Origin: Heliocybe sulcata
Lineage: Eukaryota; Basidiomycota; Agaricomycetes; Gloeophyllales; Gloeophyllaceae
Assembly (NCBI GenBank): GCA_004369045.1
Contig: ML213537.1
Location: 113,003-177,002, forward strand
Reading direction: 5' to 3'
Length of the DNA stretch: 64,000 nucleotides
Shown: one piece after another, positions 1 through 64,000 of the stretch
How positions within the stretch are numbered: the first letter of the stretch is position 1
Layout of the letters: the number at the start of each line of letters is the position of its first letter
Notes under the pieces: model-generated
Databases searched by the model: none
What the model was told of the DNA's origin: nothing
What the model saw: the letters and a program-made list of their open reading frames with translations, nothing else
Program-made: the position numbers and the translations under genes

Positions 1-2
1 AT

Positions 3-182
3 GACCTTCAGAATCCGTACGATGCGCTCAAGCTCAAGCCTTTCCTCCTGCCGTTTGTAGACGCAATGGTAGCTGGGAAGGCGAGGTATATGATCGGTAC
101 TGAGGGCAGCACGTTCAGCGCGTACGTCCAGGATGTGCTCTGGAGGACGTACCATGGATGGGAGATCGTCCAGAGAGGATGA
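3..182 (+). CDS. C-terminal end of a glycosyltransferase-like protein (5' truncated by window edge)
   Basis: An open frame enters from the left edge and runs 59 codons to a TGA at 180-182. The peptide contains a block reading GTEGSTFSAYV followed by a Trp- and Tyr-rich tail. This resembles the donor-binding end of fungal O-fucosyltransferase-like proteins, in which a G-[ST]-x-G-S-T-F-S stretch lies near the C-terminus. If so, the enzyme would move a sugar from a nucleotide sugar in the secretory pathway. The start, catalytic core and any membrane anchor lie outside the window, so only the tail is supported. Family assignment is by recollection of the motif and is tentative; that the frame is coding is more secure because its amino-acid composition is well ordered to the stop. 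Confidence 0.5.
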   Translation, partial: DLQNPYDALKLKPFLLPFVDAMVAGKARYMIGTEGSTFSAYVQDVLWRTYHGWEIVQRG

Positions 183-433
183 CCTGTCGAGGGCGGATAT
201 GTGTCGCTTCGACTCCTCACTTCCCCTTCCCCCTCAGGACGGACGATGGGTGGTATCCTGTGGGAGAATTTATACGTCACTTGGCTCGAAATGCATTAAA
301 TTTAGCTCGGATAACCATTTCTCGTGGGATCTAGTAGCCTACTGCCAAGATCTGGTTGCTTTTTGTACCGATGTGAAAGCCGACAGTATGACTCGCCTCC
401 CATGGCGATGGGAAGCCGCTTCAATGACCAACA

Positions 434-439
434 TATAAA
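434..439 (+). promoter_or_regulatory. TATA box of GST1
   Basis: TATAAA lies 34 bp upstream of the GST1 start codon at 473, implying a very short 5' leader. The two other GST genes have TATA-like elements 70 bp or less upstream. Confidence 0.5.
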
Positions 440-472
440 CCGAAAGGACATTCCCTACAGTCTCACAGCACT

Positions 473-1277
473 ATGGTCCTGAAGCTTTACGGGCATACCG
501 TCTCATCGGCTACTAAACGCGTTGCCTGCATTGCGAACGAGCTCAAGGTGCCTTATGAGCTTGTGACGATCGACCTCTTCAGCGGCGAGCACAAATGGGC
601 TGCTGCGCTGGAGAAGCAGCCCTTTGGGGAACTGCCTTGGATCGTGAGCGTCTTTCATATCCTCAGTGTCCGGGAGCTCAGATTAGAATGCTTACAGGAC
701 GATGGTGGGTTCGTGCTCTACGAGTCGCGCGCGATATGCCGATATCTTGTGGCGAAATATGGGCCTTCGAGCTCGCTGGTACCCAAGGACCTGACCGGAA
801 ACGCAAAGTTCGAGCAAGCTGCGAGTATTGAGATCTGCAATTTTGAGCCATACGCACATGTGATCGCGATAGAGAAGCTTATAAAGCCGTGAGTGGGAGA
901 ATGTACTTTAGTGATAATGCAAGCTAATACCTTCTTTAACCAAGCGCTTCAGGGGCGCAGCCAGATGAAACGATGGTAAAGGAGAACCTGGACGTCCTCA
1001 GTTCGAAGCTGGATGCATATGAGGTTATATTGAGCAAACAGACGTACTTGGCCGGAGATGCAAGTTGCATTCCTGTAATGTCGAGGGAAAAGCTCATGCT
1101 AACGTATGGGAGCAGCACCTTACTCTAGCTGACCTGTTCCACCTCCCGAAAGGCGCCATGGTCACCGCAGCAGGAATAAATGTCCTGGAAGATAGTAACG
1201 ACAGACCAAATGTCGCAAGATGGTGGAAGGCTCTGACTTCCCGGTCAAGCTGGCGGGCAGTAAAGGACGGAGCATGA
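473..1277 (+). CDS. GST1, glutathione S-transferase, GSTF (phi)-like
   Basis: Spliced CDS 473-643, 698-888, 945-1059, 1116-1277 gives 212 aa, the usual GST length, with all phases matching. The N-terminal thioredoxin fold carries the family opening LYGHTVSSATKRV, with Ser11 at the position of the phi-class catalytic serine. The cis-Pro region (FGELPWI) and the ESRAI glutathione-binding motif follow. The helical C-terminal domain includes LTLADLFHL and NVARWW. It should conjugate glutathione to electrophiles in the cytosol or reduce peroxides. Intron 3 (1060-1115) begins GCAAGT, a GC-AG intron; introns 1 and 2 are GT-AG. The protein is clearly more diverged than the GST2/GST3 pair at 25.5-27.8 kb: it has Ala where they have Cys next to the catalytic serine and carries small insertions. 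No lesion is seen. Confidence 0.88.
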
Positions 1278-2732
1278 CCAGAAAGTCTATCGCTTCCGCG
1301 GCCTAGATGCAGTATTCAAGGACGCACTGGATCCTAGATACGTCGTAGAATAAGTAGGACAATCGTGAGACGTGACAAGGCATCATCCCACAGTGTACTC
1401 GCTCTGGATGGTCACAGTCTGGGATAGCTCACTGAGAAAGTGCGGGATGTACATCTTCACTTATCAACCTCATTCGTCTAGGTATCCTGCAAGTCGTCAT
1501 GATCCGCAAGTTGCACGCCTGTGTCGACGGTCCCGGGAGCGGGAAACCAGCCCCATCGCCCAAAGTCTACCTTGAGCTCACCGCCTCTTGTCTGGGTCAC
1601 TTCGACTCCCTCTGCCTCCAGCTCCTGTCGCTGAAGTTCAGCGCCACTAGTGCCTGGCCCTCGGGAGGAGATGGTGCCAGCGGAGGAAATGACTCGCTGC
1701 CATGGAATGGGTGGCTGTACCGCAGGCGAAATGAATTTGAGCGCTGCGGTGGATTAGCGAGCACAGCCTGCATTAAAAATGAAATGGCTGACCTTGACCA
1801 ACATGTCGAGAGTGGCGGGGCATTCCTATTAATTTCGCGATGTGCCCTGCGCAAGACCTGGCACCGTGCCGATTGAGTAATGACCACAAAGACAACATCC
1901 ATACTCTCAGATCTTACTTATGAGCCACTAAGTTCTTGATGATGCGCGATGGGTTTCTTGGATTCAGGCCGGTCCAGTGACGGCTTTACGCACCGTAGCT
2001 GGTGACCTTTTGGGCTGGGATTTGCCTGACAACATGATATACCTACAGAGGGCGCCGTTCGTAACAGGGACCACTATGTTCAAAAGAGACTTACTGCATC
2101 ATGGAATTCTGCGCTGTCCATGATGTGGATGGATGCTGGACGTCGACCTTCGAAACCAAGAAGATGCGTCGTGTCACATCGTCACGCATCACCTCACCTC
2201 TCTTTACTCGCCCTCCTGGATATGTCAGTACACTCCTACTGTTTTTACGACTGGCTGCAGCTGATCTCTACGTGTGCGAACCAATATAAAGCCACATGAG
2301 ATGCTAGTGTAGTCCCTTGAGTTGATCCTAACTAGATTGACTCGCTAAGAAGCTGCAGCTAGGCACTCGACATCATACACGGATTATCAATTCTGACATA
2401 TCGGGAAGAGATATAATGACGATTTTGGCGCGACAGCGGGTATGAATGGAGCGCCACAGATAACAAATCAGTTGGCGCGTTGAGGCTGCAGGAAACGATG
2501 AAGGCCATCTATTGGCATCTATGTTCGGAGAGCTTGGCATATCAGACAAGGTATGCGAAGCAAATACAATGGCTATACATACCTTAAGACGGGAACAGAT
2601 AGTAGAAATCAGCAGCGACAACACATCAAACAATGATTAATGATACCTCAAGAGCATATCAAAGCGAGGCACGTTCCCTGCCATTCCTAATCCAACGTAT
2701 TCACCCTCCAACGTATAACCACTTGCACAGCA
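1278..2732. other. Intergenic, no gene recognised
   Basis: Open frames of up to 125 codons occur on both strands (for example 1499-1876 and its antisense 1597-1902), but they overlap each other, show no conserved motif and have no convincing splice continuation. I see no repeat shared with the rest of the window. Confidence 0.5.
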
Positions 2733-3571
2733 ATGAAGACTTTCTTCTGGTTGCTGCTGGCCGAAGTCGCCGTGGCTCAGTCTCAGAACATCGCTCTTGA
2801 CTGCACCGCCATCCCGGGTGCGTCCAAGCACGCTACGCAGTCTTAATGACGGAGGAACGCTGATGCTGTCTGACCAGAGAGACGTGCAAGAACATATGCT
2901 TTGCTGTGAAATGCAGGCAGCTCCCCTGCGTACTCGACTGCTGTGAAATTGGGGCGCCGTAATGCTGCTGGTTGCACCAGGAGGAATCGCTGCAACAGGC
3001 GTGCCGACGGGCGTACCACCTGCGACGAGTACCCATTCGCTTCTACCAGCCAAGGCGGAGGAAACGCTGTGACCCGGAACGTACGATGTACAAGCTATTT
3101 CGAACGGACGACTGACGGTCCTTAACATATAGCTGTGTTTCCCTCGATGAATGCAGGAGTACGTTTACTACTTTTTTGAAATGTGACAATGCTGACCCGC
3201 ACTGAGTCCAGACCAGGTAGAGTTCTTGTCTAGCTTCTATCAGAAGCTGAGAAAGGCTCACGCCTCCCAATTCCATGTCACGGTGGCAAAGTTTGGTAAC
3301 ATCGCGTACTGCGTGCCGGGGTTCGGTGGCTGCACCAACGACGGCGACGAGTGTCAGAATGGAGCGCATGCGCGGCGGGAGCTATATGAAAACGGGACGG
3401 AAACCGCCGGGCAGTATTTCCGCGTGAAGAGGGGACTCGAGGGCTACTCGTTGCAGCCGCGTCTTAGTACTGAACGCCACATTCATTTCTCGCGACGTGA
3501 AGGGTGACTGCGACGACGGAATTGTCGACACTCGGATGGAGGAGCTGGACTGGGAGGAGCTTGGAGAGTGA
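2733..3571 (+). pseudogene. NucA/NucB-type secreted deoxyribonuclease, pseudogene copy 1
   Basis: The first exon (2733-2817) encodes a signal peptide (MKTFFWLLLAEVAVAQ) and the start of the mature protein. The middle exon keeps the hallmark CDEYPFAST-x-GG of the NucA/NucB nuclease family, and the end has a Cys-rich CxPGFGGC region. Against the better copy at 18796-19708 three kinds of damage are visible. A 17-nt deletion near 2935-2945 shifts the frame to a stop. The donor after the CDEYPF exon has changed GT to GA (about 3080). Frame is lost again after about 3450. Intron 1 would have to use an AG that directly follows another AG. The gene stands immediately upstream of FunK1-A on the same strand, the order also seen in the inverted copy. 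The ancestral product would be an extracellular, possibly defensive or nutritional, DNase; that role is inferred. Confidence 0.75.
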
Positions 3572-3935
3572 CATGAAGTCAAGTCGGTAGAGCAGGTCTG
3601 AGCTTGCATACTTGCGGCGGCGAGGAGATATACAATAGAACTGCCCAACCGGCGCAATACGGGCTACGTGTCTCAGATCTGCTTATGAGGCCTTTCTTCT
3701 TTGCATTTTCTCTTCACTGCTTGTCAGTGCTTTGTTGTACATTCTGCATGGGTCAATGTTATCAGACGAAGGATGATAGCTGGTAAGCAAAGGTATGTCA
3801 CGAAAGACGCGTCTACGCCGGCCCTAAATGCCTCACGTGCAATCTGTCAGAACATGCCGCCACATTAGCCACAGGGGTACTGCTTCTACACCAGCTTCTC
3901 CACCTCCTGATACCCGCCTTCCCTTGGTTTTACTC

Positions 3936-6348
3936 GTGGCGACATATGGAGACGCCCTGGAATACGATGGTGCTCGAGCGGCCGCGGCGTCGGCGATGCA
4001 GACGGAGCTCGTCGCTGTACCCTCTCAGCGCTTCCTCGAGCACTACCTCCCGTTCGTCCCTGCAGAGACCAATATGGAAGATTGTCTCCAGAAGCTAATA
4101 TCCGAGGGTCTTGTTGTGGAAGACTGTCATGACGGACTCTCGAAGTACTCCTGGACATCGTATCCCGACAGACCCTCCAAGATCACGTCTGACGCTGTGA
4201 CAGCGTACCAACCTCTCGTGGATATCTACAGAGCTGTCAGCACTCCGACGATAAACAAACGGCATGCGACATGCGCATACATTCAGCACCCAGATGACGC
4301 CAGGGTCTCCAACCCATCAGGCTCAGCGCAGAGCATTGACGCTTTCTTCATTCCGCTGCAGTCAGGCTCGACATCCGAACCCATACGTACCACGAATGTG
4401 ATCGTGAATGCTAGATACCAGCTGCAGAAGAACGTGGAAAGTGTCAACGACGTACGTTCACTTCCGGGCGCGGATACTTACAGCACTGAAAGAGCCGCAG
4501 AACCGTCTGAAACTATTGAGCGGTGTGATGCACTGTATGGACGAGGACCTTCGGCGTACGTATATCTACAGTGTGCGTGCGTTGAATTCCCTCGACGCAC
4601 AGTCAATATTCACGCGCGGATCAGATGACCATCGAGGACGACCAGTTTATTGTCTGGTATTGGTCCCGATCGCATTCTGCACGATCTCATCCCATTAACT
4701 TTGTGAAGGCCCGTACGACTCCGCCCAGTAAGATCCAGTGTACCACTGACAGAGTGTTCTGCAGGATTTGAAGACGGTTCTACGAATCCTCGTCTCCCTT
4801 CTGTTCGCAACGGAACAAGAACTCGGGCTCGATCCTACTGTCCAGCATCGTTTCGACGAGCAACGTAGACCAGGATGTTACGTTTACGAACTTAGCGGGA
4901 GATATTTCAAAACGCTGGAGAGCCTCTCTACGCACCGCCCGTTGGCTGTGGCTGGTCGCGCGACACGCGTGTTTCGTGCGGTGGAGGTTGAGAGCTTCGA
5001 CGATCTCACAGAGAAAGGACCAACTAAATTATTGAGGGAAGCCTGGCTCGAGTCGATTGCTGACACGGAGAATGGCATCCAGACCAAACTATTCGCCTAG
5101 TTCAATGCCTTATCCGAACAACTGCGAGGTACTGGTCTGCTACCTGTCCAGTTGGAGGCCATGACGGACGATAACACCAAGGCGGCGCTTACAGACGCTA
5201 TCATGACCAGGAGATACAAGGACTACTTTCTCACCATTGACTGTGACTCGGAGGGCGCGTCATGTAAGGCAGTAGCCGCCGGTGCAGTGGGAACGCTATT
5301 CGATGTGAAGCCGTCGCCTGCTCCACACGCCGGGTTGGGTCTCTTCGATAGGTTTCTTCCGCCATTCCGCGTACCCCGCCTGCACCGAATAGGAGTGCCA
5401 ATCGAACTTTCGCGACCATGCGTCCATATCGAGTTGTATATGGAGAGGTTTGTGAGCCATTGTACCATGTGACGAGCCTCGCGACGGTCCTGCAGACGAT
5501 GATCGACTGTCTCACTGGTACGCGTCTCTGCTTCGACTCTTCAACACGCTGCGGAGCAACGTATCACAGCTGCCCAGCTGATGTACTGTGTTGGATGGAC
5601 CCACAGTGACGTGAGCGCTGGCAACTTGCTCTGGTACGGTGATGGAGAGCGGGGCATCCTATCGAATCTCGAGTACGCCAAAAGGTCAATCCACAAGGTG
5701 GCAGAAACCCTGATCCGAAGACGGTTTGTCATCGTCACTAGTTTCTGTAATTATCCTTCCTAACGATGCTTATCTTAGGGCACGGTGCCCTTTATGGCCA
5801 TCGAGATGACCACCCAGAGTCGTATTTATGTACTTGACGCCGACTTCAGGAAGTCTGAGAAGCGACCATATTATGCGGGAACATACAACTTTCAGCACAA
5901 CCTGGAATCATTCTTTTGCCTCCTTCTGTGGATGCTGCTTGATCGCACGCCAAGTACACCAAGCTCGCGGTGGTTCGCAGAGACTATTTTCACTAAGAAT
6001 GACCTCAACGAACGCCGAAGAGTATTGACATCCCCGGGTCATCTCCGAGAAATGCTCTCCCGGGATCTGCCCGACGGTTGACTCTCGTACCTGGACAGCA
6101 TCGAATGGTCCTGCCAAATAGTATGTACAGGCTATGCAGAACGTGGGTTCAACTTTGGGAGCTACGCCAAGCCATACCGCTTTGGCCGCATGGTCCTGCT
6201 CGAATGCCAGGAGATTGCCATGAACAGCACTCCAGTGTCCCCGGTACATCGCAAGGACTCAGCTCCTGAACCGGCCAGGCAGACGAGGAATGCTGGCAGG
6301 AAGTGCGGCAGGGAAGACGACGCCTACGACCCGGACGAGGAGAGTTAA
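3936..6348 (+). pseudogene. FunK1-A, fungal-type protein kinase, multiply broken
   Basis: All six exons of the FunK1 (fungal-type kinase, Pkinase_fungal) plan are recognisable: 3936-4451, 4501-4572, 4625-4708, 4765-5517, 5570-5723, 5779-6348. The start codon of the sister copies (Met-Ser-Ala) is GTG-Ala-Thr here, so the original ATG is lost. Further lesions are TAG at 5098-5100 (sisters have CAG), a frameshift in 5290-5430, a 1-nt loss in exon 5 and TGA at 6079-6081. Intron 3 starts GCCCGT instead of GTCCGT. The catalytic loop reads HSD where active copies have HRD. It is therefore dead as a kinase. It lies between the nuclease pseudogene and TFIIIA. Confidence 0.85.
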
Positions 6349-6613
6349 TATCCAGGACTCCGTAGCTCTGGTTTAGCGTGAACAATGTTGCCTCCGCGTG
6401 TAAGGCAGGCCCTTGCCCTGGCGTGTTTTCGTTAATAGCCACGACACATCTCACTAGGATTGGTTCTCGCAGGATCATGCATCGTAGCCGTTGGGGTGGA
6501 GCCGCACTGCCAGCGTCGTATGCAGCGGTATTGTATAATATCAGTGGCTGAATAATATAAAGTAGCTGCCCCCTTAAGTCAGAGTACACGGCCACGGTCA
6601 ACGCGATGCACCT

Positions 6614-8423
6614 CTACGCCCCCGTGCTTCCAAACTCCTGAATGCCTCTCTCCATAGCCACCCACACCTCGACGTCCTCCTTCGTTGCGTCTATCTTGTG
6701 TATACCACGCAGATGGCGCCTCACATCGTACGCCCTGCTGAAGACGTACTCACATCTGTCACTGGTACATGCTCCAGCCGAAAGGAAGGGTGCATGAGGG
6801 AAGGGACACCTTAACTTCCTGGACGCCGCATCCTTCGCTCCATCTGCGTACGCCTTTCCGGTGAGGAAATCGATAGTCCCCGCAGGCGCCGTCTCTTCCT
6901 CCTCGAAATCAGACCCGGACGACTCCCGGTCTCCTTCATCCGAAGACTCGTACGAAAATCCGGTACGCTCATGTTTCTTCGCCATGTGTCGCTGGAGAAG
7001 ATGCTTATACCCGAACCGCATCCCACAGCTCTCCTCGGGACAGACGTGGTCACGCTTACCGAGGTGCGTTACATTGACGTGTACGCTCAACGCTGTTTTC
7101 TGCATCGGAATTGGCGTTAGCACTACTCCTTCCCGAGTAGAAAAGGCCACACCCACCGACTTGAAATCCCGTTTACATCCGTCCACGTCGCAGACCCACT
7201 CGCGGCCCCACTCGCCACCTCGTCTTCTCTTCGCCCTTCTTCCTTCCTCTACATCCGTCTTCAAGTTGAATTCGTCCTCAGCAGCATGCAGTTTCATGTG
7301 GGCACGCAGCCCCTTGTGTTGGGTAAAGGTCTTGCCATGGCACTGCGAGTACGGACATGTCGGCGGGTGCGCCATACGAATATGCGCCTGGAGAGCCGTC
7401 CAGGTGGGATAGAACGCTGATGTTGAACAAGACGGGTGTACGCACGCGTAGCGATTATCTACGGATGCCATTAAGCGGTGCTGGCCACGCTGTGGGACAA
7501 GAGGAACGCTTACCTTCATGCACTTTCGTATGCGTACGAAGTTTCTGGTTAGTCGCGAAGGATTTTGTGCAGCCGTCGTGCGTGCAGATATATGGCTTTG
7601 TTCCCGGTGGTGAATGGGCCGTGCAGACGTGAGAGCGAAGTTGATGATGCTTCATGAAGGCCTCTGGACAGCCAGAGCGGTCGCACTATGATACGAAACA
7701 CATGAGATCCTTGTCCTACGTGATAGCACGGGATCTAAGTGGCGGATACCTGCTGAGCCGCGCGGTGCCCAGTTGTGTTGATATGCCGCGCTCTCAGCTG
7801 GACCCAATCGCATGATACGGTCATGCTTGTATGAATGGTCCAGCGGGAATAGAAAGACACCCGCAACGCCTCAACATCACAACCCCACCAGTACACGAAT
7901 GTATTTGACTGAGTACGCACCTTGAACGGCTTCTCGTCCCGATGCCACTCCTCATGCGTCCTCAGGTGTTGACTGGTCCAAAACCTCTTTCCGCAACCCG
8001 TCGCGTCGCACACGAAAGGCCTGTCGGACTCTGGCAAATGTGAGCGTGCATGTGCCTGGAGGTGCGTCTCTCGGAGGTATGCTTTATTGCACGTCGAGCA
8101 GACAAATGGCCTCTGCATTATGAAATGACATCCAATCGCGCTATGTATCCCGATGAGCGACTCACCTCTCCGGTATGGGAGCGCTCGTGCTCCGCCAACC
8201 TGGACGGTTTCGTGTAGGCTTTCCCGCACTGGTCGTACTGGCAGTGGTATTTTCTCTTCCTAGCCGTGGTCAATGTTCGGTTGACAAGTCCAAGAGGTCC
8301 CTCCGAAGGCCCAGCATGAGAACTGGCGTCGACATCAGAAGAAACTGGAGTGGAAAGGCGGATTAGTCCTGCTTCAAGATGCCTGCGCTTTCTGGACACC
8401 GTCGACGTCGTGCTGATGGACAT
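6614..8423 (-). CDS. TFIIIA: Transcription factor IIIA, C2H2 zinc-finger protein
   Basis: Exons in coding order: 8423-8166, 8112-7921, 7685-7514, 7458-7157, 7099-6614, giving 469 aa. The protein has a basic N-terminal leader and then nine C2H2 fingers in an almost unbroken run with TFIIIA-type linkers. After finger 9 comes an acidic linker and an atypical tenth Cys/His unit near the C-terminus. This matches fungal TFIIIA, which binds the internal control region of 5S rRNA genes and recruits TFIIIC and RNA polymerase III, and binds 5S RNA itself. An in-frame upstream ATG at 8495 would add 24 residues; I chose 8423 because the truncated copy at 25006 starts at the same Met-Ser. Intron 2 (7686-7920, 235 nt) is long for this genome. 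The gene is divergent from TatD with about 200 bp between them. No lesion is seen. Confidence 0.88.
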
Positions 8424-8621
8424 TGTCCGCCAAGGTCGTAGCAGAGATAGGCTAGCAGTCGCAAGCTGAGTGGCAGAACGCTCCCGTGACAGCACGGGAA
8501 TCTGTCACTGGTCACAATTTCTCCTCTCATGCTTTGCCTCGCAATCGCATGCAGGCCCAAGTCACTGTCATCCAAGTTTTGCTCAAGACCTTATCCACTC
8601 TCATCAAGAGCTCTTTCCAGT
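8424..8621. promoter_or_regulatory. Shared divergent promoter of TFIIIA and TatD with a palindrome
   Basis: This 198-bp gap must hold both promoters. At 8483-8498 there is an inverted repeat, CCCGTG and CACGGG around a 4-bp spacer, followed by two GTCAC direct repeats at about 8504-8515. The same palindrome, as a 7-bp arm form, is kept in the rearranged copy at 24736-24751, although the genes around that copy are broken. This makes it a candidate binding site for a dimeric regulator. In-frame ATGs of both genes lie inside the gap (8495 on minus, 8529 on plus), so the transcripts or leader peptides could overlap. Confidence 0.5.
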
Positions 8622-9939
8622 ATGGGTAAACACAGCAAGAAAAAATATCAAGTCGTGGACGAATCACATCTTCATCTACCTGCGCATTCAAGCTCGAGCT
8701 CAAGTTCGGCCCAAATCGTGGACACCCACACGCATCTGGTATCCACCTTCTCTACCTATCAGACTAAATACAGGGAAGGGCGGTATGCCAGCATCTTTGA
8801 TTTTGTCAAGGGTATGTACAATAGAGAGGGAAGCCATAAGGTCGAGGCGATTGTGGACGTCTGGTGTGAGGCACCCGTGCAGAAGGTATGGAAGGAGCTC
8901 GCGGACTCTGCACTGAGCCTGGAAGAACGGGAGAGCAGATGGGGAGGGACCGAGTATTGGTTTGTGATGGGTGCGTACGTACGACCGGTTGTACGCAGGT
9001 GTCCAACCAGTAATATAACGGATTCAATGCAGGAGTACACCCGTGCGCTCGATCCTACTCGATGCGAGGTAGAGATTAACATGAATCTCGTTACTTAGAC
9101 ACGAAGCGAAACTCTACACAGACGATGTAGAGAAGGACATGTGCGAAACGTTTTCTGTTGGCCTTTGACCAGTGGTAACATTGTCGACAGACTGGAAGCC
9201 ATGGCACACCCGCGCTGCGTCGGCTGGGGAGAAATAGGGCTCGACTACCACTACGATAACTCTCCGCGCACGATGCAGCAAAACATCTTCCGGCGGCAGC
9301 TCAGGCATGCTGTACGCCTCGGGAAGCCGCTCACCATCCACACGCGCGAAGCGGAAGAGGACACGGAGAGGATACTCAAGGAGGAGGTGCCAAAGGACCA
9401 TAAAGTTCGTCGCCAACGTGGGCTGTAGCCTATCTGCTAACGCTCACGCAGATACACGTACACTGCTACACGGACTCGCCAGAGCTCGCTCAGCGCTTGC
9501 TAGACCATTTCCCGAACTTGTATATAGGGATCACCGGTCAGCCTATCTGTTACATGGCGGACACTAAGTGAACCTGATGCGTCTCGGTAGGCGTGATAAC
9601 ATACTCCACAAACCACAATACATCCGCCGTCATCCGGAGCTTTACTTTGTCCTCCTCATCCCCAATGCGAATCCTCCTGGAGACGGATGCACCGTACATG
9701 GTGCCTTCGAACATCTATGCCTCGCTTCCCACACTCAAAGGTATGCTCCGCTACCCTCATCACACTAATGAAGACACGTGCTGCATCTTCGTGCATTCGC
9801 AGGGCGACTGCCGCTCTGCCACACCGCCATGATCCCCTGGACCGCAGAGTTTGTCGCAGGCATTGCCGGAGAGGGGTGGGATGCGGAGCGGGTGATGCGT
9901 GTCAGCAGGGAGAATGCGAGACGGGCGTACGGAGTGTAG
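8622..9939 (+). CDS. TatD-family metal-dependent DNase
   Basis: Exons 8622-8970, 9033-9042, 9099-9140, 9191-9404, 9452-9536, 9591-9740, 9803-9939 give 328 aa. All metal ligands of the TatD amidohydrolase fold are present: HTH at residues 36-38, Glu in GEIGLDY, His in LTIHTRE, His in IHVHCY and Asp in LETDAP. The predicted activity is Mg2+-dependent 3'-5' exonuclease or AP-site cleavage in DNA repair or apoptosis-like DNA breakdown. The second exon is only 10 nt and is needed to make the GVHPHEA junction. A 31-codon in-frame extension to an ATG at 8529 is basic, Ser-rich and without acidic residues, as in mitochondrial presequences, so a second isoform is possible. It has a Lys/Ser-rich N-terminal leader before the fold. 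Two remnants of this gene lie at 20970-21400 and 24420-24690. Confidence 0.87.
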
Positions 9940-10265
9940 GCATGGCACGTGAATGTGCCGGGCGTTAAAGCGGGCGGAGGAGGGATGGGAAGGAGGTGTA
10001 GCTACCAGGGAGGTAGGTCGACCGGGCGTTCCTCTGTTGGTTGATGGAAGTTACCCTCCTCTAGCATAAGCGTGTCAGCCCGTGATAGCACCTATACTCG
10101 TATTCAATGTGCGCAGGCGACGCACGGCGAGGGACCTTTCCTGCCTCGCAGGCCGTTCATACAAGCACTGACGGCACGGCATATCAACGTAGCGGGGCGC
10201 AACGTGACTGGGCTACTTAGATGCACTACTATTACACGGAATCTACGAGCGAATGCTGAAGGATA
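9940..10265. other. Short intergenic stretch between convergent TatD and FunK1-E
   Basis: No gene seen. It corresponds in position to 24101-24419 in the flipped copy, between FunK1-D and the TatD remnant, and should contain the 3' untranslated regions of both genes. Confidence 0.4.
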
Positions 10266-11078
10266 CTACGCCGTCCCGGTGCAAGGCCGTAGCTGCCTTT
10301 CTGCGCCCACGTCCGTCGTCGACTCACCATGCCGACTTTTCGACGCCAGTTCTTCACTGTCGCAGCCTGTGCCACCACTCTCCTTGTCCGGGTCGTAGGC
10401 ATCGTGATCCCGGCCGCGCTTCCTGGCAGTCCTCGTCTGCTTAGGTTGAGAGGCTGGACCATCCAGCCGCGCGTCCGCCTTGCCATACACTTTGGGCTCC
10501 ACGTACGGCTTTCGGCGAGGATCGTATTAACAATGCAAAGTGGTTGCGCGTACCTCGCAACGTCCCCATAGTTGAGCTCCCGACGCGAATAGCCTGCACG
10601 TAGTGTATCGCAGAACCACACGAGATCGTCCAGATACGGTGACAAACAACCGAACAGACTCGCGGAGGGCATTTCTCGGAGATAACCCTCGATTGTCAAC
10701 CACCGTCCAGCGTACGTGCAGGTCGTTCTGCGTAAAATCGGTGTGAACAACCCGATGCGAGGTTGGTGCGCGACCGAGCAGCGTCCACAGAAGGAGCCGG
10801 AAGAATGCTTCCGGGGCGTGTGTGTATAACACGGTGCGCCCTAGTACGTGTCTCGGGCTTTCTTGTGCAGTCTCAGACATGAGTAGTCATGACTGGGAAG
10901 CTATCTCGACGGCCATGAAGTATGCCGTGCCCTAGAAGAATGATCAGCAGAAACAGCAATAGGTAAAGCTCTTCAAATCTGACAGAATTCCCCGCCCTCC
11001 AGCACCGTACCAGAGCAAGTTTCCGGCACTCACGTCACCGTCGGTCCATCCAACGCAGTACATCAGCTGTACGTTGCT
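10266..11078 (-). pseudogene. FunK1-E, 3' fragment of a fungal-type kinase
   Basis: Only exons 5 and 6 of the FunK1 plan remain. Reading from 11078 down, the catalytic-loop exon is present (LMYCVGW, then GNLLWYGAG), but HRD has become DGD. The last exon begins near 10936, meets a stop within ten codons, lacks the stretch before the conserved ESFFWLLLW helix and then changes frame repeatedly. The C-terminal low-complexity basic tail ends at 10266. Sequence upstream of 11078 shows no further FunK1 homology, so the copy was truncated at its 5' side. It is convergent with TatD, the arrangement kept by FunK1-D and the TatD remnant. Confidence 0.75.
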
Positions 11079-11610
11079 TAGCAGCGTGTTAAAGAGCCGG
11101 AGGAGAGAATCGTCCCGTGGGTATTACAGAGAGCCTGCGGGAAAGATCGAGATGGTACCAGGTAGTAAATGGTAGTGCGATCGCAAATATTAGGATGAGG
11201 GTACAGTATTGTGGCACACCAGTATTAGGTAAAGGCTTGGCATGGCATTCCCCGAGACTATTCATTCCTGCCACAAAAATCAATCTACCCAGTGGTCTTG
11301 GCAGTCAGAAGAAAGCCAGAAGAAGCTGCAGGCACCCATGTATAGTACTTAGGCCACTTACAACACGCGACAATGATGACCGGTGCTTGAGGTCTGACCG
11401 GGATCTGATCCGACCTTCCGGCCAGTGGCACTTCTGACTGGGATTGGTTGTATCAGGGGTCCTCTCTTACTCCCCTTCTATGAGATGCGCCTCGTCACGA
11501 GCATGCACTGCTATCGGTATTGCACCAGGATTTACCATTCATTAGGACTATAAGTTTAACGATAGGGCATCCATATATACTATAATCTGCACCCGAATTA
11601 ATGAGCGACA
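11079..11610. other. Intergenic, no gene recognised
   Basis: Separates the FunK1-E fragment from the stop codon of FunK1-B. The two overlapping short frames (11089-11283 minus, 11117-11437 plus) are not convincing. A TATA-like AT-rich tract lies at about 11565-11585. Confidence 0.4.
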
Positions 11611-14130
11611 CTACTCCGTCCTGGCGCGGGGCCGTAGCTGCCTTTCCGATCCTATATCCGTCGTAGACTCACCACGCGGACTCTTCGACGACGGCCCTTC
11701 AGACCCGTCACCTGATCCACCACTCTCTTGGTCCGGCTCGTAGACGTCGTCATCCCTGCTGCGCTTCCTAGTACCCCTCGTCTGCCTAGCGCCTAAGTCT
11801 TCCGACGGCGCTTGTACCATGTGCTTGCCATACACTTTGAGCACTATGTCATGGTTCACGGCGTACTCGTGGCATTCCGCGAGGACCGCACTAGCAATGC
11901 AATGCGGCTCGGCGTAACTTGCGATGTCCTCGATTTTGGACTTGCGCAGCATGTAACCTGTGAAAAGTGCACCAGAGAACCATTCCAGATCTTCCTGATA
12001 TGAGGCCACGCAATCAGGCAAGCCCTTCGAGAGCATTTTTCCGAGATAATCCATGTCTGCCAACACCTTCCGGCGTACGGTGAGGTCATTCTCCATGAAA
12101 ACGGTCTTCACAAGCCATCGCGAGACTCGTGTACCTTCAATGCGACCGAGCAGCGTCCACATAAGGAGCCAGAAAAATGATTCCAGGTCATGCTGAAAGT
12201 TGTGTATAACGTGATGCGTCCTGAGGGGGTGGGCCTTTTTCCCGAATCCGCGCTCAGGCAAAAAAAGATGCAGTTGGGAGGCTATCTCGATGGCCATGAA
12301 GTAGACCGTGCCCTAGCAGCATCGTCAGTAAAAGCAACAACAGCAAAGCCAGTGCTGATGACGAACTGTCTTCGGATCAGGCTGACCGCTACCCTGCGGG
12401 TTGAACTCTTTTGCGTACTCGAGATCCGACAGGATGCCCCGCTCTCCAGCACCGTACCAAAGCAAGTTACCGGAGCTGACGTCACGGTGAATCCATCCAA
12501 CGCAGTACATCAGCTGTACCGCTGGGATACCCGGGCTCAGCAGCGGACTAACAAGGTGGAGGAGACGCATACCTCTGAGGCAGTCGATCATCGCCTTCAG
12601 GACCGTCGCGAGGCTGGCCACATGGTGCAATGGCTCACAAACTTCATTATACACGACTCGATAGGGGCGCTTCGTCGCGAAGGCTCGTTCGGTACTGATA
12701 TTTGGTGTGGGCGAGGATGTGTTGATCGGGTGAGGAGAGCCATACGATCGAGACAAGTCGGCATACACAACGCGGGCCGGTCTCACGGACGCCCTCTCCT
12801 CTTCACAGAATGGGCTTCTCTTGGCATCGTCAGCCACTGCCTTACACGACGTGCCCTCCGAGTCCCACTCGATGGTGAGGAAATAGTTCTTGTACTTCTT
12901 GGTCGTAATAGCGTCTATGAGCGTCGTCTTCACATCCTCGTTCTTCATGGCCTGCAATTGGATAGGTTCCGGACCAGCACCTGACAGTCGGTCGGCTAAA
13001 GCATCGAATCGAGCGAATAATTTGGTCTGGATGCCCTTCTCAGTGTCAGCCTTCGACTCGAGCCACACATCCTTCAACACTTTCTCTGGTCCCAGTTCCG
13101 AGAGGTCGTTGAAATCCTTGACCTCCACCACTCGAAAGACGCGCGTCGCTCGAGTAGTCATGACCAACGCGCGATTCTCGATGATGCTCTGCACGGTCTT
13201 GAAATACTTCTTGCCAATCTTGTATACAAAACACGTATTGTTGCGCTTCTCGTCAAAGCAGCGTTGGACAGTTGAATCCAGGCCCAACTCCTGTTCCGAT
13301 GCGAACAACAATGATATGAGGATCTTCAAGATCGTCTCCACGTCCTGTGGCAATCACATCAATTGCATGTTCGCAGGTAGCGTCAATGCGGTCGTACGCA
13401 CATTAACGAAATTAACGGGTTCCGATCGGGCTGAATGCGATCGTGACCAGTACCAAGGCATAAACTGATCATCTTCGATGGTTATCTAATCCGCGGTGAG
13501 TGATGTCTCGCAATGCAGAAAAATTGATGAACGCACGCTGTACATATGAGTCCGTCTCACGTCGTCGTCCATGACGTGAATTGCAGCGCTCAAGACCTTT
13601 CGACGATTCTGGGGCTATTTGAGTCTCATATGCATTCGCACCGGGCTCAACGTACATCGTTAACCTCCTTCGCGGCATTTTTCACCTTATACTCGGCATT
13701 CACAAGCACATCCGCCGTCTGCACTTTCGTCGTCATGCGGAATCGATGGGCTTGGTTTCCGTGACGTTAGAAACGCATCCATCATGTGCGATGAGCCAGG
13801 GATTTGGGAATCAGTGGTGTTATGAGGCCGTTCCACATAGACGCATGTCGCCTCTCGACCCTCAACTGCCACGTTGCTGATGGCCTCGCACACCTCCGAG
13901 AGGAAATTGTATGCTGACGACTCGATGACGCCGGATTGGGAAGGTGGCGCCTGGCAGGCCTCCCACAAATTCTTATTGTTGGCGTCTTCGATGACGAGGC
14001 GTTTATCTTTTAGAACCTTTAAACAATCCTGCACGGCGCTGTCCGACGGCACGAATGGAAGGTAGTGCTCCTGGAAACGCTGAGATGGGACTGTCACCAC
14101 CTCGTCCTGCATTGCCGTCGCCGCATGCAC
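11611..14130 (-). pseudogene. FunK1-B, fungal-type protein kinase with one apparent frameshift
   Basis: Exons in coding order: 14130-13656, 13608-13537, 13485-13402, 13344-12573, 12521-12367, 12312-11611, about 753 codons. Exon 1 holds the N-terminal region with QRFQEHYLPFVP. Exons 4-6 hold the kinase domain, including VVYNEVCEP, IHRDVSSGN, LSDLEYAKEF and the ESFFWLLMW helix of the C-lobe, then a basic, Ser-rich tail. All splice sites are GT-AG and phases agree in exons 2-6. Exon 1, however, is 475 nt, one base out of phase: the frame must change near 13690-13770 to reach the conserved VLVNAEY end of the exon, and no intron can be drawn that repairs it. It is either a very young pseudogene or a single-base assembly error. 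It is the most diverged of the full-length copies. Confidence 0.72.
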
Positions 14131-14637
14131 CCGTCCACTTGGAACGTCCGAACGAGCCGAGTGACGAATCGAACGCGGAGTATCGCTGTTGTTAGGTGTG
14201 GATAGTCAGAGGAGCAAGTAGCACACAGCGTCTGGAAAAGAGGCTTGCCTGACTGTCGGCGGCGGTGGTTGAGGTTCGGGAGTTTCGTGTCGGTTACTAT
14301 ACTAGAATGAGGACATCCGCTCATGAGCATGGCCAATCCCTCACCTCGACTTCATGTTCTCGTAACTTTTTGAACGCGTCGCCATCGAGCCACCACACGA
14401 AGAGTGCTATGGAAGATGTTGGCGGACTGGGATGGACGATGTTGGCAGACAGAGATGGACGACGGCGTGGGGAACGCGCGTTAGGGGCACGTGATACTTT
14501 AGGGCAAGCTCAGACGTGGACAGCTCGGCACTTGAAGCTTTGAAGCTTCGATGACCACCAATCCTTGGTGGATAATATAAACCAGCGGTGAGTCCCCACT
14601 TGCACTCTCTTACCATCTGCTGACCAGGTTCACGCAG
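14131..14637. other. Intergenic, upstream of FunK1-B and of the Cys-rich frame
   Basis: No gene recognised. A TATA-like element (AATATAAA) lies at about 14574-14581 on the plus strand and could serve the Cys-rich frame that follows. Confidence 0.35.
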
Positions 14638-15710
14638 TGTGCAGCATGCATTGCATGTAATCGTCGCTGCCAGATCAGCCGAAAGGCAAAGCCACTGACC
14701 TCCTGCATCTCGTGCCGAAGGCAAAAGCACCGCTGCACGCTCTCTATTGGACGAGTTACAAACGCGACGCGATACGCAACTGCCGAAAGGACAGTCAAGC
14801 CCAGTCCAGCGGAGCAAACAGTGCCGCCTCTTCCACAGAGTCGTGCAACGCGTTCCGATGTTCGCGACGAGATGGAGTCCTCTCAGCTTAATCCCATAAT
14901 ACAGTCCGGAACCCACAAGAGCGCCCCGCCGCCTCTTCGAGAACGTGCGGTTCAGTTCTCTCAGCTTAATCCGATAACGCAGTCCGGAACGCACAAGAGT
15001 GCGCCGCCGCCTCTTCAAGAACGCGCGGCATCCTCCAATGCAATGCATGCGAGCCATTCGACAACCACCGCACTTGGCAAACGTCGTGCAGCGTCACCTA
15101 CTGAACCACGCTCATCAAAAGTGCCTCGAACGGATCTCTTCGGTAAGCCCTGACCGGTGACCTGCTGCGCCCGCTGTAGCCACTTTATATTGCTCCTAGT
15201 ACCGACACTCGTATCCATGTATGGGACCCAAATATACGGCTCCGTCACCTCTCGTGTTGCTCTCCACAACGAAGATGCGAAGCACGCGCTCGATGGAAAC
15301 ATCATTTTGGAGATCTCTCCGGAGAGTAAGGACCGCATACCTATCTGTGTTAGTAACCAGTTCGCTGATGCCGTGATGCAGCCCGCTTATCATTGTTCGA
15401 GACGCGCATTGCGCTCTACGAGTGGCGCATTTCACTCATGGAGCGCTGTTTAATCGAGCTCATGGTCGCACGTGACGCGAACAGCGAGCTCCTCACAGAC
15501 TTGATCAACCAGTTCGTGGCGATGCAAGCATGCCTCCAGTGCACCAAGCGGGACCTGCTCGCCCTCCGTGAAGAAGCCGTGGCTCCCATAGATTGGGCCT
15601 CTTTAGAGTCACTCTGGGATGCATTCCGCGAGTTCCGACGTCATCTGCGTCCCATTGAGCGCAAGATGGAGCGGAAAGGCTCGGCTGCGCTGCCTGCAAC
15701 CACCATGTAA
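14638..15710 (+). CDS. Unrecognised Cys-rich, helical protein (incomplete model)
   Basis: A frame open from 14638 to 15142 starts with two Cys clusters: C-x2-C-x2-C-x4-C and, about 20 residues on, C-x2-C-x6-C in a basic context (SCISCRRQKHRC). This looks like a half or altered fungal zinc cluster. A 23-residue unit (SQLNPI... to ERA) is repeated at 14881-14949 and 14959-15027. The exon ends in a good GTAAGC donor in phase 1. A plausible later exon from about 15404 to the TAA at 15708-15710 encodes a Leu/Arg/Glu-rich helical segment. No ATG is found in frame upstream of the Cys clusters, so the first exon is missing, unrecognised, or the gene is broken. I do not know its function; DNA binding is only a guess from the Cys spacing. 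Confidence 0.35.
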
Positions 15711-15911
15711 GCTCGCAAACACGGATGGCGACTGCTCACTGCCATGCTGCGACACCGTGAGTGGACGGGCGCAAGGAGACAGGAGATATTCACTATTTCA
15801 TGATGGTCCTAGTAAGTATAACAAGACAGTCATATATAGTAAAATCTGCACCCGAAAATGAGCGACGCTTATAATCCGTGCTGGTACGGGGCTGTAAGTG
15901 CCTTTATGACC

Positions 15912-18476
15912 CTACATCCGTCGTGGACTCGCTACGCCGACATTTTGACGACGGCTCTTGACAGTTGTCGCCGAGCAACCACTCTCGTTGTCCGGGTCGT
16001 AGGAGTCGTCATCCCTGCCGCGTTTCTTGACAACCCGTCTTGCCTGCGTAGCCGGTTGAGACGCTGCGTCTTTCGGCAGCGCTTCCTCGCGCGGTTGGTC
16101 TTTGTGAAGCACATTGAGCGCTATGTCATCGTCCATGGCAAGCTTACGGCACGCATCGAGTATCCTGCTGCCCAGGGAAAGTGGGTCAGCGTAACTCGCG
16201 AGGAGTTCGATCTTGTACCCGCGCGCCACACTACCAGAGCGTAGGACATGACAGAAATACACGAGCTGCTCCAGATAAGGTGTTAAAAGCAGGTCCTTGC
16301 AGAGCTGGTCGTCGAGATAACCCGGGTTAACTATCACGTTTCGACGTGCATTGAGGTCATTCCGCTTGAAGAGGGCCAATTCAAACTGCTGCGAGCTTGG
16401 TGTACCTGGAGTGCGAGCGAGCAGCGTCCACAGGAGGAGCCAGAAGAATGATTCCAAGTCGTGCTGAAAGTGGTGTATGACTTGATGATATTCTTCTTGC
16501 GCCTTAGGCCGCATTCTGATGTCGGAGGCAGGTATATAAATATGACTTTGGGTCGCGATCTCGACGGCTATGAAGTATGCCGTGCCCTAGCAGCATCATC
16601 AGCAAAAACAGCAATAGGCAGAGCGAGAGTTGATGACGAACTATCTTCGGATCAGGGTGTCTGCTACGTTGGGGGTTGAATTCCTTGGCATACTCGAGAT
16701 CCGATAGGATGCCTCGCTTCTCAGCACCGTACCAGAGCAAGTTGCCACAGCTCACGTCACGATGAATCCATCCAATGCAATACATCAGCTGTATGGCTAG
16801 GGTACCCCATCTCAGCGGCGCGTCACTGAGGTATAGAAGAGATACATACCTGCGAGGCAGTCGATCATCGCGTTCAGGACCATCGCGAGGCTGGTCACTT
16901 CGTGCACTGGCTCACAAACTTCTGCGTATACGACTCGATACGGCCGCTTCGTCGCGAAGCCTCGAGCTGCGCGCACAACAGGTGCCGCCGAGGGCGCACT
17001 GACCAGGTGAGGAGAGTGATAGGAACGAGAAAACCCGGCATAGAGAACACGAGCCGGCACCTCAGGGGCTCTCTCCTCACAGAACGGCGTTCGCTCCACA
17101 CCGTCGGCCACTGACTTGCATAAACCACCCTCCGAGTCGCACTCGATGGTGAGGAAGTAGTCCTTGTACTTCTTGGTTGTAATAGCATTTACCAGCGTCT
17201 CCTTCAAGTCACTGTCCGTTGCGTCCGGATCACTCTCCTTCGTCTCCTTCTCACTATCGGCGATGGCCTGCAACTGGGGACATAGCGAACCAGTAAGCCG
17301 CAGTTCTTCGGCTAAAGCATCGAATCGAGCGAATAGTTTGGTCTGGATGCCCTTCTCCGTGTCAGCCGTCGACTCGAGCCAGGCTTCCCTCAATACTTTG
17401 ACTGGTCCTTTCTCTGTGAGCGCGTCGAAGCTCTCGACCTCCACTGCTCGAAACACGCGTGTCGCGCGACCAGCCACAGCCAACGGGCGGTGCGCAGAGA
17501 GGCACTCCAGGGTCATGAAATATCTCTGGCCGACTTTGTAAACGAAACAATCTCGTTTACGTTTCGCGTCAAAGCGATGGCGGACAGTAGGATCGAGCCC
17601 GAGTTCTTGTTCCGATGCGAACAGAAGGGATAAGATGATTCGTAGAACCATCTTCAAATCCTGCAGAACACTCCGTCAGTGCTGCACTAGATTCTGAGGG
17701 TGGGGAGTCGTACGGGCCTTGACAAAGTTAATGGGATGAGATCGTGCAGAATGCGATCGCGACCAATACCAGACAATAAACTGATCGTCCTCGATGGTCA
17801 TCTGATCCGCGCATGAATATTTATTGTGCAGCTAGCAGATTCAACGCACACTGTACATATGAGTACGCCGCAGGTCCTCGTTCATGCAGCGCATCACACT
17901 CGTTAATACTTTCAGACGGCTCTGCAGGTATTTAGTGGTGTGAATATCCGCGCACAAAATTGAACGTACGTGGTTGACACTGTCCGCGTTGTTCTGCAGC
18001 TGGTATGAAGCGTTCACGATCACATTCGCGGGACGTATGGGCTCGGTGGTCGAGCCTGACTGGAGCGGCACGAAGAAAGTATCGACGTTCTGCGGGGAGC
18101 CTGGTGTTTCGGAGACCTGGGCGTCAACCGGTTGCTGAATATATGCGCATGCCGCTTGCCGTCTGTTGATTGTCAGAGTGCTGAGAACTCTGTAGATATC
18201 CTCGAGGGGTTGGTACGCTGTCACCGCGTCAGATGCGACCTTGGACGGTCGGTCGGGATACGATGTCCAGGAGTACTGCGAGAGTCCATCATGGCATTTT
18301 TCCACAACAAGACCCTCAGATATTAGCCTCTGGAGACAGTCTTCCATACTGGCCTCTGTCGGGACGAACGGGAGGTAGTGCTCGAGGAAGCGCTGAGTGG
18401 GTACAGCTACGAGCTCCCTCTGCATTGCGCTCGCTTGGGCTTGAGCGTATTCAGGAGTGTCTGCACATGCCGACAT
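15912..18476 (-). CDS. FunK1-C, fungal-type protein kinase, the only copy with an unbroken frame
   Basis: Exons in coding order: 18476-17970, 17921-17850, 17801-17718, 17660-16850, 16796-16642, 16586-15912, giving 767 aa, normal for FunK1. The N-terminal part has QRFLEHYLPFVP. The catalytic loop IHRDVSCGN places HRD at 503-505. DLE at 524-526 replaces DFG, as usual for this family, and the C-lobe helix ESFFWLLLW follows. The end is a Lys/Arg/Ser-rich tail suggestive of a nuclear protein. FunK1 kinases are expanded in mushroom-forming fungi; targets are unknown. One oddity: intron 3 begins GCCCGT, which is neither GT nor the GCAAGT of accepted GC-AG introns, so splicing may be weak. The nuclease pseudogene 2 lies about 320 bp upstream on the same strand. 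Confidence 0.78.
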
Positions 18477-18795
18477 TAAGTAAAACCAGACGAAGGCGGT
18501 ATCAGGATGGAGGCAGTACAGGGCAGTACCCCCTATATGTGGCTAATGTGGCGGTATGGAAGATTGCACGTGCCGAATTCAGGGCAGGCTTAGACGCGTC
18601 TCGGTGGTATGTTCACCGTCGATTCAGCGGAAACGCTGCTAGTCGTCGTCTGGCAACCTCGATACATACAAATGTACAAAGGAGCATGGACACGCTGTGA
18701 GGGGGACATGGGAAGTAGATCTGAGACACGTAGGCGGTATTGCGCAGGCGGTGCAGTTCTACTGTATACCTCCCCGACGCCGAGAGTATGAAGGC

Positions 18796-19708
18796 TCAAG
18801 CATGCCCGACCGACTCGACTTCATGCCACTCTCCAAGCTCCTCCCATTCCAGCTCCTCCATCCGCTTCTTCCGGGTGTCAACGATGCCATCGTCACAGTC
18901 GTCGTACAGACTGCGCGAGATGAGCGTGGCGTTCGGCACGAAGACGCGGCTGCCGACGTCAATGTCGCCTGACAGCGAGTAGCCCTCCAGTCCCCTCTTC
19001 GTGCGGAAATAATGGCTGGCGGTTTCGGTCCAGTTTCCATGCAGCTCCCGCCGTGCAAGTCCTCCATTTTGATACTCGTCGCCGTCGTTGGTGCAGCCAC
19101 CGAACCCCGGCATGCAGTACGCGATGTTACCATAGTTGGTGACCGTGACCTGGAATTGGGACGCGGACGCCTTTCTCAGCTTCTAGTAGAAGCTGGACAA
19201 GGAGCCTCCCTGGCCTGGACGCAGTGCAGGTCAGAATAGTCACCTCACAAGAAAGTAGCAAACGTACTCCTGCATTCAGCGAGGGACACACAGCTGTGCC
19301 AAGAAGCGTCAGCCTTCTATGCGGACTAGCTTGCACGTCGTACGTACCGGGTCACAGCGTTTCCTCCGCCTTGGCTGGTAGAAGCGAACGGGTACTCGTC
19401 GCAGGTGGTACGCCCATCTGTACGCCCGTTGCAGCGGTTCCTCCTCGTGCAGCCAGCAGCATTACGGCGTCCCCTTTTCACAGTAGCCGATGGGTCGTCA
19501 AAGTCGAGTACGCCGGGGAGCTGCCTGCAGTTCACAGCAAAGCACATGTTCTTGCACGTCTCTGCGGTAAGACAGCATCAGCATTCCTCCGTCATTAAAA
19601 TGGCCTAGAGAGGTTGTGCGCACCCGGGATGGCGGTGCAATCGAACGCGATGTTCTGGGACTGGGCGAGCGCAACGCCGGCGAGCAATAACCAGGAAAAG
19701 GTCTTCAT
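18796..19708 (-). pseudogene. NucA/NucB-type secreted deoxyribonuclease, copy 2, one nonsense codon
   Basis: Exons in coding order: 19708-19624, 19561-19348, 19293-19268, 19214-18796. Together they make 247 codons with correct GT-AG sites and phases. A signal peptide (residues 1-16, ending LAQ) precedes a Cys-rich domain. CDEYPFAST lies at 82-90 and a canonical-like ECRSQGG segment, in which Cys replaces the usual Asn, lies near residue 110. A second conserved half has CMPGFGGC and a long acidic C-terminus. In NucA/NucB nucleases the DEYPF acidic pair is part of the active site; the enzyme would cut DNA outside the cell. Codon 119 is TAG (19185-19183) where copy 1 has CAG, a single C-to-T change. 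Otherwise the frame is clean, so the gene is very recently dead, read through, or miscalled at one base. Confidence 0.78.
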
Positions 19709-20421
19709 TGTCGTGGTTACACGTACGAGGATGATTTCGTTGGATGAGGAGCAGAAGGGGAGCATGCCTGGCTTTTATATGCTCTTGACGCTCCGGTCGA
19801 TGGAAAAGACCGTCTGCCATGTCCGAGCGACTCGCAGATGCAATGAGTGCTGAACAAACAATGGAGATAGTCGAGCACAGACATAGTCGTGTGCAGGCAG
19901 AGCGTATCCTCCGAGCCAGCCCTAGATGTTCATCCTTGGAGGACGCATCAAAACGGCGAAAACCCGACCGCATCTAGCATGCCGTAGTTGCTATCGCGAG
20001 CTGAGACAAAGAATTAGGAAGCACTAGAAGAGGTATGTCCTCCGCCTTCCCAGGAGTGTGTAGTCCTCGTCGTACTACATAGGCGCTGCACTAGGGCATG
20101 CATTTGATCAGCTGATGCAATGAGTGAAGGTTGAAACACGCACCGAAGCGTCCTTCAACACGTCGTGTGCGGGGATGTGGAGCAACTGTGGATACAGCCG
20201 CGAGTAGTAGGCCTGCATTAATACTAGTCTTACATGCACAGCCTCAGGCGTCGATACTTCAATAACGCCGAACATCACTGATCTGGGGGCTCTACACTGC
20301 TTGGGAAGACCGACCCCGAGGCAAAGCGTTCCTTCAGCCTTCTCTCGTCCCTACCACCTCCGGTAAGCGTTCCTCGTACCTTGCGCCTCGACCAGGAGTC
20401 TGAGCGCACCCAGAGCCGTCC
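19709..20421. other. Intergenic, promoter side of the nuclease gene
   Basis: No gene recognised. The minus-strand frame 19605-19973 is mainly the antisense of, or overlaps, the nuclease 5' end. AT-rich tracts lie near 19775-19785 (TTTTATATGC on plus, a TATA-like element for the minus-strand nuclease). Confidence 0.4.
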
Positions 20422-20895
20422 ATGCCATACTATCCAGTACACGTCTACATCCCGTTCGATGGCGTCGCCGACCAAGTGAAGCAAGGGATCATCGATGCCC
20501 TCAACAAACCCAACCAGGAATTCGCTTTCGAACAGCCACCGATAGCCATCGCGCCAGCGCTCGACGCGTCGGCAGTGGCCGAAGGATCGATTCCCAACCA
20601 TTCCGACATCGAGCTAAAGCAAGCCATACAGAAAGAGCTCGAATACGGCCAGGAATCCGGACGCGGCACTGCGTTCTTCATCTGGGCGGAAGGCTCAGCG
20701 CTGCAGCCATCCGACCCGACCGTGCGAGTGATGCACGTGTGGCCGCCAGAGAGACAGGGAGGGCAGGTGCAGGTGCAGGAGGTACGAGCGGAGCTCAGCC
20801 AAGTGGCTGGCATTGTCAACTGTGTCGAGTCCGGGAACCAAAGCTTCGAAGAGTGTCAAGAGTGGGCAGGAGATGATGGCGTGGTTAGGGCCTAA
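20422..20895 (+). CDS. Unrecognised acidic protein, 157 aa, single exon
   Basis: A single ATG-to-TAA frame whose composition looks coding: it opens YYPVHVYIPFDGV, is rich in Glu, Gln and Val and has no low-complexity run. It has no signal peptide or membrane segment and no motif I recognise. It alternates hydrophobic strands with helices (for example IKQ/AIQKELEYG, FFIWAEG, VRVMHVWPPE), which would suit a small cytosolic alpha/beta protein. It lies between the nuclease pseudogene and a TatD remnant, head-on to both, and has no counterpart in the left arm of the duplication. The antisense frame 20445-20819 is Cys/Ser-rich and less plausible. Confidence 0.5.
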   Translation: MPYYPVHVYIPFDGVADQVKQGIIDALNKPNQEFAFEQPPIAIAPALDASAVAEGSIPNHSDIELKQAIQKELEYGQESGRGTAFFIWAEGSALQPSDPTVRVMHVWPPERQGGQVQVQEVRAELSQVAGIVNCVESGNQSFEECQEWAGDDGVVRA

Positions 20896-20969
20896 CGGAC
20901 GAAAAGATTGCCCAGATTGACTAGGGCACAAGTACTGGTAATGTATGTAGCCAGTACGTGTTATACACC

Positions 20970-21400
20970 TGGAATTGACACCGAGGCCTTGAGCTCGTGG
21001 TTGAGTGACGGGATTCGTGTTCATGTCACTATGATCAAGCTTACAGGCGTGCTTCTGTGCAAAATCTGTTGTATTGTCAGTTCGACACCAAGATCTGTAA
21101 AACCGCACGCACGCACCCATTACAAGCCAATACTCAGTATGCAGCCCATCCTGGTGGGTCTCCCATTCTCCTGGTTCAGTGCAGACTGCGCTAGTCCCTT
21201 CCACACCTTCTGCGCGGGTGCTTCACACGAGACGTCCACCTCGACCCCTCCCTTTCGGACAGAACAGCTGCAAAATCAATGACGCTAGCATACCAACCTT
21301 CCGGCAGCTTTGCTGGTAGGCGGCGAGAGTCGATTCCAGGTGAGCTGGGGTGTCCATGGTTTCGGTTCGACCTCGAATGTGCAAGTGAATGAAAGCGATG
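20970..21400 (-). pseudogene. TatD 5' remnant (second fragment)
   Basis: Reading from 21400 down, the sequence follows TatD exon 1 and intron 1. The metal motif VDTHTHL has become MDTPAHL, the stretch YxxREGRYAS is still legible with frameshifts, and the last part of exon 1 (TEYWLVMG) keeps its GTGCGT donor. Homology fades around 20970 near the micro-exon and intron 2. It lies just upstream of FunK1-D in the opposite direction and is separate from the TatD 3' remnant at 24.4 kb. Confidence 0.65.
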
Positions 21401-21523
21401 CATATGTTTTCTACGAATGTGTCACGTGCATCCTTATCGTGGCGCCACATTCGCCACACTTCGCCACATACAAGGGGTACTGCTTTTCTCCATCCTGATA
21501 CCGCCTTCGCCTGGTTTTACTTG

Positions 21524-24100
21524 ATGTCGGCATATGCAGACACTCTGGAATCTTCTGGTGCTCAAACGGCCGCGGCGTCAGCAATGCAGACGGAGCTCGT
21601 AGCTGTTCCCTCTCAGCGCTTCCTCGAGCACTACCTCCCGTTCGTCCCGACAGAGACCAACATGGAAGATTGTCTCCAAACGCTAATGCGTGAAGGCGTT
21701 GTTGTGGACGACTGCCATGACGGGCTGTCGCAGTCCTCATGGGCATCTTATCCCGACCGACCGTCCAAGGTCGCATCTGACGCGGTGACAGCGTACCAAC
21801 CCCTCGAGGGTATCTGCAGAGTTCTGAGCACTCTGAGAATCAACAAACGGCAAGCGTCATGCGCATATATTCAGCAACCGGTTGACGCCCAGGTCTCCGA
21901 AACACCAGGCTTCGCGCAGAACGTCGATGCTTTCTTCGTGCCACCCCAGTCAGGCTCGTGCGCCGAGCCCATACCCGCCCAGAATGTGATCGTGAATGCT
22001 CGATATCAGCTGCAGACGAGCGTGGACAGTGTGAACGAGGTACGTTCAATCCCGTGCGTAGACAGTCACAGAACTAAAGAGCCGCAGAATCGCTTCAAGG
22101 TATTGAGCGGTGTGATGCGCTGTATGGACGAGGACCTGCGGCGTACTCATATGTACAGTGTGCGCGCGTTGAATCTTCTAAACGCATAGTCAATATTCAC
22201 GCGCGGATCAGATGACCATCGAGGACGATCAGTTTATTGTCTGGTATTGGTCTCGGTCGCATTCTGCACGATCGCATCCAATTAACTTTGTCAAGGTCCG
22301 TATGACTCCGCCCAGTAACATCCAATGTACCACTGACGGAGTGTTCTGCAGGATTTGAAGACGGTTCTACGAATCCTCGTCTCCCTTCTGTTCGCATCGG
22401 AACAAGAACTCGGGCTCGATCCTACTGTCCAGCATCGCTTTGACGCGAAACGTAAACGAGATTGTTTCGTTTACAAAGTCGGCCAGAGATATTTCAAGAC
22501 CCTGGAGTGCCTTTCTGTGCACCGCCCGTTGGCTGTGGCTGGTCGCGCGACGCGCGTTTTCCGAGCAGTGGAGGTCGAGAGCTTCGACGATCTCACAGAG
22601 AAAGGACCAGCTAAAGTATTGAGGGAAGCCTGGCTCGAGTCGACGGCTGACACGGAGAAGGGCATCCAGGCCAAACTATTCGGCCAGTTCGATGCCTTAT
22701 CCGAACAACTGCGAAGTACCCGTCTGCTACCTATCCAATTGGAGGCCATGACGGACGACAGCACCAAGGCGATGCTCACAGACGCTATCATTACCGGAAA
22801 ATACAAGGACTAATTCCTCACCGTTGAGTGTGACGCAGAGGGTGCTTCATGCAAGGCAGTGGCGGATGGTGCGAAGCGAACACCATTCTGTGAGGCGGAG
22901 AGACCCCGTGTAGCACCGTCCCGTGGTCTACACGCTGAGGGGTCTGTATATGATTGCTTTCCTCGGTTGTTCAGCGCATCCCCGCCTACAGCAAATATGA
23001 GTGCCGATCGCACATTCGCGACCATGCGACCATATCGAGTTGTATATGGAGAGGTTTGTGAGCCATTGCACCATGTGACGAGTCTCGCGACGGTCCTGAA
23101 GACGATGATGAACTGTCTCACTGGTAAGCGTCTCCTGCACCTCGTTAGTTCTCTACTGAGCCCGGGTATCCCAGCGGTACAGCTGATGTACTGCATTGGA
23201 TGGATTCACCGTGACGTGAGCGCCGGTAATTTGCTTTGGTACGGTGCTGGAGAGCGGGGCATCCTGTCGGATCTGGAGTATGCAAAGGAGTTTATTCCGC
23301 ACGGTAGCGGTCACCCTGATCCGAAGACAGTTCGTCATCAGCACTGGCTTTGCTCTTGTTGCTTTTACTGACGATGCTGCTAGGGCACGGTCTCCTTCAT
23401 GGCTGTCGAGATAGCCTCCGAACTGCATATATTTGTGCCTCAGCGCGGATTCAGGAGAAAGGCCGACTCTATCAGGGTGCATCACGTTATACACAACTTT
23501 CAGCATGATCTGGAATCGTTTTTCTGGCTCCTTCTGTGGACGCTGCTCGATCGCATTGAAGGTACACCAACCTCGCAATGGCTTGTAAAAACTGTTTTCA
23601 TGGAGAATGACCTCATCGTACGCCGGAAGGTGTTAACAGACACGGGTTATCTCGGAGAAATGCTCTCAAAGGCCTTGCCTAATTGTCTAGCACCATATCG
23701 GGAAGAGCTGGAATGGTTCTCTGGTGCACTTTTCACAGGTTACATGCTGCGCGAGTCCAAAATCGAGGACATTGCGAGTTACGCACAGCCACTTTGCATC
23801 GGCAGTGCGATCCTCGCTGAATGCCATGACTGTGCCGTGGGTGCAGACGTAGTGCTCAAAGTGTATGGCAAGGCGGAAGCGCGGCTGGACGGCTCAGCCT
23901 CTCAACCTGCTAGGCGGACGATGACTGCCAGGAAGCGCGACCGGGATGAGGACGCCCACGACCCGGACAAGTCGAGTGGTGGCACAGGTTGCGACAGTGA
24001 AGAGCCGTTGTCGAAAAGTCGGCGTGGTGAGTCTACGACGGACGTGGGAGCAGAAAGGCAGCTACGGCCCCGCACCGAGTCGACTTGTAGTATCCCTTAG
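21524..24100 (+). pseudogene. FunK1-D, fungal-type protein kinase with one nonsense codon
   Basis: Exons 21524-22039, 22088-22159, 22212-22295, 22352-23123, 23175-23329, 23384-24100 give 772 codons with correct phases and GT-AG sites throughout. It also has the intact GTCCGT donor of intron 3 that copies A and C have lost. The kinase loop is complete: IHRDVSAGN, LSDLEYAKEF, ESFFWLLLW. The only lesion is TAA at 22811-22813 (codon 378), where the other copies have TAC or TAT (Tyr) in KYKDYFLT. Translation would end before the catalytic loop. It is a very young pseudogene or a sequencing error. It is convergent with the TatD 3' remnant, mirroring TatD and FunK1-E. Confidence 0.8.
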
Positions 24101-24419
24101 CATTCACGTGTAATAGTATTGCAGCTAAGTAGCCCAGTCGCTTTATGTCCCGTCATGTTGACATGCCGTGCCGCCAGTACTTGTATGAACAGCCTGCCAG
24201 GCAGGATAGGTCGCTCGCGGCGCAGTCGGGTGCCCGCGTTAGATATGATTATAGGGACGAACTCGGGTTGACACGGGTTACGCCAGACGAGGCCTAGGGT
24301 GAGTGCCCTTTACATCTACGAACAGAGGCCCTCGCAGTCAACTCACCTTCCTGGCCGCTACATCTCCTTTCCACCTCTCCTCCGCCCGCTTTGACGCACG
24401 GCACATTCACGTGCCATGC

Positions 24420-24690
24420 CTACACTCCGTACACCCGTCTCGCATTCCCCCTGCTGACACGCATCACCCGCTCCGCATCCCACCCCTCTCTGGCAATGCC
24501 TGCGACAAACTCTGCGGTCCAGGGGATCATGGCGCTATGGCAGAGCGGCAGTCGCCCTACGAATGCAGGGAGATACGGCAGATGTTTGAAATTTCACTCG
24601 AGATGAGGGTGGCGGAGCGCACCTTTGAGTGTGGGGAGCGAGGTGTAGATGTTCGAGGATGTACGGTGTGTCTTAGGCCTGCATACGGTT
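24420..24690 (-). pseudogene. TatD 3' remnant fused to a copy of the TatD promoter
   Basis: From 24690 down the sequence matches the end of TatD exon 6 (SNIYxSLPTLK), its intron and exon 7 (CHSAMIPWTAEF to the stop at 24420). Directly upstream of it, at about 24690-24790, lies a copy of the TatD promoter and 5' leader (compare 8470-8560). Exons 1 to 5 are missing, so an internal deletion of about 1.1 kb joined promoter to penultimate exon. Confidence 0.75.
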
Positions 24691-24735
24691 GCGAGGCAAA
24701 AGCATGAGAGGAGAAAATGTGACAAGTGACAGACT

Positions 24736-24751
24736 CCCGTGATGTCACGGG
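24736..24751. promoter_or_regulatory. Conserved palindrome in the rearranged TFIIIA/TatD promoter copy
   Basis: Perfect 7-bp inverted repeat CCCGTGA / TCACGGG with a 2-bp spacer. It corresponds to the 6-bp version at 8483-8498. Confidence 0.45.
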
Positions 24752-24793
24752 ACCGTTTGACGCGTTCCTGTCTCTGCCACACTCACCCAAGCT

Positions 24794-24818
24794 AGGGAGA
24801 GGGAGAGGGAGAGGGAGG
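24794..24818. repeat. Hexanucleotide microsatellite (AGGGAG)n
   Basis: About four tandem copies, purine-only on the plus strand, placed at the edge of the rearranged promoter copy. Confidence 0.7.
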
Positions 24819-25005
24819 AGAAATAAATATCAGGAGAATAGAAAGGGTCAGATCTGTATATACTGGTAGCCTGCACTGGGAGGGAATCTAATTGCGCGCG
24901 GCGTGTGCTACCACAGCATAAGCAAGAACGGTCCTAAGTGTTCTTTTACAAATACTACCTAGCCTGTCCACTCTCTAAGTATTTCTGCGATGACCGTGGC
25001 AGGCC

Positions 25006-25140
25006 ATGTCCTTCAGCGCCACGTCGACGGTGTCCAGGCAGTGCGGGTATCCTCAAGCAGGATCAATCCGTCTTTCCACTCCCGGCACTCCAGTTTGAAC
25101 GTCTGACGTCGTCACCCGCTCTCATGTTGCCAAGAAGAAC
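25006..25140 (+). pseudogene. TFIIIA 5' fragment
   Basis: Starts with the same Met-Ser as TFIIIA and follows its first 25-30 codons (STSTVSR..., IRLSTP) with substitutions and frame changes. It is lost before the first zinc finger. Its orientation relative to the TatD remnant is the same as that of the intact pair, but inverted in the window. Confidence 0.65.
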
Positions 25141-25514
25141 GGAGGGTGGTCGTCAATTGCATCTGACAAGACTTCGGTCAGAATTACGCTAAGAACCGAT
25201 TTGGTGAGGACGACCGGACACGAGAGATGCTTCTGGTCCAATACGCAGCTCTGCACGTCGTAGAGCATCAAGTGCTCGATAACGGCGCCTATACAAGAGC
25301 CAATCGTGAAGCTTGTCAAGGATACGGGCTTATTCATCCAGGGAATGGCGACATATTGCGTGGCACTGCTACCTTACATATAAGCCCAAATCGTGAAGCT
25401 TGAAGGAGGGGACCCTATGTCAGATTCTGATTCCAATCAGCGGTACCATGCTCTGGGACATCAATCTACGCCCGATCGATTATACAAACACGCGCCAGAA
25501 TAACCGCCTGACGT

Positions 25515-26322
25515 TTATGCTTTGTCCTTGACCGCCTGCCAGCTGGGGCGGCTGCTAATGTCCTTCCACCAGCGCGCAACATTGGGGCGCTTGCCGTCCT
25601 CGAGGAAGGAGAAGCCGCAGGGGGCGAGCATGGCGCCGTAGGAGAGATGGAAGAGGTCAGCGAGGGTGAGTTCCTGCAGCGAGGTCAGCGCTATTTGGGA
25701 AGAACGGTGGGTAGGAGAGAAGATAAGAAGGTAACATAACGGATGGTGGGTTAGAGGAGGTAAGGGGTGGGATAACTAGTACTCACATCACCAGCGAGGT
25801 ACTTTTGGGTGCTGAGGATCTTGTCGTACGCATCGAGTTTGCCATCAAGAGCGGCGGCGTACTCTTGTACGCGCGCATCGTCCGTCTTTCCGCCGCGCAG
25901 CCTAGCACAGCAATATCGCAACGGTCACCAGCATCCACAAAGACGCACCCCTCAAACACGACTCACGGCTTGACCACCTTCTCCACCGCGATCCCCCTCG
26001 CGAACGGCTCGAAATTTGCCATCTCGACGCTCGCCGCCTGCTCAAACTTTGCCTGGGCCTTCACGTCCTTCGGGACCAGCGCCGAGCCAGCCTTGGCCGC
26101 CAGGTACCGCGCAATGGCACGCGACTCGAAGAGCACGAACCCGTCGTCGTCGATGTACGGCACCTGCCCAAAGGGCTGCTTCGCGAGGACGTCGGCGGAC
26201 TTTTGCTCGCCCTTGCCAAGATCGATGATGGTGAGCTCGTAGGGGATGTTGAGCTCTTTGCAGACGACGGCGACGCGGCGCGTGCAGGTGGAGATGGGGT
26301 TGCCGACGAGTTGGAGGACCAT
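25515..26322 (-). CDS. GST2, glutathione S-transferase, GSTF (phi)-like
   Basis: Exons in coding order: 26322-25967, 25901-25787, 25673-25515, giving 209 aa. The N-terminal domain has Ser11 in the STCTRRV context, PFGQVPYID around the cis-proline and FESRAIARYL contacting glutathione. The C-terminal helical domain has YLAGD, LTLADLFHL and NVARWWK. The role is cytosolic conjugation of glutathione to electrophiles, for example wood extractives. Its intron positions equal those of GST3 and, apart from one extra intron in exon 1, those of GST1. GST2 and GST3 form a head-to-tail pair on the minus strand and are nearly identical, so they arose by a recent tandem duplication. A TATAAC element lies about 45 bp upstream of the start. 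No lesion is seen. Confidence 0.9.
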
Positions 26323-27006
26323 TGCGGGAGGTTGTGGGTGCTGATTAGGGAGGCATTCCTGTGTTATATGCGATGATACCAGGCGTGGACTCAGTCAGGA
26401 GCAGAAGCAGCATGATCGGGACTGGTGGCTGAATCAGCTGTCGGAACAAACCGCCATAATCAGTTTCTATTAATAGCTTCATCATGTAATGTCCGACTCT
26501 GATCCGTCTGATCGCAATCGCGCCAGGCTCAGTCCCTGGCGGACCTCTTCCGCCTGTCGTACAGCGTCATGCTCAAGACTGTGAAAAAGGCGAAGAGATG
26601 GCCGAGCGTCGTGCGGTGGTAGGGAGAGGTAAAGGATGCGCCGCAGGTCGACCTCTCTCTGACATGGGTGATGGTCAGTATGTCTTGGAAGTTAACATGT
26701 CTGAGGGATGTACGGGCTTGTTTGCAAAGGAAGGCTGGGCGCACCGTCTAGTTATAATCATAAAGTCGCCAGCGCCTGGAAGAGGATCAACAATAACCGT
26801 GCATTCAGATAGGTCGATGGCAAGGTATATCGTACTCAAGGATAAATAAGCAGAGGGCCCTCTCGCCTTGGCACTCTTCGCATCGCCGAATGGAGCAACT
26901 TGAGATCAGTCACTCGTAATTGCAATATTAATTGCATCGGTATCGTACATGTCCCCCGTGTCCTCTCCATCCTGACTTGCTCATTCATTCCGCAAAACCT
27001 TAGGGC
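26323..27006. other. Intergenic between GST2 and GST3
   Basis: Holds the GST2 promoter and the 3' region of GST3. Short frames (26598-26849 plus, 26529-26744 minus) overlap antisense and look non-coding. Confidence 0.45.
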
Positions 27007-27756
27007 TTAGGCCTGGTCTTTGACCGCCTGCCAGCTTGGGCGGCTGGTAATGTCCTTCCACCAGCGCGCGACGTTGGGGCGCTTGCCGTCCTCGAGGAAG
27101 GAGAAGCCGCACGGGGCGAGCATGGCGCCGTAGGTGAGATGGAAGAGGTCTGCGAGGGTGAGTTCCTGGAGGCGGGTCAGCGTTCGCCCGGACAGAAACG
27201 ATGGGAGGTGGGAGGTGCGATAACTCACATCGCCGGCGAGGTACTTTTGAGTGCTCAGGATCTTCTCGTACGCGTCGAGTTTGCCAGCGAGAGCAGTGGC
27301 GTACTCCTGGACGCGCGCTTCGTCCGTCTTCCCGCCGCGCATCCTACGCACGACACCCGTCAGCTATATCCACAGAGGAGCTGTGACGGACAGAACGCAC
27401 AACTTGAAGACCTTCTCAGCCGCGATCGCGCTGGCGAACGCATCAAAGTTCGACAACTCGATGCTCGCCGCCTGCTCAAACTTTGCCTGGGCCTTCAGGT
27501 CCTTCGGGATCAACGCCGAGCCGGCCTTCGTCGCGAGGTACCTCGCAATCGCACGCGACTCGAAGAGCACGAACCCGTCGTCGTCGATGTACGGTATCTG
27601 CCCGAACGGCTGCTTGGCGAGGAACTCGGGGGACTTCTGCTCGCCCTTGCTAAGGTCGATGACTGTGAGCTCGTAGGGGATGTTGAGCTCTTTGCAGACG
27701 ACGGCGACGCGGCGGGTGCAGGTGGAGTAGGGGTTGCCGACGAGTTGGAGGACCAT
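27007..27756 (-). CDS. GST3, glutathione S-transferase, GSTF (phi)-like
   Basis: Exons in coding order: 27756-27401, 27343-27229, 27165-27007, giving 209 aa, the same length and intron phases as GST2. Ser11 lies in YSTCTRRV, and PFGQIPYID, FESRAIARYL and LTLADLFHL are intact. The main differences from GST2 are in the segment after residue 40 and in the helix before the intron (AEKVFKL against AEKVVKP), close to the hydrophobic substrate pocket. The pair may therefore differ in substrate range; this is inference. It is the upstream gene of the pair, with a TATA box 70 bp before the start. Confidence 0.9.
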
Positions 27757-27826
27757 CGCGGTGAGTCTGCGGGTGTTAGACAGAGTTGGATTGGGTGGAT
27801 GGGTTGGTCGATGGAGAGGAGCCCAT

Positions 27827-27832
27827 CTTATA
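27827..27832 (-). promoter_or_regulatory. TATA box of GST3
   Basis: TATAAG on the minus strand, about 70 bp upstream of the start at 27756. Confidence 0.5.
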
Positions 27833-28634
27833 TGCGCCGGGTTGGAATACTTTTTGATGATAGCCAGGCATCGAGGTGGCTGAATCAGCGTGCAACAGAA
27901 TTGCCTGATATGGATGATGGGCCTAAGCAGGTTTACGTGCTTGACCGGCCGCTTTCAATCGCTGTTGTGCTGGACGATTTCGTCGGCGAGATTGCTTCAT
28001 TTGAGGAAGATGGATTAGCAAGACGACCATGTCCACCCAGCGCTCTGACCAGATGGTTTTTACGAGCTGGCATAGGACGCGGTGCTCTCGTCAGCATGCA
28101 CCAAGTATTATGCCCACTTACGCATTGAGCTTGACCACTACTCTCACCTCAGCCTGCTCGGGCTTATGCATCAGTTTCACTCCTCGTTCGGTTGGTGGAG
28201 GGCGCCCATTGCTCCTTGCTTCGCCTCATCTACGACTCTACCGAAAGGGTTGTAAGTATACGATCGGTGGCTGATATAGATAGTCTGTGGCGTGGTCAGT
28301 ACCATCGATTCCTGCGTCCAAAATTCAATGCGCTCGGTTGGCAGGTTCTTCACAGCCAGGTTCCAGAATTACGGCGGTATATCCTAGCTCTGGCGACGGC
28401 GATCGAGGAATACCACAACATCAAGGCCGGGCGCGCAATGTCCTCGGCGAACGTCCCGTACCAAGGGAGCGCTAGAGCTCTACTATCCTTCTGGTGACTT
28501 TGAAGTCAAGGACAGCGTCATAGTACCTCGCCGGTTAATGACTGGGAAAAGTCGAGAATGAAGGAGCGGGACTTCAACCTGCCGGGGTTGGAAGAACCGG
28601 ACGAAGGCGAGTCACTTGCAGAGGTCTAGGTATC
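27833..28634. other. Intergenic, no gene recognised
   Basis: A plus-strand frame 28192-28497 contains an ordered segment (RRYILALATAIEEYHNI) that could be a relic exon, but I cannot place it in a family. Oxygenase homology starts abruptly at about 28635. Confidence 0.4.
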
Positions 28635-30063
28635 ATAAGCGCGAATTCGAGCCTTCCGGTCCTCGTCCATGGTAGGCTCCTGTCCTCGCTCCGGAAGACG
28701 CTCGGAGAGAACGCCTTCCCGCTTGATACCAGGGCTCTCTTCGAGCGGCTTCAAGACGACGTCATCGTCGAACACGGCAAAGTAGAAGACACCGAGACGA
28801 GTGTAGCCGTGTTGCGAGGGAGGGGGCTGGACGACGTGAAGGATAGTCGCTTTGTAGATCCCTCCGGAGAGGAACTCGAGAGCGTCGCCAATGTTAATAA
28901 CCTGGACGGTCAGAGGTCGACGATGACGGAATAGTGGTACTTACTAGCGCATTTTCGATATGTTTGACCCATTTCCACCAGCCTTTGGGAGATAGGATTT
29001 GTTGACCAGCTGGGCCGGCTCCACAGCACCGTCACACTGCCGAGATATACACGAGTCGGATACTCGTAACTCGAACCTGCATTCACTATAGATCTACGTA
29101 CCGGTGTGACCTTTGAGCCAGACGTTTTTAGACTTCTGTTCATCCTCACCCAAGCAAAGTAGGCGCAAGCAGATTCGCGCGAGTGCGTCCGCATGCTATA
29201 TCATTAGTCGCACTGAAACCATATTAGCAGCGTCTGGCCAGAGAAGAAATACGACGTACATGTCGATTCGCGCTTGGCATCGTATTTGTGAATGTTCACC
29301 AAAGCGTCCTCGGGCATCTCAAGACCAAGTGCCGGCAGCCTCATGAGGAATGGCACGTTTATATACCAGGACACCCTTACCGAAGGAGTGGATCAAGAAT
29401 GTTAACATGGCAGTACTCGAGAAAGGCCTGGAGCTCTGGTAAGGATGGCCGAAGTGCCTGTGGGTGCGGCGTCCGATTGACGGATGAACTCGAAACGAGG
29501 ACCAGGTAGTGGAAGTACCCAGTACTATTGTTGCGGTCGATTCGATCCTGCACGCCATTGTCAATGTGCTGACGGTACATAGCTCACATATCAGCAACGT
29601 GTTCCGTATGAAGAACAGCAGGCATACCCAGTACTTTCGAAGCTTGTAGGACATTGGCTTTGATATCGCCAATGTATATTAAATGACCCTTTGGTATTGT
29701 TGAAGAACGACGAGGCTGGTAGTTATTCTTGATATCGAAGCGTAAGTTTGCGATACACTTGGTCGGACGAGACGTTAGAATTGGATCATCATCTCAAAGA
29801 GAGAAAACGGCACCTGGGCGGGAGTGTGACCATGGTTCATAACGTACATGAAGCCTGAGGTCTTTACGGTGTCCCGAATGAGCTCCCGAATGACCATGGC
29901 ACGTACGCTCTGTGCGGGGCCTACCAAGTCGACTATGGGAAGGTCGGCATACTCCACTGTAAATAAAGCATTCAACCTCCAATCTGCCCATCAACGCACA
30001 TTGTTCTATAGGACGCGGCACTGGCGTATACGGGTCAACATGTAGGAGACCTTGTGTGGACAT
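28635..30063 (-). pseudogene. 2OG-Fe(II) oxygenase copy A, decayed and 3' truncated
   Basis: Exons 1 and 2 are still good (start at 30063, then YADLPIVDL, MNHGHTPAQ with a GTGCCG donor). Exon 3 has lost its frame between about 29650 and 29750. Later exons are recognisable by position: the region before the HxD exon at about 29110-29130 keeps a GTACGT donor where copies B and C have GCAAGT. Many stops are present. Homology ends at about 28635, so the last 25 or so codons (the VKKG...KHYN tail) are missing. It is the most decayed of the six copies. Confidence 0.75.
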
Positions 30064-30422
30064 GGTGGGGCTCGGGGACTCGCCACGTTAACTTGGGACG
30101 ATTGGCGTATCTATACAATACGCACATTTGGCTGAATCCTGGCTGTTCTTCTCTCTGACGGGACTGGAGTCACCCGGCGGCGATTCAATATTCAGTATGG
30201 ACATACCTGTGCGAGAGCCATATCAGGAGAATTACTACGAGGAGTATCATATACTGTAACTTAGTTGGACAGCTATGCTTTCATCGGTCTCTGACGAATA
30301 CCGGTGGAAGTAGTCATAATAGTTCGGCATGCCGATGAATATCGATGGCATGTGCGAGCCTCACGGGTGTCTGGGACTCGCGAAAAAGAGTGCCAGTACT
30401 TGATGCTACAGCGACCTGGTTC
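30064..30422. other. Intergenic between oxygenase copies A and B
   Basis: Contains the copy A promoter (TATA-like CTATACAATA on plus at about 30110) and the 3' end of copy B. No gene seen. Confidence 0.4.
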
Positions 30423-32034
30423 TCAGTTGTAGTGCTTGACAAGGATCCCTTCAAGATACTCAGTATCCACGCCGCCTCCGCCCTTCTTCACCTCGCTCTG
30501 TCCGTAAGCGCGGATTCGGGCCTTCCGGTACTCGTCCATAGTAGGCTCCTTCCCCTGCTCTGGAAGACGGTCAGGACGTGGACCTTGCCTCATAATAACA
30601 GGGATTTCTTCCAGCGGCTTCAAGACAACGTCGTTATCCAGGAAGGCGAAATATATGACACTCAATTTCGTATATCCGCGCTGCGATGGAGGAGGCTGGA
30701 CGACGCGGTGGATCGTGGCTTTGTATAATCCGCCGGAGAGGAACTCTAGTGCGTCCCCGATATTAATGACCTGGCCATACGAGACTGAGGTGACGAAGCA
30801 CTCCGGTTGGATAATTGGGCTTACTAGGGCGTTGTCAATGTGCCTGACCCATTTCCACCGGCCTTCAGGTGACCTGACCTGCAGAGCAGCGACGGGCTGA
30901 CTCCATAAAATGGTGACACTGCCGACGTCTACAAGAGTACCAGGAATGTTCGTAATGCGAGTCTTGTTACCCTAATTACTGTTTGACTTGCCTGTGTGAC
31001 CTTTAAGCCAGACATTCTCCGTCTTCTCTTCTTCTTCTTCTGACTTAGGATAGCTTGAGATGGAGGTAAGTCAATTGCTCAAGTACGGCACCTTCCTCCG
31101 CTTACTATTTCATTAATCTCACTGGCATACCGAACCATTAGCATTAGCCGAGAGAGCCAACAAGGTAAACTCACGCCACGACTCAGTCTGAGCATTGTAC
31201 TTGTGAGTGTTGACTAGCGTTTCCTCGGGCATCTCAAGACCGAGCGCCAAGAGCCTCAGTAAGAATGAAGTGTCACAGCAAGGACGCAGCCAGATGATAA
31301 GATGTCTTTACCTGAGTATCGAGTGAAGGATGTTAACATGGCAGTGCTCGAGGAAAGCTTCGATTTCAGGGAGAAAAGGCCGAAGAGCCTCGGGATGCTG
31401 CTTTGGATCACTATCTGGGTGAACTGGAATTCCGATATGATCTGGCTGAGCTCGGTACAGGTGCCAAGAGCCGTGGTACTTACTATTGTAGTTTTCAATT
31501 TGATCGTGCACTCCATTGGCGATGTGCTAAACAGAACAAGGAGCGAACATGGGCATCGTACTCGACAATGATAAGCAACACACGTACCCAGTACTTCCGA
31601 AGCTTGTAGCCTTGGTACGAACCGGTGGCTTTGATATCGCCTGCGTAAATCTGCTTCTCGTCGTTCTTCACAGCGTCAAAGGGTACGTTCGCGATATCGA
31701 AGATACGCTTCATCTGAGAGCCAGTCAGTAGTGGACAACGTAAAGGAAGGAAAGAGCTCTACCTGAGCAGGGCTGTAGCCGTGATTAATGACGTACATGA
31801 AGCCTGACGTCTTCATGGTATCTCGGACAATTGCCGCGAGCTCTGTGCGGCCTTCTGCGGTGGCAGCCTTGCTCAGGTCGATGATGGGCAGGTCGGCATA
31901 TTTCACTTAAAGAATGACGGATGAGAATGTTGTGGGCTACGATTCAGCAAATGGACTATAAGAGACCTACAGTCCTCGGTAGGCGGAGGGGCTTGAATGT
32001 ACGAGTCGATAAGCGATATGTCTGGCGCGGGCAT
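30423..32034 (-). CDS. 2-oxoglutarate/Fe(II)-dependent oxygenase B (IPNS-like)
   Basis: Ten exons in coding order: 32034-31971, 31905-31763, 31713-31588, 31526-31484, 31414-31312, 31254-31175, 31121-31106, 31053-30992, 30928-30825, 30770-30423. They give 362 aa, normal for this superfamily. The N-terminal DIOX_N part has YADLPIIDLS and INHGYSPAQ. The jelly-roll core has the iron triad His211-x-Asp213 (GHTDVGS) and His268 (ATIHRVV). The family oxidises small molecules by hydroxylation, desaturation or ring closure using O2 and 2-oxoglutarate; the substrate is unknown. Exon 7 is 16 nt and is required for phase. Intron 8 is GC-AG (GCAAGT). An acidic run (EEEEEK) before the HxD motif comes from a GAA repeat. 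Frame and motifs are intact. Confidence 0.87.
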
Positions 32035-32845
32035 GTTGGGGGGAGTATGACGTGAAGGTAGGTGTAACCGGAGGCCATGGCATATGTATACCCGGAGGAA
32101 GGAAGCTGAAGAGTCACATAGGAGTCCAGTCTGTGAACAGATGAGTGCGATAGATGCTTCTTCGTGAATGAATCGTGGAAGTTGATTCGTCACATGTGGG
32201 TTAGTCAAGGATCGCCTTGCCTATTCGACCTACCGTGCACGATCCTTTCCAAAATGACAACGGTGTCAGGACCGTGATACTATACCCATGCTATGATTAG
32301 GCCATGTTGGAACCATGTTGGCAAAAAATGGACCTCAAGTAGGGTCGTGCATCTAAGCGCAGTTGGACAGCCATTCCGACCTTTGAATACTTGCACGGAC
32401 CGTGGTGGCTCGCGTGTTGAACAAGCTTTGATGAATATCTACAGAAGCAGTGATTCATTCGACCTCCTCCGACTAGTTGGGGGAAAGTAGAGCACAGATT
32501 GGATCAACTGACATCCATAGGCGCTCTTCTGGGCTTGACGCTGCGCTCCCCAAGTGAAGAAGCTACCGAGAAATATCTTGGTTTGGCCTCGCCAGTCCTC
32601 GTCCTCATCCTGTCCGCCCTGATTAGGTACAAGATGGTCTGATACTGGATATACACAACGTGGTGGAATGAATAGTGGACAGAACTCAGCGCGCAACGGA
32701 AGGTTGGGTTCGAGAGGACGTGGAATGTGTGCCGAGACATACTTCATATCCCATCCTAGAGCGCGTGCCTGCGTGCACTTGCATAGCGCGGAAAGGACGA
32801 GCAACAACTAGCACGAAACGCTCGCGAAGTTACACCGACTATTCC
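32035..32845. repeat. Spacer upstream of oxygenase B, duplicated at 40566-41345
   Basis: The two spacers align over most of their length (for example GGGGGGAGTATGACGTG at about 32038 and 40571, and CAGTTGGACA near 32362 and 40856). It holds the oxygenase B promoter, with a TATA-like GTATACATATG on the minus strand about 50-60 bp upstream of the start. No gene is seen. Confidence 0.6.
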
Positions 32846-32918
32846 TCAGTTATCGTGTTTAACAAGGACGCACTCGAGATACTGCATATCCACGCTCCTC
32901 CCACCCTTCTGCACCGAG
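32846..32918 (-). pseudogene. 2OG-Fe(II) oxygenase fragment F (last 24 codons)
   Basis: Matches the C-terminal end of oxygenases B and C (TGA at 32848-32846, then the codons for the tail ending near KHYN) with substitutions. It is cut off at about 32918, where the 2.6-kb duplicated segment begins. Its position matches the 3' end of oxygenase C in the second block. Confidence 0.65.
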
Positions 32919-32930
32919 TACGTTGCTCCG

Positions 32931-35530
32931 GGTGTAAACCGATCCAAGCGTCGTCAAGAGAGGTTGAGGCTGCGCCTCGAGGGTGGACTGGCCTTTAAGC
33001 AAAAACTGACTGCGTCGAAGTTGCAGTAGGCAGCGGTTGGACGACTATTTGTAAGCATCAGCGTCGTTTCTGTTCCAGTGCGAGAGCTCCTTGGTCGCTT
33101 GGTCGACCCTCCAAGGACTCGACGGAGATCTAGAAGTGGCGAAGAACGAACGGAACGCCACCCAGCCAAACAGGGCACGCAGAGAGTCATTGCTTTCCAG
33201 GACTATCGCTTGCCGTCCTTGAGACCCTCATCATAAGTTGATTCTTTGCTCAACAGTCCTAGTCAGCCCCATGGGCTGCTGACATGCGCGTTTGTAAATT
33301 CTAAGTCTGCCAGTATCGCGACAGCGGGGCTGGATTTCCGTTGCTGGTCCTCTCTATTCTCACCGAGGTGGTCGTCTCTTTGTCTATCAACATTTCAGTA
33401 CTTGATCTATCGCGATTGCACGCTTTGGAACTTTGGCCATCGGTTACCTAGGTGATACTATATGTCAGAAGTGGAAGCAGCAAACCAAGGTGAGTCTCAG
33501 TCTTGGAGAATAGTCAGCGCCATTGGAAGGTATTGCACTGTTGAAAGTACTCAGGTTCTCTACTTTCAACTAAACATGGTGGCAGTCTGAGCCTATCCAT
33601 GTCCTCCGTGTCCTTCCCTCTGTACCAGCGCGGTACGTCGCCCGATTTTGCGCGACCTCTCCTTGCGCACTTCGGTCCACGATTCGCAGTGCCGGTTTTC
33701 GACAGTGATCTGGGCAAGTCCTTATTCTGAGGCCCCGATGTCCTCGTCACATCGTGTCTAGGTATCTCTATCTTTCTCGGTCTGCACCCCCTTCATTCTC
33801 CTCAAATACAGACTGACGCGCGTCGAATGCACGAAATAGAATAGAATGTGGACGGAATTCAACACGCCCAAGCAAATGATGTCCGAAACCACGCCCAACG
33901 CCAACCACGTCTCGTATACAGCAAGCCTCTTCATGGAATCAAGTGATATGCATAGGTTCTGCGGACGAAGAGAGTCAGCGATGGAATGGACGGTAAGGAA
34001 CGATGCACTTACTACAGATGCCAATAATCCGAATCAATAAGTTATACGCTCTCCCGCGGCGGATCTTCATGCAACTACGCAGTACGAATTTCCGCCATCT
34101 CCTCCGGATTCCTCTGGGACTGGTTGCGACAGGGTGGTGTCATCCTCAGCGGTAGAGGGAGAAGAGAAGAGGACGGCGAAGAAATCCATTTGTTCGTGAA
34201 GGTGGGACGTGAGCGAGGTCGTCAAGGTGAGAGGCGCTTGGGCTCGATGACGAGTGCTTTCGACCTGATGAGGAGGAGCGACAGATTTCAAGGGCCTTTT
34301 ATACCCTCATTTTGCCTCGTCATCCGTTTGCTGCAACGACAATAAGCATTGAGACCGCAGAGTCGACTGTGGCGCAAGGTCTGTTCCAGATCTGCCTTCC
34401 ATATATGGAAGGTATCGTGGAACGTAACAATAAAGGCCTCCGGCTCTCGTGGCTCTCTTGACAATAAGCAATGACGCAGATATTTACGGTACGTGGTCCT
34501 TAACAAAAAGACGATCTGTGATACAGTATTATTAATTGATTCTGTCAGATCTTGCCAGGATCGCCCGAGGGCGTTCGCGATCGACCAGAGCTCGCCTCTG
34601 ATGCAAGCACTTGGCTGAGCTTCCGCAGGTCTCAGTCGCATAATTAAGGAGGATGGCGAACGGTGGCTGGCGCACCGGATGCGACTACACGCGTCGTCGT
34701 CGAGCAGGACAACAATGAGCCGGACCATGGTAAGCTCAATCAGCTCGAAATCGCCATGAGGCGATGTGCGGAAGTCTCGGGACCTTCTTTCTATGCCGTC
34801 CGCTCTGGCGCCATCGTCCATCGTACTTGTCTTGCTGGACAATAACGATCGAGGTGGAAATGGAACGCGGGGGAAGGTTCGGGGCGTTGATATCCAGGTA
34901 CGGCTCGTGCTTGTAAATGAACTAGACATTGAAGCAGCGGGATACGAAGCTGTTAGTCAAACGTCTACTGAGCCCGTGCCAGTGCGGCGTCTGGAATGCA
35001 GTCGCCCTATGACCCGACTGTGGCTGTGGATCGAGGTTTTGCTTTCGCTACTGCCCGCGCTTATCGCCTGCGATATGGTTTTCTAAGCAGGTCCACGCAT
35101 CCACTCCCGGAAACGTTCCATCTTGCTATGGAACCACCACTGCTGGCCTTGCGGAAGACGGCGAGTGTCCTTGTGCGTACCTGCACCGTACTTCTTTTCA
35201 TTCTCGTGGCTCGAAACCGAATTGCAAGAAGCCGTCATGTTAGGGCGTGTTCTGGAAGGGGTCCTTTGCCTGGTTCTTCCATTTTTGGGTGCATGGTGGT
35301 TCCACATTACGGAGCTTCTAGCTGGACGATATTCAGCTGCCATCATCAAATGGCAGACAATAAGCCGCTCGAGTCGATGCGATTCTCTCATAGGAATGAG
35401 TGCGTCTGAGCTGTCGTGGGTCGTGGCTGTATGCTGAGCGGACCTTGCATGCAGATACCCCGTCGTCGGAACGTATCGCCGCGGGGATTTACCTCTGCGC
35501 TCTGGCGAGGCCTTGGTTCCCAGTAGACTG
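32931..35530. repeat. Duplicated 2.6-kb segment, copy 1, function unrecognised
   Basis: Aligns with 43588-46330 in the same orientation at clearly recognisable but imperfect identity. It contains several overlapping frames (34288-34929 minus is the longest, 213 codons) that are interrupted or frame-shifted in the other copy. A well-formed plus-strand intron is kept in both copies (GTACGT to CTGTCAG at 34490-34549; compare 45216-45273), preceded by an exon end reading ALVALLTISN-x-ADIYG. This points to a decayed plus-strand gene. A hydrophobic minus-strand stretch (WLALGVVSDIICLGVL at about 33850-33920) could be a membrane helix. I cannot name a family. Confidence 0.55.
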
Positions 35531-36108
35531 CAGCGCGACTCGGTTCCGTGGGCGCCGTCCTCCCCTCAGATCGACCCCCCTTTTGATTTCATGCGTTGAC
35601 CAGAGTACGTCGACCTCACCCACCGTGAAAGAAGGCGAGTTGCAAAGTGTCGGGTATGGTTCGCGGGCGGATGGGGCGGCCTGTGGTGAGTTTGGGCGAG
35701 GTGAGTGGTGTATGTACGAGATGGCGATACTGGGTGCTTGTTGACGTGTAAAGCTGCGTCCAGAATGCCTGTGGAGCTCATGACCTGACCGTCCGAGGCT
35801 TGGCCCGCTCGTCTGCGGCAAGCTCTACGATCGCGGTGTTACGCTCTTTTACTCTCTTCCATAATGACGCGCGTGTACCTACCCATGCGCTACCAAGACA
35901 CTGGAACAGCTCGTCCGCGTCTTCGGGAGAGGTTGCCAACGCCAGTAAGGCTTAAAAGATGAACTGATGAGGGGACGGCGCAGTGTCTGTGGACTTGGAC
36001 CGCGTCGTCGGGATGCGCAGGTGGTCGGGTAAGTGATTGCTCTGGGGAATCAGAACGGGGTGCAAGTACTGCTGCTGGTGCTCTGTGCATTGGTCGTTTG
36101 TTGAAAGG
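35531..36108. other. Intergenic, no gene recognised
   Basis: Overlapping Ser/Pro/Arg-rich frames on both strands, none convincing. Confidence 0.4.
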
Positions 36109-37278
36109 TTATTTGGCTGGGTGTTCAACGACCGACTCCTCCCAATGTGAATGAGACACGATACCAATATCCGATTCCTGTTCTGTACGTCCGCGGTAGA
36201 TACCTAGGTAAATTGGGAGAGAGACGGCAAAAGTATGTAAGGTCCGTGAAAATCGACGATGGGGGCGAGAAGGAATGGCGCAGTCATGTTTGGCCGGGAA
36301 CGGCCTGCGTGTCTTGATTGCTTGGAAGTCGGGAGCGTAGTCTTCTCGGAAGGCCTGTGCAGTACGGTGAGCGAGGTTTTTGTAGGAGGGCGAGATCTGC
36401 TGACCGATAATATTGGTACCCCACGGGACGAGCACCCCAGAGGCATTCTTCAGCGTCCAGAGCAGAAGCTCTGGAGTTGGCGGGTAGTCGAGCGTCGGCT
36501 GGAGGAGGTGTCCCAAGCGGCCGTAGGTCATGGCGAAGGCGAAGAAGCAGGGATGCAGGAAGGAGCAGCCGCGGAAATCTACGGCGACGATCCTGCTGCC
36601 CTGGTCCTTCATGAAGTTGCCGATCCTGAGGTCGGAGACGCAGAGACGCAGGCCGTACTTGGCGACCTCGTGCGTGAAGCGGACGTGCCCGTTCCTCTCT
36701 GTGGCGCGGAGAATCTGGGGGCGAGGATCGTCATTGGAGAGCTGGGAAGGTGGGAAGAGGCTTACACCGTTGATATGGTCCTGTAGGTCCTTGACGGATT
36801 CGTACTCGATGGGGGCTATGGAGTCGATGAAAAAGGGGTGCTCGATGAGGCCTCCTCCGACAGGTCCAGGTTTTGAGCTGGGGCTGGGGATACTGATCAG
36901 GGCTTGTACGGCAGGGATGATGCGTGCTATATCGGCGTAGTCGCACATGTGGCCGTCGATGTACTCGGAAACGATGAAACCGAAGGTTTTCCGCGTAAAG
37001 GCGAGGTAGACGCGAGGGGCGCGCACGGCGGGGTTGTTGGTGTCCTGAAGGTATTGCCACACAAAGCACTGGGTCCTGGCTTCGGCCATGGTGACGCCGT
37101 ACCCGTACTTGACCCAGATGTCGGTGAGCTGGTCGTCAGACTGCTTGTCGAGGGTTATATGCACGCCGCGGACGTGGGCTTGGCGAGGACCGAGTTTGAA
37201 ACATTAATGGCTGACGATCGTCTCGTAGCTCGGGAGATTGGCAGGCTTATCGTTAATGAATGTGTGCACTTCGGACAT
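36109..37278 (-). pseudogene. Aminoglycoside-phosphotransferase-like kinase with an in-frame stop
   Basis: Starting from ATG at 37278, the frame runs 390 codons without an intron but has TAA at 37206-37204 (codon 25). Both sides of the stop are collinear with fungal kinase-like (PKL/APH-fold) proteins: an opening MSEVHTFIND...LPSYETIV, then WVKYGYGVTMAEA, FGFIVSEYIDGHMC as the hinge, SDLRIGNFM in place of the catalytic HxDxxxxN loop and IVAVDFRGCSF as the metal-binding Asp. No GT-AG intron that keeps the frame spans the stop. Translation from the later ATG at 37164 would give 351 aa lacking the N-terminus. The role in this family is unknown. It is either a fresh pseudogene or an N-terminally shortened protein. 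Confidence 0.68.
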
Positions 37279-37771
37279 GGTGCAAGACCAACGGTCGCTG
37301 AACTGTGGCAAAGGGGCCTCACTTGGATAAGCTTGTCCCACGGTCCAAAACCGGTTACTAAAGCACCAAAAACGAACAACCAGCTGATGCAATCTTCCGT
37401 TGTATGGCTCCAAGGTCGTGCCACCGTGGTTACTTTCAAACTCGAGCTCCGTCCTTCGGTCAGCTTCTCGAGGCTTTGCTTGATCGCAACTTTTTCTTCG
37501 GAAGATCGGCGTCGCCTACCTCGGCTGTCGCGACTTCATGTACGCCCTCGTCCTGCATCTCTCCATCTTCCAGCGCTTGATTTGTTCTTGTCTTTTCTTT
37601 GGGGGGCACCCTAGTTCTCAAGCAGTTGCTTCTGGACGGCCTTTTCATAGATGGCGCTGATGCGGAAGGCAACATTCAGATCGACGACAAGCACATATGT
37701 TTTCAGCTTGCTGGGTTGGCGATATCTCCCCTCCACGCCCCTCTCACCACACCCGGCATCCAACGCACCAC
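37279..37771. other. Intergenic, no gene recognised
   Basis: Contains the presumed promoter of the kinase-like gene. The minus-strand frame 37611-37955 (114 codons) overlaps its left part; its only notable segment is the 69-bp repeat described separately. Confidence 0.35.
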
Positions 37772-37840
37772 GCAGCTTGCTCGACGCATACCCAACCGCA
37801 TCGACTGCGCGGTCTGGCCGGCCGACTTGGTACGTGTTGC
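37772..37840. repeat. 69-bp dispersed repeat, copy 1
   Basis: Strongly similar to 54642-54710 on the same strand, sharing ACCGCGCNGTCGAT and GGTTGGGTATG blocks (minus-strand reading). On the minus strand both copies can encode a peptide of the pattern G-R/W-P-D/N-RAVD-x-VGY, so it may be a relic exon rather than a mobile element. Confidence 0.5.
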
Positions 37841-38129
37841 GAATCAGGTACAACCAGGCTAGCGACGCTGTTTGAGTCCCCTGTCGGTGCGCCAAGGCCT
37901 TTGTCTCTAATATTATATCATCTGAGCCAAGGCTAACGATCGTGCTTCCCCCCACTCAGTATCTTGTACTCGTCCCTCTTCCCACTCATGACTTCGCCGT
38001 GTACATTTCTTTGTAATCATGTCAGGATGTAGAAAGGTTGATGGATATGAGTTCGGTTTCAGTGTGAACCATTCCATGTGCCGTCTACGAAAGGATATCT
38101 TGGTGAAATTTCGAGAAAGCAAGTGCACG

Positions 38130-39640
38130 AAACGCCACATTGGCTACGTATCTCCAAATTCGAACCCCGCGACGCGTCCACATCTCCGCGTGTCCTGCTT
38201 CAGCCACTCCTGCCGCCACTCCTGCGTCCTCGTTCTCTGCCAGGCGTTCGAGATGACCTGCTAGGTCCTTAGACTCCAACAGGGTTCGCGACGAGGCTGC
38301 GGCAAAGATGATGAATTTCCCTCTCTTTGCTGACGATGCTATGGCGCACAATGTAGGCTGGAAGTCGCCGAGACGTTAGCGCAGAGGAGACAGCGGTGCT
38401 GCGCATGGAAGCGGACACCTGGTGTCTCCTGCAAGCCATCCCTTTCTTCCTAATTACACCTCCACCCCGTCACACCTTCCCCAGCTTCGCGTCCCCGCCT
38501 CTGTCGCGCCCTCCCCACAGACCTCTGTGCTCCTCGAATCCACCTGCCGCAAGTGGTCCGACCACCTCTGAGCGCATATCAGCTCATGGAGGAGAAGCAG
38601 GCGGCCGGAGCTGAGGTTTTGGGAGGAGTGGAAGGATGATGAGGAGTGTTCGCCGCGTGTAACCAGAGGAGAGGGATGAAGGGTGGGTGCGTTGACGGGA
38701 CTGGCGTCAGGGAGGGGTGCATAACACTAGTGACGCGTGAGTATGACTGACGGGTTGGACTTTGAAAGACGCCGGCAGATCATCTGTTGGTATATATCGC
38801 AGTTGCATGACCAGACGGATGTGCTGTAGTCCCGCAAGGCTCGAGTGAGTGCGAGTTTTGCCCTGGTATTCTTTTCTTCTCTTTTAGTAGCTCGTCCCTT
38901 CGTAATCGTCATGCTCACTTCTGCATCTGCTCCAGCGAATTGGCACTGATTATATCGTCCCACTGGTTACCCGCACCTCCTCGCGCTCTTCCTACAGATG
39001 ATCGACGTCCCGACGCGGAGGGCACGATCCTCGCATCCTACCTTACGTCCTAGAGGTACAGCTCCGTCTCCACATACCTTCGCTTTACCGCAATCACTGA
39101 CTTCACCTGTCCGACTCTCCCAGTTGTCCGGGCAGCGCCCTCTATGCCCGCTTCCTGGACCCCAACGCCGCGCAGTTCCTCGTCCCCTTAGGAATCACTG
39201 CGGTTCTGGAGGCACGAATGCAGGCGCTGAAATATGAGCGTACTGATTCATACTTTGAGGACAAGGGTTCGCAGGAGACAAGTGCTCGTCAGGATAATAC
39301 GCTCCTCAGTAAACGGTTATCATACGGTCGCGTGTGATGTTAGTGGACTGTTCCCTGAGTATTTGTCTTATTCCGGGAAGGGATACTTGTATGTCCTTTC
39401 TCTATAGAAACTTGGCTCACGCCCTTCAACTCTTCACGACTGTCGCGGACTTTTGGTATAAGCTGTACGACGATTTCAGCGACGCTGAGGGAAAGAGGCT
39501 TGGAGAGTGCAGTTCGTACGGGAGGCGGTGGTTAAGGGCGTTAAGGGAGGTGGTGGGGATCTGTGGAGACCCGTCGGAGCCAAGTATGGGGCAAAGGTCG
39601 TACTGTGTCGTGCGGTACGTTATCGAAGCGTGTCTCTGAC
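38130..39640 (+). pseudogene. Nup107 pseudogene with internal deletions
   Basis: Collinear with the intact Nup107 gene at 56009-59272, including part of its 5' flank. Recognisable parts in order: end of intron 1 and exon 2 (AVLRMEADTW at about 38395), exon 6 (SPQTSVLLEST..., about 38510-38620), exon 7 (about 38760-38850), exons 8 and 9 (about 38960-39230) and exons 14-15 (LAHALQLFTTVAD, KLYDDFSDAEGKRL, about 39345-39560). Exons 3-5 and 10-13 are gone and stops are frequent. It lies about 17 kb upstream of the functional gene in the same orientation. Confidence 0.8.
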
Positions 39641-40084
39641 CGAGGCTCGGTGGCATCCCGCGTAGTATAGCTGACGTATCAGCATGCAGGGATATCAACT
39701 CAAGCTTCAAGTCTGGTAATTTTGATAAAGTGAAGAGCGCAATGTGACGGGATCGCAGTAAGACGCAGTCTACGTCAGGGGGTGTCGCTTGCCGTTTGCC
39801 AACTCGCACGTCCCGTGATGTCCTTCCACCACCTTGTGACATTAATGGCCCTCTTACCGGTGTCCATTAATACGAGCAGCTGTCCCAAGGGGCGGATGGT
39901 GTCGACATGTTCGGGCTTCTTATGGTCGCCTCTTCAAGTCGACAGAGATGAGTTCGTAATCGATCCCCAGTTCTTCTTCGCAGATCACAGTGTCAGGCGA
40001 GCGAGAATGTCTATACAGCTTCACCTTACAAAATAGACAGAGGAGATAGTCCTAGGTCCCGTGATTAAGTGCCGGGGGATTCTA

Positions 40085-40565
40085 GAATAGAGAACGAACA
40101 TGGGTATCGTATTCGACAATGATGAGCAGCAGGTGTATGCGGTACTTCCGAAGTTTATAACCTTGATACGAACCGGTGGCTTTGATATCGCCTGCGTACA
40201 TCTGCTTCTCGTTGTTTTTCAGAGCGTCCAAAGGTATGGTCGCGCTGCGAACACGTCAGGACTGGATACCGTAACGAGCGGGAGGGACTTTACATGAGCA
40301 GAGCTATAGCCATGGTTGACGACGTACATGAAGTCTAACGTCTTCATGGTGTCCCGCCGGACAATTGCCGCGAGCTCTGTGCGGCCTTTTGCCGTGGCGG
40401 ACTTGTTCAGGTCGAGGATGTGCCCCGGGCAGGTCGGTATATTCCTCTGGAAGAACAATGCATCAGAATGTCAGGGGATACGGTTCGGCGAATGGACTAT
40501 GAGAGATGTACAGGCGGAGGGGCTTGAATGTACGGATCGATAAGCGGTAGGGCTCGCGCAGGCAT
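40085..40565 (-). pseudogene. 2OG-Fe(II) oxygenase copy D, 5' fragment (exons 1-3)
   Basis: Start at 40565 (MPARALPLIDPYIQAPPP), then a degraded exon 2 (SATAKGRTELAAIV, a 1-codon insertion, VVNHGYSSA) and exon 3 (about 40110-40250). Homology ends near 40085. Copy B is its closest relative, including the upstream spacer, so D occupies the place of B in the second block. Confidence 0.72.
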
Positions 40566-41345
40566 GTTGGGGGGAGTATGACGTGGAGGTAGGGGTAATC
40601 GGAGGCCTTGGCGTGTGTATACCAGGAGGAAGGAAGCTGAAGAGGTAGAGATTGTGTCCGGGTAGATGGCGCGATAGTTGGTTCTTCGTGAATGAACTGT
40701 GGAGGTCGATTCGTCACATGTGTCTGGACGTCCGGGTTAGTCAAGGGTCGCCATGTTGACCGACCTTGCCGAATCCTTTCCATAATGACAAAGGCACCAG
40801 AACGGAGCCGTATGAGGGTGTAGGCAAAAGAAGATAGCGCTGGGCACCTAAACTCAGTTGGACAACTATCCTTGCGGCGGACCGCTCATGAATCCGTTGA
40901 TAAAGTTTAATGAATACCTACAAATGTAGTGATTCATCGATTGCCTGCAACACCGCGGGGCAAAGAGGAATGGCGAAACACGCACAGGGTCAAGAAGCGA
41001 CATCCATAGACGTGCTTATGGGCTTAACGCTTCCATTCCTGAGGGAAGCAGCTACCTAGAAATATCTTGGTTAGGCCACGCTATTCCTCGTTCCTCATCT
41101 TGTCCGTCCTGTCGAGTACAAGGCCGTATTATGCTGGATGTACACTGTGATGGAAGACAGAACTCGATAACACACAAAAGGTTGGGCTCGAAAGGACGCG
41201 AAATGCATGCCGAGAGATCCTTCATATCCAATCCTCGAGCGCGTCTCTGCATGGACTTGTATAGGTAGCGCGAAAGGGTACGAAAATCTGCTAGGGACGA
41301 GCAGTAATTAGCAAGAAACGCTCGCGACGTTACAATGACTGATCG
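40566..41345. repeat. Spacer upstream of copy D, duplicate of 32035-32845
   Basis: Aligns with the spacer of the first block. It contains no gene. It ends at the 3' end of oxygenase C. Confidence 0.6.
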
Positions 41346-42957
41346 TCAGTTATAGTGTTTGACAAGGACCCCCTCGAGATACTGCGTATCCACGCCACTC
41401 CCACCCTTCTTCACCTCGCTCTGTCCGTAAGCGCGGATTCGAGCCTTTCGGTATTCGTCCATGGTAGGCTCCTTGCCCTGTTCTGGCAAACGCTCGCGAC
41501 GTACGCCTTCGCGCTTTATAACTGGACTGTCTTCCAGAGGCTTCAGGACGACGTCGTTGTCGAGCATGGCAAAGTAGAAGACACCGAGACGAGCGTATCC
41601 GCGCTGGGAGGGAGGCGGCTGGACGACGCGGTGGATTGTGGCTTTGTAGATCCCTCCGGAAAGGAATTCCAGTGCGTCACCGATGTTGATCACCTAGGTC
41701 GTCGGAAATAAGGTGGTAAAGTAGACTAGATGGGGGTGTCTTACTAGAGCGTTGTCGATGTGCTTCACCCACTTCCATCGGCCTTCGGGGGACATGATCT
41801 GCAGAGCAGCGACCGGCTGGCTCCATAGGACTGTCACACTATTGTGATCTGTACATGCATAACGAACATCTGTAACTCGAGTCTGTTGGCGAGAATAGCT
41901 TTACTTGCCTGTGTGACCTTTAAGCCAGACGTTCTTCGTCTTCTCTTCTTCTTCATCTGAGCGAGGATAGCTGAGACAGATATTATGTCAAGTAACTCGG
42001 GCACTATACGCTCTGCCACATACTATTTCATACATCTCACTAACATACAGGACAATCGGCATGAGCTGCGTCACATGAGAGCAAGGAAGATGAACTCACG
42101 CCAAGATTCGTTCTGAGCGTTGTATTTGAGGATATTCACTAATGTTTCCTCGGGCATCTCAAGACCAAGCGCCAACAGCCTCAGGAAAGGATGAAGTGTC
42201 ACAAGAGGCACTGCGCCGATAGAGCAGGAGCCTTTACCTGACGATGGGATGGACCACATTGACATGGCAGTGCTCGATGAAGGCTTCAATCTCTGGTAAG
42301 AACGGTCGAAGAGCCTGTGGATGAGGCTTCCGATTGACGTCCGGGTTGACTGCATTTGGGGTTGTGTCCCATAAGCTCGGGACGATGACTAAGGAGCGGA
42401 CTACCTACTATTGTAGTGCTCGATCTGGTCCTGCACGCCATTGTCGATGTGCTGAGCAACATAGCGGAAATATCAGCACAGTACTTGGTATTGATAAACA
42501 GCAGGCACACCCAGTAGTTGCGTAGCTTGTAGCCAAGATAGGAACCAGCACCTTTGATATCGCCGGCGTACATCCCCTTCTCATCGTTCTTGACGGCGTC
42601 GAAGGGAACGTTCGCGATGTCGAAGATACGCTTCGTCTGAGAGTGATTTAGTACTCGACGGTTTGAATAATGGGAAGAGCGTCACCTGGGCAGGAGTGTA
42701 GCCATGATTAACAGCATACAGAAAGCCTGACGTCTTCATGGTGTCACGGACAATTGCGGCGAGCTCTGCACGGCCTTCTGCGGTGGCGGCGATGCTCAGG
42801 TCGATGATGGGCAGGTCGGCATATTCCACTAAGAGAACGATGAATTAGAACGTTAGGGGCGACTATTTACTGAAAGGACGATGATAGACGTACAGTCCTC
42901 GGTAGGAGGCGGAGCAGGAGTGTACGGGTCGACATGTGGTAAGACTCGAGTAGGCAT
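41346..42957 (-). CDS. 2-oxoglutarate/Fe(II)-dependent oxygenase C (IPNS-like)
   Basis: Ten exons in coding order: 42957-42894, 42828-42686, 42636-42511, 42451-42409, 42349-42238, 42179-42100, 42039-42024, 41970-41909, 41848-41745, 41693-41346, giving 365 aa with matching phases. Iron ligands are His214-x-Asp216 (GHTDHNS) and His271 (ATIHRVV). It has YADLPIIDLS and VNHGYTPAQ at the N-terminus and the KHYN tail. The 16-nt exon 7 and the GC-AG intron 8 are shared with copy B. It differs from B mainly at the exon 4/5 junction, where it has three extra residues, as in E, and around the HxD motif (HNSVTVLW against VGSVTILW), near the active site. No lesion. Substrate unknown; probably a cytosolic oxidase of secondary metabolism or detoxification. 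Confidence 0.87.
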
Positions 42958-43004
42958 GCTTCGTGGATTGTATGTTGAGAACGGCGTGACTTGGAGGTAT
43001 AGCG

Positions 43005-43012
43005 TATATATA
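43005..43012 (-). promoter_or_regulatory. TATA box of oxygenase C
   Basis: TATATATA on the minus strand, about 50 bp upstream of the start codon at 42957. Confidence 0.5.
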
Positions 43013-43587
43013 CTGGAAGGTGAGAAGTCAATGGATAAGAAGGATGATATCTGCGGTAATGGCATGGAAATGCTGAACACGATAGGATAGTTCTCGTAAC
43101 TGAAAGTGGAGAGCGATTGAATGGACACCCGAAGAACACCAAGTTCGGCCCGCCACTTGACTGAATGGCGCGGCTTCTATCGAGAACGGGAAGGTCAGTG
43201 GGTCAAGTACTTCGTGTCCCTGCCACGAAAGCCGTATCAGCAGTAGCAGCGGCAGAAGTTGAAGTATAAGTAGCATTCTGCGACCTAACTTAGACAGTCA
43301 GTATTCTGACGTATGTTGAGTACTATTGGCAACCAGTCGCGGACAGAGCAGTTATCAAGCTCGGAGGGACGTCAATGAAAGTGTGATCCTTGGAACTACC
43401 GCGGGATACATCTGGTAAGTCAAGATGGCATTCAGAATCCACGAGCGACGCCCTGCAGTTCGCAATTGTCACAGCTGAGCTTATCGCTCCCATTCTGAAG
43501 AGCCAGGCGTCCTCATGAGCAGTCGAGTGATGTTTAGTCCTAGGGATATCAAGACCCGGATGCCGGACTCAAGATACAACAATCCGA
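43013..43587. other. Intergenic upstream of oxygenase C
   Basis: No gene recognised. It has no counterpart at the matching place in the first block, where fragment F is cut off. Confidence 0.4.
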
Positions 43588-46330
43588 GTACTATGGTGTA
43601 AACGGATCCAAGCGTCGTCAAGAAAGTTGAGGCTGCGCCTCGAGAGTAAACTGTCTCTTGAGTTAGCAATTTTTGTGCCGAATATCCAGAGGCGCCACTT
43701 TGAGGATTGTTTGCGAGTATAACATGGCATGAATGTCGCTGCTGTCCGAGTGCAATGAACGGAACGCCACTCAGCCAAACAGGGCACGCTGAGCGCTCAA
43801 GCCCAGTTAACCGAGTAGCGCTTTCCCTTGCTTTCATGGTTATTACTTGCCGTCCTCGAGTCTGTCAGCAGAAGTTCATTCTTTCCCCAACTACGACCAG
43901 GTAGTACTAGTCAGCCTCCATGAGTCGTTCAGGCGCATTCTTGCAAATTCTGAGTTTATCAGTGTCGCGACAACCGGGCTAGGTTTACGCACCGTCCGCA
44001 TCGGCATGGTCATCCCTTTGGGCGAAAGGGACGACCAGGCTTTGGCTATCAATACTCGATTGAGTTCAATCGCCCAACACTTTGGAACCTTGGTTAGCGC
44101 TTGTCTGGTGATGCTATATGTCAGAAGTGGAACCAGCAAACCAGGGTGAGTCCCAGTGTTGGAGAATAGTCGCGCGCCATCACAAGACGTGGCACCGTTT
44201 TGATTGCTCAGGTTAAAGACTTCTACTTCCAACTGAAGATGAGCGTAGTCTGAGCCTATCCGTGTCCTTCCATCTGTCCCAGCACAATATGTCGCCCGCT
44301 CTTGCGCGCTCTCTCCTGGCGCACTTCGGTGAAAGATTTGCAGTACCGGACGCACGCTTCATGCAGCATATACATCAGAATGATAATGATTTGTCCAAAT
44401 CCTCATCTGAAGCCCCGATGCCCTCGTCACATCGCGTCTATGTATCTCTATCTTCCTTGGTCCGCCCCCCTTCATTCTCCTCAAATACAGACTAACGCGC
44501 GTCGAATGCAGGAAATAGAATAAACTGTGGACGGAATTCAACACGCCCAAGCAACTGATGTCCGAAACCACGCCCAACGCCAATGAAACCACCTGCACCC
44601 CGGCTACAGTACGCTTCTTCATGGAATCTCGTGAAGTGATATGCATATGTTCTACGGACGAAGAGAATCAGCGATGGAATGGACGGTAAGGCACAATCCA
44701 CTTACTACAGATGCCAATAATCAGAACCAATAAGTTATACGCTCTCCCGCCGGCGGATCTTCATGCAACTACGCAGTACGAGTTTCCGCCGTCTCCTCCG
44801 GATTCTTCTGAGACTGGTTGCGACAGGGTGGTGTCATCCTCAGCGGTAGAGGGAGAAGAGAAGAGGACGGTGAAGAAATCCATTTGCTCGTGAAGGTGGG
44901 ACGTGAGCGAGGTCGTTAAGGTGAGAGGAGCTTGGGCTCGGTGGCGAGAGTGATTTCGACCTGATGAGGAGGAGCGACAGATTTGAAGAGCCTTTTATAC
45001 CCTTCCTCATTTTATCCTCGTCATCCGTTTGCTGAGACGACAATAAGCATTGAGACCGCAGAGTCCGTCCCGGAGAGTCGAGCGTGGCGCAAGGTCTGTT
45101 CCAGATCTGCCTTCCATATATGGAAGGTATCGTGGAACGCAACAATAAAGGCCTCCCGTGCGACCCGGCTCTCGTGGCTCTCTTGACAATAAGCAACGGT
45201 GCAGATATTTACGGTGTGTGTTCGAAAACAAAAAGACGATCTCTGATGCAGTATGATGCATTGATTCTGTCAGATCTTCTTCGAACTTGTGAGAGATCGC
45301 CCGAGGATGTTCGCGATCTCGGATCAACCAGAGCTCGCCTCTGATGCCAGCACTTGGCTGAGCTTCTGCAGGTCTCAGTCGCATAATTAACGAGAATGGC
45401 TAACCGTCGCTGCTGCACAGCCCACCGCCGGATTCGACTGCACGCGTCGTCGTCGAGCATGACAACAGGGAGCCGGAACATGTTAAGTTTAATCTGCTCG
45501 AAATCGCCATGAGGCGAAGTGCGGAAGTCTTGGGACCCACGTCCTGTGCCGTCTGCTCTTGCTCCATCATACCTATCTTGCTGGACAATAACAATCGCGG
45601 CGGAAATGGAACGCGGCGGAAGGTTTGGGGCGTTGATATCTAGGTGCGACTCGTGCTGGTAAAGAAACCAGACATTGAAGCAGCGCGTTTTCAGCGGGAT
45701 GCGAAGCTTTTAGTCGAAAATTTCACTGAACCCATGCAAGAGACGCGCTCGTGCGTGGCAAAGACAATGGCGTCTGGAATGCAGCCGCCTCCCTGACCCG
45801 ACCGTGGCTGTATGATCGAGGCTTTGCTTTGGCTACTGCCTATGCTTATCGATATGGTTTTCCGAGGAGGTCTACGCATCTACTCCCAAGAACAATTAAT
45901 CTTGCTATGGAACCGCTATGGATGACCTTTCTGACCATGGTGAGCGTCCTGCTGCGTACCTGCGCTGTACTTGTTCTCATTTCTGGGCCCGAAGCCGGAC
46001 TCCAGGAAGTGATGATGTCGTGGTGCATTCTGGGCTGGGGTACTTTGCCTATATCTGTGGATACGATCTTCCATTTTTCGTCCACAACTTTCCACGGTGA
46101 TTTCACATGGCTTCTAGCTGGACGGCATCCAGCCATCATCATCGAAAGACGGACAATAAGCCGCTCGAGACCGAGGTCGATCGATGCTTTGCCCTCCGAA
46201 GAAGTGTTTCCGAGCAGTCAGGAATCATGACTGGGTACTGAGCGGACTTGGGGACGGGGGACGAAGGGCCCTGTATGCAATTACCCCCCTTCGTCGGAAC
46301 GTATCACGACGGCGATCCCCCTCCATAATT
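43588..46330. repeat. Duplicated 2.7-kb segment, copy 2, function unrecognised
   Basis: Counterpart of 32931-35530. The conserved plus-strand intron is at 45216-45273. The frame before it ends ALVALLTISNGADIYG. A frame at 45751-46230 (159 codons) is longer here than in copy 1, with a hydrophobic C-terminal half. Indels between the copies fall in all frames, so neither copy looks functional. Confidence 0.55.
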
Positions 46331-47561
46331 TGGCGAGGTCTCGACTCCAGGAGACCGCAGCGGCATTGCAAGGGGCTCGTACACCGGAACTATGACCGGA
46401 TTTTGCAGGTTTCGTTCGCTTGGATGATTTCCCTGGTCTTTCTACCCCAAACCACAGTGTAGGACAGCGATGCTTGTTCCTGACGGTGCATAGGTCTTCG
46501 AACCCCTTCTGACGAAGCCAGTGCATATAGTCATGGTTGCCTTTATCCTGGTCTGGGCGTTCCACCTCCCTCCAGTCGTCCGCTGACTCCTGATATCTCT
46601 ACATCCCTTTTGGCAAAGTAGCTCTTTAATCGCTCTCTCGGCATGGATGTGCCCTTGCGGATGACCATACCCTGGCGCCTACTTTGTCACTGGTGACCGT
46701 ACCGTTACTCAGCATGTAGGTGCCACACTCGTTGCTCGGAACGGGAAGACACTGCCCGGCAACTCTAATCTCACTCGAGAACGGTCGTCGTAAGAACTCC
46801 GGCAGGTAGATTTACCAAGCTCTTAACCATAGCTGCTTCCCTCGAGGCAGGGATGCGTCATCCTTTGTGGTGTAATCTTCGGTGCGTCTTCGTAACCAGT
46901 GAATTGGTGTGTGGCGCTCTGTCATGATCTCCGCCCCGCCCTGGTATCCGCTGATTCATGCTCCGAACTTAGGTGCATCTGTTCCTCTTGTCGTCGAGTT
47001 CTCAAGGGCCCTCCGTGGATCACCCGGGTCGCCTTCCGTTCTTCACCTACGAATCTGCCCGCACGTGAATCGAATAGTGTTTGATCGGTGACTTCATTCA
47101 CAAGCTCACCCAGCACTTTCTTCGGCATTCCGAGCCAGGCAGTAATATGGTAGGTGGCCTGGGACGCTCTCACAGATCATCGCGTGAAATCCTCCGGAGC
47201 AAACTGTCATCCTAGCTCTGGGATGAGCAAAGAGTGCTTCATACTACCATCAAAGTGCAGCGAGAGTGTCTGCGAGTGACTCTAGGTGGGCCGGTAGAGC
47301 GTCTGCGCTCTCCCCAAACGCCCATTACGGGTGCGTGTCGATACCATTTATACCTTAAAACAGCATCGTTCAGCTGCTGCTCGCATATGGGAAAGCAATA
47401 ACCCCGAAGACTAAAAATGGCTCGCCAGTTGTGGGTCCAGTCGATTCGGCCCCGCCCACAATCACCAACTGCTGGGGATTGGGCCTTCCTCTGGAGACAT
47501 GACTGACCATAACCGCAATAGCCCTACCTCGGGGAGGCCGGGTGACTGTATTCCCCATGAC
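46331..47561. other. Intergenic, no gene recognised
   Basis: Between the end of the second duplicated block and the oxygenase E promoter. Only short frames occur, several overlapping antisense (46899-47084, 46922-47173). Confidence 0.45.
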
Positions 47562-47569
47562 TATATATT
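47562..47569 (+). promoter_or_regulatory. TATA box of oxygenase E
   Basis: TATATATT, 45 bp upstream of the start codon at 47614. Confidence 0.5.
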
Positions 47570-47613
47570 CAACTGTTTGGAGATGCGCACTCTAACCCTG
47601 TCTCCTCCGCAAC

Positions 47614-49205
47614 ATGCCCGGCCGAGCTCTGCCACATGTTGACGAATATACTCCAGCACCTCCACCGACTGAAGATTGTACGTCCAGGGCTATCTAGAGT
47701 CGACCTGCCTGACTGTGCTTGCTTCTAGTGGACTACGCTGACCTTCCTATCGTTGACTTGAGCAAAGCTAGCACGGCTAACGGGAGAGCAGAGCTTGCGA
47801 TCATCGCACGCGATGCTATGAGGACGCGAGGTTTCGTGTATGCTATAAACCACGGTTATACACCAGCACAGGTATACATTGTCTCACTTCCCGCTCGAGT
47901 ATATGGAGGATTTTGAATTGCGTCAGACTAAGCGGGTATTCGACATCGCAAACATCCCGTTTGAAGAGGTTGATAAAGAAGAGAAGCTCCTGTACTCGAA
48001 TGATATCAAGGCGACAGGATCATGGGAAGGGTACAAGCCACGTAGCTATTGGGTGAGCGCGCTGTCGCCGATACGATACCTGTTGCTGACGCAGAGATCC
48101 CGTACAGCATATTAGTAACGGTGTCCAGGACCAGAATGAGCATTATAATGGTAGGCCGTTGCCGTAAAATAGCCGCTGGTTTTAATTCCCTGTTCGCACA
48201 GTCAATCCCGACGTCTATAGGAAACAGCACCCGCAAGCTCTTCGTCCTGTTCTTCCAGAGATCGATGCGTTCGTGAAGCACTGTCATGTTAACATAGTCC
48301 ATCCCATGCTGAGGTTCGTGCTGCTTCAATCAGCTATCACCCTCGCTGCGCACCATTGTCTCATTCGTGATTAGGCTGCTGGCTCGCGGTCTCGAACTAC
48401 CCGAAGAATATCTGGTCAATCTAATGAGATACGAAGTACCCCAGGAGTCATACTGTGAGTGCTGCCGCCGGCTTCTGGATCTGCGTATCGCGTGTTGACT
48501 GATGGACCTGCCAGTGCGATTCATCAAATAGTACGCGTCTGAGCACTTGGCAATATGTTGGGTACTCAGTATGCCTTGATACAGTTATCCGCGATCGGCA
48601 GAGGAAGAAGCCAAGACGAACAATGTTTGGCTCAAAGGCCACACAGGTACGTCTGCGTTCTGCCTAGTTTCCAACCGTACGAGCTATACCCTGCTCTCTG
48701 CAGATTTTGGCGGCATCACCGTCCTCTGGAGTCAGCCCGTGGCCGCTCTGCAGATCCTGTCTCCTGAAGGCAAGTGGCTGTGGGTAAAGCACATCGAGAA
48801 CGCGCTCGTAAGCCGACCCTTACTCCCTGTCACCTTCGTCTCAAACATGTGCTTCAGGTGATCAACATCGGCGATGCACTCGAGTTCGTCTCTGGGGGAT
48901 TCTACAAGGCCACGATCCATCGCGTCGTGCAACCCCCTCCTTCGCAGCGCGGGTATACGCGACTCGGCGTATACTACTTCGCGATGATGGAGAACGACGT
49001 TCTCCTGAAGCCTCTGGAAGAAAGCGGAGTTATAAATAGGGTCGGGATACAGACCGATCGCCTGCCCGAGAAGGGGAAGGAGCCGACCATGGAAATGCAC
49101 AGGAGGGCAAGGACGAGTGCCTTTGGCAAGAGTGAGGTCGCTAAGGGCGAGGCGGGTGTAGATACGGAGGTCCTCAACGGGGTGCTGGTCAAGCACTATA
49201 ACTGA
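47614..49205 (+). CDS. 2-oxoglutarate/Fe(II)-dependent oxygenase E (IPNS-like)
   Basis: Exons 47614-47677, 47729-47871, 47927-48052, 48108-48150, 48202-48313, 48375-48454, 48515-48530, 48585-48646, 48704-48807, 48858-49205 give 365 aa; exon sizes equal those of copy C exactly, including the 16-nt exon 7. The iron site is His214-x-Asp216 (GHTDFGG) and His271 (ATIHRVV). It is the only member on the plus strand and the most diverged of the three intact ones (GLELPEEYLVN, EVPQESY, TAL changes through the C-terminal half), with a GT rather than GC donor in intron 8. It probably represents the older locus from which B and C descend, or an independent paralogue. Its downstream neighbour is a convergent MFS sugar trans-porter 370 bp away; a joint role is not shown by the sequence. 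Confidence 0.88.
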
Positions 49206-49576
49206 TGTAGCTTGAGCCGAGTGTACGTATCTTGACCTGGTGGGCGTGCGGCGGAGTCCTCTGTCCTCTGCCGTTCTTGGAGCCAGTATTAGTCTACGGG
49301 AACTTCATCTTTTCCTGTGCGGAAATAGCTAATAGGCCACTTTTAAACCGGCTGCGTTATGCGTGCGCCTAAATATCTCACAAGTCTGCTACGCGGATGG
49401 CGAGTGACCGGAACTTTGACTCTCCTGACAGATCAAGCAGTAGTGTCAATGTGTCTAAAATTACAAATGAGCAATCGTACAATGGGCATCAAACATCACC
49501 TTCGTCAGCCAACATATAAGATTACATGACAGCATCCTCACTCAAGATCGTGGATACACTACAAGTACAACCCCCG
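49206..49576. other. 3' intergenic between convergent oxygenase E and the sugar transporter
   Basis: No gene seen. It must contain both 3' ends. Confidence 0.5.
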
Positions 49577-51562
49577 TTACACCTTCTGGTGGATCGACTT
49601 CTCGGACGTCGTATCCTGCGCTTCGTGCTCCATCACTGTAAAATGGTGTGAGAGCCGATAAGCAGAAAGGCGAGAAAAAACGCACCTCGCTCCTGGCGCT
49701 CGATGTCCTCTCTCCGCTTGGCGGCCGACACAGTGCCGAAGATGATGTCCATCTCCTCGAGCGAGCGGCCCTTGGTCTCGGGGATAAGCAGCGAGAAGAC
49801 GGCCATGCCCGCAATGTTGATCGTGGCGAACATCAGGAAGATCTTGTAGCCCAGGTCGGTCACCAGCGACGGCGTGACCTTGGAGACGACAAAGTCTGAG
49901 GAAGAATAGTCAGGTGTCTATGAATGGAGAGGCGAGGACAGGAAGACGCACTCCAGAGCCACTGAGACGCGCTCGCGCAGGCGAGCCCGTAGTGCCGCGT
50001 GCGCGTGGGGAAGATATCCGAGACGTACACCCACGGAAGCGGGCCCCACCCCATCGAGTAGAAGCACACGTAAATGTACAGCATCGCCGCCATCGCCTTG
50101 CTCGCCACCGGCGGCTGGAAGCCCTCGCCCGTCGGCGGCGGGTGCGTCTTGAGGATCGCGCCAATAATGAAGAACAATACGCCCATGCCCACCGCCGAGA
50201 CCACCAAGCTCAGCTTCCGCCCGAGACTCTCGACGAGGAAGAACACGAACAGGGCCGTCGCGACCACCTTGACGATCCCGTAGATCCCCGACGCGAGCAG
50301 CGAGTTCGCCGTGCCCGTGTACCCGATGGACTGGAAGATCTGCGGCGCGTAGTACGAGACGGAGTTCTGGCCGGACCACTGCTGCAGGAGGAAGATGACG
50401 AACGCGATGACGAAGCGGATGAAGTTGCCCTTGCCGAGGAAGGCCTCTCTGAGCCCAAGGCCCTGCCGAGCCGTGCGCTCCTCGTTGATCGCGGCCTCGA
50501 TCTCCGCGAGCTCGTACAGCACGGCCTCGGACTCGGGCGATTCTTTGCGGAGGTAGGCGATGTTCGCGAGCGCGTCGTGGTTGCGACCGACGGACGCGAG
50601 CCAACGGGGTGATTCCTGGCGGAATTAGGTTGCGTAAGGAATGGCGTATGCAGAGGACATACCTTGACGGTCAGCAGGCCGAGGCACATCATGCCCGCGG
50701 GGACGAGCTGGAAGCCGAATGGGATACGCCAGATCTTCGCGCCCGTCTGGTGCAAACTGACGCCCACTGATAGCCAGATGTTTAAAAGGATGATTTTACG
50801 AAGAAGATAAAATGAGCGTACGGTTGATAAAGTAGGAGATCATGACGCCGATGGCCACCATGATCTGGAAGAGACCGGTAATCCGGCCACGCACTTCCTT
50901 GGGCGAGCACTCGGAGACGTAGGCAGGTGCAATAGCGGAGATGGCACCGATGCCGAAACCCGCGATGACACGGCCGCCGTAAATGTAGCCTAGTCCACGG
51001 CTACCACCGGCAATGGTTTGGAGGATCTAGCCAACGATTATCCACAGGCGAACATGTGCAGCGTAACAGGCTCACTCACTGCTCCGACTGCAAAAATGAT
51101 AGTGTAGCCCAGCAGGGGATACTTTCTACCATATCGCGCTGCAGATGCCATGAGTGGCGATACGGGGAATAAGCGCTAAGCTTTGAGAGACCTACCGGAG
51201 AGAGGGGCACTGCTCAGAGCGCCAAAGAAAGCACCGGCCTGAAGCACCGCCACGACATTGGACGAGATTTCGTTCTTCTTTGCCGTATCCACCTTGCCAT
51301 CGGTGAAGGCTCCGAAATGCTCCAGGAAGTAATTCTGTGAGACGACGCCACCGCCGACACCACTGCAGGCCGAGGTAAGTTTCGAGCACGGATCTGTGCG
51401 ACAAATATGCATTTCACGCACGTATCGTAACCAAAGAGCACGATACCCCAATATGCCACGAAAGCCAGCCCTATTCGCATGATTTGAGTTTGGTCCGGGG
51501 ACATTGGGAAAGAGGGACTTACAGTAAACGCGGCTGTTCTTGAAGAAGCTTTCCCCTGCCAT
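49577..51562 (-). CDS. MFS sugar/quinate-type transporter
   Basis: Exons in coding order: 51562-51523, 51470-51422, 51362-51196, 51138-51080, 51026-50822, 50766-50663, 50615-49952, 49895-49686, 49635-49577. All are GT-AG with correct phases, giving 518 aa, normal for the sugar porter family. Family signatures: FGYDTGVGGG in TM1, a GRK signature after TM2 (ARYGRKYP), GRVIAGFGIGAIS in TM4, SPRWL in the central loop, QQWSGQNSVSYYAP in TM7 and PETKGRSLEEMD after TM12. Twelve membrane helices are expected at the plasma membrane, importing hexose or a related polyol or acid by proton symport. The substrate cannot be read from the sequence. The hydrophilic tail ends SEKSIHQKV. The promoter has a TATA box 100 bp upstream. 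No lesion. Confidence 0.92.
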
Positions 51563-51660
51563 TGAGATGCAGCGAGCGGACGTTGTGCAGGACAGCGACG
51601 AAGCAGCGGCGACGTTGCGCAGGACAGCGACCGAGGAGCGGACAAAGGACGTCCTCGCTG

Positions 51661-51668
51661 CTTATATA
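51661..51668 (-). promoter_or_regulatory. TATA box of the sugar transporter
   Basis: TATATAAG on the minus strand, about 100 bp upstream of the start codon. Confidence 0.5.
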
Positions 51669-54641
51669 CAAATTCGGAACGCGGGGAATCCGGGCACGCG
51701 GCCTCTCCGTGCCTGAATTTCAAGCGGCCCGGCGGCCCGGAATGCGGGGTGCTAATTGATTCGCCCCTTCCCCGTGGGGTCAGCAAGCGGCTAGTCGACT
51801 TTGGTGAAATTAACTAAAATTAAGTCATCAATGGAGAGGGAGGAGAAGGAGGAAAGCAGATAGCAGTTAGCTCTAGACGCAAGCTTTAGTATTCGAAAAA
51901 CATGCGCGAGAGCATGGATGCCCATGCAATCAGAGTTCGTAGGGCACGACCGTGGGAAACAGTACAAACTCCGAACTAACTCTCGAATCGAGTCTTGTAA
52001 CGTCTTTGCATTTATGCTTAAGTCCATCTGCAGTAGAATTGTTCATGAGGTGTATTCCATGCTCTCTAGGACATGCAATTATCTTTGCTAGTAAGGAGAC
52101 CTGTTGTCATCACATGCATATTCATCGAGGATGGCACCGGTGTACAGGGAGAACCTGGAAGTCCGACTTATATTTCAAACTCAGTTATAGACTATAACTA
52201 CCACTGGCCGTTGACTTGAACAGCGCCATGTTCATTACGGAAGGTCCGGCGGGCAAGAAGCTACAAAGACGGTCAAGTATATGTTTATCGTGACGCAAAC
52301 TGTCCGTTAGAGGGCCAAATAGGCAGAGCACGGATGGCCGATCATCCTTCTTTCCATGCCCTTGCGCGTCCCGAATATGCCACGCCCTGTTGGCGCCACG
52401 AATAGCACTAGCGACAGCAATCATCGAGGCAAGCCTTATCCGTACATTTTTCTAGGAGCAATAGTCTGACTTTCCCCATGTTTGACAGCCACTAGCTCCG
52501 CGCTAGGAATGGACCGGCGCATCATTACGACAGCGTATGTCAGCGACGTGCAGTTTGGCATGCGAATGCGACAATCCCGGCCCGCTAGAACGCGGCATCC
52601 ATCCAGACATACGGCATCACCTTTCTCAAAACTGACTTAAACTCCAGGGTGACACCGTATTAGGCTCACCGAGGAAATTCTGGAGGTCGGCGATTCAACG
52701 CGGCCAATAGGTAAGATCAGACATATCTATCATCTACACTCTCTCACGCACTCCTTCGAGGCCATGCTGGATTAGCCTATTGGCTAAGCGAGTACAGAGA
52801 CTCGGTCCTACAATGCATTCTTGATCGGCGCAGACTCGGGCAGAAAGGCATTCATGCCGCATCGCAGGTAGTGTCTTTGAAGATATGGATCGCCAAAACC
52901 TACAGGTCAAGCTTCAAGATCTGCGTGGAACCTCCCTATGCCGATAGGCTATCTGAGACTAACTGTAGACTGGCCTCGCCGTGGCGCCGCACAGGCCTGG
53001 TCAAGTTTCCACGGCTTACGCACGCCGACGTCGTTTCCTCTTCTCGAAGCGCTAGATCATTCAGTCTCACGAGCGGTTCTTCTCTTTGAAGATCGCGAAG
53101 TCGAAGATATAGCCTGGGAGCGACTGTCGAATTGCTTGGATCAATTTCAATTTACCTGTGTTGAACGTTGAGTCGTACGTCGCAGATCCTTGCTCATTGA
53201 GGTACGTCTGATCTCCTGTCATAGGGTCCAGCTTGCTCCTGCTCCTAGGTCTTTAACTTCACTTCAGCTAAAGATTGCTTCCCGCGAGACGAGAAGACTT
53301 GCGTGGTGGTCTTCGCGTGCGAGCGATCATGCTGTCGGCACTCCGCAGAGTCCGTCAGTTCACAACCACGGCGGGCGAGTGGTGGCACCATCCTTCTGGT
53401 GCGATCTTCGTTGTCATTTCTCACGTACGTGCAGCCATAGTTTGCACTATTTTCCACCGCTCTTGTAGACGTTCTGGTGACCTCTCGTTCAGTAAACCGG
53501 ATTCGCAATGCAAGAAGGGTGAGTTTGTACCACGATGCGCTCTTCTGCATGCAAGATAAACACTCCGCTTTCACGCGGGCACTGAAGTTGGGCGTAGTAC
53601 GATCCTCACAACCTCGGATGCGGAATGCACTGAGCGATTTTCTTCACATTGGATAAGCATTTTGATTGCGTCAAGAGTAAGTCGTAGCGAGAGGAGCTCT
53701 TTCGGTCTCAGTTGCGCCACATTCTGCCACATTCTTGCAAGTTCCGACTTATTAGGCACGCGATCTGACGATCTTCTAACGCAACCGATTTCTCCCTCCT
53801 CTTGCTTCTTCCTGTTGACACGACCTAACGATACTAGTGGCAAGCATGCGACGTGGACAGCCCATTATTCATTATTCAGCATACGGGACTCCGGGAGCTC
53901 CATCAGCAAGTATGTCTCGGTGCTCGCCAGCATTCAAATATTCACGGGCAACTCCCGATGTCCCTTCAATCTCTTTCCAACCTTTTCCCGCGTTCTGGAC
54001 ATTCCTACTGGTTTTGTTTCCGCACTTTTTGGCTCGGAGCTAGCTGCTCAATCCGGTATGAACGCCAAAAACTGGCTAAGAATGTCCTGGACTCTATCAA
54101 TCTGATACAATCAGCTAGACGGGTCGTACCTGGACACACGTCAACGAAGTATCCATATGATGGATATCGCGCGTGCGACCTGTCTGTCTATGCGTGTCCC
54201 TAGCCGGCAATTACCTGATATGCCTACTAGCTGCTAGGAGCGCCCATCAAGATGAGTTTTCCTATTGATGTTTATTCGCCCCTGCCTGGGCCATGAAGTA
54301 GTGGTGCTCCGTTGCGCATGTTGGTCTGCAGCTCTGCAGTCTCCCTCGGTCAGTCATTAATTAGTCAGGAAACGTCAGCGGACTTTCAGTGCAAGCTCGG
54401 GACTGACGCGAGCTTACACTTCGGTATATAGGTTTAGCGGAAGGTGCCGGACGCAATATCGCGCTATGATCTGTTCCGGCTCAACCGCATGATCTTGAAG
54501 TGCACATAAAGCTCCCTGTATCCTAGCCTGGTACTTGGGCGGAACAGATGATCGGGAATCCTGCTGTATTCTGGGTTCCCGGCGGTGGTGGCGCATCAGT
54601 GCTGTCAGTAGGATGCACTGCACGCCGATGCCCCGATTACG

Positions 54642-54710
54642 CAGTCTGCTGGCCACATACCCAACCGGATCGACCGCGCGGTTTGGCCAGCCAACTTCGT
54701 ACTCGTTGAT
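54642..54710. repeat. 69-bp dispersed repeat, copy 2
   Basis: See 37772-37840. In both places the repeat lies a few hundred to about 1,400 bp upstream of Nup107-homologous sequence on the same strand, so it may simply be the distal 5' flank carried along in that duplication. Confidence 0.5.
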
Positions 54711-54745
54711 AACGAGAAGCTAGGAGGCTATCGCCAGCCCTGCTG

Positions 54746-54757
54746 CCCCCCCCCCCC
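54746..54757. repeat. Poly-C tract (12 nt)
   Basis: Uninterrupted run of twelve C residues, the longest homopolymer I noticed in the window. Confidence 0.8.
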
Positions 54758-56008
54758 CTCGAGGCCATACGCTATTCCCTCGACTTTCTCCATTGCGCTC
54801 TCCGGCAACATCCGCTAGTTATCTTCCTCGGTCTCGCCGACTCCAGCCTAGCTCTCCCCAGAGGCCGTGTCTCTGTGCTCTAATCGCCGCAACTCTCCCT
54901 GCCGGCTTGCTAGCACCATTGGTCCCACCCCATCCGCCATATCATATGTGTAGAAGAACCTCACTGGACGGACACACGCTACTTGTTTTCGCGTGCCACT
55001 CCTGACTGACCTGGAGACTCCGGCGGCTCATACTGAGATCATGGTCATAGCACGGAAGCAACTGCAAGTGCGCTCTGATTGCTCGTCATTGCCAGAGGTT
55101 TGAACGCTGTAAACATGCATCGTTCACATTCGTCCGGCCACCTACGCGCCCTCCTGCGTCGTCGCTCGACCGGGGTATTTGTTCAACCCGCTGGTATCAG
55201 AGTCGTGTGGGACGGTGTATGTATAACGACGTACGCGTGGCGTAGTGTGGAGGACGTTAGCAACCGGCTTATGTACGACGACGGTCTGGTGCGTCGAGTC
55301 GCCGCGTGGACTCGGGCTCGGGTAAGTTAAGGATTCTCGAAACAACTTCTGCCTGGCCAAGGAGCGGCGAGACTCCAGAGGCTCTCAGGGAACATGGGGG
55401 TGCGTACAAGTCGAATATTTACTTTGTGCTGGTGAAGAGATGCGGTGTTAAGGAGGAGGTGCCGAGGCCGCGTGTTAATGCTCGAGTGAAGGAGTGTTAA
55501 GTCCAAGATTCGCCGCGCTGCGAAGGGCCAGGAGACGAATATCAGTGCTGCCAACAGACCACTCACATAGCCAGTGCACGACGAGCAAGTTAGTACTTAA
55601 GCCGTATTTATATGCGGCGGGTTTCCATTGGATAATAAAGAAAACGACAGGATACGGATTGCTCGAAGGAGTATACGATTAGGATGTATTCGCTGATGGT
55701 TCCCCAAACACGGCAAAACGTAATTATTGAGTCCTGTTGTTAACGGCTTATTGTTAGTGGAACGACGCTGCCTGGTCCTCCCCAGCTCTAAGGCCTGAAT
55801 TCGCCCTCGGATATCTGGGAAAACGCCACATACGTCAATATATCCAAATAATTACCGCCACCGAAATCCGAACCGACGCGTCCAACGCGTCCACATCCAA
55901 GCCACATCTCCTCGTCCAAGCCACATCTCCTCGCGTCCTCGCTTTAGGCACAATATCGCGTTCGGCGCGTACCACTTATTCTGCAACACCAGAGGAGCGA
56001 CGAGCAGG

Positions 56009-59000
56009 ATGTCAAGCACGGCCCTCTACACCCAATACGCAGACGTCCTCGCCCTCTGCCAGGCGCTCAAAGACGATCTGGCCGCGCTGCTCGATCCTCA
56101 GACGGGGTTCGCGCCAAGATTGAGGCAGATTTGTCGGGACAGGTGGATTCCCTGCGATAGCTACCCCGGCGAGTCTCTTCGCTGACAATGTCATGGTGCA
56201 CGATGTAGGCTTGAAGACGCCGAGACGTTGGCCCCGGAGGAGACGGCAGTGCTGCGTATGGAAGCAGACACCTGGGGTCTCTTACAAGCCGTCATGCCGT
56301 ACGTCTCCCATCCTTCTCACAACCCATCGTTTCTCAGACAAGACCCACAGCGCGCGTAAAACAGCGCGCACGTCTCACGCCCCCGCCCGCACCCTCCTCT
56401 TACAGAACCCCTACACCCCCACCTCCACGCTCGCACAAGCCATCATGCGCGCGTCCCCGCGGCTCGCGGAGCTCGTCGTCGTCCGCGAGTGGCTGCACGA
56501 CACCGCACCGCGTGCGCAGGCGCAGGCACCGGAGGCCGCGGCAGGGTACTGGCGGGCGACGCGGCACCGGCTCGCGCAGGCGAGGAGGACAGAGGCTGAA
56601 ACGGGGGTGGGGAGCTTGGACCCGGATGCGATGGGGAGGGAAGGGCTGGCGCTTGCTGGGGAGGATATGGTGTGTTTTGTGTTTCTGTTTTCCGGAGTGA
56701 TTCTGATCGGGCGCATAGGCGTATGAGAAGAGTTTGGCGCACGCGTTGTATTTGTGTGTGAGGGCGGGGAGGCTGGAGGAGGCGATGGAGATGTGCAGGA
56801 AGGCACGGCAGCCATGGCGATCGGCGAGTATCCGCGGGTCGTTGCTATTCGAGTGGCGTGCGATTAGTGCGTTGGCCTCTTTTCTCCTTGGTTAGTTTGA
56901 TAGTTTGGTTGGTACTGAGATCTGCGCTGTTTGTTCCTGGGATAGCTACGGGCACGCTGGATGCAGAGGACGACGCTGACGACGGAGAGCCCGAGTTTGA
57001 CGGATGGCGCGGGAATAGGCGGCGTAAGCTCTGGAAAACGACATGTACAAAAGCCGCGCTGAATGTACGTCCCTCTACCCTCCCTCCCTATCCGCACTCA
57101 CTCACTGTGTCCCCAGCCCAACGTCCCCGCTCCCGACCGCCTCCTCTCCGCCTCCCTCGCGCCCTCTCCACAGACCTCCGCGCTCCTCAAGTCCGCCTGC
57201 CGCACGTGGTCCGACCACCTCTGGGCGCAGATCAGCGTGCTCGTGGAAGAGAAGCAGGCGGCGGAGCTGAGGAAGCTCGGGGGCGGGTTTTGGGAGGAGG
57301 AGAATGAGGATGTGGAGTTTTTGCCGCCTGGAGCCGGGGAGGAAGGGGATGAAGGGTGGGAGGAGGAGGTTGTGGGCGCGTTGACGGGGTTGGCGGGCGT
57401 GGGGGTCGAGGAAGGGTGAGTGCCAGTCTTTGGGGGTGTGAGTGAGGACTGATGGGTCGGATTTTCAGCCCGCCGGCGGACCATCCGTTGCATATATCGC
57501 AGCTGCATGTTGTACTCGACCGGACGGATGTGCTGTTGGATGAGTTTGCGGAGAAGTTGAAAAATGGGGAGTTTAGTCCCGCAGGGGTCGAGTGAGTGCG
57601 AACTTTGACCTGCTGTTATTTCGTTTCCTTTGGGTAGCTCGTTCTGTGTTTGTTATCATATTATTCTCTACTTTCCACGAGTCAGGCGACCCCGTATACT
57701 TTCTGCAGTCTGCACCCACACCAGCGAATCGAGGCTAACACGGTCTTCCCACTAGTTACCCGCACCTCACGCGCTTCTTCGCCCACCTCGCGCTTTTCCT
57801 ACGGATGATCGACGTCCCCGTGAGCCCTGACGCGGAGGGCACGATCCTCGGATCCTACCTCGACGTCCTCGAGGTACAGTCCCGTCTCCAGACCTTTTCC
57901 GTCCCTGACCTCCCCTTGACTCTCACAGTCGTCAGGCCAGCGCCCTCTGATCGTCCTCTACGCCCACTTCCTCGGCGCCAACGCCGTCGCGCGCTACGCA
58001 CAGTTCCTCGTCTCCCTCGGCCTCACCGCGGACCTGGAGGAGCGAAGGCAGGCGCTGCGCCGGGCGGAGGAGCACGGGCTGGACGTGTACAAGGTCGCGG
58101 TCAGCACGGCGGAGCAGACGATGAGAAAGGCGCTGAACGTGAGTCTCCATGTGCTTTTGTGTGGGAGATGGGCTGAGGGATGGATGGGTGGGGGTGCAGA
58201 TGCTCCCGCCGGTAAAGGGACCGTTGCCGGCGCCGACAGCGGCTACGATACTGTCGGACCCGTCGCCCGCGGAGCTGTTGTTCCTCAGGAGTCTGGAGTG
58301 GACGACGTTCAGGGAGGATATGTACGGGACGGCGTTGGAGCAGGCGAATGTGATTTTGAGGTATTTCTTGGGTGAGCGTCGGTGCTTGGTCCAATGCTAT
58401 TCACGACTGAATTCCTCCTTTTCACAGCTGCTGGCCGTATTCACATTGCTGCTCACCTCCTTTCCACTCTCCCGCCTGGACTCGCGGCTATTACGCAGCC
58501 GGAAGACCTTGCAGAGGAGTATCTGGGTTATCGAGTGTTCTTCCAGGTACACTTATCTTGCTTTTCAAGCTCACTTCCCAGATGTTGTTTCTGATCGCAC
58601 TCGTACTAGGTTCGGGACACGCTCGAGCGGGTGCTTGAGTTCAGGGCTCAAGAGACGCAGGTCCAGGCTGGGACTATGAGTATGGAGGCCGAGATTAGGT
58701 GGAAGGACGGGTATAAAGTGAGACCGATCGTTACGCATGCTGATAAAAGACGCCTCATAACACCCGCCCTTGCAGGATGCCCTCGAGCACGCCCGTAAAC
58801 AGACACTGAAGCTTCTGACTTCGGATTGGCTGGTCGCGGATGTCGCGAGAGGAGGTGGTGCGTCCTTGTCATGCACTTATTCATGCCAAAACGAGCATCC
58901 TGATCCATACTCTGAGGATAGGAGATCGCAGGAGACAAGAGCTCATTAGGATAAGGCAGATCTACGTTCCGGAGTTTATTATCCGGGCCCATGTGATGCT

Positions 59001-59272
59001 AGTAGAAAGCAGTGGATTGTTCGCTGAGTACGTGTCTTATTCCTTGTTGGACTAGCAGGCGAATACTCATGTCATTTTCATGCAGGAACTTGGCTCACGC
59101 CCTCCAAGTCTCCACGACTGTCGCTGACTCGCGGTATAAGCTGTACGACGATTTCAGCGATGCGGAGGGGAAGAGGCTTGGAGAGTATCTGCAGCTCGTA
59201 CGGGAGGCCGTGGTCAAGGGCGTGGAGGGAGGCGGTGGTGATCTGTGGAGACCCGTTAGGAGCCAAACTTGA
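56009..59272 (+). CDS. NUP107: Nucleoporin Nup107/Nup84
   Basis: Fifteen exons: 56009-56142, 56209-56298, 56351-56669, 56719-56866, 56946-57064, 57117-57415, 57469-57591, 57756-57873, 57929-58138, 58200-58371, 58428-58546, 58610-58717, 58776-58857, 58922-59027, 59086-59272. They give 777 aa, and every intron is GT-AG with consistent phase. The protein is all-helical. Family landmarks are LRMEADTWGLLQAVMP near residue 65, the repeated CxKAxxPWRxASIRG-type helix pair at about 205-225, and the conserved C-terminal part with RxIYVPEFIIRAHxML, NLAHALQ-x-VADSRYKLYDDF and the tail GRRLGEYL-like motif. Nup107 is a scaffold subunit of the Y-complex of the nuclear pore. Exon 13 could alternatively end 3 nt earlier. 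It is convergent with the flavoprotein gene. A deleted copy lies at 38.1-39.6 kb. Confidence 0.88.
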
Positions 59273-59567
59273 GGGAAAGGCTGTACTACGTTGAGTGGTA
59301 CATTATCGAACGCGAATCCCCGATTCTTGAATTTTGCAAGTCCCTCAGTGCGAGTCGAAACGAGATCACGCGTATCCATCGCAGCTATAGCATACCAGCA
59401 TGCAGGCATACCAGCTGAAGATCGGTGAGTCCGATAGAATGTGACGAGCTCGCAGTGAGACACGTTCCCAGAGGCGGATATGCCCTCGCACAGGACTTGC
59501 GGGTGCGCCTCACAAAGGCAACAACGACATCGTTACATCCTGCTCCTGCCCTATACTACATCCCCAC

Positions 59568-62472
59568 TCACACAAGCATGTCCTTGTCCTTCAGATCTTT
59601 CCATCCGAAATGCGCCCACATAACCTTCGCATCCAGGTCAACCGCACAATCGCTCTTCGTGCCGACTTCACCATTAATCTGGTATGCCGAATCGTTCTGC
59701 AGATTCGTCAGTCCTCCCGTGAGGACGTGGGATCGGCAGTAAGACTTAATACTCACCAATCCAAGAGAAACCTTGATCGCGGGTGGACCGGGGACATACT
59801 GCTCCAGCTCCGCGTCGCCATGGACGAGCCGTACAATATTCCGCGCGGCCACTTCCGCCTGATAACAGTCCGTCGATGAGCCTCCTCACATCAACGAGCA
59901 CAGTCAAGCAGGACGTACCTGCCAATGTGCGTTATGCCCCGCCTTAATCGCACCAAACGCGTCCGCCGCGTCGCCAATCGCGAACACGTGCGGGTACGCC
60001 GTCTCTAGCCCGTCGTTCGCCAGACGCGATGTCACGGCTTGCGAGGTCGTCGTGTCGAGAGTAAGTGCGTCGTCGAGAGGAAGAAGACGGCGGGGAACGG
60101 CGACCTGGAGGGTACGGCGCACGCGGATCAGGCCCTTGTTCTCGCCCGAGGGGACGATGGCGTCGGGGAGGAGGTCGGCCATGAGACCCGTGTTGGGCGT
60201 CTGGCCAGTGCATAGCAGCTAAGGAGGAAAGTTAGCTATGGAATCGCAGAGAGGAACCGAGAGGTAGGCGCGCAATAGAGTTTTGATGAACACGACAGCT
60301 CCCGAGCCAATCGTTTTCCTTCCAATACATAACGCACGCCGCGCCCGACAACCACAGGCACAGCAGGACTCACCACCAGCTCCGCACGCACTTCGCGCCC
60401 CTTGACCGTCTTCACGACGCGTTCCTCTTCCTCTATCGCTCCGTCCCCTGTCTCCTGATCCACCTCGCCATTGGTGTGGACTGCAGCCAGCGCTGCGTTG
60501 GCCTTGACTCGGTGTTTCTCGGTATGCAAGGTCGACAAATCGACGCGTTCGCCCAGGAGGACGGTGACGCCGAGAGAGGAGAGGGAAGAGAGGACTGGAA
60601 AGGAAGGACGAGCGGGGGTTAGCGCAGAGAAAAGAACAAAGAATGACACGAGCAAGAAAGAGGTGAGCTAGCGTTCGGCGCTCGCAGCAATGACTTGACG
60701 TCTCGACAGCACGACCTACACGAGAGACTGCTGCTGCTCGTCAGACGACGACGCACGCCATCGATCAGACCGTCCCCGCAGACTCCTCCGGCCAAGATGC
60801 TTGCACGGCGATGCGCACACTGCATCTTCTCATCCCCGTACCCGTCAAGACAGCCGCTCGTCACCCCATCCGCGCAATCGCTCGACGTGCCAGTCCAAAC
60901 ACTCGAGACACCTCAAACGCACGAAACAACACTCACCCACTTCACCCAGCTCCTCCTCGAACCGCGGCAGCAGCGTGTCCCGCGAGTGCAGAAGCGTGAC
61001 GTACTTCGAAGGCCCGTAGAGCGCGGCGATGTCGGACGCGAATTCTGTGGTCGGAGGGAAACGGGCGCAAGGATGTGGGTGTTTAGAGTCAATGACGGAA
61101 AGGGTGCGGGTGGAGGAATCGTGACGATGAAGCGCGCGTACGGAAGGAAATTTGAGCGTGCGGATGAGGGTCCACGACGACACAGGATAGCGGTGAGCAC
61201 TCTGCCAACCCCCCATTGAACCAACGAAAACTCACGTATACCCAGCGCACCCCCGCCGACGACAAGCACGCTCCTTGCCCCCTCGACCCGCCTCTGCATC
61301 CTCTTCATCCACGCAACACCCTCCTCCTTCATCCCTCGGTACCCCTCCCCGCCCACCGGCGTCCCCTCGATCGCCGACCTCGCGCCTTCGTCGCCCCAGA
61401 GGTCGATTGGGGCGGGGAGGCGCGAGCCGAGCGCGTAGACGCAGAAGTCGAAGTGCAGCGTTTCGGTGGCTGAAAAGGGACAGTGGTAGATGGTGTGCTG
61501 AGGGTGTGGGCATGCGTACGGCGACGGGGGGTGTGAGGAGGGAGGGGTTGAAGAAAGGCGAGTGAAGGTGACGGAGGTAGGTGTGAGGCGTGTGACCAGC
61601 GCGTGCGCAAAGGTGTGCGGAGGTGAGAAGACCTGCGTTGGTGGGATGACTGGGGGAGAGGGCTTTAGTCATGGTCGTGACAATGAGAGAAGAGAGGTGG
61701 GGAATGCGTGACCACAGGGAGAATGAAAGAGGGGAAAAGACCGAGTGAGAAATAGAGGGGGGGACGCGAGAGGGCAGGACGGTAGGTGGCGGCAAGTGAA
61801 CGGAGAATGAAGACGAGTGAGAAAGGTAAGCAGGACGAGAGATGTGAAGGGAAAGGCAAGAAACCGCCAACAGCAACAGCTCGTCGCACGAAGTGAAGAT
61901 ACGACGATTGCAAAGTCAATTGACCAGCAAGATCGTCGGTGATAAAGCAGAGCGGGACAAGACCCAGCGCATCGGTACAAGACGCGCTGGCTCCACCATA
62001 CGGAAAAGAGCAGATGGTGATCGGTACGTATGGAGACCGTGAAAGCAACCACTCTCAAGAGCGCGGAGATTAATCCACGACTCTCAAGGCCTCGCAGAGA
62101 CTCGGGGTGGTTGTATAGAGGTGAGTGGGAAGACGTACATGCTTTGTGCTCATGGCCTGCGAGAACCGCGTAACGCGGGAAGACGTAGAGATGGTTGACA
62201 TGGCTGCGTGAGTAAAGGTGAGTGGGAGTAAGAGGAGAGGGTGAGTGGGAGGGTAGCGAGTTGGCGGGGCGGAGGGATGCGCACCTGTTGCGGTCGATGA
62301 GGACCACTTTCCAGTCGGGTGGGAGAGCCTTGGCGAGGATGCGCGCTGCGTGAAAGCCTGCGCGGGTGGATCGTCGACGGTGAGTGAGTGGCCAAGGAGG
62401 AGAGGACGTACCGCCAAAGGATGCGCCGAGGACGGCGACGGTCTTGGTGCTCGTCCTCGGAGCGTCGTTCAT
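59568..62472 (-). CDS. AMID/AIF-like FAD-dependent oxidoreductase
   Basis: Nine exons in coding order: 62472-62412, 62357-62285, 62203-62139, 61649-61236, 61044-60937, 60594-60374, 60218-59919, 59858-59757, 59696-59568, giving 490 aa. An FAD-binding Rossmann motif lies at the N-terminus (VAVLGASFGG, residues 12-21) and an NAD(P)H-binding one in the middle (VLVVGGGALGI, 194-204). CTGQTPNT follows, and GDAADA (396-401) closes the FAD site. This is the layout of AIF-like or FSP1/AMID oxidoreductases, which reduce quinones with NAD(P)H; no mitochondrial presequence is obvious. Introns 3 (489 nt), 4 (191), 5 (342) and 6 (155) are far longer than elsewhere in the window and pyrimidine-rich on the coding strand. 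The exon 4 start was set by phase and by the family's KAFIP junction. Confidence 0.82.
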
Positions 62473-62560
62473 GGTGTGGTAGTGATTTCCAACGATGCGG
62501 TGTCAGACGAATAGGCGAGTCTTGCGGTGCTCGCCAATGTCGGCAAGCAGATATTAACAC

Positions 62561-62605
62561 CTTCCGACGTCGAGCCTTCCGACGTCGAGCCTTCCGACGT
62601 CGAGC
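62561..62605. repeat. Three tandem 15-bp repeats containing GACGTC, upstream of the flavoprotein gene
   Basis: Three perfect copies of CCTTCCGACGTCGAG, 89-133 bp upstream of the start codon at 62472. Each unit holds the palindrome TCGACGTCGA-like core (CGACGTCG), related to ATF/CREB bZIP sites. Confidence 0.8.
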
Positions 62606-63764
62606 CAAGAGTGCAGTGCAGAAGGAGATGGGCTGGAGAAAAGGATGGAATGGGCCCATAACCGATCAAGTCGCGCCACAAATCACCCGTTTATCTGATA
62701 ACTCCCGGCTATGCGCGGTCCGTCCCGGTTGCTCCCGCCACTTGCCCGATACTTGCAGAGTCCGGCTCGCTATTGATTCCTGTGGACAAAAAAGAGAAGA
62801 AAGAAGAAAAAGAAAAAAGAAAGTCGGAAGACAACTTATGTGACATGTGGGCACGATCAACTGCCTGTAACATGTTTCTTCACGCTCACTGCTGCGGTTG
62901 GCACCTTCAGTCATACTGGCAACTAGCTGCGGAATTGGTATGATTTGAACTGGCTGGTAAGTATTAATCCTACGACCCAAGAGTAAAGTCACTAATCATC
63001 TGTTTCTGCTTTGCAGTTCCGGCATCCTTTCTCTGTCTCTCCTGATGTTCATCTGACTGCACCTCCCAACACCTCATTGTCTGGCTCCTGAGCTCTGTCC
63101 CATGCAATCCTTCTTCTGACAGTCACGGAACAGCCGTTCAGACTCCTGTTCCCCGTCCCGGGCAGTTGTCTCCCCAACACTAGTTCATGCAAGTCTTTGG
63201 TCACCGAGACTTCTTGGCTGGTGGATCCTGGTGAGTGGCATCCATTCCGAGCTTCTGAGATAGCTGAGCTCAGATAGTGCTGCAGCATGATGCGATGGGT
63301 CAGTGAGACTTGTAGAAGGTGCGGGCCGTGCAGGGTTGTATTGGCTGCTTGTTGATGGGGGCCCCGAAGCTGGTGGAGGATTGGTGGGAGGTGTAAGATT
63401 TCCCGATTGGTATTCTCGTGTACGCCCCGACTAGATGCAGATATGCTTCAATATTCTTATATTGCAATATATGTGTAACATGCATACCTCACTGTTTCTT
63501 GTAAGGTGTGGGGCTCATTACTGTTGTGTATCGCTATTTTTGTCAGCACGTAGCTAGACACTGCAGACTAGTCACATTAGTCCATATTCGGAAATCGTCC
63601 TTCCGGATCGAGATAGCGCCATGTGGCTCGGGTGGCGTCCAGCCTGCCCTACCCGTTGACCGAGATTTAGAGTCTTTCCTAGCCTAATATCTACATATAT
63701 CAGCATACCTCGGTCCCGCTGGCTGTGCTCGGAGCCAGCGTTGACTTTGTTTGAGTCAACAAGG
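62606..63764. other. Intergenic, no gene recognised
   Basis: Upstream region of the flavoprotein gene followed by sequence without a credible frame. A purine run of about 40 nt (AAAAGAGAAGAAAGAAG-type) lies at 62788-62822. Confidence 0.4.
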
Positions 63765-64000
63765 CACTGTTAGCTTACTAAGTAGGTACTCGGTAGATCC
63801 CCGATGCCCGAATCCCTGTAGTATATAAGATGCACTCGATGCGCTGCAATAAAGACAGTCGCTACTTTCAACCCATCATCCTCAGCTGTGTCTCAGCACT
63901 CTCCAGCCAATAGGTCACTATTGTAGCTACCCATGTCTTTAGTTTAATATCAGTGACTTGGGTTTTCCGTCACTCGGGATTATCTTCAGATATTAACTGT
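63765..64000 (+). mobile_element. Possible LTR, cut by window end
   Basis: Starts TGTTAG and contains TATATAAG (63821-63828) followed about 25 bp later by AATAAA (63849-63854), the compact promoter-polyadenylation arrangement of LTRs. The 3' end, primer-binding site and any internal region lie beyond the window, and no second copy occurs within it. An ordinary promoter is the main alternative. Confidence 0.25.

Follow-up and report, generated by a model that had tools for sequence, protein, structure and literature searches.

How did a short region of the Heliocybe sulcata genome come to hold, in opposite orientations, repeated pieces of a nuclease gene, a zinc-finger gene, a TatD gene and several FunK1 kinase genes? 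This question was addressed in a window of 64,000 nucleotides (positions 113003-177002 of contig ML213537.1, hereafter C35), which was analysed as a whole and compared with the single assembly used (31.6 Mb, 51 contigs). Coordinates refer to the window unless a contig is named. An initial annotation had proposed a single broken fold-back inverted duplication, in which the gene order of the left arm recurs flipped and fragmented on the right, and which may have included the glutathione S-transferase (GST) genes at both ends.

Two inverted blocks in exchanged order

When the window was compared with itself, the segment at 2.6-11.1 kb proved strongly similar, in inverted orientation, to that at 15.9-25.1 kb. 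Twelve matches were obtained between the left arm (2.6-11.2 kb) and the right arm (15.7-25.2 kb), seven of them inverted and five direct, the direct ones corresponding to FunK1 copies. In a control comparison, the right arm reversed without complementing gave no match to the same left arm; thus, the inverted repeats are real. They form two duplicated blocks, N and T, each of which is present twice and inverted. Block N contains NucA and FunK1 (2.65-6.35 kb versus 19.79-15.9 kb), with 2648-6045 aligned to 19788-16314 (76.5% over 3.5 kb). Block T extends from exon 1 of TFIIIA through TatD to the tail of a FunK1 gene (8.31-11.07 kb versus 25.13-23.18 kb); its main alignment pairs 9690-10962 with 24668-23353 (75%), a further piece reaches up to 11072 versus 23177, and on the TFIIIA side 8312-8565 is matched to 25129-24668 in two pieces, approximately 1.1 kb of the TatD body being missing at 24668 in the right copy.

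Each block is collinear internally, but collinearity around one axis fails for the whole locus. The coordinate sums are 22.36-22.44 kb for block N, 33.2-34.4 kb for block T and 30.1 kb for a separate fragment, TatD''. The left order is NucA-FunK1A-TFIIIA-TatD-FunK1E (that is, N-T), and on the right the minus strand reads TFIIIA'-TatD'-FunK1D-(TatD'' fragment)-NucA'-FunK1C (T-N). Given the differing axes and the swapped block order, the locus is not one fold-back palindrome, and a single fold-back cannot yield N-T against T-N without a later move. The single fold-back duplication was therefore not upheld, the arms being non-collinear (sums of 22.4 versus 33.2-34.4 kb); the inverted similarity of the two arms was itself confirmed and is strong. 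FunK1-E, TatD'', the mosaic composition of FunK1-D and a unique open reading frame (ORF) at 20.4-20.9 kb had been overlooked in that annotation.

Both copies of the NucA/NucB DNase gene are broken. The left copy, putatively secreted (2733..3620, plus strand; PF14040 match at C35:115942-116121), has lost its frame through a 17-bp deletion, and its block homology starts at 2648; secretion is suggested by our reading of the N-terminus. The right copy (18796..19708, minus strand; PF14040 match at C35:132325-132549) has a frame that is open save for one TAG. These two matches (62.0 and 49.4 bits) were the only ones to PF14040 found in the genome. Since both of them lie at this locus, the idea that NucA and FunK1 recur as a pair across the genome was rejected.

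TFIIIA and TatD sit between oppositely oriented FunK1 copies. The TFIIIA-like C2H2 zinc-finger gene (6614..8423, minus strand; zf-C2H2 matches and exon frames) looks complete; its matches over or near the cut-off are to general C2H2 families, and we take it to be TFIIIA from the layout of its fingers. The TatD DNase gene (8622..9939, plus strand; PF01026) likewise looks complete, with its first three exons joined and the rest read as frames. On the right, a remnant composed of TatD' and exon 1 of TFIIIA' (24084..25129, minus strand) matches left positions 10260-9690 and then 8565-8312, and the TatD'' fragment (21034..21365, minus strand; found by self-comparison) has a Kimura two-parameter distance (K2P) of 0.39, higher than that of any other TatD or TFIIIA piece. 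A second full copy of the zinc-finger or TatD gene was not found by DNA search of the genome. The exon frames thus agree with the initial view that TFIIIA survived on the left only, both TFIIIA and TatD being read as complete there alone.

Beyond this locus, a DNA search of the 31.6-Mb assembly, which skips very common words, detected no copies of the zinc-finger/TatD region, of FunK1-D or of either spacer. The spacer between FunK1-B and FunK1-C (14230..15860, unstranded) contains two ORFs, was found at one place in the genome and has no Pfam match; a 75-bp direct repeat (88%) is present at 14876-15028 within one of its ORFs. The ORF between NucA' and TatD'' (20422..20895, plus strand), which is weakly DUF6924-like (18.6 bits, below the cut-off of 24.4), was also found at one place.

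The divergence of the two blocks is overlapping. For block N, K2P is 0.18 for the left and right NucA genes, 0.32 for the NucA-FunK1 spacer, 0.28 for FunK1-A versus FunK1-C and 0.51 for 128 aligned bases upstream of NucA; for block T, it is 0.22-0.25 for the TFIIIA and TatD parts and 0.145 for the tail shared by FunK1-E and FunK1-D. The resulting ranges are 0.18-0.32 (the 128 upstream bases excepted) and 0.145-0.25, respectively. The raw difference is 13-26% for the block pieces, with 37% in one short upstream stretch and 30% for the separate TatD'' fragment.

The presence of GST genes at both ends in opposite orientations, as annotated initially, was borne out by self-comparison and family matches. 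One gene with a GST family match lies on the left flank (428..1180, plus strand), and two genes in a direct tandem pair lie on the right (25515..27775, minus strand; self-comparison, K2P and a family match on ORF 25963-26394). Two of the three GSTs were queried in the family searches and both matched, the right pair being represented by ORF 25963-26394 only. The right pair differ from each other by a K2P of 0.18, and the left and right GSTs by 0.55-0.58, as against 0.145-0.32 for the blocks (0.51 in the 128 upstream bases). Because the GSTs on the left and right have diverged much further than the blocks have, the GST genes were probably outside the duplicated unit, contrary to the initial suggestion.

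Other duplicated families in the window, to the right of 25.5 kb, are mostly in direct orientation. One family at 28636-49205 has direct copies near 28.6, 30.4 and 41.3 kb and an inverted one near 49.2 kb, and one of its ORFs weakly resembles a 2OG-Fe(II) oxygenase, below the cut-off. Moreover, the segment at 33.1-35.4 kb has a direct copy at 43.8-46.2 kb, and further direct similarity (64-83% in pieces) is present at 37770-39627 and 54639-59310.

FunK1 copies and the mosaic FunK1-D

When the exons were read by a map common to all copies, three of the five FunK1 copies were found to have broken frames, one to be truncated and one to be open. FunK1-A (3858..6348, plus strand; exon map and frames) is a pseudogene: its frame contains a TAG and 1-bp deletions, its C-terminus is shortened, and it has HSD in place of the HRD of B, C and D. 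FunK1-B (11611..14205, minus strand; exon map) has an exon 1 broken by a 10-bp insertion, the rest being open. FunK1-C (15912..18476, minus strand; frames) is the only copy open throughout, encoding 767 aa in six exons, with a GC donor for one intron, of GC-AG type, in the exon model. FunK1-D (21452..24104, plus strand; exon map, window identity, walk and AU tests) is a mosaic pseudogene with a TAA at 22811, and FunK1-E (10250..11100, minus strand; self-comparison and exon map), its positional partner, is a 5'-truncated remnant. The coding copies are 21-35% apart overall, with closer patches.

Membership of the family is indicated by PF17667, which FunK1-C matches at 154.8 bits (curated cut-off 24.1) and for which exons of B, C and D exceed the cut-off. 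The ordinary kinase motif is HRDLK; HRDVS is found in FunK1-B, C and D, and HSDVS in the broken FunK1-A. In FunK1 proteins, active-site position 8 has been described as a serine instead of the lysine of other kinases (PMC3203195), and the HRDVS motif shows such a serine, the agreement being one of motif rather than of residue-by-residue numbering with that paper.

The identity of FunK1-D to the other copies, profiled in 150-bp windows, changes along the gene. At 21.41-22.58 kb it is near to A (72-95%) as well as to C (77-95%); from the window that starts at 22.58 kb to the one that starts at 22.99 kb it is nearest to A (mostly 84-92%, and 68-78% in three); at 23.06-23.73 kb it is nearest to B (84-93%); and from 23.80 kb it is nearest to E (85-86%). 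The corresponding partner segments are A-like at 22.66-23.12 kb, B-like at 23.12-23.85 kb and E-like at 23.86-24.10 kb. Walk tests were run with different copies as the child (14 in all, 20,000 permutations each, single-test p values with a floor of 5e-5). Four of the five tests with FunK1-D as the child reached the floor, and the remaining one gave 1e-4; when the child was A, B or C, six of nine p values were below 0.02 and the other three were 0.068, 0.083 and 0.77. Quartet AU tests, with segment borders chosen after the window-identity and walk-test results, assigned A, B and E as partners in segments 2, 3 and 4, respectively, both alternatives being rejected each time (p 0.001-0.003); the quartets for segments 1-3 did not include E, and the one for segment 4 did not include A. 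In segment 1 (21.52-22.66 kb), all quartets survived the AU test (p 0.16-0.83), the best-scoring one joining A with C, not C with D; window identity of FunK1-D to C reaches 95% there.

The switch of partner from A to B to E therefore implies conversion or crossing-over between copies. Moreover, the E-like tail of FunK1-D continues into the TatD' remnant, which is what one would expect had FunK1-D originally been the partner of E by position and had its more 5' sequence replaced afterwards. Features expected of gene conversion are present both in the partner switching and in high-identity tracts within lower-identity flanks in two of the five inverted FunK1 pairs elsewhere in the genome.

FunK1 pairs elsewhere in the genome

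A total of 49 FunK1 sequences were compared; at an E value of 1e-5, none of the five copies on C35 matched any of the remaining 44 at the DNA level. Thirteen mutual-best pairs were identified, a count that lies apart from nine weaker FunK1 places (by our grouping). In six pairs the two members share a contig and are within 40 kb of each other, and the other seven are on different contigs or, on C27, 94 kb apart. Five of the six close pairs are inverted, and the single direct one is the A/D pair of this locus. An orientation bias was considered and set aside, five of six being not significant alone and the C26 pair among the five aligning poorly.

The inverted pair on C6 shares 1,443 identical bp between windows of 67-83%. 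On C15, an inverted pair comprising FunK1 and a RabGAP-TBC gene shares a stretch of 2,678 bp without any difference, next to FunK1 windows of 83-98%; because the arms include the RabGAP-TBC gene, the copying of a neighbour is not unique to the present window. Errors of assembly could account for the identical tracts of both pairs. No identical tract was seen in the profiles of the inverted pairs on C6b, C29 and the poorly aligning C26. The direct pair on C27 is 94-100% identical in windows over approximately 2.5 kb.

The identical tracts on C15 are located at C15:91127-93805 and 102435-105112 (L011 7128-9806 and L012), approximately 8.6 kb apart, and represent a candidate flip/flop region. The idea that a mobile element carries this tract was unsupported, as only two places were found. 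In addition, C42 and C50 share 5.3 kb at 99.6%, up to the end of C50 (L015 2809-8094, L016 3428-8712), which reflects either a redundant contig or a young duplication.

Origin of the locus and its place among known systems

We consider it likely that a FunK1 cluster was duplicated in inverted segments at least twice together with its neighbours, that its copies recombined with each other, and that most of them have decayed. Under this explanation, the local cluster would have been enlarged by duplications that took along NucA with FunK1 in one case and TFIIIA exon 1 and TatD with FunK1 in the other. The mosaic FunK1-D would then be the product of gene conversion or crossing-over among FunK1 copies in inverted and direct orientation, and the subsequent decay of most copies would have left one open FunK1 (C) and TFIIIA and TatD each complete once. 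The inverted blocks, their exchanged order, the mosaic and the breaks are observed; how many events there were and in what order, and conversion as the main mechanism, are what we infer. The initial annotation had suggested ectopic recombination followed by rapid decay; recombination and decay are supported by the inverted blocks, the mosaic FunK1-D and the broken copies, but "rapid" is not, the pieces being 13-26% apart.

A single fold-back event that duplicated the whole unit in inverted orientation, with a later transposition exchanging blocks N and T, would account for the inversion of both blocks and their overlapping divergence. It appears unlikely in view of the order N-T versus T-N, with axes approximately 11-12 kb apart in coordinate sum, and of the much greater divergence of the GST genes; furthermore, working by hand, we found no single inversion between FunK1 copies that turns the mirror order into the observed one. 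N-T and T-N are also circular permutations of each other, so that an N-T circle cut out, reinserted in inverted orientation and opened between FunK1-A and TFIIIA would produce T-N in one step. This is quite improbable: the 1.66 kb between NucA' and FunK1-D consists of a diverged TatD fragment (0.33 kb) and DNA for which no partner was found, and tandem duplication with loss explains the order equally well.

Haplotype mis-assembly is unlikely because of the divergence of the pieces (13-26%, with 37% in one short stretch), their different breaks and permuted order on one stretch without N, and the absence of any other DNA copy found in the assembly. Even though redundant contigs may exist, as the match between C42 and C50 illustrates, we give very little credence to two alleles having been merged by the assembler. 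Decay by RIP-like repeat mutation would suit repeated DNA with nonsense mutations and seems extremely improbable, given transition:transversion ratios of approximately 1.1-1.2 to 1 (345:300, 319:270, 327:274 and 396:357) and no strong CpA bias in the same four of the ten FunK1 pairs. A broader proposal, that the FunK1 loci of this fungus are recombination-diversified arrays in which inverted pairs kept alike by long conversion tracts can flip the DNA between them and broken copies serve as sequence donors, is doubtful at best.

In birth-and-death multigene families with interlocus gene conversion, copies are gained, mosaics are formed and copies are broken. The present locus fits this model, its own detail being the inverted, permuted block order; a kinase cluster that evolves by birth and death, with copies duplicated in inverted orientation and exchanging sequence, represents a known kind of process. 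No description of FunK1 together with gene conversion was found in the literature searched. FunK1, first described in Coprinopsis cinerea, is presented as a large fungal kinase family with functions still to be elucidated, with lineage-specific expansions in Paracoccidioides and Coccidioides and copies enriched in non-syntenic regions in Paracoccidioides (PMC3203195). The same family, with copies expanded within a lineage, is thus seen here, whereas the H. sulcata locus also copied pieces of TFIIIA, TatD and NucA; inverted pairs and conversion tracts are not mentioned for the Paracoccidioides and Coccidioides genes in the part of that account considered (PMC3203195). In Saccharomyces, a flip/flop region with Centroid genes is described in which the orientation of 24 kb varies among strains and the copies of the repeat hardly differ (PMC9731477). 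The likeness, as far as that description goes, is a fast-evolving, often duplicating family in homogenised inverted repeats (PMC9731477). In contrast, the FunK1 copies here are 21-35% apart, with one orientation known from one assembly.

These findings have several implications. Exchange of segments among FunK1 members matters for any FunK1 tree, as mosaic genes mislead trees, and the locus points to places where orientation polymorphism could be sought. The locus also illustrates how an unstable neighbour can bring about the partial duplication of a single-copy gene like TFIIIA.
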